Assembly (NCBI GenBank): GCA_001899635.1
Contig: MKVQ01000048.1
Span: forward strand, 496,001 to 560,000
Source: Myxococcales bacterium 68-20
Lineage (GTDB): Bacteria; Myxococcota_A; Polyangia; Polyangiales; Polyangiaceae
Reading direction: 5' to 3'
DNA length: 64,000 nt
Shown: positions 1 through 64,000 of the stretch, in pieces
Numbering within the stretch: the stretch's first letter is position 1
Layout of the letters: the number at the start of each line of letters is the position of its first letter
Position numbers and translations under genes: made by a program
Notes under the pieces: generated by a model
The model's input: only the letters and a program-made list of their open reading frames with translations
Told to the model about the DNA's origin: nothing
Database searches by the model: none

Positions 1-708
1 GACCATGATCACGAGCACCGCGAGCGGGACACCGGCGATCGCCATCGGCCGCCATCGACCGAGGAGGCGCGACGACGCGATCGTCGTGATGACCGCAAAC
101 GCCAGCGCGTCGACGAGTGCCGCGGCGGTGTGCATGCCATCGGCGCGCGACGTCCGAACGCCGACGAGCATGATCCCGATGAACGCGCAGCCGGCAGCGA
201 TGCCGATCCCGAGCTTCTGGAGGCTCGTGCCCCCGCGCGCGAGCACCGTCGTCACTCGGCGCGCGAAGAGGGCGACGACGACGCCGGTGACGACCGCAAA
301 GATCGAGAACGTGACGCCGGCGAGCGCCTTGTGGTGCGTGGTCTTGCTGAGCAAGGCGCCGAACGTCGACAGCAGCCCGAGCTCGATCACGCACCACCAC
401 AGGACGCCCATCGCGAACAGCGACGCGCGCTCGCCCGCGAGCAGCTGGACCCCGACGCGCGCGCGCCGGAGGACCGCAACCGCCGCGACCGCGAGCGGTG
501 TGGAGAGCGCCGAGAGCACCAGCCACTGCTCGAGCGCGCGGGACGCGGAGCTCGCGTCGCCCATGCGAAGCGCCGCAGGGAGCGAGGACACGACTGCCGC
601 CAGGACGCCGCCCGCGACGATGAAGCCGAGCCGCATCACGCTCGAAGAGCCGTCGCTCTCGGGCTCCGGCTCGCGTGCGAGGCTATGCAGCGGCGGCTGA
701 ACGCTCAT
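1..708 (-). CDS. Incomplete multi-pass membrane protein (N-terminal part)
   Basis: An open frame starts at the ATG at 708-706 and runs 236 codons without a stop off the left edge, so only the N-terminus is present. It opens MSVQPPLHSLAREPEPESDG, a short acidic cytoplasmic leader. About seven hydrophobic segments follow, among them stretches with GFIVAGGVLAAVV, LFAMGVLWWCVIELGLL, FSIFAVVTGVVVALF and GIGIAAGCAFIGIMLVGV. The hydrophobic pattern and the steady third-position GC bias make it a real integral inner-membrane protein. I do not recognise the family. It could be the membrane part of a larger enzyme whose soluble domain lies outside the window. The opposite-strand frames here are Arg/Ala-rich shadows. 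Confidence 0.7.
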   Translation of the reverse strand, partial: MSVQPPLHSLAREPEPESDGSSSVMRLGFIVAGGVLAAVVSSLPAALRMGDASSASRALEQWLVLSALSTPLAVAAVAVLRRARVGVQLLAGERASLFAMGVLWWCVIELGLLSTFGALLSKTTHHKALAGVTFSIFAVVTGVVVALFARRVTTVLARGGTSLQKLGIGIAAGCAFIGIMLVGVRTSRADGMHTAAALVDALAFAVITTIASSRLLGRWRPMAIAGVPLAVLVIMV

Positions 709-872
709 GGGGGCGGAGCACTATAGCGAACCGACGAGGCATCGCGTCCAGAACGCGTCAAATCGGTATGGTCGAGCCGCTCGAGCGGGCAAACGGCCCT
801 GGCCGCGTCGAACGGATGAGCGCGACTAAGAGCGCGTTGCGCGTATGTGCCGCGAGCGAACCTGCACGCGGT

Positions 873-2135
873 TCAGAACGCGTCGATCGACGTCAGCGGG
901 GGCATCTTCACGATCGCATCGACACGCGACGCCAGCCGCCCATCGGCATCGGCGAGGCCGAGCGCAACCGCATCCGTGACGGAAAGCCCGCCGTAGAGGA
1001 TGGCCGCGAGGCCGGCGCGCGTCGTCCAGAGAGCGCGCGGCTCCCGAACATCGACGCTCCCGCGCGGCGGCCCGACCTCGGCTCGCCCGTCCAGCACGCG
1101 AACCCCGACCGCGATGCCGTCGGGCTCGTCATCGTCGGAAGAGCGCACGACGACGTCGAAGGCACCATTCCCACCGTAGCCTCGCGCGACGATGGCCCGA
1201 GGGACGTCCTCGATCCTCACCATCGGCCCACCGACGATCTCGCCGAGGCCGTGCTCGACCGCATCGGTGCCGAAGCGCCGTCCGTCGGGGTCCACGAGCG
1301 CACGCTCGAGCGGGTCGGTCTCGGCGACCTCGAGGATGATCTCGGCGGCTTGATCGCGCATCCCTGCGAGCGCCCCGAGGAGTGCGCGGCGCGTCTCGTC
1401 GTCCTCGGCGACGAGCTCGTCGACCTCGACGAGCGTCTCGGCGTGGAACTGCTCCTGCGCGAGCGTGAACGCGACGTATCCCGTGGCCTTCGCGTTGCCC
1501 TGCCCCACACCCGGGCGCCGCCCCTCGCATACGAGCGTCATCCGTCGCTCGCGCGCGAGGAGCATCTCCCAGAAGCGCTTCGGCCTCGTGATCCATCCGC
1601 TCGCCCGCTCGGCCGCTCGCGCGTGGAGGCGCCGGATCGTCTTGTCGTCCCCTGGGCGCACGCCGCGAACGCGACCGCGAGCCAGCGCCCGCCACGCCCC
1701 GGGGACCGAGCGCGTATCGATCGCGAGGCGCTTGCGCGAAGACGTGGTCGCGTACCCGAGGCGCTCGTAAAAGCCGTGACGGAAAGCGTAGAGCATCGTC
1801 AGCGCGTCGCCCCTCCGGTCGGAGAGACCGTGGAGGTAGCTCATGAGCGCGGTGGCGATCCCCCGTCCCCGCGCCTCGGGCGCGATGCCGACCGAGGCGA
1901 TCCCGCCCACCTTCACGGCGACCCCGCCGAAAGAGGCCTGGAACGGGAAGAGGAATGCGTGCCCGACGACGGCCCCCGCGTCCTCGACCACGACGAGGTG
2001 TTCGAGCCCGCCGAACGGATTATGCGTGAAATTCCGCTGACGTGCCTCGACGTTGCGTGGGTCGGGATAGGCTGCGAGGTGAATCTCGACGAGGCGCTCG
2101 AGGTCGCTCTCCTTCGCCCGCCTGAACCGGCTCAT
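873..2135 (-). CDS. Eis-like GNAT N-acetyltransferase with SCP2-type C-terminal domain
   Basis: This 420-residue protein has the layout of the Eis (enhanced intracellular survival) family. It has an N-terminal GNAT domain starting MSRFRRAKESDLERLVEI, an acetyl-CoA binding loop VGIAPEARGRGIATALM, a second degenerate GNAT-like half, and a C-terminal sterol-carrier-like domain near the end (around RVLDGRAEVG and LSVTDAVALGLA). Family members use acetyl-CoA to acetylate amines such as aminoglycosides or lysine side chains; the substrate here is unknown. I chose the ATG at 2135 because the GNAT fold starts there; the longer frame to 2195 only adds an Arg-rich tail. It is divergent from the receiver protein at 2211, with 75 bases between them that must hold both promoters. 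Confidence 0.85.
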   Translation of the reverse strand: MSRFRRAKESDLERLVEIHLAAYPDPRNVEARQRNFTHNPFGGLEHLVVVEDAGAVVGHAFLFPFQASFGGVAVKVGGIASVGIAPEARGRGIATALMSYLHGLSDRRGDALTMLYAFRHGFYERLGYATTSSRKRLAIDTRSVPGAWRALARGRVRGVRPGDDKTIRRLHARAAERASGWITRPKRFWEMLLARERRMTLVCEGRRPGVGQGNAKATGYVAFTLAQEQFHAETLVEVDELVAEDDETRRALLGALAGMRDQAAEIILEVAETDPLERALVDPDGRRFGTDAVEHGLGEIVGGPMVRIEDVPRAIVARGYGGNGAFDVVVRSSDDDEPDGIAVGVRVLDGRAEVGPPRGSVDVREPRALWTTRAGLAAILYGGLSVTDAVALGLADADGRLASRVDAIVKMPPLTSIDAF

Positions 2136-2210
2136 CGTCCCGCTCTTTCCGCATCGACGGATCGGCCGGAAATTGGGCCGTCTCCGATCGCGCATGTTAC
2201 GCGCGATCCG

Positions 2211-5200
2211 ATGCTAGCTGAACACGCGCACACCGGGACGAGGTCCGGCTCGAACGGTTCGAACGGGGCGACCAGCGCCCGGCTGGGAGGCGCACGAGCC
2301 GACTTCGTCGCCGGCCTCGGCCGCAAGGTTGCCGACCTCCGCGCGACCCTCGCGCGTGTGAAGGCGAACGCCGACGACGTGGCGGTCCGGGACGAGCTCC
2401 GCCGCAAGCTCCATGCGCTCGGCTCCGCCGCCAAGATGATGAAGTTCGACGCGATGGACCGCGGCATCGCCGAGGCGCTCGGCACGCTCGACCGGGCCTC
2501 GCGCGACGCCGTCCTCGACGAGATCGATCTCGATGCGATCGAGCAGATCATCGAGGACCTGCCGGCGCTCGCCTGGGGCGACGGGCAGGCGCGCTCATCG
2601 CGCGCAGAGGCCATCGAGAAGGGCACCGCGCCGAAGTACGACGTCCTCGTCGTCGGTCCGGCGCTCATCGCCGAGGCGCTCTGCGACGACGACACCTCGC
2701 GGGTGCAGGCCACGTTCACGTGCGAGACCACGCCCGACGCGCAGGCCGCTTACGACGTCGTGCGCACGACGGAGCCCGATCTCGTCATCCTCGATGCCGA
2801 CCTCGTCGCCGCGACCGAGCTCGTCGAGGCGCTGATGGACGACCCGCTCACCGAGACGGTGCCGATCGTCGTCGTCGGGAGCTTCGTCGAGCAGGGCGAG
2901 GCCGCGCGCTACGTCGCGATGGGAGTCGCCAAGACCGTGAGCAAGCCGACCTCGCGCGAGGCGCTCCGCGCAGTCTGCGAGGAGACGCTCTCGCCCGATC
3001 GCGGGAGCGTCACCGCCCACGCCGTCCTCGGCGAGCCGACGCTCGAGGAGCTCGGCGATCGCCTTGCCGCGGAGCTCCGCGAGGCCATCGTGGGCCGCGC
3101 CGATCCCGCTGCCCGCGGCCGTCGCATCCCGCTCGGCCAAGGCACCGAGGTACTCGGCGCCGTCTGGGGCGCGATCGCTCGTGTCCGCGAGGTCGTCACC
3201 TCGCGCAGCGACGGCGCAGTGCGCTTCGCCGGCGGCCCCGAGGGCGCGCTCACGCCCGCGCCGCTGCTCCACGAGCCCGACATCGCCCGCGGCGATCGCC
3301 ACCGCACGCCGAAGCGCGGCAACGCCGCCGAGGTGCGCCTCCAGGGCCGGCGCGTCGTCGTCGCCGACGACGATCCCGGCGTCGTGTGGTTCCTCGCCGA
3401 CCTCCTCAAGACGGCCGGCTGCGTCGTCCACGAGGCCTTCGACGGTCAGCAGGCGCTCGAGCTCGCCTACAGGAGCTCGCCCGACCTCGTCATCAGCGAC
3501 ATCCTGATGCCGAACCTCGACGGCTTCTCGCTCTGCCGCGCGCTCCGTCGGGACGTCGCGCTGCGCGATACGCCGGTGATCCTTCTCTCCTGGAAGGAGG
3601 ACCTCCTCCAGCGCGTGCGCGAGCTCGGCGCCGGCGCGGCGGGCTACGTCCGCAAGGAGAGCGACACCCGCGCGATCATCGCGCGCGTCCGCGAGGCGCT
3701 CCGCTCGCGCGGACGGATCGAGGCGCGCCTCCGCGAAGAGGGCGAGGTCCGCGGCCGCCTCGATGGCGTCACCATCCGCACGCTCCTCGAGATCGTGTGC
3801 GCAACGCGCCCCGAGGCGCGCGTGTCGGTCCGCGACGCGTCGTTCCTCTACGAGGTCGAGGTCCGCTTCGGTGCGCCGCATCGCGCGACGCGCACGGACG
3901 GGGACGGGAGCTTCCTCAAGGGCTCGAAGGTGCTGACCCAGATGCTCGGCGTGAGCGCGGGTCGGTTCACCGTCACGAACAGCACGGCGGCGGTCGAGGC
4001 CGATCTCGACGGTAACCTCGCCGCGCAATTCGCCAAGCCGATCGCCAAGGCACGCGCCGCGATGTCGCTCCTCACGGGCACGAGGATGAACGCGGTCGCC
4101 CGGATCCGCTTCGACGAGGACGCGCTCGCCGACTACCTGAAGGCCACTCCGGAGCGCGCTCGCCTCGTCGCACGCCGCCTCGCGAACGGCGCGTCTCCGC
4201 GCGAGCTCATCCTCTGCGGCGGAGCCGAGCCCGCGCTCCTCGACGACCTCCTCTGCGATGTCTCGGCGCGCGGCCTCGTGATCGGCATCGAGGGCACGGA
4301 CGGCGAAGACATGCTTCGTCCCGCGGTCGCGGACGTCCTCCAGCACACCGACACGCGTGCATCGTTCGCACCGCACGCCGCGACGCCCTCACCGGTCCCC
4401 GCCCTCGCCGACGCGCTCGGTGTGAGCGCCGAGGTCGCCGCGAGCGCGCTCCCGCTCTGCTCCGACGAGGAGTCCGCGCCGATCTGCACGAGCCCGACGC
4501 CGGGTGCCACGACGTCGCTCGAGGACGCCATCCTCCGTGAGGTGATCCACAGCTCGCCCGAGCCCGCGCTGGCGCTCCCAACCGTCGACCCGGCGGTCGT
4601 CGTTGCTCCGGCCGAGGCCCTCCGCCAAGAGCCTTCCCCTTCCCCTGCGCCTGCCCCGACCGCATGCGAGGAAGAGGACCACGGGCCCCCTCCGGCCGAG
4701 CAGATCCTCGCCCTCGGCGAGGCCACCGTCGTCGACAACACCGTCTACGGCGAGGAGCGCTCCATCTCCTCGATCGCGCCGCCGGTGGCGGCTCTCGCCA
4801 GCGAGGGCGAGGACGACGAGCAGGACGAAGAGCAGGACGAGGCCGGCAACGACGACGCGGTCTTCGCGGGCGAGCTGAAGCGTGAAGACCTCACGCCGTT
4901 CGCCTCCGTCACCGCGACTGAGGACGACGAGGCGCCGGCGCCCTCGCCCGCGCCCAAGCGGAAGAAGTGGCCGATGGTGGCGTTCGTCGCGGCCACCGGG
5001 GTCGTGGCCTGGGCGGTCCTCCACTTCTCGACGAGCTCGGTCAGCCTCCCGCCGCAGCAGCAGAAGCAGCTCGAGGCGCCCGCGCCCGAGACCCCGCTCC
5101 CGCCGCCGGCGAAGACGGCCGCCAGCGAGGACACGACCGACAAGGTCTTCTACACGCCGGTCGTCACGACCGAGACCTCGCTCCCCGCAGGCCACGGCGT

Positions 5201-5387
5201 CATCGACGTCTCCGCGCCCGCAGGCGCCGTGGTGCTCGTCGACGGCAAGGAGCATGCGCGCGGGTCGACGAAGGTAGAGGCCTCGCCGGGCGATCACGAC
5301 GTCCGCGTCCGCCACGACTCCGCCGGAGAGCGCGCCTACACGATCAACGTGCGCACGAGCCGCGTCGCCCACGTCCGCTTCGAGTAG
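2211..5387 (+). CDS. Multi-domain signalling protein: HPt-like, two receiver domains, PATAN (DUF4388), TM, PEGA
   Basis: This 1058-residue protein is a mosaic. Residues about 25-100 resemble a histidine phosphotransfer domain, with LHALGSAAKMM and His68 at the position of the phosphorylated His. A degenerate receiver follows (about 143-260); it keeps Asp195 in VILDADL and the SKP lysine but lacks the N-terminal acidic pair. A canonical receiver (about 379-500) has ADDDPG, acceptor Asp430 in VISDILMPN and a conserved Lys in YVRKES. Next comes a PATAN/DUF4388-type domain (about 510-630), common in myxobacterial regulators, then a low-complexity Pro/Ala/Glu region. One membrane segment near 919-940 and a C-terminal PEGA domain end the protein. 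The start is the first ATG after the divergent gene. The long in-frame upstream extension to 675 overlaps the Eis-like gene and is not real. Confidence 0.85.
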   Translation: MLAEHAHTGTRSGSNGSNGATSARLGGARADFVAGLGRKVADLRATLARVKANADDVAVRDELRRKLHALGSAAKMMKFDAMDRGIAEALGTLDRASRDAVLDEIDLDAIEQIIEDLPALAWGDGQARSSRAEAIEKGTAPKYDVLVVGPALIAEALCDDDTSRVQATFTCETTPDAQAAYDVVRTTEPDLVILDADLVAATELVEALMDDPLTETVPIVVVGSFVEQGEAARYVAMGVAKTVSKPTSREALRAVCEETLSPDRGSVTAHAVLGEPTLEELGDRLAAELREAIVGRADPAARGRRIPLGQGTEVLGAVWGAIARVREVVTSRSDGAVRFAGGPEGALTPAPLLHEPDIARGDRHRTPKRGNAAEVRLQGRRVVVADDDPGVVWFLADLLKTAGCVVHEAFDGQQALELAYRSSPDLVISDILMPNLDGFSLCRALRRDVALRDTPVILLSWKEDLLQRVRELGAGAAGYVRKESDTRAIIARVREALRSRGRIEARLREEGEVRGRLDGVTIRTLLEIVCATRPEARVSVRDASFLYEVEVRFGAPHRATRTDGDGSFLKGSKVLTQMLGVSAGRFTVTNSTAAVEADLDGNLAAQFAKPIAKARAAMSLLTGTRMNAVARIRFDEDALADYLKATPERARLVARRLANGASPRELILCGGAEPALLDDLLCDVSARGLVIGIEGTDGEDMLRPAVADVLQHTDTRASFAPHAATPSPVPALADALGVSAEVAASALPLCSDEESAPICTSPTPGATTSLEDAILREVIHSSPEPALALPTVDPAVVVAPAEALRQEPSPSPAPAPTACEEEDHGPPPAEQILALGEATVVDNTVYGEERSISSIAPPVAALASEGEDDEQDEEQDEAGNDDAVFAGELKREDLTPFASVTATEDDEAPAPSPAPKRKKWPMVAFVAATGVVAWAVLHFSTSSVSLPPQQQKQLEAPAPETPLPPPAKTAASEDTTDKVFYTPVVTTETSLPAGHGVIDVSAPAGAVVLVDGKEHARGSTKVEASPGDHDVRVRHDSAGERAYTINVRTSRVAHVRFE

Positions 5388-5418
5388 GCCTCCCCGTCCA
5401 GGGAGCGAAGCCCCGACG

Positions 5419-5456
5419 CCGCGAGCGCCCGGCTTTGAGCGCGCGGGCGTTCGCGG
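5419..5456 (+). terminator. 13-bp hairpin between the signalling gene and the sulfatase-like gene
   Basis: The arms CCGCGAGCGCCCG (5419-5431) and CGGGCGTTCGCGG (5444-5456) pair over 13 bases with one G-U, around a 12-base loop. It lies 31 bases after the TAG at 5385-5387 and directly before the AAGGAGG ribosome-binding site at 5459. There is no U-tract, so it could be a weak terminator, an attenuator or a structured leader of the next gene. Confidence 0.45.
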
Positions 5457-5469
5457 TAAGGAGGGCGCG

Positions 5470-7827
5470 ATGCTGCTCTCCCGCTTCCCGAGCGCCCGCG
5501 CCGGCGCGATCGCTGCCGCGATCGCGCTCGCGACCGGCTGCTCGAAGGGCGGCTCGGGAGACGCGCCGAGCGCCGGCACCTCGCTCGCCGCGAGCGCCTC
5601 GAAGGCTCCCAGCACGAAGGGCGCTCGGGTCAGCGACGCACCACACGACTCGGCCGTCATCGACTTCCTCGCAAACGCGGAGGACTGCAGCTTCGGGCAC
5701 CGCGGCGTGCTCCTCGATCTCGGGGACGCGACCACGCGCTCGCGCATGAGCGGGGCACGCCTCGCGAAGCCGGACGTGGAGGTCCGCGAACGCGAGGGCG
5801 CATCGTGGGCGAGCATCCGCGCCCGCTCGCTCGAGCTGTCGTTCATCTCGTCCGCCGAGCTCAAGTCCGAGGCAGGGATCATCATCGAGGCCCGGGCCCG
5901 CGGCGGCCTCGCGAGGAGCGCGTCGGTCTACCTCAACGGGAAGCCCATCGGCACGCTCTCGCTCACCAAGGGCGAAACGACGATCTCGGCGGCCCGCGCG
6001 CAAGGCGTGATCGCCCGCGGCACGAACGAGCTCCTCCTGCGCTTCAACGGCGGCTCGCGCGCGCAGCACGATCAGCTCGCGGAGATCGACTGGATCCGCG
6101 TCGGCCCGAACGACGGCGACGCTCCCTACTCCGCGCCCACGCGCAGCGACGCGATCACCGCGGTGTCGATCTCCGGCACGTCGCGGCGCGCGGTCTCGCT
6201 CCGCGCCCCGGGCTATGCGCGCTGCTCGGCGTTCATCCCGAACGGGAGCGTCCTCGAGGGCTTCATCGGCGCGACGGGCGGCGAGGCCGAGGCGGAAGTG
6301 CGGGTGCTCGTCGACCGATCGGAGCCGCGCGTCGTCGGGACGTTCCGTCTCGGCGGCCCCACCGATCCACCAGGCTGGAGGCCGATCTCGATCCCGCTCG
6401 GCGACATCGCCACGATCGCGGGCGTCGAGCTCGTCGCGAAGAGCAGCTCGAAGGGCGCACGGGTCGCGTTCGCCGAGGCGCGTGTCGTCCCGCCGGCGCC
6501 GCCGGACGAGCCCTCCGAGGAGGTCGCGCCGCCGAAGGCACGGGGGGTCGTCCTCGTCGTGATGGGCACGACGTCGCGCCGGATCTCGATCCATGGCGGC
6601 TCGGTCGCGATGCCGGAGCTCGCGAGCCTGGCGAACGGAGGCATCGTCTTCGACGCACACCGCGCGACGTCGAGCTACGCCAACGGCGCGCTCGGCTCGA
6701 TGCTCACCGGGCTCTCCCCGCGCGAGCACGGCGCTTCGGACGCCGACGCCGTCCTGTCCCCGACCGTCTTCACGATCGCCGAGGCCACCCGGCAGGCCGG
6801 CATCGTCACCGGCATGTTCACCGCGAACCCGACGACGACCGCTCCGTACGGCTTCGCGCGCGGGTGGGAGACGTTCGAGGTGCGTCTGCCGGGGCACGGA
6901 GACGACGAAGCATCGACCGCCATCTTCGACGAGGCGGGCAAGTGGCTCGACGCCCACAAGAACGATCGCTTCTTCCTCGTCGTGCACGCGCGCGGCGGGC
7001 ATCCGCCGTGGGAGGTCACGAGCGAAGAGCTGAAGGAGCTCCCGCCGCAGGGTTATCAGGGCAGCCTCGAGCCCAAGCACGCCGGCGAGGCGCTGGCAAA
7101 GGCACGCAAGGCGGGCGGCCGCTCGTTCGCCGATCCCGATCGCGAGCGCGCCTTCGCGCTCCATGCAAAAGCGCTCACCGCCCACGATGAAGCGCTCGGC
7201 GCGCTGATCGGCCGCGTTCGCACGCTCGGGCGCGAGAAGGACACGGTCTGGATCGTCACCGGCGACGTCGGGGTCGACGCGGCTGCGCGTGTCCCCTTCC
7301 TCGAGGACGACTCGCTCGAGGAAGGCGCCCTCGCGATCCCGCTCGTGCTGCGCGGGATCGGGAAGCCCCCCCGCGAGCGGGTGCCCACCGCGACCAGCGG
7401 CGTCGACATCGCACGCACGGTGCTCGAGTCGTTCGGGCTTCCTCCGCCGCCGCAGCTCCGTGGCGAGAGCCTCTGGGCGTCCGCGGGAGAGAAGAGGCCC
7501 GTCGTCGGTGAACGACCGCTCGTCGCCGCGACGACGACGCGCTTCTCGGCGCGTTGGGGAGCGTTTGCGGTCGTGGGCTCGCGCGGGCGCGAGGTGAAGG
7601 TCTGCAACCTCGCCCTCGACCCGGACTGCGTCAGTGACGTGCGCCCGAGCCACCCGCTGGCGGCCGAGGCCCTGCGCTCGCTCGCCTGGAACGAGCTCGT
7701 CGTGAGGGGCGCCGGGGCCGCGAGGAGCGACAAACCCGACAAGGCCGCCGCCCCAGCTGAAGCGGCGTCCGCCCGCGCGGCGGCCGACGGACCGACCTCT
7801 GCCGCACTAAAGATCTGGGGCCGGTAG
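5470..7827 (+). CDS. Sulfatase/alkaline-phosphatase-fold lipoprotein lacking catalytic residues
   Basis: This 785-residue protein begins with a lipoprotein signal (ALATGC, Cys24). An N-terminal beta-rich half of about 330 residues follows, then from about 357 a sulfatase-fold domain. Fold landmarks are recognisable: VVLVVMGTT at the first strand, SSYANGALGSMLTGLSPREHG at the active-site helix, a central region with HARGGHPPWE, and VWIVTGDVGV near the end. In active sulfatases these read DD near the first strand, C/S-x-P-x-R before the LTGL motif, and a D-H pair near the C-terminus. Here they are GT, SYANG and DV, so the metal ligands and the formylglycine site are gone. It is probably a non-catalytic binding or structural protein of the envelope. 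The ATG is set by AAGGAGG eight bases upstream. The alanine-rich C-terminal tail looks disordered. Confidence 0.75.
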   Translation: MLLSRFPSARAGAIAAAIALATGCSKGGSGDAPSAGTSLAASASKAPSTKGARVSDAPHDSAVIDFLANAEDCSFGHRGVLLDLGDATTRSRMSGARLAKPDVEVREREGASWASIRARSLELSFISSAELKSEAGIIIEARARGGLARSASVYLNGKPIGTLSLTKGETTISAARAQGVIARGTNELLLRFNGGSRAQHDQLAEIDWIRVGPNDGDAPYSAPTRSDAITAVSISGTSRRAVSLRAPGYARCSAFIPNGSVLEGFIGATGGEAEAEVRVLVDRSEPRVVGTFRLGGPTDPPGWRPISIPLGDIATIAGVELVAKSSSKGARVAFAEARVVPPAPPDEPSEEVAPPKARGVVLVVMGTTSRRISIHGGSVAMPELASLANGGIVFDAHRATSSYANGALGSMLTGLSPREHGASDADAVLSPTVFTIAEATRQAGIVTGMFTANPTTTAPYGFARGWETFEVRLPGHGDDEASTAIFDEAGKWLDAHKNDRFFLVVHARGGHPPWEVTSEELKELPPQGYQGSLEPKHAGEALAKARKAGGRSFADPDRERAFALHAKALTAHDEALGALIGRVRTLGREKDTVWIVTGDVGVDAAARVPFLEDDSLEEGALAIPLVLRGIGKPPRERVPTATSGVDIARTVLESFGLPPPPQLRGESLWASAGEKRPVVGERPLVAATTTRFSARWGAFAVVGSRGREVKVCNLALDPDCVSDVRPSHPLAAEALRSLAWNELVVRGAGAARSDKPDKAAAPAEAASARAAADGPTSAALKIWGR

Positions 7828-7883
7828 ATCAATCGCAACGGAGCTGCTGAATTTCGCCGCCGAGCATGCTACGTCTGGGCGCT

Positions 7884-7975
<92 letters not shown>

Positions 7976-8010
7976 CTAGTTTTTCGTTGTCGTCGTTAGC
8001 CCTGGTCCGT

Positions 8011-8038
8011 GAGCGCGCCCCGTCCTTCGGGGCGGCTC
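8011..8038 (+). terminator. Hairpin downstream of tRNA-Ser
   Basis: An imperfect stem pairs GAGC plus GCCCCG with CGGGGC plus GCTC around a TCCTT loop, 35 bases after the tRNA. A short T run (7979-7984) lies between the tRNA and this hairpin rather than after it. It may help end the tRNA transcript; this is a weak call. Confidence 0.3.
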
Positions 8039-8197
8039 GCTGACCGGGCTCCAGCTCCCGTCGAATCGTCCGGATCTCGTGCCCTGGTCGAGGCACGAGA
8101 TCCTTTCGCGCGCTCGGCCGTCGGAAGGGTCATCGCACCGCTTCCGCCATGACGATGCGCGCCTGCTACGATTCGAAGGCCACGCGGGCTCGCGTGG

Positions 8198-9346
8198 ATG
8201 AGCGTGATGGACTGCCAGACGTTCGACTCGTCGCTGCTCGACGCGCTCTATGATGAGCTCGACAGTGATGCGTCACGCGCCATGGATGAGCACGCGGCCG
8301 AATGTGAGCCGTGCGCGACACGCTTCGCGCGGCTGACCCGGACGCGCGCGCTCGTCTCCCCTGCCCTCGAGGCGACGCCTGCGGATGGCTTCGAGGCCCG
8401 CGTCCTCGCGGCCGCCGAGGCGGCGACCGATTCGACCCCGGCCGCAGGCCGAGCATCTTCCAGTGAGGGCGACCGCATCGTCCCCACTCGGCCGGCCGAA
8501 GACGAAGCGAACCCGCTCGCGGATCGGGCGGAGGCCCCGAGCCGTGCGGAGCGCGGCGGAATCGTCGCCTTCCTCTCCCGCCCGCAGTTTGCGATCGCGG
8601 CGACGTTCGTCCTCGTCCTCGGGGCAGTCGCGCTCCTGCAAAGCACGCATGTGAAGGGGGACGCCGCGCCGGCCGCTGCGGATCGGGCGGCGGCCGCCGA
8701 AGGCGCGGCTCACGAGCCGGAGCCCGCCCCGGTCGTCGCTGCGAGCGCAGCACCACCGAGCACGGCGCTCGCTCACGCGACCGCACCTCCTTCTCCCGTG
8801 GCCGCTGCACCCCAGGCAGCTCCCGCGAGCGAGAAGAAGAGCGAGCTCGAGGCACCGAAGGCGAAGGCGAGCAGCGTGGCTTCGCGCGGGTCGGCAGACC
8901 CGGCCTTCGACGCCGCGAAGGCGCTGTTCGACGCGAACCGACATGCCGAGGCGCTCCCGCGGTTCGAGGCCCTGGCACCGTCGAATCCGCTGGCCGAGCT
9001 CTACGCGGCGCGCTGCATCGAGCACACGCGGGGCTGCGGCGCTGCGATCGCACGATACGACAGCGCGGCGCGGCGGAACGCCGGCAACGAGAACGGCAGC
9101 CGCGCGGCGCTCGAGGCCGCGCGCTGCGCGAACGGCTCGGGTCAGGCGAGCGCCGCACGAGCGCGCTACGAGGCGCTGGCGAACGACGGCCATGTCGCCG
9201 GCGAGGCGCAGGCGGAGCTCGACGCCCTCGAGGCACCGCACGCGGCCGCGAAAGCGACGAAGCCGGTGGTGCCGCAAGCGACCGCGACCGCTGCTCCGCC
9301 GAAGGCCGCACCGACGGCTCCCGCGGAAGCCCCCGCCCCCCGCTGA
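8198..9346 (+). CDS. Anti-sigma-factor-like membrane protein with zinc-finger HC2 motif and TPR-like tail
   Basis: Of 382 residues, the N-terminal 80 resemble the zf-HC2 anti-sigma domain: LLDALYDELDSDASRAMDEH followed by AAECEPC, giving an H-x3-C-x2-C metal motif. A single membrane segment (FAIAATFVLVLGAVALL) lies near residues 128-145. An Ala/Pro-rich periplasmic linker and a helical repeat region follow; there FDAAKALFDANRHAEAL and ARARYEALANDGHVAGEA look like tetratricopeptide units. Proteins of this kind hold an ECF sigma factor at the membrane, but no sigma gene is adjacent here, so its partner is elsewhere or the function has changed. The start may be the ATG at 8198 or the one at 8207. 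The last 40 residues are Pro/Ala-rich. Confidence 0.7.
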   Translation: MSVMDCQTFDSSLLDALYDELDSDASRAMDEHAAECEPCATRFARLTRTRALVSPALEATPADGFEARVLAAAEAATDSTPAAGRASSSEGDRIVPTRPAEDEANPLADRAEAPSRAERGGIVAFLSRPQFAIAATFVLVLGAVALLQSTHVKGDAAPAAADRAAAAEGAAHEPEPAPVVAASAAPPSTALAHATAPPSPVAAAPQAAPASEKKSELEAPKAKASSVASRGSADPAFDAAKALFDANRHAEALPRFEALAPSNPLAELYAARCIEHTRGCGAAIARYDSAARRNAGNENGSRAALEAARCANGSGQASAARARYEALANDGHVAGEAQAELDALEAPHAAAKATKPVVPQATATAAPPKAAPTAPAEAPAPR

Positions 9347-9647
9347 GCAACCGCATCGCGTCGTCCCGATCGAGCTCGGCACCACGTGCGACCAGCGCGC
9401 GGACACCCCTGCACCATACAAGAACTGCAGAACCGTGCGCGTGACGACGCGGGCCTCCGTCGAACGTCGCCGGTCGTTGCTCATCGCGGTCCGCCGCCTC
9501 TGAGTGCCTTCCGTGGAGACGAGAATCGTCCACCGTCGAGGTCGTGGTCATCGGTGCCCGCGATCCGTCTGGCGGCTTGTGGCGGGGCGAAAGCTCTATT
9601 AGTCGGTCAGCACGAGCGCGGAGTCGCGTGGGTAGGAGGGTAGTACC
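9347..9647. other. Intergenic stretch without a recognisable gene
   Basis: The 301 bases between the anti-sigma-like gene and the cNMP/PilZ gene give only short, biased frames in all directions. The last bases carry the GGAGGG ribosome-binding site (9635-9640) of the next gene. I see no RNA gene or clear promoter, although the sequence just before 9600 is slightly less GC-rich than its surroundings. Confidence 0.5.
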
Positions 9648-10544
9648 GTGTCGATCGTTCAAAACCTTCGGTCATTGCCGTTGTTTCAGGGGATCCCGGA
9701 GGCGCGCCTCGAGCAGCTCGTCACGACGTTCCGAACCGTGACCCACAAGGCGGGCACCGTGCTCTTCCGCCCGGGCGATACCGCCACGCACCTCGAGCTC
9801 CTCGCGAAGGGCGAGGTCGCGATCGAAGAGCCCGCCGCGGAGCAGAAGCAGCCGAGCGACGTCCCGCCGGTCCGCTTCGAGCTCCGGCCGCTCGCGCCGC
9901 TCGGCGAGCTCGGCGCGCTCACGGGCCTCCCGCGCAGCACGACGGCGACCGCGACGACCGACGTGGAGCTCCTCTCCGTGAAGGTCGGCGACCTCCTCGG
10001 CTTCTTCGAGGCGAACGGCGACATCGGGCTCGCGTTCTACAAGAACCTCCTCGGGCTCGTGACCGACAAGGTCCGCCGCGATCGCAGCCGCATCGAGGAC
10101 ATGCGCTCGAACATCGTCCGGACCCAGAAGTCGATGAAGAAGCTCCGCGAGGTCGTCCTCGCTGCTTCCGAGACCGAGATCTCGAAGCCGGTCTTCGAGA
10201 CGCTCGACGCGCTCATCGACAACAACCGCCGAGCGAACTACCGCGTCAACCCGACGGCGTCGTACGCCGCGCAGGTCCGTCTCGACGACGGCCGCCTGGT
10301 TCCCGTCCTCGAGGTCTCCGAGGGCCACCTCAAGATCGCCGGCCGTACCCAGGACCTCACGAAGGACCCGTCGTTCTGGGCCGGCGTCCTCGTCGTCCCG
10401 ACGACCGAGATCCTCCTCAGCGGCACCGTCGTCCGCGAGGACTCGGGCGGCGTGGTCGTGAAGCTCGACAAGCCGATCGAGGAGTACAAGGTGAAGCTCG
10501 ACGACTACACGACCCACGTGCAGCTCCTCGACTTCGTCGTCTGA
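9648..10544 (+). CDS. Cyclic-nucleotide-binding domain plus PilZ-like domain protein
   Basis: This 298-residue cytoplasmic protein joins two second-messenger modules. Residues about 1-140 form a cNMP-binding beta-roll that starts LPLFQGIPEARLEQLVTTFR, with FRPGDTATHLELLAKGEV and APLGELGALTGLPRSTTA, where the phosphate-binding cassette usually lies. A helical linker follows. From about 192 there is a PilZ-like barrel whose RRANYRV supplies the R-x3-R of c-di-GMP binding. The second PilZ motif (D/N-x-S-x-x-G) is only approximate, in EVSEGHLKI, so c-di-GMP binding is uncertain. There is no HTH, so it is probably an adaptor rather than a CRP-type activator. The GTG start is fixed by GGAGGG eight bases upstream. 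Confidence 0.85.
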   Translation: MSIVQNLRSLPLFQGIPEARLEQLVTTFRTVTHKAGTVLFRPGDTATHLELLAKGEVAIEEPAAEQKQPSDVPPVRFELRPLAPLGELGALTGLPRSTTATATTDVELLSVKVGDLLGFFEANGDIGLAFYKNLLGLVTDKVRRDRSRIEDMRSNIVRTQKSMKKLREVVLAASETEISKPVFETLDALIDNNRRANYRVNPTASYAAQVRLDDGRLVPVLEVSEGHLKIAGRTQDLTKDPSFWAGVLVVPTTEILLSGTVVREDSGGVVVKLDKPIEEYKVKLDDYTTHVQLLDFVV

Positions 10545-10645
10545 TCCCTCCGCCTTCCACGAGGCGCTCGAGGCGCGGGAGGCGCGCGAGCATCGAACGG
10601 CAACTCCCGTCCGGCTCGCGCGCCCAACCGTGCTAAGCGTCGGGC

Positions 10646-12010
10646 GTGCCCACGCTCCGCTTCGAAGCCGGCACCCTCGCGCTCGCGGGCGCGGAGAAGG
10701 ACGATCCTCGCGTCCCCGAGCCGCTCTCGTGGGATGCGAGGTCCGCGTGCTTTCGCGCACCCGCCGTCGCGTACGCGTCGGTCGTGCTCGCGCTCCGGCG
10801 AGCCGGCTTCACGTACGAGGACGAGGCGCGTCGCTACGAGGAGCTCGCGCACGGCGCCCGCGTCCATCGCGAGCCGCGCTTCTACCAGTCGGAGGCGCTC
10901 GAGGCGTGGAAGCGCAACCGCGGCCGAGGGGTCGTCGTCCTCCCGACCGGCGCGGGCAAGACCCAGCTCGCGATGATGGCGATCGACGATCGACGGCGGA
11001 GCACGCTCGTCGTCGCGCCGACGCTCGATCTCGTGCGCCAGTGGTACGACGTGCTCGGCGCGACGTTCGGCGTTCCCATCGGCGTCGTCGGCGGAGGCGA
11101 GCACGACGTGCGCCCGCTCACGGTTACCACGTACGACTCCGCGTACATCCACATGGAGCATCTCGGCTCGCGGTTCGGGCTGGTGGTGTTCGACGAGTGC
11201 CACCACCTGCCGAGCCCGACGTACGCCCTCTCCGCGCGCCTCGCGATCGCGCCGTTCCGGCTCGGGCTCACCGCGACCCCCGAGCGCGCAGACGGCCTCG
11301 ACGCCGCGCTCCAGAACCTGGTCGGCCCCACCGTCTACCGTCGCGACATCAGCGAGCTCGCCGGCGAATACCTCGCCGAATACGACACCGAGCGTGTCGA
11401 GGTGGAGCTCTCGCCGGAGGAGCGCGAAGAACACGACGCCGAGCGCCAGATCTACCGCGACTTCGTCGGCATGAACGGGATCGTCATGTCGAGCCCGCGA
11501 GGCTTCGGCGAGTTCGTCATGCGTTCGGCCCGCACCGCCGACGGCCGCAGGGCGATGAAGGCGTACCGACGTCAGCGCGAGCTCGCCTTCGCCGCGACCG
11601 CAAAGCTCGCGTACCTCGAGCACCTGTTCTCGGTCCATAAGAGCGATCGCGCGCTCGTCTTCACCCAGGACAACGCGACGGCGCATCTCGTCTCACGAAC
11701 GTTCCTCGTCCCGGTGATCACCCATCAGACGAAGGTGACGGAGCGAAGCGCGATCCTCGCCGGATTCGCCGCCGGCACCTACAGCGCGGTCGTCACCTCG
11801 AAGGTGCTGAACGAGGGCGTCGACGTCCCCGACGCGAACGTCGCCGTGGTCCTCTCGGGCAGCGGCTCGGTGCGCGAGCACGTCCAGCGCCTCGGCCGAA
11901 TCTTGCGGCAGCGCGAGGGCAAACGTGCCGTCCTCTACGAGATCGTGACCGCGCGCACGACGGAGACGTTCACGAGCGACCGGAGGCGCGAGCACGATGC
12001 TTACCGCTGA
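10646..12010 (+). CDS. XPB-type (SSL2) superfamily 2 DNA helicase
   Basis: This 454-residue ATP-dependent 3'-5' DNA helicase or translocase is of the XPB family. It has an N-terminal damage-recognition-like region to about residue 80 and a Q-motif-like RFYQSEALEAW. Walker A is LPTGAGKTQLA (about 100-110), motif II DECHHL (about 183), motif III LTATPERADG, motif V SKVLNEGVDVPDA and motif VI QRLGRILRQREGK. The size matches bacterial and archaeal XPB, which is shorter than eukaryotic XPB. It overlaps the DUF790 nuclease gene downstream by 14 bases, which strongly suggests one mRNA and a protein complex that unwinds and cuts DNA in repair. GTG start. Confidence 0.92.
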   Translation: MPTLRFEAGTLALAGAEKDDPRVPEPLSWDARSACFRAPAVAYASVVLALRRAGFTYEDEARRYEELAHGARVHREPRFYQSEALEAWKRNRGRGVVVLPTGAGKTQLAMMAIDDRRRSTLVVAPTLDLVRQWYDVLGATFGVPIGVVGGGEHDVRPLTVTTYDSAYIHMEHLGSRFGLVVFDECHHLPSPTYALSARLAIAPFRLGLTATPERADGLDAALQNLVGPTVYRRDISELAGEYLAEYDTERVEVELSPEEREEHDAERQIYRDFVGMNGIVMSSPRGFGEFVMRSARTADGRRAMKAYRRQRELAFAATAKLAYLEHLFSVHKSDRALVFTQDNATAHLVSRTFLVPVITHQTKVTERSAILAGFAAGTYSAVVTSKVLNEGVDVPDANVAVVLSGSGSVREHVQRLGRILRQREGKRAVLYEIVTARTTETFTSDRRREHDAYR

Positions 12011-13385
12011 TCTCGTCGACGCGCGGCGAAAGGACGGCGAGCTCGTCCTCCGCCCTCTCGATCGCGAGGGCCGCGCCGAGGCGCTCGTCGTCGCTGCGGC
12101 GCTGCTCGATACCGCGCACGCGTTCGTGGGCAAGCGCCGCGAGGAGCTCGACGAGGCCTGGACGGCCGCCACGACCGACACTGCGCCGAAGCGCTACAAG
12201 CTCGTCGCCGGTCTCCGCAAGCTTGTCTCCGATGTTTGTTCGTTCGAGGCCGAGACCGACGTCGATCCGGCGGAGATCCGGCGCGTCCTCTTCTCGCACG
12301 CGAGCGAGGTCCGAAAAACCGCCGCCGAGGGAGCACGCTTCGATCGCGCCGCGGTCGTCACCGAGGCGGCGCGGCTCCTCTCGATCGATCCGGAGGTGGC
12401 AGAGCGCGCCCTCTTCGCCGATCTCCGCAGCGAGCACGTCCTCCGCGCGGCCCCGTCGTTCGACGCCGAGCACCTGGTCGATGCCTGGGAGCTCGGTCAA
12501 GCGCAGGCCGTGCTCCTCACCGCCGTGCGGATCACGTGCGAGGTGTGGTCCGCATCGGCCGGCCTCGTCCGCGCCTTCTTCGCGCGGCTGAAGTTCCACA
12601 AGCTCCTGTTCTCCATCGAGCCGATCGAAGCGAAGCCGGACGACGACACCGCGAAGGAGGCATCCGGCGAAGGCTGGCGGGTGGTCATCGACGGCCCGTA
12701 CTCGATGTTCGACGCCGTCACCAAGTACGGGCTCAAGCTCGCGATCGCGCTCCCCGCCCTTCGCTCGCTCGAGCGCTGGTCGCTCGTCGCCGACATCAAG
12801 TGGGGCAAGACCCGCGAGCCACTCGTCTTCCGTCTCTCGAGCGAAACGTCCGAGAGCGGCACGAAGAAGCGCGCGAAGGCGAGCCCCGACAAGACCGCGC
12901 GTCCCGAGTCCGAACCGTCGCCGCGATCGAAGAAGGGGGCGCGCCCCTCCCCGCCTCCGGTCCACGTCGAGCCGCACCTCGGAGACGACGTCCGCGAGCT
13001 CCTCGATGCGATCAACGCCCTTCAGGGTGGCTGGCGCGCCCGTCCGGCCACCGTACTGCTCGACGTGCCCGGCGAAGGGATCTGCGTGCCCGATCTCGAG
13101 CTCTCGCGTGACGGCGACCGCGAGCCCATCTACGTCGAGATCCTCGGCTACTGGAGCCGCGACGCCGTCTTCCGCCGCGTCGAGCTCGCCGAGCGTGGCC
13201 TCGGCGCCCGCGTCGTCTTCGCGGTGAGCTCGCGTCTCCGCGTCAGCGCGGAGGTGCTCGACGACGCCGTCCCCGCGGCGCTCTACGTCTACAAGGGCAA
13301 GATGAGCCCGCGCGCCGTGCTCGACCACGCATCACGCCTCACACCGGGTGCGAGCGACCGCCGGCCGTCCCGGTCGAAGAAGTAG
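11997..13385 (+). CDS. DUF790 family nuclease (Bax1-like partner of XPB)
   Basis: This 462-residue protein matches the DUF790 family: N-terminal LTADLVDARRKDGELVLRPL, a helical middle with SADLRSE-like and LGQAQAVLL segments, and a conserved WRVVIDGPYSMFDAVTKYG. The C-terminal restriction-endonuclease fold has CVPDLEL followed by YVEILGYWSRDAV, the expected PD and E residues of a PD-(D/E)XK site. In archaea the homologue Bax1 binds XPB and is a structure-specific endonuclease. A Lys/Pro-rich linker of about 50 residues (near 300-330) separates the domains here. The ATG at 11997 lies inside the XPB gene, ten bases after GGAGG (11982-11986), so the two genes are translationally coupled. Confidence 0.9.
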   Translation: MLTADLVDARRKDGELVLRPLDREGRAEALVVAAALLDTAHAFVGKRREELDEAWTAATTDTAPKRYKLVAGLRKLVSDVCSFEAETDVDPAEIRRVLFSHASEVRKTAAEGARFDRAAVVTEAARLLSIDPEVAERALFADLRSEHVLRAAPSFDAEHLVDAWELGQAQAVLLTAVRITCEVWSASAGLVRAFFARLKFHKLLFSIEPIEAKPDDDTAKEASGEGWRVVIDGPYSMFDAVTKYGLKLAIALPALRSLERWSLVADIKWGKTREPLVFRLSSETSESGTKKRAKASPDKTARPESEPSPRSKKGARPSPPPVHVEPHLGDDVRELLDAINALQGGWRARPATVLLDVPGEGICVPDLELSRDGDREPIYVEILGYWSRDAVFRRVELAERGLGARVVFAVSSRLRVSAEVLDDAVPAALYVYKGKMSPRAVLDHASRLTPGASDRRPSRSKK

Positions 13386-13444
13386 CCTCGCCGAGCGAGG
13401 TTCGAGCGCGCGCCGTTCGTGAGCACGCACGAACCGCGCTCGAA
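13386..13444 (+). terminator. Strong hairpin after the XPB-DUF790 operon
   Basis: A small CCTCG/CGAGG stem (13386-13400) directly follows the stop. Then TTCGAGCGCG (13401-13410) pairs exactly with CGCGCTCGAA (13435-13444), and inside it GTTCGTG pairs with CACGAAC around an AGCACG loop, leaving a 4-base bulge. No U-tract follows; in a high-GC genome this is a likely transcript end or 3' stabiliser. Confidence 0.55.
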
Positions 13445-13497
13445 GTCCCCGACCAGGAATCGCCCCATCGACCTCGCATGTCGGGCACAATCGAGCG

Positions 13498-14265
13498 ATG
13501 GTCGGCCGCCACCGTACTCGCCACCGCTTCGCGAGGCTCATGCTCGCGACGGGATGCGTGCTCGCCGTGCAGCTCACGGGCGGCGACGCGCACGCGGACG
13601 ACGGGCCGACTGGGAGCCCGTATCGGCTGAAGTGGAGCTACGACAGCGCATTGGTCGCGCTCGGAGCAGCAGGCACGATGACGGCGGTCCTCGGTCATCC
13701 GAAGCCGACCTGCCACCCGAGCTGCGAGCCGCCGGAAGCGATGCTGGGCATCGACTCCGCCTCGATCGGCAACTACTCGCCGCGCGCGCACAGGCTCGCG
13801 AGCCTCGCCGTCTTCGGCCTCGTGCTCGCCCCGATCGTGATCAACGCGGCAGACACCCGATTCCACGGCTGGGCCGAGGACACCTTCGTCATGCTCGAGT
13901 CGGTGTTGCTCGCGCAGGCGATCACACAGGTGACGAAGTCGGCCGTCGGTCGAACCGCGCCGTTCGTCTACAACCCGCGCGCAGCTCCGGAGGACATCGA
14001 CAGCGCCGACGCCTTTCGCAGCTTCATCTCCGGGCACAGCTCGACGGCCTTCGCCGCAGCGACGTCTTATTCCGTCACGTTCTGGAAGCGACACCCGAGG
14101 AGCCCATGGAGGTTCGTGGTCCTCGGCGTCGGGCACGCGCTCGCAACCGGCATCGCTCTCCTCAAGATCGAGGCGGGCTACCACTACGCGACCGACGTGA
14201 CCGCCGGCGCGCTCGTCGGCAGCGCGATGGGCTTGCTCGTGCCCACGCTTCACTCCGAGTGGTGA
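13498..14265 (+). CDS. PAP2 superfamily phosphatase-like membrane protein with altered motifs
   Basis: This 255-residue protein has a signal-anchor N-terminus and several membrane segments. The PAP2 core is present: KSAVGRTAPF (from Lys147), SFISGHSSTAFA with Ser178-Gly179-His180, and KIEAGYHYATDV with His229 and Asp233. Compared with the family, the arginine of the first motif (K-x6-R-P) is Ala154, and the SR pair six to seven residues before His229 is Leu-Lys. The catalytic His pair and Asp remain. It could dephosphorylate a lipid or undecaprenyl pyrophosphate, or be a weak enzyme. The hairpin at 13386-13444 separates it from the repair operon upstream. Confidence 0.8.
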   Translation: MVGRHRTRHRFARLMLATGCVLAVQLTGGDAHADDGPTGSPYRLKWSYDSALVALGAAGTMTAVLGHPKPTCHPSCEPPEAMLGIDSASIGNYSPRAHRLASLAVFGLVLAPIVINAADTRFHGWAEDTFVMLESVLLAQAITQVTKSAVGRTAPFVYNPRAAPEDIDSADAFRSFISGHSSTAFAAATSYSVTFWKRHPRSPWRFVVLGVGHALATGIALLKIEAGYHYATDVTAGALVGSAMGLLVPTLHSEW

Positions 14266-14358
14266 GCGCTCGCCCAACGAGACCGCCTTCGCCCACGTGG
14301 CTGCCACCAGGACGATCACGCTTCAGCGGTGGTCGAGGCGCGCTACGATCGCTCGGCC

Positions 14359-14907
14359 ATGGATCGGTCGCGCGCGGTCCGGATCAGCAAGCGGATGTCC
14401 CTCGCCCTCCGGCATCGCCCGGAGGCGCTCGGTATCACCCTCGACCCGAACGGGTGGACGACGATCGAAGCGCTGGTGCGCGGGCTCGAGGCACACGGCG
14501 AGCGAGTGACGGCGGATGACATCGACGAGATCGTCGAGACGAGCGACAAACAACGCTTCGCGCTCTCCGAGGACGGAACGCGGATCCGCGCGAACCAGGG
14601 GCACTCGGTGAGCGTCGATCTCGGCCTTCCAGCACGTGTACCGCCCCACCTGCTCTTCCATGGAACGGTCGACCGCTCCCTCGCGCCGATCCGGGCGCAA
14701 GGGCTCGTGCGCGGATCGCGGACGCACGTGCACCTCTCGGCCGACGTCGCGACGGCTCGAATCGTCGCTGCGCGACGCGCGGGCGAGCGCGTGCTCCTCC
14801 GTGTTCGCGCGGCGGCGATGCATGAGGCCGGCTTCACCTTCTACCTCTCCGACAACGGCGTGTGGCTGACGGAGAACGTCCCGCCGGCATTCATCGAAGT
14901 CCCGTAG
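14359..14907 (+). CDS. kptA: RNA 2'-phosphotransferase (Tpt1/KptA)
   Basis: This 182-residue enzyme of the KptA/Tpt1 family transfers an internal RNA 2'-phosphate to NAD, giving ADP-ribose 1'',2''-cyclic phosphate. The N-terminal winged-helix half has the signature SKRMSLALRHRPEALGI with Arg18-His19, then LDPNGWTTIEALV. The ADP-ribosyltransferase half has LFHGTVDRSLAPIRAQGL and THVHLSADVATARIV. The size is normal for the family. I start at the ATG at 14359, where the family begins; the frame is open ten codons further back. The last 17 bases overlap the 3' end of the convergent HAD gene. Bacteria lack the fungal splicing pathway, so the substrate is unknown. Confidence 0.93.
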   Translation: MDRSRAVRISKRMSLALRHRPEALGITLDPNGWTTIEALVRGLEAHGERVTADDIDEIVETSDKQRFALSEDGTRIRANQGHSVSVDLGLPARVPPHLLFHGTVDRSLAPIRAQGLVRGSRTHVHLSADVATARIVAARRAGERVLLRVRAAAMHEAGFTFYLSDNGVWLTENVPPAFIEVP

Positions 14908-15430
14908 CCTCGCGCTCCTCGAGGATCGCGAGGATCGCGGCTTCGGCGGCAGACCAGTCCGGCGTCGCGACGATCCCCGGATCGGCCGACACGCTCGCCC
15001 CGAAGAGGAAGCGATGAGGGACGAGGTTCGCCATCGGGGTCAAGACGTCGATCCGATCGTCGACGAAGAAGCCGATCCCGAGATCGACGCAGATCCCGGC
15101 CTTTTGCTTCCGCTCGCGGCAGAAGCGGAGGTTCTCGCGACCGATTCCGGTCGCCGCGTGGAAGCCGTGATGCTCGAGCCAGCGACGTGATCGGCTCTCG
15201 ATCTTCCTTCCGCACTTGGAGACCAGCCACACGTTCCCGTCGAAACACTCGACGAGGCGCGCGATCGCCTGGAAGGCGCCAGGCATCGCCGGGGCCAGCA
15301 GCGCCTCCTCGTCGGAGCCGGCGCCGACGAACGCCGTATCGGGTCCGTCGCCGTGGATGATGACCCGCCCGATGTCGATCCCGAGGTGACTCGGGGCGGG
15401 GAGCTTGGGGTGTCGTCTCTTGATGTTCAT
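14891..15430 (-). CDS. HAD-superfamily hydrolase-like protein
   Basis: This 179-residue single-domain protein has a HAD Rossmann core. Motif I is HLGIDIGRVII (Asp19), motif II lies near NVWLVSKCGR, Lys follows in the helix KIESRSRRWLEHHG, and the acidic motif IV is FFVDDRIDVL. The second Asp of motif I (DxD) is Gly21, which in this superfamily usually weakens phosphatase activity, so the catalysed reaction is uncertain. Its 3' end overlaps kptA by 17 bases in the convergent orientation, and its 5' end faces the LysR regulator across 72 bases. Neighbouring RNA-phosphate chemistry makes a nucleotide or RNA-end substrate possible, but that is a guess. Confidence 0.7.
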   Translation of the reverse strand: MNIKRRHPKLPAPSHLGIDIGRVIIHGDGPDTAFVGAGSDEEALLAPAMPGAFQAIARLVECFDGNVWLVSKCGRKIESRSRRWLEHHGFHAATGIGRENLRFCRERKQKAGICVDLGIGFFVDDRIDVLTPMANLVPHRFLFGASVSADPGIVATPDWSAAEAAILAILEEREATGLR

Positions 15431-15473
15431 GATGCCGGTGAAGATGCGCTCGCGATCTTCAACGGCAATTCAT

Positions 15474-15505
15474 CATTCGTGATCATCTATCATCGATGGT
15501 GAATG
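15474..15505. promoter_or_regulatory. Imperfect inverted repeat at the LysR start, possible operator
   Basis: CATTCGTGATCATC and the region ending GGTGAATG form an interrupted inverted repeat (CATTC...GAATG, with ATCAT/ATGGT-type inner halves). It lies in the 72-base divergent region and reaches into the LysR start codon. LysR regulators commonly bind such sites to repress themselves and control the divergent gene. No binding is shown here. Confidence 0.35.
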
Positions 15506-16390
15506 CTCGATTCGGATGCCCTTCGCACGTTCGCCGTGTTCGCCGAGGACACGAGCCTCTCGGGCGCCGCGCGCCGCCTTCACCTGTCGCAGCCCGCCGT
15601 GCACGCGCAGCTCAAGCGCCTTTCCGAGGAGGTCGGCGCTCCGCTCTACCGCCGCTCGGGGCGGGGCCTGGTCCTCACACGTGAGGGAGCCGACGTCGCC
15701 GCGTTTGCGCGTGACGTCGCGGAGCGAACGGACGACCTCCTCGCCAGGGTGCGAGGCAGAGAGGTCGGCGCGCGCGTCGTCCTCGCGGCCGGCGCCGGCG
15801 CTCTCCTCTTCATCCTCGGCGATGGGATGCGTGCGTTCACGCGAGAGCGCGCCGAGCGCCTCGACGTCGTCACCGCCGACGGGCGCGCGGCGATCGACGC
15901 CGTCAGCGCAGGCACGGCGCACGTCGGCGTCGCGGCCGACCCGCTCCCGGACGACGTCGAGGGCCATCGCCTGACCGACGTCCCCCAGGTGCTGGTGATG
16001 CCGCGAGACCATCGACTCGCGAAACGACGCAGGATCGCGATCGCCGACCTCGACGGTGAGCGCCTCGTCCTTCCCCCACCCGGGCGACCGCAACGCGCCA
16101 CGCTCGACGCGGCCTTCACGACCCGCGGGATCGCCGTCCGTGCCGGGGCGCTCGCGGTCGGCTGGGAGCTCGTCGTTCATCTCGTCGGGGTCGGCGCGGG
16201 GATCGCGATCGTCAACGCGTCGGTGCGGATCCCACGCGGCCTCGTCACCCGGCCCGTTCCGGAGCTACCGAAGGTCCGCTACACCGTCTTCACGCGCCCC
16301 AGCCCGCGCGAGTCCTCGGCCGCTCTCCTGCGCCTGCTCGTGGAGCACGGCCGAGCGTGGGAGCGTCGCGTCGGCACCATCTCCCGGTGA
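15503..16390 (+). CDS. LysR-family transcriptional regulator
   Basis: This 295-residue regulator is of normal LysR length. Residues 1-60 are the winged HTH (LRTFAVFAEDTSLSGAARRL, SQPAVHAQLKRLSEEVGAPL, then a wing with RSGRGLVLTREG). A linker helix and a periplasmic-binding-like effector domain follow (from about 88: GARVVLAAGAGALLFILGDG, and VGVGAGIAIVNASV near 235). It is divergent from the HAD gene, which is its most likely target, and convergent with the SNF2 gene, whose stop lies 39 bases beyond. The effector is unknown. Confidence 0.92.
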   Translation: MLDSDALRTFAVFAEDTSLSGAARRLHLSQPAVHAQLKRLSEEVGAPLYRRSGRGLVLTREGADVAAFARDVAERTDDLLARVRGREVGARVVLAAGAGALLFILGDGMRAFTRERAERLDVVTADGRAAIDAVSAGTAHVGVAADPLPDDVEGHRLTDVPQVLVMPRDHRLAKRRRIAIADLDGERLVLPPPGRPQRATLDAAFTTRGIAVRAGALAVGWELVVHLVGVGAGIAIVNASVRIPRGLVTRPVPELPKVRYTVFTRPSPRESSAALLRLLVEHGRAWERRVGTISR

Positions 16391-16429
16391 CGCAGTATCT
16401 TGGGCGTCGTGCCCGAGCGGCGACGCCGA

Positions 16430-19171
16430 TCAGGACGGCAGGTCAGCGCTCGCGGGCCGCTGAATCACGAACGCGTCGTCGCGCTCGAGCCATGCGCGCG
16501 CGTCCTCGACCGCGCCCGCGGCGATCGTCGGGTCGACCGGCACGCCGTGCTCCTCGAGGGACGAGAGGTCGTGGATCTTCGCGAGCACTCCGGGAAGCGT
16601 CGACGGGATCGCTCCCGACGGCAGCAGCTCGCGATAGACGGCCGCGACGAGCGCCGGATGCCCCTCCTCGATCGGCGCCTCGAGGCGCGCGCGAAGCGAG
16701 GCGGCCATCGCCTCGTAGGCCGCACGTACGGCATCGCCTGGAAAGCCGGCCTCGAGCACGACGTGAGCGAGGCGGAGACGCTGGCGCGCGAACGCTTCCG
16801 TCGCACGCATGTCCGGCCGGCGACGTGTCGTCGGGCGCGTCGTGGCCTCGACGTCGTCTGGATCCGCCCCGATCGCCTTCGCGGCCGCGATCGCGACCGC
16901 GGCCGTCGTCGGCGCGCTCGCCTTCTCTACCGTCACCTCCATGCCGTCGTCGCCGTCGTCCGAGCGACGAGCGACACGCTCGTTCGCGTCGTCTCCATCC
17001 GAGCCCACGACCGAGAGCTCGCCGGCCAATACGTCCTTGGCGTGCCGGAGGAACATCGTGAAGCTCGGCGCCTCGAGCGCGTCGACGCCGCTCGTGCCGT
17101 CCGTCGCCGCGCTCCGCACGGCGCGCTTGCCGGCGAGGGTCCCTTCGATGCCACGCTCGATCCCGGTCTCCGCGCAGAGGTAGGTGACCGAGACGCCGCG
17201 CGTCTGACCGAGGCGATGCGCGCGTGCGATGCGCTGATCGAGCCGCGCCGGGTTCCACGGCAGATCGAGGTGCACCACGTAGCTCGCGACCTGGAGGTTC
17301 AGTCCCACGCCGCCGGCGTCGGTCGAGAGGAGCACCGTCTTGTCGTCGTCGTTCTTGAACCGCTCGATCAGCGCGGGGCGCGCATCCGAGGGGACGCCGC
17401 CGTGGAGCGTCAGGTGTCCGACTCCGATCGCATCGAGGCGCTCGGCCGCGACCTTCAGCATCTCGGTCCACTCCGAGAAGACGAGCACCTTGCTCGTCCC
17501 CTGCTGCGCGATCTCGCCGACGAGCGCAGCGAGCTCGTCGAGCTTCGGTGCGTTGTCCTTCGACTCCGGATTGCACAGCAGCGCCGCGTTGCACGCCTGG
17601 CGTGCCTTGAGGAGCGATGCCTGGAGCCGCTTCTGCTCGGCTGGGCTCAACGGGCGCCGCTCGGCGATCTTGACGAGCATCGCAGCGGCGCGCCGGTACG
17701 ACTCCTCGAGCTCCTTCTGCTCCTCCGATAGCGCGACGTAGCGTGTCTGCTCCGTCAATGCGGGGAGCTGCGAGAGCACGGCCTCCTTTCGCCGCCGGAG
17801 CACCACCGGCGCGATGGTCCGGCGGAGCGCGGCGAGGTTCCTGTAGCCGACGATCTTGCCCTTCGCGTCGTCGGCTCGCTCCTGGAAGTCGAAGTTGAAC
17901 TTCCACAGTGGTCCGAGCACGTCGGCGTCGACGAGCTGGAGGATGCCGTACAGGTCATCGAGGCGGTTCTCGACCGGCGTCCCCGTGAGCACGAACAGGA
18001 AGCGCGACGGGATGCTCTTCAGCGTCGCCGCCGTCTTCGTACGGAAGTTCTTCGCCCGCTGCGCCTCATCGAGCACGAGCACGTCGGCCTCGAGGTTCTT
18101 CACGAGGGAGAGGTCGCGCCAGGTGAGCTCGTAGTTCAAGACGACGTATGGCGCGTCCGAGGCGAACGCAGCGCGCCGCGCGTCGGCGCCGCCGACGATG
18201 ACGACCGCCTGCGCTCCCGCGTAGCGCGCGATCTCCGCTGCCCATTGCGCCTTCAGCGATGCGGGGCAGACGACGAGGATGCGCTTCGCTTCTCCGCGAC
18301 GGCGAAGCACCTCGCAGGCAGCGATCGTCTGCACCGTCTTGCCGAGTCCCATGTCGTCCGCGAGGACGGCCCGACCGGCACGCACGAGGTGAGCGACCCC
18401 TTCGCGTTGATACGGGAAGAGAGGCTCGGCAAGGACGTCCACACCGAGCTTCCCCGACGCGATCGCCTCGCCGACGTTGCGCGCGCGCTCGTCGCGGTCC
18501 TTCTTCTGCTCGAGGATGCGCGCCGCCGCGATCGCCGCCTGGGTGACGCGGGCCAGGCCGAAGTCGCGTGCGTGGGCGAGGACGGCGGAAGAGGTATCGA
18601 GCTCCCGGCCCGCCTCGGCACGGGGACCGAGACTCGCGTGCGCAGCCGGGACATCGTCGCGCTCGCGCTGCCCATCTCCAACAGCGAGCGTGGCGAGGTG
18701 CGCGACGACGCGATCGACACCGCGACCGACCGCGACGACGGTGAGCGGGCCCGGACCGTCGGCACGGCCCGCGCGCGCGGTGACGACGACTTCGTCTTGC
18801 ACGCGCGCATCCCGCGGAAGAGAGGCGACGACGCGGCGAATGCGCGCATTCCCCTTCGCCGCGCGACGCACGGCAGCGATGTGCTTGCACGCGCCGAGCA
18901 TCCCGAAGAGGAAATCCGGGCACGAGCAAGCATCCTCCTCTGCCCGCTGGTCGACCAGGTCGACGGCGTAGGTCCCGCCACTCGCGCCGCTCACGAGGAA
19001 GCTCCCGTCGGTCTTTCCGACGACGATGCGGAACTCCTCGACGTGCGCACGATGCGTCCGCACCTCGCGCTCGAACCGAACCACGCTCGCCTCGTCGGAG
19101 AACGACGCGCACTCGGGAACGACCGTGCGCTTCGGTCGAAGGACGATGCTCTTCTCGGTCGCGCGCTTCAT
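16430..19171 (-). CDS. SNF2-family ATPase with N-terminal SWIM zinc finger
   Basis: This 913-residue protein has a SWIM zinc finger at residues 82-97 (CSCPDFLFGMLGACKH, CxCx10CxH), then a full SNF2 motor. Its motifs are FPYQREGVAHLVRAG, ADDMGLGKTVQTIAA (about 270-285), VLDEAQRAKNF, LTGTPVENRLDDLYGILQ, VFSEWTEMLKVAAERLDAIG, STDAGGVGLNLQ and QRIARAHRLGQTRGVSVTYL. After about residue 690 there is an extra 220-residue tail. It has a low-complexity Thr/Arg section and then a helical region (RLRLAHVVLEAGFPGDAVRA) that looks HEPN-like. The protein should translocate on DNA and remodel protein-DNA complexes. It stands alone, divergent from the chitosanase gene. Confidence 0.92.
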   Translation of the reverse strand: MKRATEKSIVLRPKRTVVPECASFSDEASVVRFEREVRTHRAHVEEFRIVVGKTDGSFLVSGASGGTYAVDLVDQRAEEDACSCPDFLFGMLGACKHIAAVRRAAKGNARIRRVVASLPRDARVQDEVVVTARAGRADGPGPLTVVAVGRGVDRVVAHLATLAVGDGQRERDDVPAAHASLGPRAEAGRELDTSSAVLAHARDFGLARVTQAAIAAARILEQKKDRDERARNVGEAIASGKLGVDVLAEPLFPYQREGVAHLVRAGRAVLADDMGLGKTVQTIAACEVLRRRGEAKRILVVCPASLKAQWAAEIARYAGAQAVVIVGGADARRAAFASDAPYVVLNYELTWRDLSLVKNLEADVLVLDEAQRAKNFRTKTAATLKSIPSRFLFVLTGTPVENRLDDLYGILQLVDADVLGPLWKFNFDFQERADDAKGKIVGYRNLAALRRTIAPVVLRRRKEAVLSQLPALTEQTRYVALSEEQKELEESYRRAAAMLVKIAERRPLSPAEQKRLQASLLKARQACNAALLCNPESKDNAPKLDELAALVGEIAQQGTSKVLVFSEWTEMLKVAAERLDAIGVGHLTLHGGVPSDARPALIERFKNDDDKTVLLSTDAGGVGLNLQVASYVVHLDLPWNPARLDQRIARAHRLGQTRGVSVTYLCAETGIERGIEGTLAGKRAVRSAATDGTSGVDALEAPSFTMFLRHAKDVLAGELSVVGSDGDDANERVARRSDDGDDGMEVTVEKASAPTTAAVAIAAAKAIGADPDDVEATTRPTTRRRPDMRATEAFARQRLRLAHVVLEAGFPGDAVRAAYEAMAASLRARLEAPIEEGHPALVAAVYRELLPSGAIPSTLPGVLAKIHDLSSLEEHGVPVDPTIAAGAVEDARAWLERDDAFVIQRPASADLPS

Positions 19172-19312
19172 GTGCGTCAGCTACCGCAGATCGCAGGCTC
19201 CGAGAAGAGAAGCCGATGCGCTGCGCGCTGTGCGAACAGGAAGCAGGAAGGCGGCCCCCGGAGCGCCGGGAGCTGTGCCGTACCTCCCGCGCTCGGGTTA
19301 CTCTGGAGGTTC

Positions 19313-20068
19313 ATGCGCCCGCGTCTCTGGATCCCCTTCCTCCTCGCAACGATGGCGTGCGGCGCTTCCCCGAGCGAGGAGCCGGCTCCGGCCATCGAGC
19401 CGCCGAACGACGCAGGCGCTGGTCCGGTCGACGCGGGCGTACCCGACGTGGTCGCCACCCCCGACGCCGCTCCACCGGAGGTCGACATGGCCGCGGCGCT
19501 CCTCGCCAAGCTCGGCACGTGCACGGCGGTGTCCAAGTCGCCGTTCGCGACCGACAACGGCAAGACGGCGAACGTCGACGTCTGCGGGATGAAGAACGCC
19601 GTCTACTGGCAGGCCGACATGGACATCGACTGCGACGGCAAGGAGAGCCCCGTCTGCAGCAAGGCCACCGATCCCTCATTCCAGAACCAGACGGCCATGA
19701 CCGACTCGAAGGGCGGTCCGCTCGACGCCGCGACGGTGCCGTTCGTCGTCGTACCGCAGCCGAGCAATCGCTGGGACTATCGCGCTTCCGACCTCGCACT
19801 CGGCACGGTGGTCGCCGTCATCTACGACGGCAAGATCGAGTACGGGATCATCGGCGACACCGGCCCGACGGCCATCATCGGCGAAGCCTCGTATGCGATG
19901 GCGAAGAGCCTCGGCATCAATCCGGATCCGCGCATCGGCGGGATCGGCTCCGGTGTCACGTACGTCGCGTTCACCGGCAAGGATGACGCGGTAACGAAGA
20001 ATGAAGACCACGCCGAAGCCGTGACCATCGGCAAGCGACGAGCGGCTCAGTTCCTCGACGAGAACTGA
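19313..20068 (+). CDS. Secreted lipoprotein, fungal-type chitosanase family GH75
   Basis: This 251-residue protein has a lipobox (LATMAC, Cys17), then an Asp/Ala/Pro-rich linker with DAGAGPVDAG. A catalytic-type domain from about residue 60 shows the GH75 pattern: YWQADMDIDCDGKESPVC, TVPFVVVPQPSNRWDYRASD, VAVIYDGKIEYGIIGDTGP, IIGEASYAMAKSLGIN and GIGSGVTYVAFTG. GH75 enzymes cut chitosan; the conserved Asp and Glu of the family are consistent with DxDxDG and GEAS here. The start is the ATG at 19313, eight bases after GGAGG (19305-19309); the long in-frame extension upstream overlaps the SNF2 gene. It may degrade fungal cell walls, fitting a predatory or soil lifestyle. Confidence 0.82.
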   Translation: MRPRLWIPFLLATMACGASPSEEPAPAIEPPNDAGAGPVDAGVPDVVATPDAAPPEVDMAAALLAKLGTCTAVSKSPFATDNGKTANVDVCGMKNAVYWQADMDIDCDGKESPVCSKATDPSFQNQTAMTDSKGGPLDAATVPFVVVPQPSNRWDYRASDLALGTVVAVIYDGKIEYGIIGDTGPTAIIGEASYAMAKSLGINPDPRIGGIGSGVTYVAFTGKDDAVTKNEDHAEAVTIGKRRAAQFLDEN

Positions 20069-20221
20069 CTCCGCCAGCGCGTGACGAGCCGCGCTCCGGC
20101 GTCGCATTACCCACATCGCTCCCCTGATCGCGGAGTCGCGTTGCGGGACACGGCGATCGTGCTGCGAGAATCGGCTTGTTTTGCCGGTGAATAGGCCTCT
20201 TCGCACCAGCGTCTTTCGGTC

Positions 20222-21733
20222 ATGAAGAGACTGCTTGGCTTCGTGGGGGCGACGCTCTTGGCCGCGTGCAGCGCGGTGTCTGACGGTCGAGACGAAGAGG
20301 GCGGAGCGAACGCGAACGATCGCTCCAACGGGAACGCGGAGGGCGATCGACTGGAGACCGGCGCGATGGCCGTCTCGCCGAGCGGCGCCTACATCGTGGC
20401 GCGGCGAAATACGACGACGCTGATCGTCGACGTTCACGATCAGCGGCTCACCGAGCTCGACATCGTCGGCGAGCGCTTCGTCTTCTCGAAGAAGCGCGAG
20501 GTGGTCTATGCCGTGCTCGCGAACCTCGAGGGCGTCGTCGCGATCGACCTCGCCACGACGAAGGAGCTCTGGCGCAGCGTCCCCGCCTTCACGTCGAACG
20601 CCGGAGCGTTCCTCGCGCGCGTGACCGACGACGACACGACGCTCCTGATCGCCGACTACGACCGCATCTTCGCCCTCGACCCCGCGGACGGAGACGTCCG
20701 GAGCGCGACGTCGTCGGTCGGCATCCGTCCGGTCGACCTCGAGCTCCTCCCCGGCGATCGGCATGCCGTCGTCGTCGGCTCGACCACGTGGGCCGACGGC
20801 GGCCCGCACACGCCCGTCTCCCTCGTGGGCGTCGCCGATACGAAGGTCACCACGATCGACGTCCCGAACTGCGCCGCGCCGATCTCGATCCTCCCCGACG
20901 GCTCACGCGCGCTCCTCTCGCCGACGTTCTGCACCGCAGACGCGGAGGCCCGCGCGAAGGGCTGGAGCAATCCCGATCCCGTCAGCATGATCGACATCGA
21001 CGCGAGCGCGGGGAAGCTCTCGTTCATCAAGAACCTGCCGGGCTTCGGCCCCGTCTCGCTCCTCGCCGACGGTCGCGCGGTCGCATACCTCGATACGAAG
21101 CGGATGGACCCGTCGATGTTCGACGACAAGGCCCAGATCCCGGGCCCGACCGCCGATCAGTATCACCTCATGATGATCGAGCCACGCTCGATGAAGTTCG
21201 ATCTCCACCCGATCGGAAAGCAGCTCCCGCGCTTCGCTCCCGGGAAAGACGGCACGTCCTTGCTCGTCGACGCATCGGTGATCGTCGTCCGCAACGAGGT
21301 GAGCGCCTCGGTGACGATCGACTCGACCGGCAAGATCACCGCCGAGGTGAAGGGCGCCTTCGGCGACACGAGCGGAAGTCTCTTCGGCGTGTTCGACCTC
21401 GGGACGAAGACGTACGTCCCGTTCGCCGGTCCGGCCGCCTCCCTCGATCGCTTCGTGCAGCTCGGCGACGGCTCGCAGGTGTTCACCCTCCGGAACAACG
21501 GCCGCGGCGGTGACCTCTTCGCCGTCGACGTCGCCGCACGCACCGCCGTCGATCTCGGGCGCTCGCTCCGCGACATCGGCATCCTCCCCGACGGCCGCAC
21601 GCTCGTCCTCCGCATCCGCCTCGAGCCCACCGCCGACGGTTACCTCCGCGAGGAGTTCTGCTTCTCGACGGACGGACGCTCGTGCACGACGAGCATCCAG
21701 TACCGCTCGCCTACGCCCCAGCACGACCCGTGA
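20222..21733 (+). CDS. Propeller-like lipoprotein of unknown function
   Basis: This 503-residue protein has signal MKRLLGFVGATLLAAC (lipobox Cys16), a Ser/Asn/Gly linker and a repeating beta-sheet pattern. Examples are MAVSPSGAYIVARRNTTTLI, FSKKREVVYAVLANLEGVVA, DDDTTLLIADYDRIFALDPA, ILPDGSRALLSPTFC and ILPDGRTLVLRI. The recurring '(L/V)xPDGR' turns are those of WD40/YVTN-like propellers. There is no catalytic motif. It is convergent with the IgGFc-like gene of cassette copy A, 89 bases away. Probably a surface or outer-membrane binding protein; no name can be given. Confidence 0.7.
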   Translation: MKRLLGFVGATLLAACSAVSDGRDEEGGANANDRSNGNAEGDRLETGAMAVSPSGAYIVARRNTTTLIVDVHDQRLTELDIVGERFVFSKKREVVYAVLANLEGVVAIDLATTKELWRSVPAFTSNAGAFLARVTDDDTTLLIADYDRIFALDPADGDVRSATSSVGIRPVDLELLPGDRHAVVVGSTTWADGGPHTPVSLVGVADTKVTTIDVPNCAAPISILPDGSRALLSPTFCTADAEARAKGWSNPDPVSMIDIDASAGKLSFIKNLPGFGPVSLLADGRAVAYLDTKRMDPSMFDDKAQIPGPTADQYHLMMIEPRSMKFDLHPIGKQLPRFAPGKDGTSLLVDASVIVVRNEVSASVTIDSTGKITAEVKGAFGDTSGSLFGVFDLGTKTYVPFAGPAASLDRFVQLGDGSQVFTLRNNGRGGDLFAVDVAARTAVDLGRSLRDIGILPDGRTLVLRIRLEPTADGYLREEFCFSTDGRSCTTSIQYRSPTPQHDP

Positions 21734-21822
21734 CGATCGCCGCGATCGACGAGTGGACGACGACGATAGTGCCGATCGCCCCCCCGACGCGCTCGCGTCG
21801 AAGCGAACGGCATCGTCGATGC

Positions 21823-23592
21823 TCACTTCGGGAGAAGCGGTGTGGAGACGAGCGAACGCAGGGACATCCCGCTGGCGTAGGCATAACTGGTCCACCTACC
21901 CCAACCCCAGATCGTTGCAGCGAACAGGCCGTCGCTCCGGAGATGATGCGCGCCGTAGTAGCAAGTCTTTCCATCGGAGGTAACGCCAGGTTCGGAGCCG
22001 ACCGAGAGATCGACGCGCGCGTATTCGTAGGCGCCGCGCGTGCCGATAGGACGAAATGCGGTCACCGGACCGCCGAGGCACTCGAGCGAGACGTCCTTGA
22101 ATTCCCCGTCGGTCTTCGCGCGGATGATCACGAGCGACGTCTCTGCGTACGTCGGGTCGGCGTAGAAACTTGCGTTCGTCAGATACTGCTCGGCGGGAAC
22201 GACGTTGACGAACTCCGGATCTCCCTTCGTTTGCCAACTGCGCCCACTGCCCCAATAGTCACCATTGCTTCCGGTCATGTATGCGGCCAGGTAGATCGGG
22301 TGCTCGGCATCTTGCGAGCGGACGACGAAGGGCTCTCCTACGCCGGCGCCGAACGCCGCGACCTCGCCAGCGTTCAGCGTAAGCGGTGCTCCGCGCGGGA
22401 CCTCCGGATCGTAGTCGAGGCGCGTCCCGTCTCGCGCGGCGAGGATGCGATACGGCATCGGCTCGTGCTCGTCACCGGTGCGTGGACGATAGCCGACTCC
22501 AACGTATTCCGAGCCCCACCGTTCGAACGCGGGTATCTGCGCGCCGAGGATGTCGCACGTACTCACGTTGGCGGGAACGTTGGCGCAGGTGTGCGCGGCG
22601 AAAGTGCTCGTCGGCTTCGTGGAAATGATGGCGCTTCCCGTGAGCTCCTGTGGCTGAACCAACTGCAGAAACTGCCCCTTCTGAAGTCGGTAAGTCGCCG
22701 GCACGCCCGCCGGCGTCCCGACCACGCCGACACCGTCATGAACGTCGGCCTTCGGGTAAATCGTGACGTCGGTATCGTCCTCGGAGGCCACGATCTGGAC
22801 GCCGGGTGAATACGTACGCCACGCCTCCCACGCGTTGACCAGGATGTTCTCCTTCGACCAAGACGCGACCGGGAGTAGGAGCGTCGCCGAAGGAATGGCA
22901 CTTGCCGCACCGCCGAACGGGTAGACCGCCGCCGCGCTCACTGGGGCGCTCGTCTTCAGGTGGAAGGACGAACCGAGCTGAGTCCCATCCGGGTAGTAGT
23001 CGCGGAGGACGGCAGGAACGACCCCCTTCGGGCAAGCGACGTAGCGGGGATTATCAATAGGGGATTCGCGATCGGAGACGAAGAGAATGACGCCGTCCCC
23101 CGGCATGACCGCGCCAACATGCGGGGCCAACTTCGCCTCGCCAGGGAGGGTGCGGTAGATCGCCTTGGAGAGGTCGAGCGCCTTCCCTTCGAACTCGATC
23201 CCGACGTCGACCGGGACGGTGGAGGTGTTGACGAGGTACGTGGCGTAGCAGCTGTACGGCCAATCGTTGTGAGTGGTGAGGAGCGGAGGCTGGAAATAGA
23301 ACTCGCAGCCATTCGTGCTTCCCTCCGTGGCCACGGCGTCGCAGGGCTGCCTGCAGGAGCCCCCACCACATGCGAGCTCGATCGGGCAGGGCTCGATCTC
23401 GCCGCTGCATCGGATGACCGAGCGGCCGTCGAGCGAGCAGCGATCCGCGCAGGTCCCGGCATCGGCGTCGACCTCGCTGAAGATCTCCGGTGGAGGCGCG
23501 AAGGTCTTTCGATCTCCGCCGCATGCGGCCGCGATCAAGATCGCAACTCCGAAGACCGACACGCGGATGCGGCCCGACAATCGCAGGTTCAT
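21823..23592 (-). CDS. Copy A: IgGFc-binding-like lipoprotein
   Basis: This 589-residue protein is the last gene of cassette copy A. It has signal and lipobox VAILIAAAC, then a Cys-rich neck (CADRCSLDGRSVIRCSGEIE and more Cys pairs to about residue 95). A large beta-rich domain follows, similar to the bacterial IgGFc-binding N-terminal family: [58 protein letters not shown]-free repeats with DTDVTIYPKADVHDG, and GQFLQLVQPQELTGSAI. It resembles the protein at 39084-40898 along its whole length. The start ATG overlaps the RCC1 stop by 4 bases. The family is thought to bind glycoproteins or mucin-like ligands; binding is not proven here. Confidence 0.82.
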   Translation of the reverse strand: MNLRLSGRIRVSVFGVAILIAAACGGDRKTFAPPPEIFSEVDADAGTCADRCSLDGRSVIRCSGEIEPCPIELACGGGSCRQPCDAVATEGSTNGCEFYFQPPLLTTHNDWPYSCYATYLVNTSTVPVDVGIEFEGKALDLSKAIYRTLPGEAKLAPHVGAVMPGDGVILFVSDRESPIDNPRYVACPKGVVPAVLRDYYPDGTQLGSSFHLKTSAPVSAAAVYPFGGAASAIPSATLLLPVASWSKENILVNAWEAWRTYSPGVQIVASEDDTDVTIYPKADVHDGVGVVGTPAGVPATYRLQKGQFLQLVQPQELTGSAIISTKPTSTFAAHTCANVPANVSTCDILGAQIPAFERWGSEYVGVGYRPRTGDEHEPMPYRILAARDGTRLDYDPEVPRGAPLTLNAGEVAAFGAGVGEPFVVRSQDAEHPIYLAAYMTGSNGDYWGSGRSWQTKGDPEFVNVVPAEQYLTNASFYADPTYAETSLVIIRAKTDGEFKDVSLECLGGPVTAFRPIGTRGAYEYARVDLSVGSEPGVTSDGKTCYYGAHHLRSDGLFAATIWGWGRWTSYAYASGMSLRSLVSTPLLPK

Positions 23593-24896
23593 GGCAAGCT
23601 CACCTTCACGGGTTCGAGGCTCGACCGTCGCATCTTCTCATCCCCCAATTGCCCATAATAGTTACTGCCGACACAATAAATTTCGCCGCTCGTCAAGAGA
23701 GCGCATGTGGCGTCGCGCGTCGTTCGCACCTGCGCGACGCGGCCCGGCAGTCCGGCAATCTTGACGGGTCGAACGGCATGGTTCTTCGTGCCGTCTCCGG
23801 CTTGACCGGCATTGTTGTCTCCGAGGCAATAGACGCTGCCCGAGATTGCGGCGGCGCACCAGCGCGAAGGCAGGAGGACATTGGGGTAGCGCGACTTATC
23901 GAGAAACGTCGGCGTCGTGGCGATCTGCACGACGGGCTCCGGAGCCGATACCCGTCGAGGGGTAACACCGACGTCATTCCCCCAGCAGAATGAGTCGCCC
24001 TCTGCCGCCACACACGCGCGGCTCTCCACCGCGTCCACTGCGCTGGTGGGCGGCAGGGTCGTGGGCAAGGACACCGGATCGGGGAACAACGACGTCTCGC
24101 GTGCGACCAAGCCGTTGACTCCCCAGCTCTCGGACACTCCATCTTCGCGAACGATGAACGACGCCTCGTTGACGGCCACGTCCCGGATTGGTGCGCCGGG
24201 CCCGAAAGGAACGGCGCGCGGCGGATGCGACGGCTCGCGCATGAAGGGAGCATCCGGGGCCACTTGGCCGAACTCGTTCGATCCCCAGCAAACGACCCCA
24301 TCGTCGACCAACGCACATCCGGTTCGTTGGTACACGCTCACCTTCTTTGCTGGCGGGAGCGCGAGCTTCACGGGCGCTGATTCGGTCGTGACGCCGCCGT
24401 CCCCCTGAAGGAATGGCCCCGTTCCCCAACACCACGCGCCGCCGTTGCGATCGACGGCACACGTGTGGTCGAGCGTTACGATGTCCGAGAGACCGACGAC
24501 ACGCGCGGGGGTCGCGCTACCGGTCGTCGTTTCGCCGCGACCGAGCTCGCCGTTCGCGTTGGCGCCCCAGCACACGACCGTTCCGTCGTGGAGGAGGGCG
24601 CAGAAGCTCTCGCCACGCGAGGAAGCGAGCGATACCGCACATGATGGGGAGTCGCATTCGACCGTGAGAGGCCCTCCGTCGAACGTTCCCGCGTCCGAGG
24701 GAGAACCGTTGGGCGTTCCGTCACTCCCGGCGTCGAGCTGGGACGAAGGCTCCGCGGATGCATCCACAGGAGCTGCTTCAGCCGCGTCGTCACGTGCGCT
24801 GGAGCAGCTCGTGGAAGCCATCACTCCCGCAGTGCATGCAAGTAGCGCGAGCAGCCCGCCCGCATGACGGTCAAGGTGTCGTCTTGTGGAGCGCAT
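23589..24896 (-). CDS. Copy A: RCC1-repeat lipoprotein
   Basis: This 435-residue protein has signal peptide and lipobox (ASTSC), an Asp/Ser/Gly-rich linker, and a propeller built from seven RCC1-like repeats. Clear repeats are CALLHDGTVVCWGANANGEL, CAVDRNGGAWCWG, CALVDDGVVCWGSNEFGQV, CAAAISGSVYCLGDNNAGQA and CALLTSGEIYCVGSNYYGQL; two more are weaker. In each clear repeat a Cys pair brackets the strand, which suggests disulphides outside the cytoplasm. The ATG at 24896 is preceded by GGGAG six bases upstream and lies 26 bases inside the propeller-2 gene. It ends in a 4-base overlap with the IgGFc-like gene. Its counterpart is at 40951-42312. Confidence 0.88.
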   Translation of the reverse strand: MRSTRRHLDRHAGGLLALLACTAGVMASTSCSSARDDAAEAAPVDASAEPSSQLDAGSDGTPNGSPSDAGTFDGGPLTVECDSPSCAVSLASSRGESFCALLHDGTVVCWGANANGELGRGETTTGSATPARVVGLSDIVTLDHTCAVDRNGGAWCWGTGPFLQGDGGVTTESAPVKLALPPAKKVSVYQRTGCALVDDGVVCWGSNEFGQVAPDAPFMREPSHPPRAVPFGPGAPIRDVAVNEASFIVREDGVSESWGVNGLVARETSLFPDPVSLPTTLPPTSAVDAVESRACVAAEGDSFCWGNDVGVTPRRVSAPEPVVQIATTPTFLDKSRYPNVLLPSRWCAAAISGSVYCLGDNNAGQAGDGTKNHAVRPVKIAGLPGRVAQVRTTRDATCALLTSGEIYCVGSNYYGQLGDEKMRRSSLEPVKVSLP

Positions 24897-26178
24897 AGCG
24901 ATCTCCCACTATCCAGATGTTGGTGGCGGACGTCCCGCGAATCCGATTGGCCACAGGCGACGGGACGCCGTTGTGCGCGGTCGACGAGAGTTGATAGGTC
25001 CCGCCGTCGTCCCAGATTCGCGTCCCCCGAGCGGCGATGCCGCGTGCCACGTCGTGGCCTCCGACGAGCCATAGGAGGTCCTCCGACTCGCGCCAGAACG
25101 AGGAGACATAGCTACCTGCCCCCCCCGCCCATACCGCCGGCGGGACGACGGTGTCACGCGCGGAGTAACCTTCGCCATCCGCGATGATTTGCACAGCCGA
25201 CATGCCGACTACATTGCCAAAAAAGACACGACTCCCGCCCAACGACTGAAGGTCCAGTGGCAACTTCACGTTGCCCAAAAAGAGCGGAACGTCCTCGCGC
25301 GCCATGCAATTCGGGGAACGAACAGCGTCCGCGACTCGACGATACCCTTCGCTCGTCTTGCGAATGACGAAGCTACACAACGCGCCGGCCGCAAGCTTGC
25401 CCCTCGATCCGGCAAACCATATGTCGTCACTTTGCGTCCCCGCAATACCAGTAAAGATCAGTTGCTCGTCTGCGTCACCGAAGTCGTCAGCGACGTACTC
25501 CACGACCCATTCGATCTTGCCCTCACTTTGCCTCTCCCCCCGAAAAACAGTATTCGAGTACCAGACGTAGACGTCATCGGCCCCCGTCCCCCAGACGCCG
25601 AGCGCAAGAGCCCTATAAGACTTTGTGATATCGGCCTCGATCGTCTGCGAGTTGTTGTCTTCGAGTCGGGAACTGCTCCACGACCACGCCGTGGCCGGGG
25701 GAACGGGCCTTCTCCCGTGGAAGACGGTTCCGGGCGACACCGTGTAGTAGACCTCCTCGGCGCTCGGCGCCCAGATCCTCGTTGCGAAGTCCGCGAACGC
25801 CTTCTCGTTCTGGCTGTTGTCGTCGATATATCGCCACATCGAATCGACGCTCGTCCATTCGAGGACCTTGACCCCCGCGTTCTTGCTATCAGCGATGGCG
25901 AAGGCGCGGTCCGGAAGCGGCCAGATGTCTCTCAGCACGAGGTCCGTATCGGGCAGTGCCGTCTTGCACCACCCGGCCGCGTTGCATGGAGGGCCGCTGA
26001 GGTCGATGTCCGCGTCGTCGCTTCCGACGACCACGTCTTCCACGGAAGCATCCAAGACCGAAGGCTCCGGCTCCGGCTCCGGCTCGGTGCTCGGGCGGAT
26101 CGGCTCTTCGGACGTGGCGCACGCGGCGATCGCCACGAGACCGATCGCGATACCGCCGCCAATCGCAAGCCGCTTCAT
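24871..26178 (-). CDS. Copy A: WxVG beta-propeller lipoprotein 2
   Basis: This 435-residue protein has signal GIAIGLVAIAAC and a Glu/Pro repeat (PSTEPEPEPEP). A conserved Cys pair follows in GPPCNAAGWCKTALPDTD, then a propeller made of blades of the type (I/V)WxxSxxDVYxV, for example ALGVWGTGADDVYVWYSNTV and GIAGTQSDDIWFAGSRG, ending TSATNIWIVGDRYALHKTTP. The C-terminus and the Cys pair match the gene at 42309-43547. It starts in a 4-base ATGA overlap with propeller 1. No enzyme motif is visible. The base composition looks lower in GC than in copy B. Confidence 0.75.
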   Translation of the reverse strand: MKRLAIGGGIAIGLVAIAACATSEEPIRPSTEPEPEPEPSVLDASVEDVVVGSDDADIDLSGPPCNAAGWCKTALPDTDLVLRDIWPLPDRAFAIADSKNAGVKVLEWTSVDSMWRYIDDNSQNEKAFADFATRIWAPSAEEVYYTVSPGTVFHGRRPVPPATAWSWSSSRLEDNNSQTIEADITKSYRALALGVWGTGADDVYVWYSNTVFRGERQSEGKIEWVVEYVADDFGDADEQLIFTGIAGTQSDDIWFAGSRGKLAAGALCSFVIRKTSEGYRRVADAVRSPNCMAREDVPLFLGNVKLPLDLQSLGGSRVFFGNVVGMSAVQIIADGEGYSARDTVVPPAVWAGGAGSYVSSFWRESEDLLWLVGGHDVARGIAARGTRIWDDGGTYQLSSTAHNGVPSPVANRIRGTSATNIWIVGDRYALHKTTP

Positions 26179-27473
26179 GGCTTTCCTCCGAGCGAAAGGA
26201 CCACCCCTTCGCCACCAATCCAGACGTGTTCCGAGTCCGATGCCCAGACGGTCGTGAGGTTGGGGCGCCGCAAGCCGAGCCCGCCGATCTTCACGCGCGA
26301 CCAGCGGATACCATCGTAGTGAAGGACGACCGCCTCATTGCCGACCGCCCAGATGTCCGAGGCGGAAGTTCCCCATATGGCGTTGAGATGGACCCCTGCA
26401 GGTACGTCCGAGACGACCTCCCAAAGAAGCGGGTCGCCGGTATAGTGCCGCACGGTGCCGTTGAACCCGACCGCCCATACGTCGGACGCGGAGGCTGCCC
26501 ATACCCCATAGAGCGCGTTGCGGGTGCGGCTATTGTAGTGCTTGAACGTCGGGGAAGCGCCGCTGCCGCCGGTCACACGCACGGCGGCGCCGTCCATGCC
26601 GACCGCCCAGAAGTCGTCCGCCGAAACGCCGTGCATGCCCATGAACGAGCCTGCATCGAGCACCTTGACCTCACCAGCGAAGACGCCCGCGTCCGCGACG
26701 CGCACACGAATCAATGCTGGCGGGTTCGGCAGGACCAGAGACGTTTTTCCCGTCGCAAGCCAGAACCAGTCCGAGCCTGGCGAACTCCATCCGAAGGTCA
26801 CCCTTTGAGAGCCCCGCTTGAACGGGCCGGCAGGAACGAGACTCGGCGGAGCGTGCTCGGTCCAGCCGTCAGAGCCGAGACCGCCATCCGGCGGATCGAC
26901 GAGGCCACGCGAGTAGCTTCGGGAGGAGGTCTGAACCCCATTGAAGCCAATCTCGGATGTATCCCGGAGCCACAGAGTCTGAAGTCCAGGCACGAGCCCC
27001 ATCGGCGAGATCTCGCTCGCGGGAAGCTCCGAGCGCACCCACGACGTTCCATCGAAATGGCGCTGCGCACCGAGTCCGCCGAGCACCCAGACGTCGTTCG
27101 CCGACCGACCGCGGATGAGCTGGACAGTCATACGCATGTCGAGGTGATCCGGCCCGCCCGTCGGCTTGTTCGGATCGAATAGCCCGTTGGAGCAGAGGAC
27201 GTCGGCGGAGCAGGCCGGCGGAAAGTACTCGCAATCGGCAGCGCATGGCACCGCAGCATCTCCGTCTGCGGAAGCGTCTGCGCCGGAGTCGCCGACCGAG
27301 GCGATGTTTCGCTCGGGTTCCTCGGAAATTGTCGTTTCGTCGGAGGCGGCGCACGCACCGAGCCCCGAGGAGGCGAACGCTGCGAGCGTTGCCACTGCTG
27401 CGAAGCCGAATCGAAGCCTTTGTCCAAGATCATAAGGGGTGGGCCATCGCCCAATCCCGTTGGAGCGCTTCAC
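26175..27473 (-). CDS. Copy A: WxVG beta-propeller lipoprotein 1
   Basis: This 432-residue protein has lipobox GLGAC, a linker and a Cys-rich neck (CAADCEYFPPACSADVLC), then several blades: GRSANDVWVLGGLGAQRHFD, GVSADDFWAVGMDGAAVRV, GVWAASASDVWAVGFNGTV, AIWGTSASDIWAVGNEAVVL and TVWASDSEHVWIGGEGVVL. The start is the GTG at 27473. It forms a 4-base GTGA overlap with the stop of the Cys-rich gene and has GGAGGAAG just upstream; the longer frame to 27575 is antisense to nothing but overlaps that gene. The counterpart is at 43544-44740. It is probably an envelope-anchored binding protein. Confidence 0.78.
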   Translation of the reverse strand: MKRSNGIGRWPTPYDLGQRLRFGFAAVATLAAFASSGLGACAASDETTISEEPERNIASVGDSGADASADGDAAVPCAADCEYFPPACSADVLCSNGLFDPNKPTGGPDHLDMRMTVQLIRGRSANDVWVLGGLGAQRHFDGTSWVRSELPASEISPMGLVPGLQTLWLRDTSEIGFNGVQTSSRSYSRGLVDPPDGGLGSDGWTEHAPPSLVPAGPFKRGSQRVTFGWSSPGSDWFWLATGKTSLVLPNPPALIRVRVADAGVFAGEVKVLDAGSFMGMHGVSADDFWAVGMDGAAVRVTGGSGASPTFKHYNSRTRNALYGVWAASASDVWAVGFNGTVRHYTGDPLLWEVVSDVPAGVHLNAIWGTSASDIWAVGNEAVVLHYDGIRWSRVKIGGLGLRRPNLTTVWASDSEHVWIGGEGVVLSLGGKP

Positions 27474-28696
27474 CGAGCTTCCTCCTCTTCCTTGCTGCAC
27501 GGTTCTACGACGCAACGACCTCCCGCACACGCCTGGCCAGCCGCGATGTCGCAAGTAACGCCACATCCGCCGCAATTCAGCGGGTCGCTGAAGATGTCCA
27601 CCTCGCAGTCATCGTCGACATTGCCGTTGCAGTCGGCCCATCGGGCACCGCATTCGCGCTTGCACACACCGTACTCGCAGCTTCCTCGACTACGCTCGGT
27701 GGCCTCCGGGCATACTCGTCCGCAGCCGCCACAGTTGTAGGGGTCCGAGGTGAAGTCGGCGCAAACGCCCCACGGCGGCTCGACGGCGTACATTGCGCAA
27801 AAGGTCTGTCCCGGCGGACAGACGCACCTAGGAGTCAAAGCCAAACCGCTGCCGAGATCGACGCCACAGACCATTTTTTTGGCGGGGCAGTTGTCATCGC
27901 ATGCAGTGCAATTTTCGTTGGTGCCGAGCGAGACTTCACACCCATCGGAGTTCGGCTTGTTCAGATCGCCGTTGCAGTCGGCGTGACCTTTTTCGCACTT
28001 TAGCCAATTGCATTGCCCCAGAATGCAGCCGTAGTACGCGTTCGGCGGGGGGGGCGGGGACCCGGGGGCGCCAGCCCGATCGCAGACGTTCCCGCATCCA
28101 CCACAGTGCGCGGAACTGAACTCGACATCAAAACAGGCCTGGTCCCCGGCCTTCGCTGGCTTACAGTACGTGTACGGAGTTGGACAACCACATTCCGGCG
28201 TCCCCGTATCCATCAGGCATGGGGCCGTCTCCGGGTCGGCACACGTCTTACCGCAGGCACCGCAATTTTCGTTGGTCTTCAGGGATGTCTCGCAACCGTT
28301 ATCGACGATCCCGTCGCAATCGGCGACGAAGTTGCGTTCGGTGCATCGGAGGACGCACTGGCCCTCGACGCAATCGTATCGTTCGTCGCCGCGCTCGCCG
28401 GGGCAGGTCACGCCGCACGCGCCGCAGTTGTTACGGTCCGACCTCAAGTCCGCATCACAAAGGAACTTCGAACCCGGGCACGTCGTAAATCCCGTCGGGC
28501 ACTTGTTCGACGGGCAGTATTCGGTGAGCTCGCGGATGGAAGCCTCCACGGACGCATCAGGCGGCGACACGAAGGACGGCGGCGGCGCGCTGATCTCGCC
28601 GACGACGACATCATCCGAAATCGTGCCGCTGCAGGCGATGACGAGGATTCCACCGCAGACAGCGATCGTGACGCCACTGGAGAGTCTCGAGCTCAT
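27470..28696 (-). CDS. Copy A: Cys-rich NCGxCG-repeat lipoprotein
   Basis: This 408-residue protein has signal and lipobox VIAC. It carries six repeats of the form NCGACGxxC (DRNNCGACGVTC, TNENCGACGKTC, SAHCGGCGNVC, NENCTACDDNC, YNCGGCGRVC, LNCGGCGVTC). These alternate with three segments of the type DCNGxxxxxGCEVxL. The many paired Cys residues suggest a rigid, disulphide-linked rod outside the cytoplasm. The start ATG at 28696 overlaps the anti-sigma stop by 4 bases; the frame upstream to 28900 is not used. Similar myxobacterial proteins are often misnamed 'tryptophan synthase alpha chain', for which there is no support. The counterpart is at 44737-45987. Confidence 0.8.
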   Translation of the reverse strand: MSSRLSSGVTIAVCGGILVIACSGTISDDVVVGEISAPPPSFVSPPDASVEASIRELTEYCPSNKCPTGFTTCPGSKFLCDADLRSDRNNCGACGVTCPGERGDERYDCVEGQCVLRCTERNFVADCDGIVDNGCETSLKTNENCGACGKTCADPETAPCLMDTGTPECGCPTPYTYCKPAKAGDQACFDVEFSSAHCGGCGNVCDRAGAPGSPPPPPNAYYGCILGQCNWLKCEKGHADCNGDLNKPNSDGCEVSLGTNENCTACDDNCPAKKMVCGVDLGSGLALTPRCVCPPGQTFCAMYAVEPPWGVCADFTSDPYNCGGCGRVCPEATERSRGSCEYGVCKRECGARWADCNGNVDDDCEVDIFSDPLNCGGCGVTCDIAAGQACAGGRCVVEPCSKEEEEAR

Positions 28697-29457
28697 GGCG
28701 TTCCCACCCGACCGAGGACGGATCGCACGCGGTCGGCGTACGGACTCTTCGGATTGGACTGCAGGAACTCGTGTGCAAGTCTGCCCGCCTTCTCCCGACT
28801 GCCAACGAGCGCCAACGCCTCGATTCGCATCACCTGTCCTTCGTTCGAAAATTGACCCGCGGGGAATTCGCTCTCGTACCGCTCGACGGACGAAAGACAC
28901 GCAGAGCCGTCGCCTCCGCGAAGCGCGCGTCGAGCCATTTCGATGAGCTCGAGCTCACGACGGAGCGAGGAGACCGGCGCTTCGGAGCCAGCGGCTCGTG
29001 CCGCGTCTGGTCGCTTCGGCGGTTTGGCCGTCGCCGTGATCGGTTTCGGTGGTGGGGTCGCGACCGAGGGCAACGTCTCGACGTCCTGCGACGGGAGCGA
29101 GGCCGAAGGTAGAGCAGACGCCGAGCCGGAGCTTACGCGGTCGGCGGTCGCGACGATTTCCGTCGCGACGGTATGTGCGCCAGCGACCTCCGCGACGGGA
29201 GGCGATCGGTCCTCCGATACGGCGTAGAGCACCGTGCCGGAGAGCACGGCGGCTCCGAGCGCTCCGGCGATCCACGCCTTCGTATCGAAGACCGAGCGGA
29301 ACTTGTCGATCGACGGAGCCGACTCGTCGAGCGGGTGCGGCTGCCCTTTCTCGATCTTCGCCAGGAGCTCGTCGATCGGAGGCGTCGGCACCTCCGCGGA
29401 GCGGTACGAGGAGACGAGCGCGCTGACCACGTCGTCCGTGTGCTCGAGTCGTTTCAT
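28693..29457 (-). CDS. Copy A: one-TM anti-sigma-like protein with TPR-like tail
   Basis: Of 254 residues, about 60 form a cytoplasmic N-terminus (starting MKRLEHTDDVVSALVSSY). One membrane segment at about 60-82 (AWIAGALGAAVLSGTVLYAV) and a Ser/Pro/Ala linker follow. A conserved helical C-terminal region runs from about 165: LRRELELIEMARRALRGGDG, then ACLSSVERYESEF and SPYADRVRSVLGR. The tail is strongly alike in copy B. No zinc motif is present. It directly follows the ECF sigma gene with a 4-base overlap, which is the usual place of an anti-sigma factor, so I infer it controls that sigma factor in response to an envelope signal. Confidence 0.7.
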   Translation of the reverse strand: MKRLEHTDDVVSALVSSYRSAEVPTPPIDELLAKIEKGQPHPLDESAPSIDKFRSVFDTKAWIAGALGAAVLSGTVLYAVSEDRSPPVAEVAGAHTVATEIVATADRVSSGSASALPSASLPSQDVETLPSVATPPPKPITATAKPPKRPDAARAAGSEAPVSSLRRELELIEMARRALRGGDGSACLSSVERYESEFPAGQFSNEGQVMRIEALALVGSREKAGRLAHEFLQSNPKSPYADRVRSVLGRVGTP

Positions 29458-30038
29458 GATTCACCTTGCGATCGCTTCCGATGCCTCTCGAGTCGGCGCT
29501 GGAATTCTTCGCGCGCGCGTCGAACACGCGAGGCTGCCGTTGCTCGAGGGACGTCGACGATCTTTGCGATTTCGGTCAGCGTCATTCCTTCGATCTCGTG
29601 GAGGACGAAGGCGCTCCGAAGCTCCTCGGAGAGCCCGGAGAGAAGGCTGGCGAGGAGCGCGCCGGCCCGCTTCTGATCGACGAGAGCATCCGGGCTCACC
29701 GCCCCGGACTCACCGGCCGCCTCCTCGATGTCGTCGGTTGGTTGCTCACGTACGTACCGCCGGCGGACGGCGTGAGCGACGCGCACGGCCGTACTGAACA
29801 GGTAGGATTTCTCCGCGCCGGGCCGGACTTCGTCGATGCGCTTCGCCGCGACGAGGAACACGTCCTGGGCCGCGTCGTCGAGAGCGTCGGGCGGTACGCC
29901 GAGTCCTCTCAGGAAGCGATGAACGGCCGGGAAGTATGCCGTCACGCACTCGCGGAGGCGCGCGCGCGCTGAGGAGTCCGAGCTCACGAGGCTGCCTTGG
30001 CTCCGCAGCATCGCGGTGACCAGCGTTCCTGCGTGCAT
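29454..30038 (-). CDS. Copy A: ECF-type RNA polymerase sigma factor
   Basis: This 194-residue protein has ECF layout: region 2 at about 27-97 (DDAAQDVFLVAAKRIDEVRP, SYLFSTAVRVAHAVRRRYV) and region 4 at about 133-183 (LRSAFVLHEIEGMTLTEIA, then an HTH with PRATAASRVRRAREEFQRRL). There is no region 3 and no C-terminal extension. It is the first regulator of cassette copy A and overlaps the anti-sigma-like gene by 4 bases. It probably directs transcription of the cassette and perhaps of unlinked targets. Start at ATG 30038; ATG 30011 is possible. Confidence 0.9.
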   Translation of the reverse strand: MHAGTLVTAMLRSQGSLVSSDSSARARLRECVTAYFPAVHRFLRGLGVPPDALDDAAQDVFLVAAKRIDEVRPGAEKSYLFSTAVRVAHAVRRRYVREQPTDDIEEAAGESGAVSPDALVDQKRAGALLASLLSGLSEELRSAFVLHEIEGMTLTEIAKIVDVPRATAASRVRRAREEFQRRLERHRKRSQGES

Positions 30039-30080
30039 ACCGTCAATGCAGCTCGGGGGCCGATCGTATCAATCAATTTT
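30039..30080 (-). promoter_or_regulatory. AT-rich patch before the copy A sigma gene, possible promoter
   Basis: Read on the minus strand, the 41-base gap between the upstream stop and the sigma start contains AAAATTGATTGAT about 30-43 bases before the ATG. It stands out in a GC-rich context. A similar patch (TTTTTTGATCAA) lies at a like distance before the copy B sigma gene. This may be an internal promoter. Confidence 0.3.
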
Positions 30081-31156
30081 CAGAAGCGATGGGTGACCCC
30101 GGCACCGGCGCCGAGAACGAGGGGGGCGGCGCGGGACACGAGCTCATCCGGTTCCAGGCGGATCCGGTGGCGGGTGATCGGTACGGTCAGTCCGACGCAG
30201 GCGTCGAGCGAGACGCGCTCGCCGACCCGAAAGCGCACCGCTCCGAGACCGCCATAATCGAGCCAAAGACGCTGCTCGTCCCGCGCCGCCGGAATGTTCG
30301 TTGCGGCGGCGGCGGACAATGCGCCAACGCTGCCCTGCAGGCATGCGCTTGCCTCCACGCGGGGGCCCAAGGCGAGGGCCACCGGACAGAGCTCGGCGAA
30401 TGCAGCGGACAGCGTCATGTCGACATGGCCGCCTGTCACGTCGATCGTCGCGGGGAGTGTCCGTCGCCCCCCGAGGCGAGCTTTGGGCGCAAACCAGGGA
30501 AACGGCGTCACCCACGCGAGCTCACCGAAGAGCGCTCCTCCGGCAAGGGTCCCGGCCACTCCTCGACTGACTTCGATGCGAGCGCCTAGGCCGACGTGAG
30601 GCCCCGAAACGCCGCTCGGTCGGTTCGGGGCCGAGGCAGGTGGCGCCGTGTGAATCGGGGTCGACGATCCCGGTCGCGCCGGCCGATTTGCCGGCGGTGT
30701 TTCCGAGGCGGGCTTTTTTCGTGGTTCGGTCTCGCCTGTGGGCGGAAGCGGCTGCGGACTCGCCCCACCCGCTCGAGGATCCAGCGCGAGGGCGACGGCC
30801 ACGGTAAGGCCGAGGGCGACGTCGCTGCAGTCGGGCCCCCGAATCTCGGTGCCGGTGGAGACCTCACCGGAGGGCGAATGAATATCGAGTCGACCGATGT
30901 ACAGCTCGTCCCGAGACTCGATTCGGAGAACGAAGCGGCGCGCGCGGGCACCCGGCTCGGCGATCTGCCAACCGTCGGCACGGGCTTCGACGTCGGACAG
31001 GATCTGCCCACGCGACGGGCAGCTGCCCTCCGCGACGTAGTCGAGATGAACGGCTTCCTTCTCCGGCTCGGCAGCGTGAACCGTCGCCGACACGGCACAG
31101 AGGCTCGGCAGCACCAAGCAAAGCGGGATCACCCGCGTCGAGCTCGGCCGAAACAT
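30080..31156 (-). CDS. Copy A: secreted protein with predicted beta-rich C-terminal region
   Basis: This 358-residue protein has a cleavable signal (VIPLCLVLPSLCAVSATVHA). The N-terminal domain has conserved SCPSRGQ and GPDCSDVALGLTVAVALALDP, followed by a Pro-rich linker. The C-terminal half has alternating hydrophobic strands and a terminal Phe (GAGVTHRF), as seen in outer-membrane barrels. The SCPS and GPDC motifs and the length pattern match the gene at 47575-48768. It lies 41 bases upstream of the sigma gene on the same strand, so it probably belongs to the same unit. A periplasmic or outer-membrane sensor or channel is an inference. Confidence 0.65.
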   Translation of the reverse strand: MFRPSSTRVIPLCLVLPSLCAVSATVHAAEPEKEAVHLDYVAEGSCPSRGQILSDVEARADGWQIAEPGARARRFVLRIESRDELYIGRLDIHSPSGEVSTGTEIRGPDCSDVALGLTVAVALALDPRAGGASPQPLPPTGETEPRKKPASETPPANRPARPGSSTPIHTAPPASAPNRPSGVSGPHVGLGARIEVSRGVAGTLAGGALFGELAWVTPFPWFAPKARLGGRRTLPATIDVTGGHVDMTLSAAFAELCPVALALGPRVEASACLQGSVGALSAAAATNIPAARDEQRLWLDYGGLGAVRFRVGERVSLDACVGLTVPITRHRIRLEPDELVSRAAPLVLGAGAGVTHRF

Positions 31157-31257
31157 CTGCCGACGCAGCCTAGCATCGAGCCGTGGTGCCGAGGTCGTTC
31201 AAACGGGACGTTTGGCTCGAGGCGGAGGTCGAGCGGGATCTCGAGCCCTCGAGGCTC

Positions 31258-31763
31258 TCAGCCTCCGCGTCGGAGTCGCTCGAGCTCAGCCTCGAGCTCC
31301 GCGACGCGAGCCTCGGCAACGCGTTGCCCTTCTTCGGCAGCGCGGCGCGCCTCCTCGACTGTCGGAAGGAGCTCGCGCCCCTCCGCGTCACGAGCGAGGC
31401 GGAGGCACGCTGGGTACGAGGTCTCGTCGATCCGAGCGGGCGCGATCACGAGGGAGAAGCCGAGCACGAGTCGAAGTCCGAGTCGGGACGACCGAGCTTC
31501 ACTAACGCATCGGGCGCGAGGCACTTCTTCGGTCGAGCGGCGTCGAAGTACACGAACTGATCCGCTCCGAGCGTGTGCTCGAGCCCGATCGCCGCGCGGA
31601 GGATCTCCGCGAGCGCTCTGCACGAGTTGAGATGCCGTCGGCTCTGTCCCAAGTGCTCGTCCTCCGGCTCCGCTGAGGGGAACTTCACGGGACGCACGGG
31701 ACGCACGTGGCGCAGCGACGCTCGAAGAGCGTCGGCCGAAGGCGATGCGCGGAGAACCGTCAT
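31258..31763 (-). pseudogene. Remnant of a Uma2-family (DUF820) nuclease
   Basis: The first part (31763 down to about 31460) reads like the N-terminal half of a Uma2 endonuclease-fold protein: PSAEPEDEHLGQSRRHLN, LGADQFVYFDAARPKKC and LAPDALVKLGRPDSDFDS. It then hits a stop at 31446. A second frame (to 31258) carries a typical Uma2 C-terminus: CLRLARDAEGRELLPT and ARVAELEAELERLRRG. The central part with the expected PELAVEI-type catalytic segment is missing. A frameshift plus a deletion of roughly 80 codons explains this. Intact members are about 190-200 residues. The plus-strand frame at 31183-31560 is a shadow of this remnant. Confidence 0.75.
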
Positions 31764-31974
31764 CGCCCCCAGTTTAGCCTCGTGGCTTCGAGCGGCCATG
31801 CTCGCGCTCGAGCACGCGGCATGCCGCAGGGGTCGCTCGAGCGATCACGAGGGCCTGCAGCTCTCCCGCTGGCCCCGGCCGGCCCAGGCCTGGCCGCGGC
31901 ACCACCGCGCGCTCCAGCCTCGCATCGGTGGCCTCGATGCGGCGGAGCGTAGAGTCCGACGACGCCCGTGACTC

Positions 31975-32787
31975 CTACCGCGACGCGTGCGGGAACTCGG
32001 ACTCCGGGAATGTTCCCTCCAAGAGCGGCTCGAGCGCCACGGCTGTGGGGCGTAGGCGCAGGAGGCGGAACAGCTCCGCACTGTTCACGCTCTCGTGCTC
32101 CTTCTCGAGGTGGATGCCGAGCTCCTGTTCGACATCGGCCTCGCGGGCGCCGAGCATGAGGATCTGGGCGTGCGGGTAGTCGAGGAGCTCGACATCCTCG
32201 GCGGAGATCCATCGCCGACCACCGAACAGCTCCGCGAGGCGCTCCGGATAGCCCGGTCTCTCCCGCGGCCCGGACATGCTCGGCGGCGATGGGATATCCG
32301 GGTTGCGCACGGCGACGACGTAGCTCGCCTCATTGCGGATCTCGAGCTCGCGCTGCGCCGGCCCCGGCTCCTCCGGCAGCTCGAGGGTGTACGCGAGCTC
32401 GGTATGGTCCCGGTGCACGACGAGCTCGTAGCGAGCCTCCCCCACGGGCTTCGCGGCCGCGACGACACGTTCGCCTCGCGTAGCGGTGAAGTACCGCTCT
32501 TCGTCCAGCTCCTTCCGCACCTCGGCGGGGTCGCTCGTCGCCAGGGTGACCATTGCCCAGTTGCGCTCGTTCGGATCCGCACGTCCGGGCTGGATGTCGG
32601 GGAGCCGCTTGCGTCCGACGACGAACATGCGAAACCAACGGCCGCCAGCTCGCCGCGTCGCCATGACCATGTAGAAGCGCTGGACGTCCTCGAGGGACTC
32701 CACCTCCACCTTGCCGACGCGCGGTCGGTAGAAGAAGAAGAGGTCACCTTCCTCGAGCACGCGGCTCGTCTCGCTGGGCTCGGACAT
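31975..32787 (-). CDS. Conserved hypothetical protein, 270 residues
   Basis: This soluble protein has no signal or membrane segment. Recognisable stretches include EEGDLFFFYRPRVG near the N-terminus, RFYMVMATRRAGGRWFRMFV, ERYFTATRGERVVAAAKPVG, ELAYTLELPEEPGPAQRELE and LLDYPHAQILMLGAREADVE near the C-terminus. The charge pattern and codon use are those of a normal gene. I recall proteins of this shape as unnamed in actinobacteria and myxobacteria, but I cannot assign a function. It stands between two decayed genes. The gap 31764-31974 holds nothing I can identify. Confidence 0.65.
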   Translation of the reverse strand: MSEPSETSRVLEEGDLFFFYRPRVGKVEVESLEDVQRFYMVMATRRAGGRWFRMFVVGRKRLPDIQPGRADPNERNWAMVTLATSDPAEVRKELDEERYFTATRGERVVAAAKPVGEARYELVVHRDHTELAYTLELPEEPGPAQRELEIRNEASYVVAVRNPDIPSPPSMSGPRERPGYPERLAELFGGRRWISAEDVELLDYPHAQILMLGAREADVEQELGIHLEKEHESVNSAELFRLLRLRPTAVALEPLLEGTFPESEFPHASR

Positions 32788-32965
32788 GCTGCATGGAGAT
32801 GGAAGATGCGTGCCCGCGACGCGGTCCGGCGTGAGGACGAAAGTGCCGACTGTGACATGGTCTCGCTACGCGCACGCACGAGCAGCACGAGCTCAGTGAA
32901 GCCTCATCGCAAGAGCCTTCGGTTGGCCTGGCGCCGAGCGCTCGAATGTCCTACCCGCTTCACGC

Positions 32966-33477
32966 ATGCCGGCCACCCTCTCTCGCTACCAGTACTTCAC
33001 GGCTCGCGACGGCCTGCGAATCGCCTACCGCAGCGGGGGGTCCCGACGATGGCGAGCCGGTTCTGCTGGTTCACGGCATGGCCAGCCGCGGCAGCACCTG
33101 GCAACACGTCGCGTCCGTTCTGATGAAGCGAGGACGGCGGGTCATCGTGCCCGACATGCGCGGCCATGGGCGCAGCGATCGCGCAGCCCGGTATCCGCTC
33201 GAAACGTTCGGCGCCGACACGATCGACTTGCTGGACCGATTGAATCTGCGCGCCGATGCCCGAGTGGTGGGCAGGGATCGAACGGATCGATCGTCCCGTC
33301 CTTCTGCTCGGTGCCAAGCGCAGCCATGTGCCGGTATCGCGCCAGGCCATGCTCGCGGAACGACTTCCACGCGCGGAGCTGCACGTCATCGATGGCGGAC
33401 ACCGGCTGCACACCGAGCAACGCGAGGCTTTCCTTGCATCAGCGCTGCCCTTTCTTGGTGCGGCGGGCCCAGGCTGA
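32966..33477 (+). pseudogene. Broken alpha/beta-hydrolase gene
   Basis: Three frames are needed to read the parts of one alpha/beta hydrolase. Frame one gives SRYQYFTARDGLRIAYRSGG up to a run of six G (33035-33040). Frame two then gives GEPVLLVHGMASRGSTWQHV and VIVPDMRGHGRSDRAARYP to about 33250. Frame three from 33256 gives the C-terminal part: RIDRPVLLLGAKRSHVPVSR and ELHVIDGGHRLHTEQREAFL with the catalytic-type His. The nucleophile elbow (G-x-S-x-G) and about 100 codons between frames two and three are absent. So it carries a homopolymer frameshift plus a deletion and is non-functional. Confidence 0.8.
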
Positions 33478-33527
33478 ATAGGGCGGATCTCAGCCTCCGC
33501 CCCGCTCGTGAATGCCCTCAGACGTCG

Positions 33528-34763
33528 TCAGGCCAGCTCCTTGAGCGGTACGTCGGCTCGAGCGAGCTTCGTCCGGTCGACCTCGCACTGCTTCGTGATG
33601 AGCGCCTTGCCCTGCACGTAGTCCTTCGTCAGGTTGACGCAATCGAGGGCGATGACGCGTCCTCGACGGAGGTACACGACCGAGAAGCTGCGCGTCGCCG
33701 GGTCGCCGCGAACGACGATCTCGTCGTGATCGAGCCACAGCCCGACGGTCTGGAGGCGGAGATCGTACTGATTCGACCAGAACCACGGCACGGCGTCGTA
33801 ACGCTCGGCAGGACCTAGCGTGCCGGCGATCGACTTCGCGACGACGGCGGCCTGATCGTTCGCGTTCTGGATCGATTCCAGCCGGAGCGGCCGTCCTCCG
33901 ACATGCACGTTCGGATGCACGGCGCAGTCTCCGATCGCGTAGACGTCGGGGAGGCTCGTCTTCCCATGCAGCTCGACGACGACACCGTTCGAGCCCTCCG
34001 CTCCTGCGGCGAGCAGCGGGTCGACGGCGGCGTCGATCCCGATGCCGACGACGACGAGGTCGGCAGGCACGACGTCGCCGCTCGCGAGCCGGACGCCACA
34101 TGCACGACCGTCCTTCTCCTCGATCGCCACCACCTCCGCCGAGAGGCGGATCTCGACGCCACGGGCGCGGTGCTCTGCTTCGAAGAAGCGCGCTAGCGGC
34201 TCGCCGGCGACACGCGCGAGGACGCGCTGCTGTGCCTCGAGCACGGTCACCTGCTTGCCCATGTCGCGGAGGACGGCCGCCGCCTCCAGGCCGATGTATC
34301 CGCCGCCGATGATGACCGCGGCGGAGGTCGTCTCGAGCTCCTGGCGCATCCGATCGACGTCACCGAGGTCGCGGACGTAGTGGAGGCCCGCGACGTGATG
34401 TCCGGCGCACGCCAATCGGCGCGGTCGGCCACCGGTGGCCCACACCAGCTTCCCGTATTCGATCGAAAGCCCGTCCGCCGTCGTCACGCGACGCGCGGAC
34501 GCGTCCACCGAGACCACGCGCTGTCCGAGCCGAACGTCGATCGCGCGCTCCTTCCAGTACGACTCGGGACGGAGCAAGAGCTTGTCGATCGGCTTGGCGC
34601 CCGCGAGGTACTCCTTGGACAGCGCGGGCCGCTCGTACGGAAGCACGGGCTCGTCGCCGATCATCACGATGGAGCCGGTGAACTTCTGCTGGCGAAGGGC
34701 AATGGCCGCCTGCGATCCGCCCTGTCCTGCACCGACGATCACGACATCCGCGCGTTCGATCAT
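33528..34763 (-). CDS. Ferredoxin/rubredoxin-type NAD(P)H:flavin oxidoreductase
   Basis: This 411-residue FAD enzyme of the ferredoxin-reductase family (BphA4, rhodocoxin or putidaredoxin reductase type) has FAD motif VVIVGAGQGGSQAAIALRQ at the N-terminus and LPYERPALSKEYL. The NAD(P) motif is VIIGGGYIGLEAAAVLRDMG (about 150-170), followed by VYAIGDCAVHPN with the FAD-ribityl Asp. A C-terminal domain has WFWSNQYDLRLQTVGLW, the usual W-x5-Y-x-L-Q signature. It would pass electrons from NAD(P)H to a ferredoxin and on to a P450 or dioxygenase; neither is adjacent. The size is normal. Confidence 0.92.
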   Translation of the reverse strand: MIERADVVIVGAGQGGSQAAIALRQQKFTGSIVMIGDEPVLPYERPALSKEYLAGAKPIDKLLLRPESYWKERAIDVRLGQRVVSVDASARRVTTADGLSIEYGKLVWATGGRPRRLACAGHHVAGLHYVRDLGDVDRMRQELETTSAAVIIGGGYIGLEAAAVLRDMGKQVTVLEAQQRVLARVAGEPLARFFEAEHRARGVEIRLSAEVVAIEEKDGRACGVRLASGDVVPADLVVVGIGIDAAVDPLLAAGAEGSNGVVVELHGKTSLPDVYAIGDCAVHPNVHVGGRPLRLESIQNANDQAAVVAKSIAGTLGPAERYDAVPWFWSNQYDLRLQTVGLWLDHDEIVVRGDPATRSFSVVYLRRGRVIALDCVNLTKDYVQGKALITKQCEVDRTKLARADVPLKELA

Positions 34764-35061
34764 TCTTCCTGCCTCGTGGTCGACCCTACCGTACGTCGCT
34801 CGTACGGCGTAGGGGGTAGAAGCCGTCGAATGCCACGGCCAGGATGCACGTCAGCACGGTCGAGCTCGGGGCTCCGTCGATCGCGCCCGAGCCGATGTCG
34901 CTGAGCGAGTCGGGGCTCTACCTCCGAGGACCGCGCCCTGACGCCTCTGAGGCGCGGGCAGCGACGGGCCCAGGCCGGAGGCGTGCTCTCTCCGACCACT
35001 GCTTGGGCATTGGCCCCGACGACGGTCACGAACTGGACGCGTCGATCGACGAAGGGGCGTG

Positions 35062-35739
35062 ATGCGCCTGACGCTCCTCGCCCTCGTCCTCCTCGGCGCC
35101 TGTGTGCCGGCGCTCGGTTCGACCAGCAGCTCCAGCGACGGCGATGCGACGGCCGGACCTTCCGCGCCGTCCGCGTGCGAACGCGCCGTCCCGGACAGCG
35201 GCGACGAGCTGCCTCCGCCCGATGTGGCGGCGCCCTACACCGGGCCACGCTCTCCGCCCCTCCGCAATGCGCGGCTCCACAACCCGATGCCCGGTGGCGT
35301 CCTCGGCGGATGGCCTGGCGACACGGGCCTCGACATCGCCGGCAATCGCCTCGACGTGTTCGCGATCGCCGCCGGCACGCTCGACTACTCGGAATGGGGT
35401 CACACACGATGGACGCGCGGTCGGGACACGCCTTACAGCGTCCGCCTCGCGCTCGATGAGCCGATCCAATGGGGCGAGCAGCGGATCACCCACGTGTACT
35501 ATACACACCTATCGAAGCTGGAGACGCAACAGGCAGAGGGCTCCCCGCACCGGAAGCACGTGGAGGCAGGGGAGCGGATCGGCGTGTCCGGGATCGGCAA
35601 CGGCGTCCCCCACCTGCATATCGGGCTCCTGCTCGACAATCAGGTCGAGCAGGATTCGTGGACCTTCATCCTGCGGGAGGGAGACATCCGCAAGACGATG
35701 GGGAGCTACAAGAACGGCGAGCTCCTGCCGCCCGAGTGA
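35062..35739 (+). CDS. M23-type peptidase-like lipoprotein
   Basis: This 225-residue protein has a lipobox LLGAC (Cys14), a Ser/Asp/Pro linker, then an M23 (LytM-like) fold with TGLDIAGNRLDVFAIAAGTL, YYTHLSKLE, VEAGERIGVSGIGNG and PHLHIGLLLD. The second HxH ligand pair (HLH) and the GLD Asp are present, but the His that normally precedes (HxGxD) is Asp here (DTGLD), so zinc binding may be weaker. It may hydrolyse or bind peptidoglycan. I chose the ATG at 35062 rather than the GTG at 35059 because AAGGGG ends four bases before it. The 298 bases upstream (34764-35061) hold no clear gene. Confidence 0.72.
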   Translation: MRLTLLALVLLGACVPALGSTSSSSDGDATAGPSAPSACERAVPDSGDELPPPDVAAPYTGPRSPPLRNARLHNPMPGGVLGGWPGDTGLDIAGNRLDVFAIAAGTLDYSEWGHTRWTRGRDTPYSVRLALDEPIQWGEQRITHVYYTHLSKLETQQAEGSPHRKHVEAGERIGVSGIGNGVPHLHIGLLLDNQVEQDSWTFILREGDIRKTMGSYKNGELLPPE

Positions 35740-35781
35740 CGAGCACCGCTCCCGAACGCGTCAAGCCAGCCGATGGCGCGT

Positions 35782-36669
35782 TCAGGTGGCAGGAGGATCC
35801 CACCAGATCGCGCCCTTGTTCCGAACGACGTCGGCGGCGCGGCGGCGGACATCCTCCAGCTCCGGCTGCGACAGCGGCTGGAAGCGTTCCACCGCGCGGA
35901 ACGCTGCGTCCTGCTCCCCCGGCGTGCTGAGCCCGAGGAGCGCCACGTCCGGGTCGTGCGTGAGCGTGACGCGAATGCAGTCGTCGACGGACAACGTCGG
36001 TGCCAGTGAGCTGGGATCGACTTCGGGCGGGAGCGGCTGACCGTAGCCCGTGGTGCTCGCTACGAGCTTGCCCGCACCGAAGGTCTTGAAGCACACGGTT
36101 CCGACGCCGCGCTCTCGCGCCAGAGGGAGGAGCTCGTCGGTGTAGCGACGATCGGCATGCGGACCGACGGCGAACATCACCACGTCGCAGAGGCCCGAGA
36201 GAATGGCCGCACGAACGACGTCGGGATGGTGGCTCGACACACCTCGGAAGCGGCAGCGTCCCAGGCGACGCAGTTGCTCGAGCTGGCTCATTCCACCGCC
36301 CTCGGACACGAGGCCGTTCCAGTCGTCCATCCGCGAGACACTGTGGAAGACGAACGCATCCGGAGAGAAGCCGAGGCGCGCGATGCTCTCGTCGGCCTGC
36401 GCCGCGACGGGACGGTCGAGGTGATCGATCTTGTCGATGACGAAGATGCCGTCGCGGCGTCCGGAGAGCGCCCGGCCGACGATCTGCTCGCTCACCCCAG
36501 CTTCGTACGCGGGTGCCGTGTCGACGACGTTGATGCCGGCGTCGAGCGCTCGGCGCAACACCGCAGCGCACGCGTCGACTCCGAGAGCGGCGTCCGCGAG
36601 ATCACCGGCACCGAGGAGCGTCGCGTCGAAGTCCGTACGGCCGAGTTTTCTTCGCGGTGCGAATCGCAT
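35782..36669 (-). CDS. Aldo/keto reductase family protein
   Basis: This 295-residue TIM-barrel protein has the AKR tetrad in place: Asp50 and Tyr55 in NVVDTAPAYEAG, Lys80 in FVIDKIDHLD and His109 in FVFHSVS. The N-terminus (KLGRTDFDATLLGAGDLAD) is the usual AKR start, though the common LGxGTxxxG loop is altered. It should reduce aldehydes or ketones with NADPH; the substrate is unknown. It is convergent with the M23-like gene (42 bases apart) and divergent from rarD. Confidence 0.88.
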   Translation of the reverse strand: MRFAPRRKLGRTDFDATLLGAGDLADAALGVDACAAVLRRALDAGINVVDTAPAYEAGVSEQIVGRALSGRRDGIFVIDKIDHLDRPVAAQADESIARLGFSPDAFVFHSVSRMDDWNGLVSEGGGMSQLEQLRRLGRCRFRGVSSHHPDVVRAAILSGLCDVVMFAVGPHADRRYTDELLPLARERGVGTVCFKTFGAGKLVASTTGYGQPLPPEVDPSSLAPTLSVDDCIRVTLTHDPDVALLGLSTPGEQDAAFRAVERFQPLSQPELEDVRRRAADVVRNKGAIWWDPPAT

Positions 36670-36885
36670 GGGCTATGGCCTCCTCAGAGACCGCGAACGT
36701 AGTGCGTGCGCGAGATCGCGAGCAAGCCGCCCGCGCAACGTCGCCGAGAAACGCAGGATGGCGCCCTGATGCGTCGGGGGTCGGCATGGAGGCTGAACGG
36801 CCGTATCCGTCGAGAGCGCCCACGATCGAGCGCGAGCGCTCGAGCGGGTGCTTGCGACGCCGCGTCCGTGTAGAGTGCGCCGCAC

Positions 36886-37878
36886 ATGCCGGAAGGGCAA
36901 TCAGGCCCGTATCAGGTGCGCTCGAGCGGCGAGGCTCGCTCGGGCGCGACTCGAACGCACGACTCGCCGCTCGAGAGTCGAGAGCGACAGCGCGGAATCG
37001 CGATGGGCATCGCGGCCTACCTCGCGTGGGGGTTCATGCCCCTCTTCTGGCCGCTCGTGAAGCCTGCCTCGGCGCTCGAGATCCTCGCGCACCGGGTCAC
37101 GTGGTCCTTGTTGTTCGTCGGCGCTCTCCTCGCGCGCGCGGGCGGCCTCCGCAAGTTGCTCACGCTCGGCCGCCGGCGCTTCTCACTCCTGGCCGTGGCC
37201 TCGCTACTGGTCGGCTGCAACTGGGGCTTGTACATCTGGGGCGTGAACTCGGGCCACGTCGTTGAAGCGGCGCTCGGGTACTTCATCAATCCCCTCCTCA
37301 CGGTCCTGCTCGGCGTCGTCGTCCTGCGCGAGTCGATGCGACCGGCGCAGTGGGCGGCGATCGCGATCGTGGTCATCGCGGTGGTGGTGCTCGCCTTCGA
37401 CTACGGCCGGCTGCCGTGGATCGCCCTCGCCCTCGCCGGAACGTTCGGCGCCTATGGGCTGGTCAAGAAGCAGGTCGGGGTGTCGGCGCTCGAAGGCCTC
37501 TTCGTCGAATCGGCCTTCTTGTTCCTTCCAGCGGTGATCTACCTCGTCGTCCTCGAGACGCGCGGCACGGCAACGTTCGGGCACGGCTCGCCATCGACGT
37601 CGGCCCTGCTGCTCCTCACCGGCGCGCTCACTGCGATGCCGCTCCTCGCATTCGCCGGCGCAGCGAACCGGATCCCCCTGAGCCTCATGGGCCCGCTGCA
37701 GTACATCTCCCCGTCGCTCCAGTTCCTGTGCGGCGTCTTCGTGTACCGCGAGGCGATGCCGACCTCGCGGTGGCTCGGGTTCGGTCTCGTCTGGGCGGCG
37801 CTCGGTGTCTTCCTCGTCGACGGCGCGCTGGCGCGGCGCGGACAGCTCGCGACGAGCCGCAGCTCTCGCGGGCGCTGA
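36886..37878 (+). CDS. rarD: RarD protein, EamA-family transporter
   Basis: This 330-residue integral membrane protein has about ten hydrophobic helices and RarD signatures: GIAAYLAWGFMPLFWPLVK, LEILAHRVTWSLLFVGALL, VNSGHVVEAALGYFINPLLT with downstream VVVLRESM, and LQYISPSLQFLCGVFVYREA. It is close to the usual 290-300 residues once the first 39 residues, a charged leader, are allowed for; translation could also start at the ATG at 37003. RarD proteins are drug/metabolite-type exporters of uncertain substrate. It is convergent with the transpeptidase gene, 11 bases between the stops. Confidence 0.9.
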   Translation: MPEGQSGPYQVRSSGEARSGATRTHDSPLESRERQRGIAMGIAAYLAWGFMPLFWPLVKPASALEILAHRVTWSLLFVGALLARAGGLRKLLTLGRRRFSLLAVASLLVGCNWGLYIWGVNSGHVVEAALGYFINPLLTVLLGVVVLRESMRPAQWAAIAIVVIAVVVLAFDYGRLPWIALALAGTFGAYGLVKKQVGVSALEGLFVESAFLFLPAVIYLVVLETRGTATFGHGSPSTSALLLLTGALTAMPLLAFAGAANRIPLSLMGPLQYISPSLQFLCGVFVYREAMPTSRWLGFGLVWAALGVFLVDGALARRGQLATSRSSRGR

Positions 37879-37889
37879 CGGGAAACGCG

Positions 37890-38930
37890 CTACCGACGCG
37901 CGATTCGCTTCGGCGCTGACGCGCGCACACGGAAGTAGTCGCCGAGCACCTCGCGGCCGACTTCGTTGCCCTTCATCCGCCACGTGACGTCGTTGGCGAG
38001 CAGGACGGAGATGGCAACCTCGGGCGCATTCGCCGGAGCGAAGCCGACGAACCAGGAGTACATGCGCGTCGGCTTGTCGCCGATCAGCGTGCCGGTCTTC
38101 GCCGCGACGGGCACGCCTTCGAGGCTCGGGCGGTTGCCCTTGCGGAACACCTTCGCCGCCGTGCCGGAGCGGGTCGTGATCTGCATCATGCGCGCGAGCT
38201 CCGCAGCGGACTCCGAGCGGATCGCGCGGCCATCCTCGACGCGCGCGGGATCTTTGGTGGCGGTCTGGAGTCGTACGCGCGTCCCGCCGTTGGCGATGGT
38301 CTGGACGGCGAAGAGCGCGCCCAGCGCCGAGGTGCGGCCGTTCCAGAACCCGGCGGACGCGCGTGCGAAGCCGAGCGGGTCCTCGGGGACCGTGATGTGC
38401 GAGCGTCCGACGGCGCGGTCGATGGGCACGATGCCGTCGAGGCCGAGCAAGCGGGCCTTCGCCTGGACGTCGGCTGGCTGAGCGTGACGGAGCGCGAGCT
38501 TCGCGATGGCGACGTTGATGCTGTGCCCGACGGCGGTACGAAGCGGGATGCACGCTTCGCCCGGCACGTGCACGTCGCGCAGATCGCTCAGGTCGATCGA
38601 ACGCTCGCCGCCGGAGTAGCACACCGTCGATCCGCCGGTGGCGCGTCCCGAGTCGAGGAGCGCCGAGACGGTGGCCAGCTTGAAGACGCTCGCCAGCGGC
38701 GCGAACGCAGCGCCGACCCGATCGCCGCCGCCGACGCTCGCCCAGGCGAGCACGCGCCCGGTCTTCACGTCGCTCATCACGATGGCGCCCTCGTGCGGGG
38801 CGGCCGTGCGCAGCCAGCGTTCGGCGCTCGCCTGGAGTCGCTCGTCGACCGACGGCACCTCCGCGCCCGAGCGCTGCGCGACGAGCAGGACCATCCAGAA
38901 CGCGGCGATCCCCCACAGCGCGCGGAGCAT
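37890..38930 (-). CDS. Penicillin-binding protein, transpeptidase domain
   Basis: This 346-residue protein has a signal anchor (LWGIAAFWMVLLVAQRSG) and a single transpeptidase domain. The active-site Ser81 and Lys84 lie in ASVFK, Ser136-Ile-Asn138 in GHSIN, and Lys278-Thr-Gly in AKTG. There is no large N-terminal dimerisation domain as in class B PBPs, so it is a short variant resembling the catalytic half of FtsI/PbpA. It probably cross-links or trims peptidoglycan in the periplasm. I take the ATG at 38930; the frame to 39029 adds only an Arg-rich leader. Confidence 0.87.
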   Translation of the reverse strand: MLRALWGIAAFWMVLLVAQRSGAEVPSVDERLQASAERWLRTAAPHEGAIVMSDVKTGRVLAWASVGGGDRVGAAFAPLASVFKLATVSALLDSGRATGGSTVCYSGGERSIDLSDLRDVHVPGEACIPLRTAVGHSINVAIAKLALRHAQPADVQAKARLLGLDGIVPIDRAVGRSHITVPEDPLGFARASAGFWNGRTSALGALFAVQTIANGGTRVRLQTATKDPARVEDGRAIRSESAAELARMMQITTRSGTAAKVFRKGNRPSLEGVPVAAKTGTLIGDKPTRMYSWFVGFAPANAPEVAISVLLANDVTWRMKGNEVGREVLGDYFRVRASAPKRIARR

Positions 38931-39083
38931 CCCCGTTCGGTACGCGAGGCCCCGAGGTACGGCCAAGTTTCGCGAGCTCGCGAACGCTGACCGCCTTCGA
39001 TGACGCCGGCGTGCACGGCGTCCCGGCATCGCATGGGTGAGCTTCGGACCGGAATGATCCGCCGGCTCACCTCGCCTACGTTC

Positions 39084-40898
39084 TCAGCGCGGGACGGGGG
39101 CGGTCGCGGGATTGAGCGGCCGGCTCCCCGAGCCACCGGCGTAGCCGTAGCTCGCGTACGGGCCGGTGCCCCAAACGGTGACCGAGAACGGCCCCTCGCT
39201 CTTGGCCTCGTGCCTGCCGTAGTCGCACAGCCCCTTCGGGAACATCTCCGCCTTCCCGGAGATGTTGAGGTGCACCCACGCGAACTCGTACTCGCCATCC
39301 TTGCCGATCGGCTGGAAGCCCTCGATGGGGCCGGCGCACTCGAGCTCGACGGGTTGAAAGCCACTCGACGTCTTTCGACGGACGATCGTGAGGCCGGTCT
39401 CGGGGTACGTGTGGTCGGTGAAGAAGACGTACCGGTCGAGGAACTGAGCGGCCGGCACGACGTTGACGTAGTCGGGATCGCCCGTCGTTCCGTAGAACGA
39501 CGAGGCCGTCATGTAGACACCGGCGTAGAACGGATGCTCGGTGTCCTGGCTCGCGACACTCACGATCGCGTCGGTGAGGAACGTCTTGGCCTCGCCTGCC
39601 TCGAGCGTCTCCGGAGCCCCGACGGGACGCGCCGGATCGTACGTGAGCTTCGTTCCGTTGGCGGCACCGACGAAGCGCCAGAGCACGCGCTCGCGGATCT
39701 CGGCTCCCCCCGCCGCCGGGATTCGCGTCGGGTACGGTGCAAGGACGTACTCGCTACCCCACTGCGAGAGCGGTGGGATCTGCTGATGGAGGAAGTCGCA
39801 CGCAGAGCTCGTCGACGGGAGGTACGTGCACTCGGAGCCGCCGAAGAGGCCGATCCGCTTCGTGGCCTCGATGGCGCTTCCAGTGAGCTCTCCACGCTGG
39901 GCGAGCTGGAGGACCTGCCCCTTCGACAGCTTGTAGGCGCGAGGTTGCCCCGCAGCCGTGCCCTGAACTCCTTCGCCGTCGGAGATGTCCGCCTTCGGCA
40001 GGATTCGCACCTCGGTGTCGTCCTCGGCGGCGATGATCTGCAGTGACGTCGGCGCGATCACCTCGTACGGCGAGCTTCCACCGGCCATGCGCACCCCCGC
40101 GGCCGTCACCGCGAGGTAGTTCGTCTCCCATGCCGACACGGGCAAGAGGAGGGTCGCCGCCGGAACGTGGGACGCGGCGCCGCCATACGGGTAGATCGAG
40201 TAAGCGCTGATCGGCGCGTCCGTCTTGAGGTGGATCGCGCGCTCGATCGCCGTCCCGTGCTTCAGAGGATCCTCGAGAAGCGCCGGCTCGACCGGGCAGG
40301 CCAAGAACTCCGACGTGCTCAGCGTGTTGGGCGTGCCCTGAGAGAGGAACACGATGGCCACGCCGCCCGGCGGGATCCCGTCGGTGAGCGGCGTATACGT
40401 GATCCCGCTATCGACCTTCTTCGCCGAATACACCGCCCGCGAGATGTCGAGCGGCTCGCCGCCGAATTCGGCCGTCACGTGGACGGGCTTCTCCCACGTG
40501 TTCGCGATGAACGCCGCGAAGCACGACGGGGTCTGGCGCATCGCCTCCTCCGGAGGCAGCGTGTAGAACGAGCAGCCAATCGACCCCTTCGACAGCTCGG
40601 CAGCGAGGCACGGATCGACGCAACGCCCGTCGCCGCAAGCGAGCCCTTCACCGCACGTCTCCGCGACGGTCTCTCGTTCGTCCCCTTCGCAGGAACGAAG
40701 CACGCTCTTCAGGTCGCCCGAGCATTGAAGGTGACACCTCGGCTCGGGCGCCACGTCGACCGTCCCGCTGTCGAGCTCGAACTCCTGCTTCGGCCCCTCG
40801 AGCGAATCACGACTCGTGGCGCTGCAAGCGCCTACGACGAAGCACGAGACCGCGCCCGCCAGGGCGAACAGCGTCGAGACGGTGCGTGCATTGACCAT
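39084..40898 (-). CDS. Copy B: IgGFc-binding-like lipoprotein
   Basis: This 604-residue protein is the counterpart of 21823-23592. It has lipobox VVGAC and a Cys-rich neck (CHLQCSGDLKSVLRSCEGDE, then CGEGLACGDGRC). The conserved beta-rich body has GCSFYTLPPEEA, YPYGGAASHVPAATLLLPVS, DDTEVRILPKADISDGEGVQ, GQVLQLAQRGELTGSAIEAT, SQDTEHPFYAGVYMTAS and VNVVPAAQFL. The last three also occur in copy A with few changes. I start at the ATG at 40898, which has GTGGAG eight bases before it; the TTG at 40922 is an alternative. In contrast to copy A, 52 bases separate it from the RCC1 stop. Confidence 0.83.
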   Translation of the reverse strand: MVNARTVSTLFALAGAVSCFVVGACSATSRDSLEGPKQEFELDSGTVDVAPEPRCHLQCSGDLKSVLRSCEGDERETVAETCGEGLACGDGRCVDPCLAAELSKGSIGCSFYTLPPEEAMRQTPSCFAAFIANTWEKPVHVTAEFGGEPLDISRAVYSAKKVDSGITYTPLTDGIPPGGVAIVFLSQGTPNTLSTSEFLACPVEPALLEDPLKHGTAIERAIHLKTDAPISAYSIYPYGGAASHVPAATLLLPVSAWETNYLAVTAAGVRMAGGSSPYEVIAPTSLQIIAAEDDTEVRILPKADISDGEGVQGTAAGQPRAYKLSKGQVLQLAQRGELTGSAIEATKRIGLFGGSECTYLPSTSSACDFLHQQIPPLSQWGSEYVLAPYPTRIPAAGGAEIRERVLWRFVGAANGTKLTYDPARPVGAPETLEAGEAKTFLTDAIVSVASQDTEHPFYAGVYMTASSFYGTTGDPDYVNVVPAAQFLDRYVFFTDHTYPETGLTIVRRKTSSGFQPVELECAGPIEGFQPIGKDGEYEFAWVHLNISGKAEMFPKGLCDYGRHEAKSEGPFSVTVWGTGPYASYGYAGGSGSRPLNPATAPVPR

Positions 40899-40950
40899 GA
40901 CTTTGGACTCCACGATGTTCAATCGACGTAGCGGCTCGGACTTGGGACGA

Positions 40951-42312
40951 TCAGCGGAAGGTCACGATCGCCGGGGTTGGATGCGGATCCGTATCGAGAC
41001 TGCCCTGTCCGAGCTGTCCGTATTCGTTACCTCCCCAGCACTGCACGGAGCCGTCCTCGAGAAGGGCGCACGTCGAGGAGTCGGTCGTCACGACCTGCAC
41101 CGCGTGTCCGGTGAACTTCTCCGCTCGACGCAGCGCGAAGACGCGCTCGCGATCCGTCGGCGGGTCGATGCCGAGCTGCCCCCACTTGGCCTCGCCGGCG
41201 CACTGGATCGACCCATCCGTCAGGCGAATGCACGTCGTACGACGTGACACCGACAGCTGCTGCGCATACGCGCTGGTCATCATCACGGCGTGTGCAGGAA
41301 GGGTCGCGTTGCTGGGAAGCCCCGTACCGAGGGCGCCGTAGGCTCCGGAGCCCCAGCAGTAGACGCTACCGTTCGCGATCGCGCACGTGTGCGCCGCGCC
41401 GACGGAGACGTCGCTCACGCCGGCGAGCGATGGGATCACCGCTGGCACCGGATCCGGATTGAGCGATCCGTAGCGGCCCGCAAGCGTGCCCCACGAGAGG
41501 AGCGTGCCGGTGTCCGTGATGGCGTACGTCGAGACCTCCGAGGAGCCGGCGCGAACGACAGCGAAGCCCACGAGATCGGCGCGCCCAGGTCCGAGCACGG
41601 CGTCGGTCGCCGGGCGGGCGAGCTGGCGGCGCAGGTTCCCGCCCCAGCACGAGAGCCCTCCGGTCTTCAGGACGGCGCATGCGCTTCGCTGGCCGAGGTC
41701 GACCCGAACGGCCGAGTCCCCGCCGAGCGCGACGGGCGTCGCGTACGCGTGCACATCCCGATCCGACTGCGGGCGCTCGGCTTCGAGCCCGAGCTGTCCG
41801 TAGTCGTTCGAGCCCCAGCAGTACACCGAGCCGTCGCCGCGCGTGGCGCAGGTCGCGTTCGCGGCGGCGCTGATCTGGCGAACGTCGGTGAGATCCGTCA
41901 CGACGGCGGGGCGGGGCGATTCGCTCGGGGCCCGTTCGCCGCCATCCCCCGGCGGCGCGCCGTTGCCGATGGCGCCGTAGTCGTTCGTCCCCCAGCACTG
42001 CACCGTCGCGTCCGACATGCGCGCGCAGAAGTGGTTGTATCCAGCCGCCAGCTGGAGGACGCACGGCTCGACCGCGCACTTCACCGGTACGTTCGACGGG
42101 TCGAAGGGCGGCGCGGCGTCGCCGCCGTCGACTGCATCCGGGGGCGAAGCATCCGGCGTGTCTTCGGGAGGAGTGACGGAGCCCGAGTCGCTCTCCGTGA
42201 ACACGGGGCGCGCTTCGTCGTCACCGCACGCGCAGAAAGCGACGACCGCAACGCACGAGAGCGCGGGAGCGAGGAGAGCACGGGGACGGTCCAGCACACG
42301 ATGCTGCTTCAT
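40951..42312 (-). CDS. Copy B: RCC1-repeat lipoprotein
   Basis: This 453-residue protein has a signal ending FCAC, a Pro/Asp-rich linker and seven RCC1-like repeats. These include CARMSDATVQCWGTNDYGAI, CATRGDGSVYCWGSNDYGQL, CAVLKTGGLSCWGGNLRRQL, CAIANGSVYCWGSGAYGAL, CIRLTDGSIQCAGEAKWGQL and CALLEDGSVQCWGGNEYGQL. The strand-flanking Cys pairs match copy A. The start overlaps the propeller-2 stop by 4 bases. Seven repeats suit a closed seven-blade propeller on the cell surface; the binding partner is unknown. Confidence 0.88.
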   Translation of the reverse strand: MKQHRVLDRPRALLAPALSCVAVVAFCACGDDEARPVFTESDSGSVTPPEDTPDASPPDAVDGGDAAPPFDPSNVPVKCAVEPCVLQLAAGYNHFCARMSDATVQCWGTNDYGAIGNGAPPGDGGERAPSESPRPAVVTDLTDVRQISAAANATCATRGDGSVYCWGSNDYGQLGLEAERPQSDRDVHAYATPVALGGDSAVRVDLGQRSACAVLKTGGLSCWGGNLRRQLARPATDAVLGPGRADLVGFAVVRAGSSEVSTYAITDTGTLLSWGTLAGRYGSLNPDPVPAVIPSLAGVSDVSVGAAHTCAIANGSVYCWGSGAYGALGTGLPSNATLPAHAVMMTSAYAQQLSVSRRTTCIRLTDGSIQCAGEAKWGQLGIDPPTDRERVFALRRAEKFTGHAVQVVTTDSSTCALLEDGSVQCWGGNEYGQLGQGSLDTDPHPTPAIVTFR

Positions 42313-43547
42313 GGATTCACTCCGGACGTCTTCCGAAGGACTGTTCCGTCACCGACGATCCAGAATTCCTTCTTGTTCGGTGCGCCCCAGATGGCGTTGA
42401 GGTTCTTCACGAAGGGGAACTTGTCGACGGTGACGCGCGATGGGGACCACTTCGTTCCGTCGAAGTGACGGATGCGCCCGCGGTCGCCCACGAGCCAGAT
42501 GTCGCTTTTCGAGGTGCCGTAGATGCCGCGCACGGAGGAACCGAACTCCTCGCCGCCCCAGACGACCGCTCCGGCATCGCCGTCGGGCGGATGGATCGCG
42601 CCGGACCAGACGTTGCCCTGATTCCACCAGTTGTTGCCCGCGATGAACGTCTCCGGGACGTGAATCGCTCCGACGACCTCGAGCAGGCTCATGCTTCCGA
42701 AGCCCGTGTGGACCTCCACGCGCTCGAAGCTCGTTCCGCCGTTTCCGTCGCCGCGTCCGTGATAGACGCGTGCACCTTGAGGGGTCGCAGCGATCCCGGT
42801 GGCCGCGAGCCACATGTCGTCGGGCCTCGATCCCCAGACGGTCGTGAACGCGACCCCCTCGCTCTCCATCGGATCGTGCTGGAAGTCGTTCGTCGGATCG
42901 CCCGTCGGCCCGCGGTAGCGGAGCACGAGCCCCGCTTCCCCCTCCCAGCCCGAGACGCCGCCCACGAACCAGACGTCGTTCGGACCGAAGCCGTGGATCG
43001 ACCTGACCGGAACGGTCGGCACGTACGAGATTGCGGTGAACGTCACCGACGCCGGCGTCGCGCCCTGGCCGTGGAAGATCCCCGACTCACCACCGATCCA
43101 GATGTCGGTCGGTCCGCTGCCCCAGATGGTGGAGAGCGGGCTCGGCACGTTTGCGTGAACGATGAACGCGGTGCCGTCCCAGCGCAGGACATCGCCCTTG
43201 TCGCTGACCACCCAGACGGTGCCCGCGCCGTCGCCCCACACGGCTCGGAGCGAGTCCGAAACGGGCACCGGCAGGTGGCAGAGCCCGTCGGGGCTGCACA
43301 GAACCGACGCGTCCGCATCGGCCCCAGCGTCCTCGGCCGCGTCGTCGAGGCCGCCGTCGGCGGGCTCTTCGCTCGCATCGACCTCCGGAAGCGGGTTGCC
43401 TCCGTCGATCTCGGGCTCGGGCTCGAACGAGCCCAGTGTGTCGTCTTCGCTGCAGGCGCTCATCGAGGCGAGCGCGGCGGCTCCCAGCACGAGAGCGAAG
43501 AGCGATGCGAGCGACGGAAGAGATCGAAAGGGGGTGATGCCTCTCAT
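42309..43547 (-). CDS. Copy B: WxVG beta-propeller lipoprotein 2
   Basis: This 412-residue protein has lipobox MSAC and an acidic linker. A Cys pair follows in LCSPDGLCHLPVPVSD, aligned with the copy A pair, then blades SLRAVWGDGAGTVWVVSDKG, TIWGSGPTDIWIGGESG, SIHGFGPNDVWFVGG, GIYGTSKSDIWLVGDRGRIR and AIWGAPNKKEFWIVGDGTVL. It ends RKTSGVNP, compared with HKTTP in copy A. ATGA overlaps at both ends join it to propeller 1 and the RCC1 gene. Confidence 0.8.
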   Translation of the reverse strand: MRGITPFRSLPSLASLFALVLGAAALASMSACSEDDTLGSFEPEPEIDGGNPLPEVDASEEPADGGLDDAAEDAGADADASVLCSPDGLCHLPVPVSDSLRAVWGDGAGTVWVVSDKGDVLRWDGTAFIVHANVPSPLSTIWGSGPTDIWIGGESGIFHGQGATPASVTFTAISYVPTVPVRSIHGFGPNDVWFVGGVSGWEGEAGLVLRYRGPTGDPTNDFQHDPMESEGVAFTTVWGSRPDDMWLAATGIAATPQGARVYHGRGDGNGGTSFERVEVHTGFGSMSLLEVVGAIHVPETFIAGNNWWNQGNVWSGAIHPPDGDAGAVVWGGEEFGSSVRGIYGTSKSDIWLVGDRGRIRHFDGTKWSPSRVTVDKFPFVKNLNAIWGAPNKKEFWIVGDGTVLRKTSGVNP

Positions 43548-44740
43548 GGCGTTTCGACTCCCGAGTTTCGGTGGAGGACGACGCTGTCGCCCACGATCCA
43601 GACGTCATCGGCGGAGCTCCCCCAGACCCCGCGAAGGTTCGGCGGGAAGCTCCCCACGCCGAACTTGGCAGAGACGGACTCGAAGGTAGTGCCGTCGTAG
43701 TGGAGGATGGTTCCGTTGTCGCCGACGACCCAGATGTCCTTTGCGCCGGTTCCCCAGACGGCGCGGAGATTTTCGGTCGTGGGCACGTCGACGATCGCCC
43801 AACGCTTCGGGGTCGCGTTCGTCCAGTGACGAACGGTGCCACGATTTCCCACGGCCCAGACGTCACCGGAGCTCGAGCCCCAGATGGCATTCAGGTCGTA
43901 CGGCGATTGGGTATCGTACTCGACCCAGTCGACCGCACCGGGTCCGGGCACCGCGTGAATGGCACGCCCGTAGCGCGTGGTCGCGGCCGTCGACATCCCA
44001 CCGACTGCCCAGATGCCGTCGGGACCGCCGGACCAGAACCCACGCACGAGGAAGTTCGTACCGGCGAGAGACTGATCCCAGGACGTCGCGCCGGCGCCCC
44101 AGCGCCAGAGGTTCCTGTTGGCCGCCCGCGTCTCGCCGGGAGGAACGAGCTGGTAGGTCGAACCTCCGAGCCAGACGCCGCCCTCCGGAGGGACCCATGC
44201 CGCGAGGAGCAGCGCCTCCTGCTGGACGTAGCCGTTGGGCTCGTAGGCCGCGCCTACGGGCTCGAACTTCTCCCAGGTCGACGCGCCCGCGAAGCCCATC
44301 GAGTGGAACAGGACGGCCCGCGAGCTCACGGCCCACACCTCACCGGACGGACGCCCCGCGACGGCGAAGATCGTCTGCCGTGTGTTCGTCGGCGTCTCGA
44401 CCCACGCCTTACCGTCGAAGTGCATGAGCGCTCCGAACGATCCTCCGACCCAGACATCGTCTGCGCGAGAGCCCCACACGCTCGTGAACGACGGTCGCGT
44501 GTTGGGGATCGAGACCGGGCAGAACGCGACGCCGGAGGCAGCGCAGTCCTCCTCCACGGGAGGAGGCGCACAGCCGTCCATCCCTGCTTCGCAGCCGGCA
44601 TCGCCCGGAGGGGCAGGGATCGTCGACGAGTCGGGATCGTCGCTCGCTAGCCGGCCGTCGGACGCGGTGTCCGCGCAGCTTGGCATGAACCACGCGAGAC
44701 CAAGAGCGACAGGCAAGTAGCGCATCATCGGAGCCCTCAT
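43544..44740 (-). CDS. Copy B: WxVG beta-propeller lipoprotein 1
   Basis: This 398-residue protein has signal and lipobox-like FMPSC, a linker with several Cys (CEAGMDGCAPPPVEEDC) and propeller blades: SVWGSRADDVWVGGSFGALM, GFWSGGPDGIWAVGG, AIWGSSSGDVWAVGNRGTVR, AVWGTGAKDIWVVGDNGTIL and GVWGSSADDVWIVGDSVVL. The start is the ATG at 44740, which forms a 4-base overlap with the Cys-rich stop; the frame to 44821 is read only as overlap. It is the counterpart of 26175-27473, with the same neck-plus-propeller layout. Confidence 0.8.
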   Translation of the reverse strand: MRAPMMRYLPVALGLAWFMPSCADTASDGRLASDDPDSSTIPAPPGDAGCEAGMDGCAPPPVEEDCAASGVAFCPVSIPNTRPSFTSVWGSRADDVWVGGSFGALMHFDGKAWVETPTNTRQTIFAVAGRPSGEVWAVSSRAVLFHSMGFAGASTWEKFEPVGAAYEPNGYVQQEALLLAAWVPPEGGVWLGGSTYQLVPPGETRAANRNLWRWGAGATSWDQSLAGTNFLVRGFWSGGPDGIWAVGGMSTAATTRYGRAIHAVPGPGAVDWVEYDTQSPYDLNAIWGSSSGDVWAVGNRGTVRHWTNATPKRWAIVDVPTTENLRAVWGTGAKDIWVVGDNGTILHYDGTTFESVSAKFGVGSFPPNLRGVWGSSADDVWIVGDSVVLHRNSGVETP

Positions 44741-45987
44741 CGCGTCACCGGCTCCCCGCCGTCGCATTCGGCCATCAGGCAGCGCCCCTCGACGCACGGC
44801 TGCCCGAGCGCGCTGTTGCAACGATTCCCGCAGGCGCCGCAGTTCGCACCGTCGTACGAGACGTTCGTCTCACAGCCGTCGGCCGGGTTCCCGTTGCAGT
44901 CGGCCCACCCCGGCTCGCATTCGGTACCGCAGATGCCGCTCACGCACGTCGCGATCTGGTGGGCGCCGCGCAGGTCGACGAACGGACACGCGTGATTGCA
45001 GAGGCCGCAGTGCTTCGGGTCGGTCGAGATGTCGACGCACTCGTTGCCTGGCGTCTGGCAGCGAGTCTCGTTCGCGCGGCAACCGCAGACGACGTCGCCC
45101 TTCGTGAGGCGCATGCACTCGACGCCGGGAGCGCACTTCTTGTCGCAGGCCCCGCAGTGCTCCGGGTCGATGAGGCCGTCGCCGATGTCACGCTCGACGA
45201 TGACCTCGCAGCCATCACCCTGCGGGTCCCGGATGTCGCCGTTGCAGTCGGCGAATCCCTGGACGCACTTGAGCTCGTTGCACTTGCCGAACACACACCC
45301 CATGTCCGTATTGGGAGGCAGCTCCGGCGGCGGGAACTGGGGCCTGCAGACTCGTCGGCACGCGCCGCAGTTGAAGTCGTCGGAATCGGTGTAAGTGCAA
45401 TAGCCGCCGCAATCGGTCATCCCCGGAGGGCACCCGCAAACGCCATTGATGCAGCCGACGCCGTCCGGGCAGGCGTTGCCGCACTGACCGCAGTTGTTGC
45501 GATCGGTCAGGACGGAGGCTTCGCAACCGTCGTCCGGGAGCCCGTTGCAGTCGCGACGAGTCTCATCGCACTGGGGCTCGCAACGGCCTTGGTAGCAGAC
45601 TCCCTTGACGCCGAACTCGTAGAACTCTTCGCACGCGTGCCCGCACGCACCGCAATTGTTGTTGTCGGTGAGGAGGTTGTGCTGACACTTGAACGGCGGG
45701 CGCGCGGTCGGGTTCGGCGAATCGCACGTCGCAAACGGCGCCGGGCACTCGGTTGCGAGGCACATCAGCGGCTCGGGCTCGATCGCGTCGCCGCCCGCGT
45801 CCTCCACCGGAGCAAGCGGGGGCGGCACCGCGGCGTCGATCTCGGGCGTCGCAAGGACGACCGGCTCGTCGAGCCCCGCGCACGCGGCCGTCAGGCCGGC
45901 AACGGACGCCGTCGAGAGGACGAACGCAACGATGCGACGCCGGTATTCGGTCGAACGACCGGTGACAGTTCGAATGTCGTTGTTCAT
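44737..45987 (-). CDS. Copy B: Cys-rich NCGxCG-repeat lipoprotein
   Basis: This 416-residue protein has lipobox GLTAAC and six repeats: NNCGACGHAC, NNCGQCGNAC, FNCGACRRVC, EHCGACDKKC, KHCGLCNHAC and ANCGACGNRC. It also has three DCNGxxxDGCE-type segments (DCNGLPDDGCEASV, DCNGDIRDPQGDGCEVIV, DCNGNPADGCETNV). The number and order of both repeat types are the same as in copy A. It starts 32 bases after the anti-sigma stop, whereas copy A has a 4-base overlap there. Likely a disulphide-rich extracellular rod. Confidence 0.8.
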   Translation of the reverse strand: MNNDIRTVTGRSTEYRRRIVAFVLSTASVAGLTAACAGLDEPVVLATPEIDAAVPPPLAPVEDAGGDAIEPEPLMCLATECPAPFATCDSPNPTARPPFKCQHNLLTDNNNCGACGHACEEFYEFGVKGVCYQGRCEPQCDETRRDCNGLPDDGCEASVLTDRNNCGQCGNACPDGVGCINGVCGCPPGMTDCGGYCTYTDSDDFNCGACRRVCRPQFPPPELPPNTDMGCVFGKCNELKCVQGFADCNGDIRDPQGDGCEVIVERDIGDGLIDPEHCGACDKKCAPGVECMRLTKGDVVCGCRANETRCQTPGNECVDISTDPKHCGLCNHACPFVDLRGAHQIATCVSGICGTECEPGWADCNGNPADGCETNVSYDGANCGACGNRCNSALGQPCVEGRCLMAECDGGEPVTR

Positions 45988-46019
45988 GTCGAGCTTCGCC
46001 CCGATGAAACGAGGTTTCG

Positions 46020-46730
46020 TTACTGCGACCTGTCGAGCACCGAGCGCACGCGGCCGGCGTACGGGCTCGTCGGGTACTGCGAAAGGAACTGGCGCCCCGC
46101 GGCTCCCGCCGCGGTGCTCTTTCCGGCGGCCGCGAGCGCTTCGACACGCATCGCTGCGACCTCCTGCACGAACGCACCATCACGGTGCGCTTTGCCGTAG
46201 GCGTCGATCGATTGAAGACACGCGTCGGCTTCGCCTCGTGAGAGCTCCCTGCGAATGCGCTCGACGAGAGCGAGCTCGTCGCGGAAGGAGTCGACCGCCG
46301 GCGCCTTCTCCATGCCGGTCGCCGACGGAGCCGCGAGCGGCTTCGGCTTCGCTGGCGCGACGGGAGCCGGGGGAAGATCCTCGACCCTCACCGACATCGC
46401 GGGCGGCTCGATGACGGGTGCTTCATCTGCGACGACGACCAGAGGGGCCTCACTGCGGGCCGGCGGCGCCACACGTGCGCTCGAGGCCGCGCCGTCGTCG
46501 CGGCTCCATTCGTAACCCGCGCTCGTCAACGCGAGCACCGTCACACCGAGGCCGACCCAGGCCCACGTGCGGCGAATGGGGCGAGGCGCGAGCGGGGACA
46601 CCGCGGCGCCGGCGGCCAGAGTCGAAAGGGTCTTGTCGATCGAGCTGCGCTGGGGCTCCCCGCCCTTCAGCGCCAAGACGAGGCGCGCGAACTCCGGATC
46701 GACGTCCCTCAGACGCTCACCGCGCTTCAT
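46020..46730 (-). CDS. Copy B: one-TM anti-sigma-like protein with TPR-like tail
   Basis: This 236-residue protein has a cytoplasmic N-terminus (MKRGERLRDVDPEFARLVLA), a membrane segment at about 55-74 (WAWVGLGVTVLALTSAGYEW), an Ala/Pro linker and a helical tail. The tail has RDELALVERIRRELSRGEA, ACLQSIDAYGKAHRDG and YPTSPYAGRVRSVLDR. The tail matches copy A closely, whereas the N-terminus differs more. This is what one would expect if each copy binds its own sigma factor but senses the same kind of signal. ATGA overlap with the sigma gene. Confidence 0.7.
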   Translation of the reverse strand: MKRGERLRDVDPEFARLVLALKGGEPQRSSIDKTLSTLAAGAAVSPLAPRPIRRTWAWVGLGVTVLALTSAGYEWSRDDGAASSARVAPPARSEAPLVVVADEAPVIEPPAMSVRVEDLPPAPVAPAKPKPLAAPSATGMEKAPAVDSFRDELALVERIRRELSRGEADACLQSIDAYGKAHRDGAFVQEVAAMRVEALAAAGKSTAAGAAGRQFLSQYPTSPYAGRVRSVLDRSQ

Positions 46731-47323
46731 CGGCCACCTCGCAAACTGTTGCGGTGACGCTCGAAGCGCGTTTGGAACTCCTCCCGCGCCCGACGCAGCC
46801 GGGAGGCGACGGTGCCGACCGGTAGCTCGGTGAGATCCGCGACCTGCTGCATCGTCAATCCTTCGATCTCGAAGAGCACGAACACCTGCCTTTGCCCCTC
46901 ATCGAGCTCGTCGAGCAGACGGAGCGCGAGCTCGCGAGCTTGCTTGTCGTCGAGCTCCTGTTCCGGGGTGGGGGACGTATCGACTCTCGCTTCCACGACC
47001 GAGTCGTCATCGAGAGGGGCCTCGCGGACGAACTTTCTCCGCGCGGCCTGCGCGACCTTGAACGCAGTCGCGAAGAGGTATGAGCGCTCACTGCCAGGTT
47101 GAATCCGGTCGAATCGGCGTGCCGCAACGACGAAGACGTCCTGCACCGCGTCGTCCACCCAGCGCTCCGGCACCCCCAGGTGACGGAGAAACCGCCAGAC
47201 GTCACCGAAATACGTCTCGACGAGCCGCCTTACTGCCGCATGATGCGCATGCCGGCTCACGGCGCCGTCGTCCTCGTCGGACGGCCCCTTCGCACGCGAC
47301 ACAGCGTGTGGCAGCGCAGACAT
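46727..47323 (-). CDS. Copy B: ECF-type RNA polymerase sigma factor
   Basis: This 198-residue ECF sigma factor has region 2 with VDDAVQDVFVVAARRFDRIQ and SYLFATAFKVAQAARRKFV, and region 4 with RQVFVLFEIEGLTMQQVADL plus GTVASRLRRAREEFQTRFER. It is like the copy A sigma over its full length, with the same order SYLF-VA-RR and the shared end REEFQxRxERHR. The ATG at 47323 is preceded by an AT-rich patch. It probably controls its own cassette; cross-talk with copy A is possible given the similarity. Confidence 0.9.
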   Translation of the reverse strand: MSALPHAVSRAKGPSDEDDGAVSRHAHHAAVRRLVETYFGDVWRFLRHLGVPERWVDDAVQDVFVVAARRFDRIQPGSERSYLFATAFKVAQAARRKFVREAPLDDDSVVEARVDTSPTPEQELDDKQARELALRLLDELDEGQRQVFVLFEIEGLTMQQVADLTELPVGTVASRLRRAREEFQTRFERHRNSLRGGR

Positions 47324-47400
47324 TTGACATTGATGTTGCGAGGAGGCGCGTTGATCAAAAAATCTCCGCCCCCCGTGCAGATCACGTCGAGGGACTGATT
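47324..47400 (-). promoter_or_regulatory. AT-rich patch before the copy B sigma gene, possible promoter
   Basis: On the minus strand TTTTTTGATCAA (47351-47362) lies about 27-40 bases before the sigma ATG, flanked by GC-rich sequence. Copy A has AAAATTGATTGAT at a comparable distance. A start point is not shown. Confidence 0.3.
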
Positions 47401-47468
47401 TTACCTGCGGATCCGCGCAGCGCAGCGCAGGGAGCGAGTCACTCGGCGGTCCGAGAGGTCAGAAGCGA

Positions 47469-47497
47469 TGGTCGAGCTATGGATCGTAGCTCGACCA
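47469..47497. terminator. Perfect 11-bp hairpin between the copy B secreted-protein gene and sigma gene
   Basis: TGGTCGAGCTA (47469-47479) pairs with TAGCTCGACCA (47487-47497) around a 7-base loop. It lies 77 bases beyond the stop of the beta-rich protein gene and 145 bases before the sigma start. There is no T-run on either side, so it may end, slow or process the upstream transcript. Confidence 0.5.
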
Positions 47498-47574
47498 CGC
47501 GGCGCGACGGATGCGCTCTTGCGCATCGAAGTCGGTCGACTCGAACGCGAGCGCCCGATGCCGGGCCGCGCCGC

Positions 47575-48768
47575 TCAGAAACGCACGCCTCCCACGAGCC
47601 CGAGCGTGACGCCGACGTTCGGGGCCAGCGAGACGAGCGTTCCCGTCGAGAGCTTGAAGCGGTTTCGGCTGATCGGCAGGACCATGGATGCCGCACCCCC
47701 GACGAACCACCCGCCGGCGATCGACCAGGTGACCCGGGCGGAGATGCCCGCGTCGATCCAGGTCTTCGCCGTACGTCGCGCATCCGAGCTGCCACTCGCA
47801 TTCGCGCGAAGGACTCCGAGATCGCTCTCCACACACGGCATGATCTCGAGGCGACCGTTCGCGCTCACGAATCGAGCCGGGCACAGCCGAAGGACGGTGG
47901 CGGTCCAGAGAAACTCGGTCGTCACGGTCGAGCGCTCGATGCTGCGAGGCAGGCTCTGCCTCACACCGAGCGCGAGCGAGGGGCGCAACCAGCGCGGGCG
48001 AACGGAGCGGTCGTGACCGCTAAGGACGAACGGCTCCACCTCGAACGCCGCCGACACGACCGGCAGGCCCCCTGACACGACGGCCGAGGTGAGCTCCGCC
48101 CTCGCGTCGACCGCGAAGGCCACGCCCCGCTCCGTCGGCTTGCTCGGTGGCGGTGGCGGACGCGGCGTCTCGGGTTGCTTGGGTGGAGGTGGAGGTGGAG
48201 GTGGAGGCGGCGGAGGCAGTGGCTCGGCCACGGGTCCGGGCTCGCTGCGCTGCTCCGGGAAGAAGGCCGACGGATCGATCGCCACCGCCACCGCGATCAC
48301 CATCCCTCTCGCCACGGCCTCGCAGTCCGGGCCCATGATGGTGCGCGACGCGTTCGCGTCCACCGCATCGGAGTCCGGTTGCGACACCTCCAGCGTGCCG
48401 GCGACGCGCCCGTCGCGAGGTTCGAGCTTCAGCCGGAAGTGCCGCGCCTTGTCGCCGTCGGCAGCGAGCGTCCAGCGCGAGGTGTACTCCCGGACCTTCT
48501 CGATGAACTCGTCGTAGCTCGGGCAGCTCGGAGCGGCCTCGTAGTGGATCCGGATGCGCTCGCGCTCGCCCTGCGGCTCGCGCTCCTGGCCGAACGCCTG
48601 CGATGGCAGCACGATCAGCGGCAGCCCGACGACGAGGCCGCCCCATGTTCGCGCACCTCGGACCGACCACCGGCGAGAAGGTGGCCGCCGCTCCGACCGT
48701 GCACCTGCATCGCCCCGTGCCGGGCGGATCGCCGGGCTCGTCGATCTGGGGCTGTTCCAGGTCCTCAC
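47575..48768 (-). CDS. Copy B: secreted protein with predicted beta-rich C-terminal region
   Basis: This 397-residue protein has a long basic N-region and then a signal-like LVVGLPLIVLPSQAFGQ. A domain with SCPSYDEFIEKVREYTS and GPDCEAVARGMVIAVAVAID follows, then a poly-Pro stretch (about 12 Pro in a row). The C-terminal half has alternating strands and ends LGLVGGVRF. The SCPS and GPDC motifs and the final Phe match copy A. The start is a GTG at 48768; no other start codon is in frame before the signal. An 8-bp inverted repeat spans this start (48764-48793). It follows the phosphatidyltransferase gene by 74 bases. Confidence 0.65.
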   Translation of the reverse strand: MRTWNSPRSTSPAIRPARGDAGARSERRPPSRRWSVRGARTWGGLVVGLPLIVLPSQAFGQEREPQGERERIRIHYEAAPSCPSYDEFIEKVREYTSRWTLAADGDKARHFRLKLEPRDGRVAGTLEVSQPDSDAVDANASRTIMGPDCEAVARGMVIAVAVAIDPSAFFPEQRSEPGPVAEPLPPPPPPPPPPPPKQPETPRPPPPPSKPTERGVAFAVDARAELTSAVVSGGLPVVSAAFEVEPFVLSGHDRSVRPRWLRPSLALGVRQSLPRSIERSTVTTEFLWTATVLRLCPARFVSANGRLEIMPCVESDLGVLRANASGSSDARRTAKTWIDAGISARVTWSIAGGWFVGGAASMVLPISRNRFKLSTGTLVSLAPNVGVTLGLVGGVRF

Positions 48769-48842
48769 TTCGTCATTTGCGGCGGGAAGTGAGTAGGAGA
48801 CGCGAGGCGATGCAAGTCGTCAAGCGCCTCTCCTGCCCGGCC

Positions 48843-49613
48843 TCAGGTCGCGCGCGGTGGACGGCCGAAGCGAAGGATGAGGCCGAGCCAGCCGCGGCCG
48901 AGGTAGAGCAGGTTGATCGACGCGTAGATCCAGAACATCACGTCGAGCCGCCCCGCGAGCGCGAAGAGCCAGATGTGGCTCGGGTAGTGGTTCAAGAAGC
49001 GGAGGAACGTCGTGACGAGGCTCCCGATCCGCCCCACCAGCGACTTCGGCTTCTCCGCCACCACCGTCTCGTAGTGCGCCTCGACCTGAGAGGCGCGGCC
49101 GCTCACCTCGGGCCGGCGTACGAAGTTCGTGAGCGACGTCGCCGAGGCGAGGATGATCGCCGCGCCGGTCGCCGCGAAGAGGAAGCCCGGCGTGCCCGCC
49201 GGCCACTCCGTCCCGTCGATCCCCAGCGCGCCGGAGCGCCAGAAGCGGATCGGGAGCGCCGCGGCGAGGAGCACCGCCTTGATCTCGTCGGTGAAGAAGT
49301 CGAAGAGGTGGCCCTCCTTCGACGCGATCTTCTTGTGACGCGCGAGCATGCCGTCGACGCAGTCGAAGCAGTACGACAGCTCGAGGACGGCGACCGCGAC
49401 GAGCCCGCCGCGGTAGTCCGGCAGCGCCACGAAGAGCGCCGTCGCGATGACGAAGAGAAAGAGGTTGAGGAGCGTGATCTGGTTCGGCGTAGCCGGCGTC
49501 TTCGCGACGATCCCGACGACGAACGCCGCGATCGGACGCATGAAGTAGACGTTGAAGAGGAGGTCGTGCTTCTTCCGCGTCGCGCGGTAGATCTCGATCG
49601 ACTTGCCGAACAT
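48843..49613 (-). CDS. CDP-alcohol phosphatidyltransferase
   Basis: This 256-residue membrane enzyme carries the full family signature D84-x2-D87-G-x2-A91-R-x8-G101-x3-D105-x3-D109 (CVDGMLARHKKIASKEGHLF region). It has about six membrane helices. The enzyme moves a phosphatidyl or related group from a CDP-alcohol to an alcohol acceptor; the acceptor (inositol, glycerol phosphate or other) cannot be told. It is the last of three genes on the minus strand, 11 bases after the zinc-finger gene, so the two are probably co-transcribed. Confidence 0.9.
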   Translation of the reverse strand: MFGKSIEIYRATRKKHDLLFNVYFMRPIAAFVVGIVAKTPATPNQITLLNLFLFVIATALFVALPDYRGGLVAVAVLELSYCFDCVDGMLARHKKIASKEGHLFDFFTDEIKAVLLAAALPIRFWRSGALGIDGTEWPAGTPGFLFAATGAAIILASATSLTNFVRRPEVSGRASQVEAHYETVVAEKPKSLVGRIGSLVTTFLRFLNHYPSHIWLFALAGRLDVMFWIYASINLLYLGRGWLGLILRFGRPPRAT

Positions 49614-49624
49614 CGACGTTGTTC

Positions 49625-50182
49625 TCAGACCTCGGAAAACAGCTTGTCCATCTCCGCGTCGGAGAGGTCACGCGTGTTCGTGCGGAGCGCCTCGGTAAGG
49701 TCCTCGTGCGAGGTCCCGTTCTCTTCGAAGTGAGCCGCGGCGCACTTCGGGTGGAGGTAGCCCGCGCCCTTCATCACCGACATCCCGCGCTCGATGTCGC
49801 GCTCGTAGGCGACGCGAAGCTCGCCCTTCGCGATCGTCTCGCCGCAGCCCTGACACTTCGCGCGGCCCGACGGCGCCTTGTCGGCGTGGGGATAGGGCGG
49901 CGGCTTCTTCGCGTCGGCCTCCGCCATGAGGCGCTCGAGCTCCGCGCGCTGCTCGTCCGGGATCGGCGGAAGGTCGCCGCCCGCTGCGATCGTCGCGCGA
50001 AGCTCGTCCGTCTTCGCGCCAGCCGCACACGTCATGTGATGCCAGCGGTAGGTCGTCTCGCCGCCGTCGGCGAACTGGTTCTCGACCTCCTCGCCGAAGC
50101 GAAGCTCCCCTTTGGCAATCGGCTTCCGGCACGTCCGGCAGCCTGCGCGTCCCGACTTCGCTTCTTCGATCGTGTGCGGCAT
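49625..50182 (-). CDS. Protein with two PARP-type zinc fingers
   Basis: This 185-residue protein consists of two PARP-type zinc fingers. Finger one uses Cys15, Cys18, His49 and Cys52 (GCRTCRKPIAKGELRFGEEV, YRWHHMTC). Finger two uses Cys110, Cys113, His144 and Cys147 (KCQGCGETIAKGELRVAYER, GYLHPKC). Both have the C-x2-C...H-x2-C order of PF00645 and the conserved GELR. There is no catalytic domain. The eukaryotic fold recognises DNA breaks, so this may be a DNA-end-binding protein. The start ATG at 50182 has GAGGAG directly upstream; the frame above it runs through the hairpin repeats and is not coding. The C-terminal 30 residues (LTEALRTNTRDLSDAEMDKL) are helical. Confidence 0.88.
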   Translation of the reverse strand: MPHTIEEAKSGRAGCRTCRKPIAKGELRFGEEVENQFADGGETTYRWHHMTCAAGAKTDELRATIAAGGDLPPIPDEQRAELERLMAEADAKKPPPYPHADKAPSGRAKCQGCGETIAKGELRVAYERDIERGMSVMKGAGYLHPKCAAAHFEENGTSHEDLTEALRTNTRDLSDAEMDKLFSEV

Positions 50183-50229
50183 GGATCTCCTCGTGATTGA
50201 AGAGCCGTCCAAGAGCTTGGACGGCCGGG

Positions 50230-50349
50230 GAGCTCGAGGGGTGCAACCCCTCGAATGAAGAGAGAGGACGGAGCTCGAGGGGTGAAACCCCTCGAATGAA
50301 GAGAGAGGACGGAGCTCGAGGGGTGAAACCCCTCGAAGAAGAGAGAGAG
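50230..50349. repeat. Three tandem 41-bp repeats, each with a perfect 9-bp hairpin
   Basis: Units begin at 50230, 50271 and 50312 and share GAGCTCGAGGGGTG and AACCCCTCGAATGAAG. The third is cut short. In each, TCGAGGGGT pairs with ACCCCTCGA across a 3-base loop (stems at 50234-50254, 50275-50295 and 50316-50336). Only one loop base differs between the first and second unit. They fill the gap between the EttA stop and the zinc-finger start, read in that direction on the minus strand, and could end or attenuate transcription. Confidence 0.9.
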
Positions 50350-50372
50350 CCGGCGACGTGCGCCGGCCGGTG

Positions 50373-52049
<1,677 letters not shown>

Positions 52050-52303
52050 TTCGGGGCGGGGAGTCTACCTCCCTCTGCGACGAAGTGCGCGCCCCAAACA
52101 TCGTCGCCGGCGCGCCTCGTTGACGGTGGGTTTTCGGTCGCGTTGGGTCGCGTCGCAGGTGGCTGCGCCGCAAAACGCCTCTCTTGATCCTGATCCGCTC
52201 GCGCCGCTCGGCCGCTCGAGCCGACCGACCTCGTCCGAACGGGTGACAGGCCGTCGGGGGATTGATGGCAACGGTTTCAGGGTCCCGGCCGACCCAGGAG
52301 CCC

Positions 52304-54988
52304 ATGAGTCCGTTCGCCCCCCGAAAGCTCGCGCTCGCTTCCATGCTCGCCCTCCTCTGCGGAGCGATGAGCCTGGGTTGCTCGTCGGACGATGCGCGAG
52401 CCCCGGCGCCGAAGGACGAGGTCGAGGCCGTCCCCTTCCCTTCGACGAAGATGCTCTCGCCTGCGGATCTCGCCGAGCTCGATCCGGACGCGGGCGACGG
52501 CCGCCTCCACTTCCGTCGCACGCCGAAGAGCCTCGAGGGCGTCGGCCCCGGCGCGATCATCGTCGGCGGAGCCTCGAGCGCTGCGCCGCATGGCTTCCTC
52601 CGGGTCGTCGTGGATGCCGAGCCCAGCGGCGAGGGACTCACCCTCCGCACCGCGATCGCGCCGCCGCAGCTCGCGTTCAAGAAGCTCCACGCGCGCGTTG
52701 CGCGGCCGGTATCGCTCGACGACGGCACGCTCGTGACCCACGACACCAGCGCGCCGCTCGGTCTCGGCGGCAAGTCCGAGCGGACCGCACCGGTGAACGT
52801 CGTTCTGTTCGACGGCGACGGCGACACGACCACGACGAACGATCAGCTCCGCATCGAGGGCGCGTTCTCCGGCGCCCTCACCTACGACCTCTCGCTCGAC
52901 ATCGACTGGGGCGACGTCCTGGATCTCCCGGAAGCGGTCGCCACGTGCATCAAGAGCCTCACCAAGCTGGCGCTGGGAAAGAAGCCGAGCTGCTCGGTAG
53001 AGGACCTGCTCCCCGAGGTGAAGGTCGTCTTCACCGTCGATCCCCGCATGGCCTCCGAGCTCCGCGTCGTCGGTCAGGCTGCACGCTCGTTCGACAAGGA
53101 CTTCGAGATCGCCACCGTGCATCTCGCTCCGATCATCCTCGGCCCTTTGGTCTTCCTCCCCACGCTCGACGTGATCGCGAACGTCGAGGGCGGCGCGAGC
53201 GCATCGTTCCGCGCGGGTGTTAAGGGTCATCTCGAGCTCACGAGCTCGGTCTCGGTCTCGGTCTGGTCGCGCAACGCCGGCCAGCCGAAGCTCGCACCGG
53301 TGAAGGTGAAGGACAGCGGCTTCGAGATCGAGGAGCCCGAGGTCGGCCTCCACGCTCACGCCACGGCGAAGGTCGGCGTGCGCCTCGGCATGCCGCTCTA
53401 CGGCTCTCTCGGTCCGTACGCCACCGCGCAATCGTCGCTCTCGCTCGCCGCGGATCCGTCGCAGACCCCGTGCTGGGAGCTGAGGAGCGGCCTCGAGAGC
53501 AAGGTCGGGGTACGGATCACCAGCCCGAATCTCCCGGTGCTCGGTCACGTGACGCTGGTCGACTGGAGCTCCGCTCCCTTCAAGCCGCTCGACGTCGTGG
53601 TCGCGAGCGGCGCGTGCAAAGATCCGCCTCCGGGCGCGTCCCACCTGCCTCCGGGCAGCGGCCCTGATGCTCCGGCGCTCCGTTCGCCGACGTTCACTCC
53701 GTGGTCGCAGCTCCACGAGGGCGGTACCGACGCGACGGCCGCGTCCGGTCCGTCGTCGACCGGCATCGTGTTCTCCGATCTCTCGCGCGCGATCGACAAC
53801 CGATGGCTCATCGCCGGAAGCGAGGCGCGGTCGCTCCTCAAGGTCGACGAACAGGGCACCCCGGTGTGGCGAGCGCAATACCTGACGGATACGGGGATCG
53901 CGCTCGGGGTCCTCCGCACCGTCCCCTCGCGCGACGCGGGGATCGCCGTCCTCGCAGCAGGCGACGCCGGCAGCTCCTTCGAGCTCCTCCGCGTCGGGCA
54001 AGCCGGCGGCGTCGCGTTCCGCCGCTCCTATTCGCTCCCGCTCGAGGCCTGCGCGACGCCGGCCGCGCGGGTCCTCACGAACGACGGCCCCGCAGGTACC
54101 GGCACGGGGTTCATCGTGGCCGGAGAATGCTCGAGCCAGGCCAAAGCGTTCGTCGTGCACCTCGATGCGTCCGGCGGTGTCCTCGGCGCCCGGCTCTGGA
54201 CGGACGCGAGCAGCGATGCCGCGATCTCGCCGACCGCGATCACGCGAACGGGCGCCAAGGCCGAGCTCGTGCTCGTAGGCGACGCCCGCGGCGCGCAGCT
54301 GGGCGACGGCATGTTCGCCGCGCGTCTCGACGACTCCGGCGAGCTCCACACCGCGCAGGGCTATGTCGCGTGCGAGACGTCGTTCAACCTGTCACCAACC
54401 GCGGTCATCCCCGCCGAGTCCGGCGGCATCACCGTCATCGGCGGGAGCCATGCCCAGAGCCGCGCCTTCGTCGCGCGCTTTCGCGAGAACGGCGACGTCG
54501 GCTTCGCCACCTTCCCCGGCCTCGTCGACGGAAGCTCGCCGGTCTTCGTTCCGAGCGCGATTGCAGAGCTTCCGACGTCGGGCTTCGTGATGAGCGCGTC
54601 GACGCTCGAGCTCACGGGCGACGGCGACGCGAACGTCGCGGCGGTCGCGCTCGTCGGCCTCGACGCCTCCGGGCGCACGATCTGGTCGAAAAGGCACGCG
54701 CCAGCTCATCCGCGTGGTGCGCGCGCCGCGTCATTCGCAGCGCTCCAGCTCACGACCGACGGAGGAGCGCTCGTCACCGCGCTCGCCGGCGATGCCACGA
54801 CGGGAGCGGCCTGGACGATGAAGGCGCTCGCCAAGGATGGCTCGCTCGGCGGAGCGCCGGTCGTCACATCTTTGCTCACGCTCGACGACGGGCCGCCGTG
54901 CGAGGTGAAGCGCGCTGTCTTCGCGCCGAACGTCTCGGATATCGAGATCGTCGCCGAGACGCGCGGCGTCAAAATGGAGAAGCGCTGA
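52304..54988 (+). CDS. Large secreted lipoprotein of unknown function
   Basis: This 894-residue protein has signal and lipobox MSLGC (Cys26). The first half has a beta-rich region (GAIIVGGASSAAPHGFLRVV, LRIEGAFSGALTYDLSLDID) with a later Cys pair. The second half, from about residue 480, has repeats such as WLIAGSEARSLLKVDEQG, AGIAVLAAGDAGSSFELLRV, GFIVAGECSSQAKAFVVHLD, GITVIGGSHAQSRAFVARF and GALVTALAGDATTGAAWTMK. This looks like a beta-propeller of the kind used in delta-60-type secreted proteins. I chose the ATG at 52304 (AGGAG just before it); TTG/ATG at 52262-52265 would add 13-14 residues. Surface-exposed binding is an inference. Confidence 0.75.
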   Translation: MSPFAPRKLALASMLALLCGAMSLGCSSDDARAPAPKDEVEAVPFPSTKMLSPADLAELDPDAGDGRLHFRRTPKSLEGVGPGAIIVGGASSAAPHGFLRVVVDAEPSGEGLTLRTAIAPPQLAFKKLHARVARPVSLDDGTLVTHDTSAPLGLGGKSERTAPVNVVLFDGDGDTTTTNDQLRIEGAFSGALTYDLSLDIDWGDVLDLPEAVATCIKSLTKLALGKKPSCSVEDLLPEVKVVFTVDPRMASELRVVGQAARSFDKDFEIATVHLAPIILGPLVFLPTLDVIANVEGGASASFRAGVKGHLELTSSVSVSVWSRNAGQPKLAPVKVKDSGFEIEEPEVGLHAHATAKVGVRLGMPLYGSLGPYATAQSSLSLAADPSQTPCWELRSGLESKVGVRITSPNLPVLGHVTLVDWSSAPFKPLDVVVASGACKDPPPGASHLPPGSGPDAPALRSPTFTPWSQLHEGGTDATAASGPSSTGIVFSDLSRAIDNRWLIAGSEARSLLKVDEQGTPVWRAQYLTDTGIALGVLRTVPSRDAGIAVLAAGDAGSSFELLRVGQAGGVAFRRSYSLPLEACATPAARVLTNDGPAGTGTGFIVAGECSSQAKAFVVHLDASGGVLGARLWTDASSDAAISPTAITRTGAKAELVLVGDARGAQLGDGMFAARLDDSGELHTAQGYVACETSFNLSPTAVIPAESGGITVIGGSHAQSRAFVARFRENGDVGFATFPGLVDGSSPVFVPSAIAELPTSGFVMSASTLELTGDGDANVAAVALVGLDASGRTIWSKRHAPAHPRGARAASFAALQLTTDGGALVTALAGDATTGAAWTMKALAKDGSLGGAPVVTSLLTLDDGPPCEVKRAVFAPNVSDIEIVAETRGVKMEKR

Positions 54989-55336
54989 CGCGACGCTTCG
55001 TGTCGTTTCGGGCATGCGAGCGACGGAGCGAAAAGCTCGGTGTCGTCCTCGCGTCAGATGGGCATCAGATGCTGAGCTTCATGACGGATCCCTTCACTCG
55101 AAGGAGAATGACGGTGTGCGTTGGCCGGTGCACACCAGGGCCGGGCGCACGCGCTCGGGGGGAATTAACGCGCGCGCAAAGTTCACTTGTTCAATGTCGC
55201 CAGCGAGGCGTTTTCATCAAAAATTCGTCACTGCCGTAACTAATTTTTTTCCCCGAAGTGACGACGGCCCCTTGTTCGCCCCGGAGAGGGAGTGGGCGAA
55301 CAAGGGGCCGTATGGGTGTTGCGGAGAGCGAGCTGC
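54989..55336. other. Intergenic region between convergent genes with AT-rich patch
   Basis: No plausible gene is visible in this 348-base gap. It contains unusually AT-rich pieces for this genome (ATCAAAAATTCGTCAC and TAATTTTTTTCCCC, about 55217-55255). The pair CGTCACT / AGTGACG encloses them, and the large hairpin listed separately follows. Confidence 0.6.
55264..55311. terminator. Perfect 18-bp hairpin at the end of the propeller gene
   Basis: The arms at 55264-55281 and 55294-55311 (ACGGCCCCTTGTTCGCCC and its exact complement) are separated by 12 bases. The structure begins 25 bases beyond the stop of the minus-strand gene at 55337. An AAAAAAA run, not a U-run, follows in that RNA, whereas for plus-strand RNA the T-run comes before the stem. 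It is probably a terminator or mRNA-end stabiliser serving one or both convergent genes. Confidence 0.7.
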
Positions 55337-57286
55337 TCAACCGTTCCGACGGCGGCGGCGGACGGCGACGCCGATGACGGCGAGGCCGAGCGCAGCGCCT
55401 GCCCAGAGCGAGCCACGCGCGCCGATGCCAGCGCCGGCTGCCGCGCAGTGCAAGGAGTGCCCGTGGTACTCGTCGTCGACGGCGTCGAAGCCGTTCGTCG
55501 GGAACCCGTTGTTCGTCGGGATCGGACGCGCCTCGCAGGAACCGATCACGAGGTCAGCCGTCTTCAACGCGACGTCGCGGCGAGCGATGTCGAAAGACGT
55601 GACGTTGGAATCCGAGACAGCGAGGAGCTCCCCCTGGTTTCGGAGCGCGCGTCGCGGATTACCGGCGACCGGGAGCAACACCCGCTTGGCGAGCGAGTCT
55701 TGCGACCAGTCGATGAGCTGGACGCCTCCGCCGAGCCCCGCGCAGCTCGACGCCCCACTCCCGGAGGTCGAGCCGCCGGAGAACGGGACGGCGACGAGGC
55801 CGTCCTCGAAGATGCGGAACGCCTTCTGGATGCGGTCCTGATCCTCGGGCATCTCGTAGGCCGTGATGTTCTGATCGTTGTTGAAAGCGGTCGAACCGAA
55901 CGCGACCCGGCCGAGCATCGTGGGCTTGTCCATGTCGGCGACGTCGAAGAGCGACACGTTGAGATGCCCCTTCGGGTCCGTGCGATCGAGACCGAGCCCG
56001 AGGACGCGGTCGCCGTGGGGCTCGAGGTGGAAGACCCAGCCCGGCATGTGGAGCTCGCCGCGCTGCTTCGGCGCCGCCTCGTTCGAGAGATCGATGATGA
56101 AGAGCGGGTCCGTCTGCTCGAAGGTGATCGCGTACGCGCGCTCACCGTCGAAGCGCACGGACTTCAGGGACTCCTGGCGCGGAAGGCTCAGGCTCGTCTT
56201 GCCCATCGCCTGGAGCGAGCGGGTATTCCAGATGTGGAACGTCTGGACCTCGGGGCTGCCGAAGCCGTTCGCGGTGTAGCCGGCGCCGCGCTGGCTGATG
56301 ACGCGGAGGACGCCGTCCTTCTCGTCCATCTGCCAGCGGCTGAGGATGGCGCCCGTCGTCTCGATGTGCGCGCCCCGACCGAGCTTCCCGAGCGGGTCGG
56401 TGATGTCGAGGACGTCGATCACGCCCTCGTTCGGACCGCTCCCGTACGACGGCGCAAGCTCGCCGTGACCGCCGACGTACAGGCGCTCGTTCGTGGCGAC
56501 GATGCTGCGCTTGAAACCGGTGCTGCCCCAGCTCGAGCCGTACTGCGCCCCGCTTTCGAACGCGACGTGATCGACCTGCCTCATCGCCGCCGGAGACGAG
56601 ACGTCGAACGACGTCACCATCGTGCGCGGCCTCGCCCCACAGCCGTAGCAGGACGCGTTCTCGTAGGTCGCGAGGTAGAGGATGTCGCCGACGATGCGCG
56701 AGTCGGCGATCTCGCCGGGTACCGCGAACGTCGCCACCCGCTGCATGAGCCCCGGATCCTTCACGTCGACCACGAGCACGCCCGCGCCCGCGTCGGGGCT
56801 CGTTCGAGTCGCGGATGACGCAGGCGCGCCCGAGCCACGCGTCTCTCCCTGGTCGGCACGTGACGGCTCGTTCTGCTGCCCCGTCACCGTGTACGCGCCG
56901 TTCGCCATCACGACGAGAAGGTCGCCGCGGAGGTACATCTCGAACGGCTCGCCGGGGAGGTACGCCTGACCGAGCATCGCCAGGCGGCCTGGCCGCGAGA
57001 CGTCGATGATCGAGAGCGTTCCCGACCTCGACATCGCATAGAGGCGGCCACCTTCGAGCTGGACGACATCGGCCTCGGCGACGGCGCGCTCCGCGGAGCC
57101 GTTCTCGGCGCCGGCATTGCCGGAGCTCGAACCGGGGTTGGCCGTGGAGCCGTTGTTCGAGTCGCCGCTGCTCCTGCCATCGGAGAACGCGCTCGATTCG
57201 GAGGAGTCGGCCGCGCATGCAGCCGAGGCCGCGGCGGCGAAGACGACGGGAAGAAGCGAGAGGGCGAAGCGGTTCGAGGAAGGCAT
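55337..57286 (-). CDS. Secreted beta-propeller-domain protein with C-terminal membrane/Arg sorting tail
   Basis: This 649-residue protein has a signal ending SAAC, a Ser/Asn/Gly linker, and a body matching the bacterial 'beta propeller domain' family: DVVQLEGGRLYAMSRSGTLS, IIDVSRPGRLAMLGQAYLPG, DSRIVGDILYLATYENASCY and VRFDGERAYAITFEQTDPLF. A Cys-pair-rich region follows near GSCEARPIPT. The C-terminus is GSLWAGAALGLAVIGVAV plus RRRRR, that is Gly-rich, one membrane helix and an Arg cluster, as in MYXO-CTERM type sorting tails. Carrying both a lipobox and such a tail is odd. The start ATG at 57286 is supported by the signal; the frame to 57379 adds nothing. Confidence 0.8.
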   Translation of the reverse strand: MPSSNRFALSLLPVVFAAAASAACAADSSESSAFSDGRSSGDSNNGSTANPGSSSGNAGAENGSAERAVAEADVVQLEGGRLYAMSRSGTLSIIDVSRPGRLAMLGQAYLPGEPFEMYLRGDLLVVMANGAYTVTGQQNEPSRADQGETRGSGAPASSATRTSPDAGAGVLVVDVKDPGLMQRVATFAVPGEIADSRIVGDILYLATYENASCYGCGARPRTMVTSFDVSSPAAMRQVDHVAFESGAQYGSSWGSTGFKRSIVATNERLYVGGHGELAPSYGSGPNEGVIDVLDITDPLGKLGRGAHIETTGAILSRWQMDEKDGVLRVISQRGAGYTANGFGSPEVQTFHIWNTRSLQAMGKTSLSLPRQESLKSVRFDGERAYAITFEQTDPLFIIDLSNEAAPKQRGELHMPGWVFHLEPHGDRVLGLGLDRTDPKGHLNVSLFDVADMDKPTMLGRVAFGSTAFNNDQNITAYEMPEDQDRIQKAFRIFEDGLVAVPFSGGSTSGSGASSCAGLGGGVQLIDWSQDSLAKRVLLPVAGNPRRALRNQGELLAVSDSNVTSFDIARRDVALKTADLVIGSCEARPIPTNNGFPTNGFDAVDDEYHGHSLHCAAAGAGIGARGSLWAGAALGLAVIGVAVRRRRRNG

Positions 57287-57588
57287 CGGGACCACCGCAT
57301 CGCAAGCGTCGCGCCATGGCTCATCCAGGAGCACAGGCCTGAAAATCCCTGCAAATTGGGTCGACGACGGCAGCGCCACCCCCTGGCGGCAGTGTCACGT
57401 CCAGGAGCGCGATGTCCGACCCACGCGGGGAGGCCGCTCGGGTCAGGCCTTCGACCGTTCACAGAGGTTCCACGTGCCGCCGTCGCCGGGGCGGCTACAC
57501 CTTAGAAGAGGAGGTACGGCGGCAGGAAGTCCGAGAGTCCCGGCGAACGACCCATTGAACCTCCGCCGCCCGCCCCTACGAGGAGACC

Positions 57589-58515
57589 ATGAGCAGCGCG
57601 TACCGTTCGGCGTACCACCACCTCGTCGGCGTGCGCCTCGCGGAGATGAAGCTCGCCCGGGAGACGGTCGAGCCGCTCCTGCCCCGGCTCCGGTCGATCC
57701 GCGCAGCTCGCATCGCGCGCGCGCTGGCCGGCGGCGTCGGGATCGCAGGCGCGATCATGACGGCCGTCTGCGCGTGTCTCGACGGCTACGGCGTCACGTA
57801 TGCGCTGCTCGGCAGCGGTGCGGCGGCCCTCACCACATACGTGCTCGCCCGCCTCCTCTTCGCGTTCGGAGGTGCGCACGAGTGGACGCTGCCGAAGCTG
57901 ACCGGCGAGCTCGACGCCGACCTCTCTCGCATCGAGTCGAGCAACCCATTCCGCCCGATCGCGCGAGACCTCCAGGCGCTCGAGGTGTGGAGCACGACGC
58001 TCCCGCTCGCGGCGCTCTCGCTCCTCATGCCGCTCACGCTCCACTACGGGGCGCTCGCGCTGGTCGCTCAGACCTCGCCGGCGTCCTTCGCGGGCTGGAT
58101 CCGTATCTCGCTCGTCATCGTCGGCCATGCCCATCTCGCGCTGGCGGGCCTCGCGGTGGCCTTCGGGCGGAAGCTGACGAAGCTGACCGGCGAGGGCATC
58201 GCCTCGCTCCCGATCCACCGCGCGTGGGCGAGGACGTGGGCCATCACGAACGCGGTCTCCGCGGTGCCGGGCCTCCTCCTCCTGGCCGTCCCGCCGGTCC
58301 TCACCGCGATCACCGGGCTCGCGTTCATCCCATTCATGTTCGTCTTCATGCGGCGCCGCCTGATGAACGAGCGCAGCGCGATTGAGCTCGCCGAAGAAGC
58401 AACGACGGCGCGCATCGCTGCCGATGCCGGGGCGCAGCTCGAGGCCCTCGCGGAGGTCGACTGGGCCGAGGTCGCTGCGCCCGAGGCGCCGGCCCTCCGT
58501 GCGCTGCGCGGGTGA
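57589..58515 (+). CDS. Multi-pass membrane protein of unknown function
   Basis: This 308-residue protein has about five hydrophobic segments: ALAGGVGIAGAIMTAVCACL, YALLGSGAAALTTYVLARLL, LPLAALSLLMPLTLHYGALA, ISLVIVGHAHLALAGLAVAF and VPGLLLLAVPPVLTAITGLA. The N-terminus (MKLARETVEPLLPRLRSIRA) and the C-terminus are cytoplasmic-looking. A clear ribosome-binding site (GAGGAG) precedes the ATG. No family is recognised. It is convergent with the RCK protein gene, with 8 bases between them. Confidence 0.68.
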   Translation: MSSAYRSAYHHLVGVRLAEMKLARETVEPLLPRLRSIRAARIARALAGGVGIAGAIMTAVCACLDGYGVTYALLGSGAAALTTYVLARLLFAFGGAHEWTLPKLTGELDADLSRIESSNPFRPIARDLQALEVWSTTLPLAALSLLMPLTLHYGALALVAQTSPASFAGWIRISLVIVGHAHLALAGLAVAFGRKLTKLTGEGIASLPIHRAWARTWAITNAVSAVPGLLLLAVPPVLTAITGLAFIPFMFVFMRRRLMNERSAIELAEEATTARIAADAGAQLEALAEVDWAEVAAPEAPALRALRG

Positions 58516-58523
58516 CGCGCGGG

Positions 58524-59573
58524 TCAGCTCGCCGTGCTCGAGCGAATCTTCGCGACGCTCTCCGCAGGGAGATCGAGCGTGACGATGTCACCCTCGACGA
58601 GCTTCGTGTCGTGACGCGGGCGCGTGAGCTTTCCGCCTGGCTTCCGCACTCCGACGACACGGCCGTCGATGGCGTCCTCGCAGAGCATGACGGTCCGGCC
58701 CCACCATCCCGCAGGCGCCGGGACCTCCATGTCGACGCGCATGCTGCCGTCTTCGAGGTAGTAGACGCCACGCACGCCGGACTCGGTCGCCTGGAGCGCA
58801 GCGAGCGGGCCGGAGAGCGCGCTCGTGCTGAACGTCTCGTCGACGTCGAGCGCCGAGCGCATCTTGCTGGCGACACGCTGATCGAACATTCGCATCACGA
58901 CACGAATGTTCGGGTTCTCTCGCTTCGCGTCGATCGCGACCTCGAGGTTCGCCAGGTCATCGTCGGTCGCGCAGACGATCGCCCTCGCCCGCTGGACGCC
59001 CGACTCGAGGAGCAGCGCGTCGCGCCGAGCATCCCCGTAGAGGACGGGAAACCCGAGCTCCTCGGCCCTCGCCGCGAATGACTCGTCCTTGTTCCGCTCG
59101 ATCGCGACGACCGGATACCCCAATCGCTTCAGCGCCTCGACGACGCGAATCCCCACGTGGCCGAGCCCGCAGACGACGATGTGATCCCTCATCCGATCGG
59201 TCATGATCTCCACCCAGAGTTTGTGCCGCTCGTCTGCGTCGAACAACGACGCGCCGACCCTGACCACGCCGCGCAGGATGAGGCCGGCACCGAGCAGCGG
59301 CGTGATCCAGAAGATGCCCCGAGCGATCGGCGCGTGCGGGAGCTGCTGCGTCGGCTCGAAGAACAGCTGCGTGTACATCCCGTACAGATCCGCGCCGAAG
59401 TCGTCGAGCGGCTCGTGGTGGCGAGCCATGTCCCATCGCAGCACGATCGTCGCGAGCAGGATGTACGCGACGAGCCCGCCGAGCCACGGCGCGAAGCGGC
59501 TCAAGAAGTGCCAGAAGAACAGGCTGCTCACCGAGGACGGGCGAGCGAAGACGGGGCCGGAACGACGCGTCAT
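58524..59573 (-). CDS. RCK (TrkA-N/TrkA-C) protein with two TM segments, channel-like
   Basis: This 349-residue protein has membrane helices at about 25-45 (FAPWLGGLVAYILLATIVLR) and about 88-108 (WITPLLGAGLILRGVVRVG). A Rossmann RCK domain follows with HIVVCGLGHVGIRVVEALKR and VVAIERN (NAD site), then FPVLYGDARRDALL. A TrkA-C-like domain (GRTVMLCEDAIDGRVVGVRK) ends the protein. K+ channels have a TVGYGD filter between the two helices; here the segment reads YGMYTQLFFEPTQQLP, with no filter. It may gate another membrane protein, or be a non-K+ relative. Confidence 0.82.
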   Translation of the reverse strand: MTRRSGPVFARPSSVSSLFFWHFLSRFAPWLGGLVAYILLATIVLRWDMARHHEPLDDFGADLYGMYTQLFFEPTQQLPHAPIARGIFWITPLLGAGLILRGVVRVGASLFDADERHKLWVEIMTDRMRDHIVVCGLGHVGIRVVEALKRLGYPVVAIERNKDESFAARAEELGFPVLYGDARRDALLLESGVQRARAIVCATDDDLANLEVAIDAKRENPNIRVVMRMFDQRVASKMRSALDVDETFSTSALSGPLAALQATESGVRGVYYLEDGSMRVDMEVPAPAGWWGRTVMLCEDAIDGRVVGVRKPGGKLTRPRHDTKLVEGDIVTLDLPAESVAKIRSSTAS

Positions 59574-59742
59574 CGACGGGTCGAGAGGTAGCGGCGCCGG
59601 CCGGGAACGGCGAGCAAAAACGTGGGCTCCCGCCGCAAAGGCGCCCAGCGTCCGCGCAAAGCAGAGCCTTCGGCCGGCCTCACATGACGAGAGCCGGGGC
59701 CTGAGGCGCGGGACGAGCTCGCCCCACCAGCCGAGCGCCGGA

Positions 59743-61491
59743 TCAGCGGATGCGCGCGAGGCGGCCGGGCATCTCTCCCGTGAAGGTGCCGTTCTCGATG
59801 ATCGAGCGACCGGCCACGAGCGTCGTGCGATAGCCCTCGGCGCGCTGGAGGAGGCGCTTTCCGCCGGCGGGGAGATCGGCGACGAGCGCCGGCCGCAGGA
59901 GGCGGAGCGCCTCGAGATCGATCACGTTGAGATCGGCGCGCTGACCCAACGCGATCGTGCCGCGATCGGTCAGGCCGATGTAGCGGCTCGTGTCATGGGT
60001 CAACATCTTCACGACCTGCTCGACGCTGAAGCGCCCTCGCTCGCGGCTCTTCGCCCAGTGCGTGAGCATGAACGTCGGGAAGCTCGCGTCACAGACCGTC
60101 CCGACGTGGGCACCTCCGTCCGAGAGGCCGAGGAGCGCGAGCGGGTGACCGAGCATCTCCCGCACGGCGTCGAGGTCGAAGCCCGCGTAGTTGTAGACCG
60201 GGAAATAGAGGAGCTCCTTGCCGTCATTCTCGAGGAGGGCGTCGTAGATCACCTCGAGCGGTCGCTTCCCGGTGCGCATCGACTCCGCGAAGAGCGACTC
60301 CTCCCTGGGCGGCTCGTAGTTCGGATGCTCGCCGAGCCGGAACATGCGCATCGAGATGAAGTCGATGTTCGCGAGGAAGCGGTCGGCCATCGGCGGCACG
60401 TTGCTGCCGTCGCCGGCGATCTTCTCGCTCTTCTCGGAGAGGATGCGCGCCCGGAGCTCCGGATCGCGCATGCGACGGACGCGCTCCGCGAGCGGGAGCA
60501 TGGCGATCGCCTTGTAGCTGGGGAAGCCGATGAACGGATGAAACGTCGCCTCGAAGCCGAGGAGGACGCCGATGCCGCGCGCTCCGACCTGGAGGCGGAT
60601 CGGGATCCCGCGCTCGTTCGCGTTCTCCGCGCGAGCGATGATCTTGCGCCACTGCGTCGTGTCGAGATCGCGCTGCATCAGCGAGAGCGAGAGCGGGCGA
60701 CCGGGAGCAGCGGCGGCCATCTGCTCGAGGACATCGAATTCGGCGTCGAAGCGGTCGGCCGACTTCTCCATGTCGAAGTCGGAGACCGCCTGGAGGACGC
60801 CGTGCGAGAGGCCCTCGAGCGCGGCGGAGATCCCCGCGAGCTCCCGCACCGTCGCCTCGGCCGACGGGGTCTCGCTCCCGTCGATCGAGCGATGGTTGTC
60901 GGTACGCCCGGTGCTGAAGCCGGCGGCGCCGAGCTGGAGCGCCTCGCGTACGAGCTCACGCATCGTCGCGATGTCGTCGTCCGTGGCCGCGCTCCCCGCG
61001 AAGGCCCGCTCCCCCATGACATAGACACGAAGCGGGTCGTGGGTGATCTGGCTGACGACGTCGATCGTGCGCGGGCGCGCGTCGATCGCATCGAGGTAAT
61101 CGCCGAACGACTCCCAGCTCCACTGCATCCCCTCCGAGAGCGCGGCCCCAGGGATGTCCTCGACGCCTTCCATCAGCTCGATGAGGCGCCGGCGGTCTCG
61201 GTCGCGCACCGGAGCGAAGCCCACGCCGCAGTTGCCGATCACGCACGTCGTGACACCGTGCAGACTCGAAGGCGCCATCTCGCCGTCCCACGAGACCTGC
61301 CCGTCGTAGTGCGTGTGAAGATCTGTGAACCCAGGCGTCACAATTGCGCCCTCCGCATCGATCACGCGGTCCGCCCGTCCCTCGCAGGCGCCGATCTCGA
61401 CGATACGGCCGTCCTTGACGCCGACATTCGCACGACGCGACGGGGCGCCCGTTCCGTCCACGACGGTCCCGCCGATGATCTTGAGGTCCAT
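59743..61491 (-). CDS. N-acyl-D-amino-acid deacylase-type amidohydrolase
   Basis: This 582-residue amidohydrolase has His59 and His61 in DLHTHYDGQ as the first metal pair. The D-aminoacylase-like segments are [52 protein letters not shown] (second metal site region), [18 protein letters not shown] and [11 protein letters not shown]. It should cut N-acyl-D-amino acids or similar amides in the cytoplasm. The start is the ATG at 61491; the frame to 61605 adds an unlikely leader. It is divergent from another amidohydrolase-fold lipoprotein (61636), with 144 bases between the starts. Confidence 0.88.
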
Positions 61492-61635
61492 GACCACTAG
61501 AAGACCACGGTTCGCGCGCTGCCGGGAGCCACGTCGGAGCGTGTCGGATGCAGGAGCTGGGCCCGTCTCTTTCGCGCGGAACAATCGTTCTCCGGTGGTC
61601 AGCACGACCGCTCCGCGCTACGGGATCGGCCCACC

Positions 61636-63315
61636 ATGCAGCGCGTAGTTTCCATCGCTCTCGTCTCCCTCGCCCTCGGCAGCGCCCTCTTCGCGTGCAG
61701 CAGCACACCGCGCGCGGAGCTCCCGGCCGACGGCACCGGCACCGGCGGCGACGACGACGACGACGGGCCCGGCACCGATCCGGAACAGGGCGGTGAGCCC
61801 GGAGCGTGCTCGGTGACGTCGAAGGGCAGCTCCGGTGTCGTCCTCAAGGGACGCGTGCTCGCTCCCGAAGGACCGATCGACGGCGAGGTGCTCGTCGACG
61901 CGAACGGGACGATCACGTGTGTCGATGCGAGCTGCTCTTCGAGCGCGGGGTACAAAGACGCGACCGTCATCGCCTGCACGGGGAGCGTCATCTCCGCCGG
62001 GCTCATCAACGGCCACGATCACACCGACTACGCGTCGGCATCTCCGATCGTCCACGGGACCACGCGGTGGAACCATCGCCACGGCTGGCGCACGGGCGCG
62101 GGCGGCGAGAAGGAAGTGAGGTCGCCGAGGCGCTCGGAGGACACCAAGGTGATCGCCGCTGCCGAGCTTCGCTTCGTCCTCGGCGGCGCCACGAGCGTGA
62201 ACGGCTCCGGCGGCGTCCCGGGTCTCCTGCGAAACCTCGCCAACTACCAGGACAAGAGCCAGCTCGAAGGCCTCACCGGCCCGACGGTCTTCTTCGACAC
62301 GTTCCCGCTCGGCGACTCGAACGGAACGATGATCACGAACGGCTGCAGCTACCCGTCGACCCGCTCGGCAGGCAGCGCGTTCGCCTCCGGCGCGATCTAC
62401 TCGCCGCACATCTCCGAGGGGCTCAACGACGCCGCGCAGAACGAGTTCACCTGCCTCAAGTCGACGTTGATCCGCGAGAAGACCGCGATCATCCACGCCG
62501 TCGGCCTCGACGCGAACGACGTCGACGTCATCGCGAAGGCGAAGGCGAAGGTCGTGTGGTCGCCGCGGACGAACATCGACCTCTACGGCAACACGGCGCC
62601 GGTGACGCTCCTTAAGACGATGGGCGTCACCATCGCGCTCGGAACGGACTGGCTCGCGTCGGGCTCGATGAACGTGCTTCGCGAGCTCGCCTGCGCCGAC
62701 TCGCTCAACGAGAAGTATTTCGACAAGGCTTTCGACGACAAGGCGCTCTTCGAGATGGCGACGACGAACGCCGCCGTCGCGCTCGGTATCGAGTCGCAGG
62801 TGGGTTCGCTCGCGCCGGGGCTCCTCGCCGACATCACGATCTTCTCGGCGGCGGCGGGCAAGGACTACCGCGCCGTGATCGGCGCAGGCGTCGAGGACGT
62901 GCTCCTCGTCCTGCGCGGAGGCAAGCCGCTCTACGGCGAGGCTTCGCTCGTCGATGCGCTTGGGACGGGCACGACCTGCGCGGCGCTCGATGTGTGCAAG
63001 ACCGAGAAGAAGGTCTGCGTCGACACGCCAGGCGTGACGCTCGCCGACATCCAGACCGCCGCCGCCTCGATCTACCCGCTCTTCTACTGCAAGGGCGAGA
63101 CGCCGAAGGACGAGCCGAGCTGCGTCCCCTACCGCGACACGTACCCGAACGGGACGTCGGCCACCGATCGTGACGGCGACGGCATCCCCGACGCGGACGA
63201 CAACTGCCCGTCGATCTTCAACCCGACCCGCGCGCTCGACGGCGCGAACCAGTCGGACGTCGACGGCGACGGCGTGGGCGACGCTTGCGACGCGAAGCCG
63301 CTCGTCGCGAACTGA
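61636..63315 (+). CDS. Amidohydrolase lipoprotein with C-terminal thrombospondin type 3 repeats
   Basis: This 559-residue protein has lipobox LFAC (Cys21), an acidic Gly/Asp linker and an amidohydrolase domain. Metal ligands are His127 and His129 in GLINGHDHTDYAS, and AIIHAVGLDANDVDVI, VWSPRTNIDLYG and ALGTDWLASG supply the further sites. MATTNAAVALG and GLLADITIF complete the fold. The last 50 residues are calcium-binding type 3 repeats (DRDGDGIPDADDNCPSIFN, DVDGDGVGDACD). So this is an enzyme displayed on the outside with a Ca-stabilised tail. Family relatives act on cyclic amides; the substrate is unknown. Confidence 0.85.
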   Translation: MQRVVSIALVSLALGSALFACSSTPRAELPADGTGTGGDDDDDGPGTDPEQGGEPGACSVTSKGSSGVVLKGRVLAPEGPIDGEVLVDANGTITCVDASCSSSAGYKDATVIACTGSVISAGLINGHDHTDYASASPIVHGTTRWNHRHGWRTGAGGEKEVRSPRRSEDTKVIAAAELRFVLGGATSVNGSGGVPGLLRNLANYQDKSQLEGLTGPTVFFDTFPLGDSNGTMITNGCSYPSTRSAGSAFASGAIYSPHISEGLNDAAQNEFTCLKSTLIREKTAIIHAVGLDANDVDVIAKAKAKVVWSPRTNIDLYGNTAPVTLLKTMGVTIALGTDWLASGSMNVLRELACADSLNEKYFDKAFDDKALFEMATTNAAVALGIESQVGSLAPGLLADITIFSAAAGKDYRAVIGAGVEDVLLVLRGGKPLYGEASLVDALGTGTTCAALDVCKTEKKVCVDTPGVTLADIQTAAASIYPLFYCKGETPKDEPSCVPYRDTYPNGTSATDRDGDGIPDADDNCPSIFNPTRALDGANQSDVDGDGVGDACDAKPLVAN

Positions 63316-63440
63316 GGATCGACGAAGACGCCGACGCGCCTCGCTCGCGGCACGGAGCGTGGCATAGCAGGCGGGGGCCCCTCAGCCGGCTCGGACGATG
63401 TGTGGTACGAACGGTCCGGGGCTGAAAATGGAGGCTCGTT

Positions 63441-64000
63441 TTGAAGTTGTTTCGAGTGAATCTGCGTTCGCTCCTCGTCTTGCTGGTCGCCTGCGGTGAT
63501 TCAACTCCTCTGCAGACGCCGGATGCCGGCGAGCCCCTGGCGGACTCCGGCATCGAAAAGCCCGACGCGGGTGGCGAGACTCCGGACGCGGGCGGCGAAA
63601 CTCCGGACGCAGGCACCGAAACTCCCGATGCAGGTACCGAAACTCCCGATGCAGGTACCGGAACGCCCGACGCGGGCACGCCTCCCTCGGTGAACGTCAT
63701 CGACAACTGGGGCTTCGAAACGTGGCCCGGTGCGCTTCCGGAGAAGTGGCTCGGGAGCACGTCGAACTTCACCTCGACCAGCGTGGAGAAGGTGACGGCG
63801 GGCGCCTTCGAGGGAGTGAACGCGGTCCGGCTGACCAATCCGTCGACCACGCACAAGCGCTTCACCACCCAGGCGAAGTCGATGCCCGCGGGCCGCTACT
63901 CCTGCACCTTCCAGGCGCGAGGAACAGGTGAGGTTCGCAACGCCTTCTTCGGCAGCGACTACTCCACGTATTCGGCCTACACCCCGGTCGACAGCACGCA
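63441..64000 (+). CDS. Incomplete lipoprotein with PDAG-repeat linker
   Basis: The frame runs off the right edge after 186 codons. It starts with TTG at 63441, six bases after GGAGG (63430-63434). The signal LLVLLVAC gives Cys18, and a linker of six PDAG units follows. A beta-rich region then begins VIDNWGFETWPGALPEKWLG, with VTAGAFEGVNAVRLTN and SCTFQARGTGEVRN. This resembles carbohydrate-binding or discoidin-like modules at the start of secreted proteins. The function cannot be told from what is present. Confidence 0.75.
   Translation, partial: MKLFRVNLRSLLVLLVACGDSTPLQTPDAGEPLADSGIEKPDAGGETPDAGGETPDAGTETPDAGTETPDAGTGTPDAGTPPSVNVIDNWGFETWPGALPEKWLGSTSNFTSTSVEKVTAGAFEGVNAVRLTNPSTTHKRFTTQAKSMPAGRYSCTFQARGTGEVRNAFFGSDYSTYSAYTPVDST
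63561..63680 (+). repeat. Six 21-bp units encoding PDAGxxT linker
   Basis: Units at 63561, 63582, 63603, 63624, 63645 and 63666 encode PDAG followed by GET, TET or TGT. The middle units differ by only one or two bases, which points to recent slippage expansion in the disordered linker after the lipobox. Confidence 0.9.

Follow-up and report, generated by a model that had tools for sequence, protein, structure and literature searches.

Two kinds of described system come closest to the locus reported here. The Sus-type loci of Bacteroidota are many paralogous, cognately regulated operons for surface lipoproteins, with ECF/anti-sigma pairs. In Fec-type signalling (PMC11637429), a TonB-dependent transducer, an anti-sigma factor and an ECF sigma factor act together across the envelope.

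The locus is a cassette of eight genes, encoding in order SCP, SIG, AS, CYS, two WxVG-repeat proteins (PRP), RCC and IGG. With Fec and Fpv systems it shares an outer-membrane barrel with an N-terminal periplasmic domain, a single-pass inner-membrane regulator that has a periplasmic domain as well, an ECF sigma gene lying beside that of the regulator, and regulators encoded next to the genes they probably control. It differs in that its barrel (SCP) resembles small OmpA/NspA proteins and not a TonB receptor with a plug, of which Pfam searches found none among the 16 proteins of the two cassettes analysed first. The periplasmic part of its regulator (AS) is a TPR domain, with no FecR Pfam match in either cassette, and its output is a set of five lipoproteins, present in about 120 copies. 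Like Sus-type loci, the cassettes form many paralogous, regulated surface-lipoprotein operons in one genome, but they are without SusC, SusD (no such Pfam domain among the same 16 proteins) or a hydrolase, and their heads and bodies are re-paired at a fixed joint. We consider it probable that they are a genus-restricted, massively amplified operon family of two interchangeable modules, a head serving as a trans-envelope switch and a body of surface lipoproteins.

Gene Content of Two Neighbouring Cassettes

The window is a stretch of 64,000 nucleotides from Myxococcales bacterium 68-20 (contig MKVQ01000048.1, positions 496,001 to 560,000), and contains two cassettes, copy A (L120) and copy B (L121). 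Their genes, and those flanking the pair, are as follows:

20222–21733, plus strand: gene flanking the occupied site on the left
21823–23592, minus strand: IGG of copy A, body gene 5, predicted lipoprotein with an IgGFc_binding domain (PF17517, E 2e-99)
23589–24896, minus strand: RCC of copy A, body gene 4, predicted lipoprotein with RCC1 repeats (PF13540/PF00415)
24871–26178, minus strand: distal WxVG-repeat PRP of copy A (A3), body gene 3, predicted lipoprotein (family HMM; no Pfam match)
26175–27575, minus strand: proximal WxVG-repeat PRP of copy A (A4), body gene 2 (family HMM; no Pfam match over cut-off)
27470–28900, minus strand: CYS of copy A (A5), body gene 1, Cys-rich lipoprotein (NF041328, E 2e-17, below cut-off)
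28693–29457, minus strand: AS of copy A, head gene 3, putative anti-sigma factor with one TM segment and a periplasmic TPR tail
29454–30038, minus strand: SIG of copy A, head gene 2, ECF sigma factor (TIGR02937 over cut-off, PF08281, PF04542)
30080–31156, minus strand: SCP of copy A, head gene 1, predicted periplasmic alpha/beta domain, linker and OmpA-like barrel (AlphaFold, NspA/OmpA matches)
31167–31172, minus strand: TAGNNT, candidate −10 element ahead of the copy A SCP gene (motif count)
39084–40922, minus strand: IGG of copy B, IgGFc_binding-domain protein (PF17517, E 1e-100)
40951–42312, minus strand: RCC of copy B, RCC1-repeat protein (Pfam)
42309–43547, minus strand: distal WxVG-repeat PRP of copy B (B3; family HMM)
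43544–44821, minus strand: proximal WxVG-repeat PRP of copy B (B4; PSII_BNR, E 2e-4, below cut-off)
44737–45987, minus strand: CYS of copy B, Cys-rich lipoprotein (NF041328 and STIG1-like PF04885, both over cut-off)
46020–46730, minus strand: AS of copy B, putative anti-sigma factor with one TM segment and TPR (AlphaFold, Foldseek)
46727–47323, minus strand: SIG of copy B, ECF sigma factor (TIGR02937 over cut-off)
47575–48768, minus strand: SCP of copy B (B8), predicted outer-membrane barrel protein (alignment with copy A)
48843–49613, minus strand: gene flanking the occupied site on the right, for a CDP-alcohol phosphatidyltransferase (PF01066)

Four of these open reading frames (A4, A5, B4 and B8) have probably been called too long, with their true starts internal; that of A5 is probably at MSSRLSSGV... 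and that of B8 near 48663.

The initial annotation had described eight genes in the same order on the minus strand in both blocks, and this was borne out, the cassettes being collinear. Seven of the eight gene pairs align clearly by blastp (IGG 40%, E 6e-120; RCC1 29%, 4e-35; CYS 36%, 2e-50; proximal WxVG A4/B4 30%, 4e-24; AS 47% over 89 aa, 8e-20; SIG 48%, 8e-27; SCP 29%, 8e-20), which excludes that the copies are unrelated beyond low-complexity repeats. The distal WxVG proteins A3 and B3 are paired by position, with a marginal match (E 0.02), and A3 matches B4 better (4e-5). Six NCGxCG repeats had been counted in CYS; the exact motif occurs four times in copy A and three times in copy B, the remaining repeats being degenerate.

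Copies A and B are not mutual nearest relatives. For each of its eight genes, the nearest relative of copy B is L091; the head genes of copy A are nearest to L037/L076 and its body genes to L044/L109. Between the two copies, heads are fairly close (SIG rank 2–3) and bodies distant (IGG rank 47–51 of 88). The view of one cassette duplicated 7.9 kb apart was thus wrong, these being two of about 128 dispersed copies.

Copy Number and Distribution

In this genome, 132 places with an IgGFc gene were followed up and served as the starting set for a cassette count with family HMM profiles. A multi-gene cassette is present at 128 of them, spread across 36 contigs of the 11.9 Mb genome, and the exact eight-gene order at 89; SIG was found at 121 and the full five-gene body also at 121. 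'Present twice', as first annotated, was a large undercount. The cassette spans sum to 1.18 Mb, or 9.91% of the genome bases. The genome is that of a relative of Labilithrix sp. ACE_MYX5 and ACE_MYX7.

The assembly is a draft of 52 contigs with an estimated contamination of 4.2%, and an assembly or binning artefact could inflate or scramble such a family. The copies are too different for collapsed or misjoined repeats, however, with an exact 100-mer common to one cassette pair and an exact 150-mer common to none; they are spread over many contigs, and the same cassettes also occur in other assemblies, making an artefact most improbable.

Copy number ranges from 0 upward inside one genus. The families rarely co-occur elsewhere in the sense that all eight were seen together only in this genus, but IgGFc genes and head triads were each found apart, and more widely. 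Outside the genome, IGG stood without the operon at 12 of 26 loci, and likewise at L215–L217; at L218 a CYS-like gene follows IGG. A head outside a cassette occurs at 19 loci (one in a congener), and at the nine of these that were scanned, the genes 3′ of the head (10 proteins) had no family in common. No recognisable description of the operon was found in the open-access PMC literature, a search outside which most subscription papers fall.

For the sigma-factor-rich myxobacterium Sorangium cellulosum So0157-2, 109 sigma factors are reported (PMC3696898). In the present genome a single operon type accounts for 121 ECF genes, with the same kinds of neighbours.

Predicted Structure of the Head Proteins

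SCP gave no Pfam or NCBIfam match in either window copy. The AlphaFold model of the copy A protein (pLDDT 79.8) has an N-terminal periplasmic domain and an OmpA-like barrel, and its best matches are NspA (Foldseek E 3.6e-6, Z 17.6) and OmpA, both 8-strand barrels; VIA Z scores are 16–17.6, with 117–166 residues aligned. The protein ends in ...RF in both copies, an aromatic end residue as in barrels of the OmpA/NspA type. The first gene of the cassette is accordingly predicted, on the strength of the model, to encode an outer-membrane barrel.

SIG is about 195 aa long and has sigma-70 regions 2 and 4 (PF04542, PF08281/PF04545) with no match to region 3; it passes the TIGR02937 cut-off in both window copies. 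It adjoins AS 119 times among the 132 regions, and in both window copies the two genes overlap by 4 bp. AS has a hydrophobic helix at residues 58–74 and a periplasmic TPR domain. In the copy B protein the TPR part was modelled at pLDDT 95–98 and the N-terminal part poorly (pLDDT 41–73 up to residue 140). The top Foldseek matches are the TPRs of BamD and YbgF, with E 0.006 at best. No anti-sigma domain passed the Pfam cut-off in either window copy, and AS is regarded as a putative anti-sigma factor.

Candidate Promoter Element

A TAG-type element was first seen on aligning the DNA upstream of matching SCP genes. Written as TAGNNT, a motif chosen after those alignments, it lies 8–22 nt before the SCP start in 31 of 107 cassettes; counts were controlled by anagrams and by the upstream regions of other genes, where it precedes SIG in 4/121, AS in 0/120, CYS in 1/128, RCC in 0/124 and IGG in 4/132. 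Copy A carries the element, and no TAGNNT site was listed upstream of SCP in copy B. No common −35 element was found upstream of SCP using dyads, k-mers, an EM motif and orthologue alignment. When the DNA preceding each gene was searched for enriched dyads and k-mers, no clear −35/−10 motif came up, the top words being judged coding-like, and the EM motif was dropped after drifting to codon-like words that are also common before other genes.

Largely Separate Histories of Head and Body

Correlation and tree analyses used the 89 canonical cassettes, the other 43 of the 132 places being set aside. Pairwise identities were correlated within the head (rho 0.34–0.42) and within the body (0.72–0.84), with rho of −0.05 to 0.07 between head and body; the five within-module correlations tested were reached by 0 of 500 permutations. 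FastTree reconstructions from concatenated protein alignments gave 48 head and 58 body splits at support of at least 0.95, of which one was common and 47 and 57, respectively, were in conflict. As controls, SCP+AS (40 splits) and SIG (27) had 20 splits in common (5 and 3 in conflict), and two halves of the body (49 each) had 37 (1 and 2 in conflict). Genes of one module share a history, and head and body largely do not. The agreement of SIG with SCP+AS argues against a head signal of saturated noise.

Whole-cassette duplication, with the regulatory genes then diverging faster than the body and no re-pairing, still predicts congruent trees, and is rendered improbable by these splits, the within-module controls being mostly in agreement. 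The pairwise data also speak against it. SIG identity is below 0.5 in 44 of the 46 pairs with IGG identity above 0.7, and the mean SIG of those 46 is 0.321 against 0.320 overall. The head of L093 is nearest to L060 (SIG 0.73) and its body to L046 (IGG 0.89), and the window copies themselves combine fairly close heads with distant bodies. In favour of duplication are the plain whole-cassette pair L091/L121, the many intact pairs between sister species and a weak residual association of head and body. Independence of the two modules is incomplete: mean IGG is 0.509 among pairs with SIG above 0.55 (0.458 overall), nearest neighbours agree between modules in 2–6 of 89 cassettes (about 1 by chance), and the SIG–CYS rho of 0.066 was reached by 16 of 500 permutations. 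Where a locus of a sister species has a SIG at least 70% identical to one of this genome, 11 of 14 match head and body in the same cassette here; head–body pairs are thus mostly kept between species, indicating that re-pairing is slow. Of the sister-species loci with a head gene, 16 of 29 share the same best match in this genome for head and body.

Twenty-one pairs have close bodies and different heads. Their DNA similarity starts inside CYS, in or near the linker, and ends no more than 23 nt from the IGG stop codon in 18 (median 0); that stop codon is the 3′ edge of the module across the family. Since the signal peptide of CYS tracks the head and its mature domain the body, the joint is placed in or near the CYS linker. 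Neighbouring cassettes have more similar bodies, with no such trend in SCP and SIG, a pattern that local copying of bodies between cassettes would give.

Genomic Sites of the Cassettes

The window pair occupies a site that is without cassettes in congeners; in ACE_MYX7 (G006), matches to both flanking genes lie 51 bp apart. For other parts of these genomes, conservation of synteny was examined around the window. Flanks were compared in 14 cases (13 head-matched pairs of a sister and an own cassette, and the body-matched L197 and L045), mostly over about 1–4 kb, with L204 covered on the downstream side only and L136 on the upstream side only. In 12 of the 13 head-matched comparisons (one of them downstream only), the flanks gave no match, or one of no more than 130 bp ahead of SCP. 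Between the second cassette of L136 and L094, 583 bp before SCP match at 87%. The matching stretch is the 3′ end of an upstream IGG, of the same kind in both, and here the context is thus conserved.

A cassette-free site in congeners, unmatched flanks and a copy number that starts from 0 would also suit a mainly selfish mobile or recombining element that amplifies itself, its products mattering little. Such an element is quite unlikely here, given that no recombinase domain (Pfam) was found in the window cassettes, no repeat marking cassette ends in window positions 21500–49200, and no strong motif at the ends across the family. Of the 128 cassettes, 5 have TTTT in the 60 nt that follow the IGG stop. 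The body genes are constrained (dN/dS 0.22–0.61 in 7 pairs), and the lack of an exact 150-mer between any two cassettes means that the copies are not recent.

Body Proteins and Their Possible Role

Lipobox-like signals were found, and the five body proteins are predicted lipoproteins. IGG scores 333 and 337 bits against PF17517 (IgGFc_binding, cut-off 25.6) in the window copies, and CYS belongs in or near the MXAN_6577-like Cys-rich proteins, scoring 114.7 bits (copy B) and 63.3 bits (copy A) against C_rich_MXAN6577 (NF041328, cut-off 100 bits). The WxVG proteins are candidate beta-propellers, the sole Pfam match bearing on this being that of B4 to PSII_BNR, weak and below cut-off. The five body proteins are inherited together, which suggests that they form a complex, and it is probable that they work jointly on the cell surface, for recognition or adhesion.

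The bodies might alternatively be PUL-like nutrient-capture lipoproteins, each induced by its substrate, and so constitute a feeding repertoire. Multicopy families of surface lipoproteins with ECF/anti-sigma pairs do resemble the SusC/SusD loci of Bacteroidota, but Pfam searches with all eight proteins from both window copies brought up neither an enzyme nor a TonB-dependent receptor nor a SusD domain, and the sole channel candidate is the small OmpA-like barrel. We regard a feeding role as unlikely, and favour recognition or adhesion.

Proposed Mechanism and Significance

The annotators' idea of a sigma-controlled operon for surface or outer-membrane lipoproteins fits the lipobox-like signals, the barrel model, the TM helix with its TPR model and the candidate −10 element. 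The scheme proposed here starts from computed features (copy number, gene order, module histories, the joint, predicted folds, the candidate promoter element and the cassette-free site in congeners) and supposes that SCP is a sensor, that AS acts as an anti-sigma factor, that autoregulation is cognate, and that complexes form and ligands are bound. The head would comprise the promoter, SCP, SIG, AS and the signal peptide of CYS, and the body mature CYS through IGG, five predicted outer-membrane lipoproteins. The OmpA-like barrel of SCP would meet a signal at the cell surface, and its N-terminal periplasmic domain would hand this to the periplasmic TPR of AS in the inner membrane. AS may then let go of the ECF sigma factor, which would transcribe its own operon from the TAGNNT-type promoter upstream of SCP. 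The best reading is that the cassettes work like Fec-type cell-surface signalling minus the TonB receptor, with signal, ligand and anti-sigma activity presumed.

Recombination would join bodies to other heads at the fixed joint, in or near the CYS linker, and cassettes would reach new genomic sites, giving about 120 differently wired surface complexes in one genome. A bolder reading, quite possible although we hold it tentatively, is a combinatorial library of more than 100 orthogonal barrel/TPR/ECF switches ('addresses') and a pool of exchangeable five-protein surface complexes ('payloads'), which evolve apart and are re-paired at one joint. If so, a lineage could rewire which complex answers which signal, leaving both parts unchanged.

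A single operon type, as yet without a name, takes up about 10% of a large bacterial genome. Should the proposed reading hold, this is a natural set of about 120 ECF/anti-sigma pairs that evolved side by side in one cell. With such a set it could be tested how many sigma/anti-sigma/promoter sets can coexist in a cytoplasm without cross-talk, and how evolution reconnects regulatory inputs with outputs. A trans-envelope design is suggested as well, in which the place of the TonB receptor is taken by a small barrel of the OmpA type and that of FecR by a TPR protein. These Myxococcota would have a large surface repertoire under regulation, for which recognition, adhesion and predation are candidate roles, and the cell seems to have at its disposal an extensive mix-and-match library of such surface coats.

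Two collinear cassettes and their gene families

The initial annotation described two collinear eight-gene blocks in the window, and these were confirmed, with all genes on the minus strand and in identical order:

21823–31156, minus strand, copy A (L120)
39084–48768, minus strand, copy B (L121)

In order of transcription, the genes are named SCP (SCPS/GPDC protein), SIG (ECF sigma factor), AS (one-TM/TPR protein), CYS (Cys-rich lipoprotein), two PRP (WxVG proteins), RCC (RCC1 repeats) and IGG (IgGFc_binding domain). The first three are referred to as the head and the other five as the body. Seven gene pairs aligned clearly between the copies by blastp; the distal WxVG pair (A3/B3) gave a marginal match and was paired by position. 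Searches of Pfam, and of NCBIfam for the genes scanned, confirmed the IGG, RCC and SIG families and that of CYS (above the cut-off in copy B), and found no family above its cut-off for SCP, AS or PRP. The earlier interpretation, a duplicated sigma-controlled surface or outer-membrane assembly, is supported in part; the scale and modularity described below were new to us.

Copy number in the genome

The genome of the window (11,892,454 bases, 52 contigs) was searched with the IGG alignment, giving at least 143 matches (best 150 of 193 candidates scored). The 132 best places (lowest 173 bits) were taken, about 13.5 kb was fetched around each, and genes were annotated with iterated family HMMs. 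A multi-gene cassette was present at 128 of the 132 places, and IGG scored alone at four. The exact order SCP-SIG-AS-CYS-PRP-PRP-RCC-IGG was found at 89 and a complete five-gene body at 121; SIG was also present in 32 other cassettes, and seven lacked a SIG collinear with the body. Six cassettes were body-only, one of which, L084, is truncated by a contig end. The genes are closely packed or overlapping, and the cassettes, spread over 36 contigs, together span 1,179,016 bases, or 9.91% of the genome. The family is not an assembly artefact: the copies differ (an exact 100-mer is common to one cassette pair only, and an exact 150-mer to none), and sister assemblies carry cassettes too.

SCP and AS alignments gave at least 140 and at least 144 matches, respectively, in the same genome (150 candidates scored; a few are fragments of one gene). 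Since 124 of the 144 AS matches have an IGG within 9 kb, most heads serve a body; several of the other 20 are weak or near contig ends.

RCC1-repeat proteins are very abundant in this genome (at least 150, as all 150 scored matched, with 811 first-look candidates), and several contigs with listed RCC1 matches have no cassette. A divergent cassette (L023/L024, contig C9, 50950–66209) has two tandem IGG genes, with no PRP or RCC found between head and IGG, and is possibly an early or reduced form.

Largely separate histories of head and body

Each gene of the 89 canonical cassettes was aligned and the identity matrices were compared (Spearman rho). Values were 0.34–0.42 among SCP, SIG and AS, 0.72–0.84 among the body genes, and −0.05 to 0.07 between head and body genes. 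Five within-module values were tested by permutation and each was reached by 0 of 500, whereas the five between-module values tested were reached by 16 to 448 of 500. The nearest neighbour of SIG was also that of SCP in 42 of 89 cassettes, of AS in 40 and of IGG in two; that of IGG agreed with CYS, PRP or RCC in 52–58. FastTree reconstructions from concatenated genes (splits with support ≥0.95) gave 48 head and 58 body splits, of which one (L091+L121) was common to both, and 47 and 57 were conflicting. In the control within the head, SCP+AS (40 splits) and SIG (27) had 20 in common, with five and three conflicting; within the body, CYS+PRP+PRP and RCC+IGG (49 each) had 37 in common, with one and two conflicting. 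This conflict between modules and agreement within them, in both matrices and trees, indicates that the genome re-pairs heads and bodies.

Among pairs with IGG identity >0.7 (n = 46), mean SIG identity was 0.321, compared with 0.320 overall, and SIG was <0.5 in 44 of them. Re-pairing is illustrated by the window copies, which are close in SIG (rank 2–3 of 88) and distant in IGG (rank 47–51 of 88); the closest relatives of copy A are L037/L076 for the head and L044/L109 for the body. Independence is not complete, however: pairs with SIG >0.55 (n = 54) had a mean IGG identity of 0.509, compared with 0.458 overall, and top-five neighbour lists overlapped by 0.35–0.56 across modules, against 0.28 by chance and 2.6–3.3 in the same module. 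The two modules can be physically rearranged too, as the head is inverted relative to the body (SCP-SIG-AS divergent from CYS) at L110, L141, L191 and L211. L110 is one of the six body-only cassettes, with its own head adjoining but pointing the other way; L141 and L191 appear to be a single locus of Labilithrix sp. ACE_MYX5.

The joint between the modules

The joint was located in 21 pairs with IGG >0.78 and SIG <0.45, and similarity maps were made for seven pairs. DNA similarity begins within CYS: the usual starting point is either the linker after the lipobox or the mature domain's first Cys, and in L014/L054 it is further inside. The IGG stop codon marks the other end; 18 of the 21 pairs have offsets between −23 and +4 nt and the other three have offsets of 39, 86 and 994 nt (median 0). 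L046 and L093 share 85–91% DNA identity across the CYS–IGG stretch, and SCP, SIG and AS give no blastn match between them. Loss of constraint might account in part for edges this sharp, but at ~90% DNA identity unconstrained flanks would be expected to align still.

CYS itself is divided. Signal peptides resemble each other where heads are similar (mean score 0.285, compared with 0.093 overall) and do not where bodies are (0.097), although the overall rho of the signal peptide with SIG is just 0.115; the linker is mixed; and the mature domain tracks the body (rho 0.73–0.76 with the rest of the body, against −0.05 to 0.05 for the head genes). One ACE_MYX7 cassette (L209) carries an additional RCC1 gene (4740–6122) at the joint, between AS and CYS.

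Cassettes in sister species

Cassettes occur in the named assemblies Labilithrix sp. ACE_MYX5 and ACE_MYX7 (taken to be G003 and G006), where IGG matches at E ≤1e-100 number 35 and 11; 22 and 10 of these were inspected. Whole or partial cassettes are also present in congeners G009, G011 and G004. A head gene was present in 29 of the 36 regions compared from sister genomes, and in 16 of these 29 the head and body best matched the same cassette of the window's genome. For the 14 with SIG ≥70%, 11 agreed, two were near ties (L207, L209) and one clearly disagreed (L197, with a head resembling L020 and a body resembling L045 at 80–90%). Head and body also disagree in the second cassettes of two named loci, L158 and L136. 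That of L158 has an L100-like head, and the matches to its body in the window's genome are all distant, none being L100. As pairs are mostly kept between species, re-pairing is slow on this scale, which counts against frequent switching.

The second cassette of L136 (ACE_MYX5) combines an L094-like head (76–81%) with a body like L046/L047/L093. In this region of L136 (14236–16070) the head is preceded by a broken-looking L093-type IGG end, and L094 likewise comes after L093 in the window's genome; the arrangement may be a relic of a body replaced locally.

Distribution outside the genus

With the window's genome included, 29 of 58 genomes had IGG at E 1e-30 (at most 22 candidates scored per genome) and 51 of 58 had AS at E 1e-8 (at most 42). 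At E 1e-150, IGG occurred in 12 of 108 genomes of the family, six of them, again including the window's, in its genus. Twenty regions were fetched, 18 on AS matches in other genera and two from congener G005, one of which has a head; the other, not placed on a match, is empty. SCP, SIG and AS occur together in all 18 other-genus regions (SCP divergent in L164), and neither CYS nor IGG was found in any. Of the named IGG loci, 12 of 26 (in Sorangium, Nannocystis, Enhygromyxa and uncultured lineages) have no cassette operon around them, and the remaining 14 belong to Labilithrix sp. with the cassette whole or in part. Conservation of the gene order beyond the window, raised at initial annotation, holds in the same genome and, whole or in part, in congeners; in the regions sampled from other genera the eight families were not seen together. 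Because the head triad is found elsewhere without the body, and IGG without the operon, it appears that in the window's genus a wider-spread sensory head was joined to a distinct IgGFc family.

At four of the 18 other-genus loci (L160, L168, L173 and L176) the head triad is directly followed by a very Cys-rich protein (28–61 Cys), which the CYS HMM does not detect; a protein of this Cys-rich kind may have been the first cargo of the head.

Movement and a possible insertion site

Sister cassettes were compared with head-matched cassettes of the window's genome in 13 cases (flanks mostly 1–4 kb). In 12, flank homology is absent or extends ≤130 bp before SCP; in L136/L094, the 583 bp kept upstream are the end of the neighbour's IGG. 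On G006 contig C136, window 20121–21721 matches 49532–51129 and window 48849–49600 matches 48729–49480, 51 bp apart in the same orientation, with collinear matches continuing on both sides. The gap between flank matches is 567 bp on G005 contig C6, and on G003 contig C123, 1.8 kb separates the right flank gene from window 17040–19173. Given this cassette-free site, the 27 kb would either have been inserted here or lost in several congeners. The genes between the cassettes (window 31.2–39.1 kb) match other contigs in G003, G005 and G006. The segment 31975–39029 (a ferredoxin reductase-like gene, an aldo/keto reductase, an EamA transporter and a PBP transpeptidase) looks like a mosaic, its congener matches falling on separate contigs. 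A chitosanase-like protein (GH75, PF07335) is encoded near the putative insertion site, at 18245–20068.

Among the 24 cassette pairs <20 kb apart, body similarity exceeds that of random pairs, to a level that 0 of 2000 permutations reach for any of five genes; SCP and SIG show no such excess (473 and 291 of 2000), and AS is intermediate (21 of 2000).

Predicted structures and the kind of system

The model of copy A SCP (pLDDT 79.8, from 15 sequences) has an alpha/beta domain (34–131), a disordered linker and a barrel (187–357) resembling NspA and OmpA (Foldseek E 3.6e-6; VIA Z 17.6, 150 residues, 2.8 Å). That of copy B AS (pLDDT 71.4, from 14 sequences) has a helix at 58–74, taken as transmembrane, a low-confidence linker and a TPR domain (145–235; pLDDT 95–98 from residue 151) whose best structural matches, BamD and YbgF, have E-values of 0.006 at best. 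By a crude pattern, lipobox-like signals were found in 58 of 128 CYS, 190 of 257 PRP, 100 of 127 RCC and 113 of 132 IGG, and in 12 of 107 SCP and one of 120 AS; the lipobox Cys is invariant across 89 aligned CYS proteins. Of 107 SCP genes, 31 have the motif TAGNNT 8–22 nt upstream of a possible start, compared with 0–4 of 120–132 for five other genes and 2–20 when TAG is replaced by eleven other triplets before SCP. The dN/dS of body genes is 0.22–0.61 (seven pairs).

Set against general knowledge of ECF systems and PMC11637429, the predicted head anatomy fits a signal relay from the outer membrane to the sigma factor. The cassettes are not members of Fec-type or Sus-type systems, because the defining receptor of each was looked for in the two window copies and not found. 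No description of the more than 100-fold, head–body-shuffled arrangement was found in the literature searched (mainly open-access); the signalling logic is already known. By analogy, the operon family would operate as cell-surface signalling does, here linked to a regulated display at the surface.
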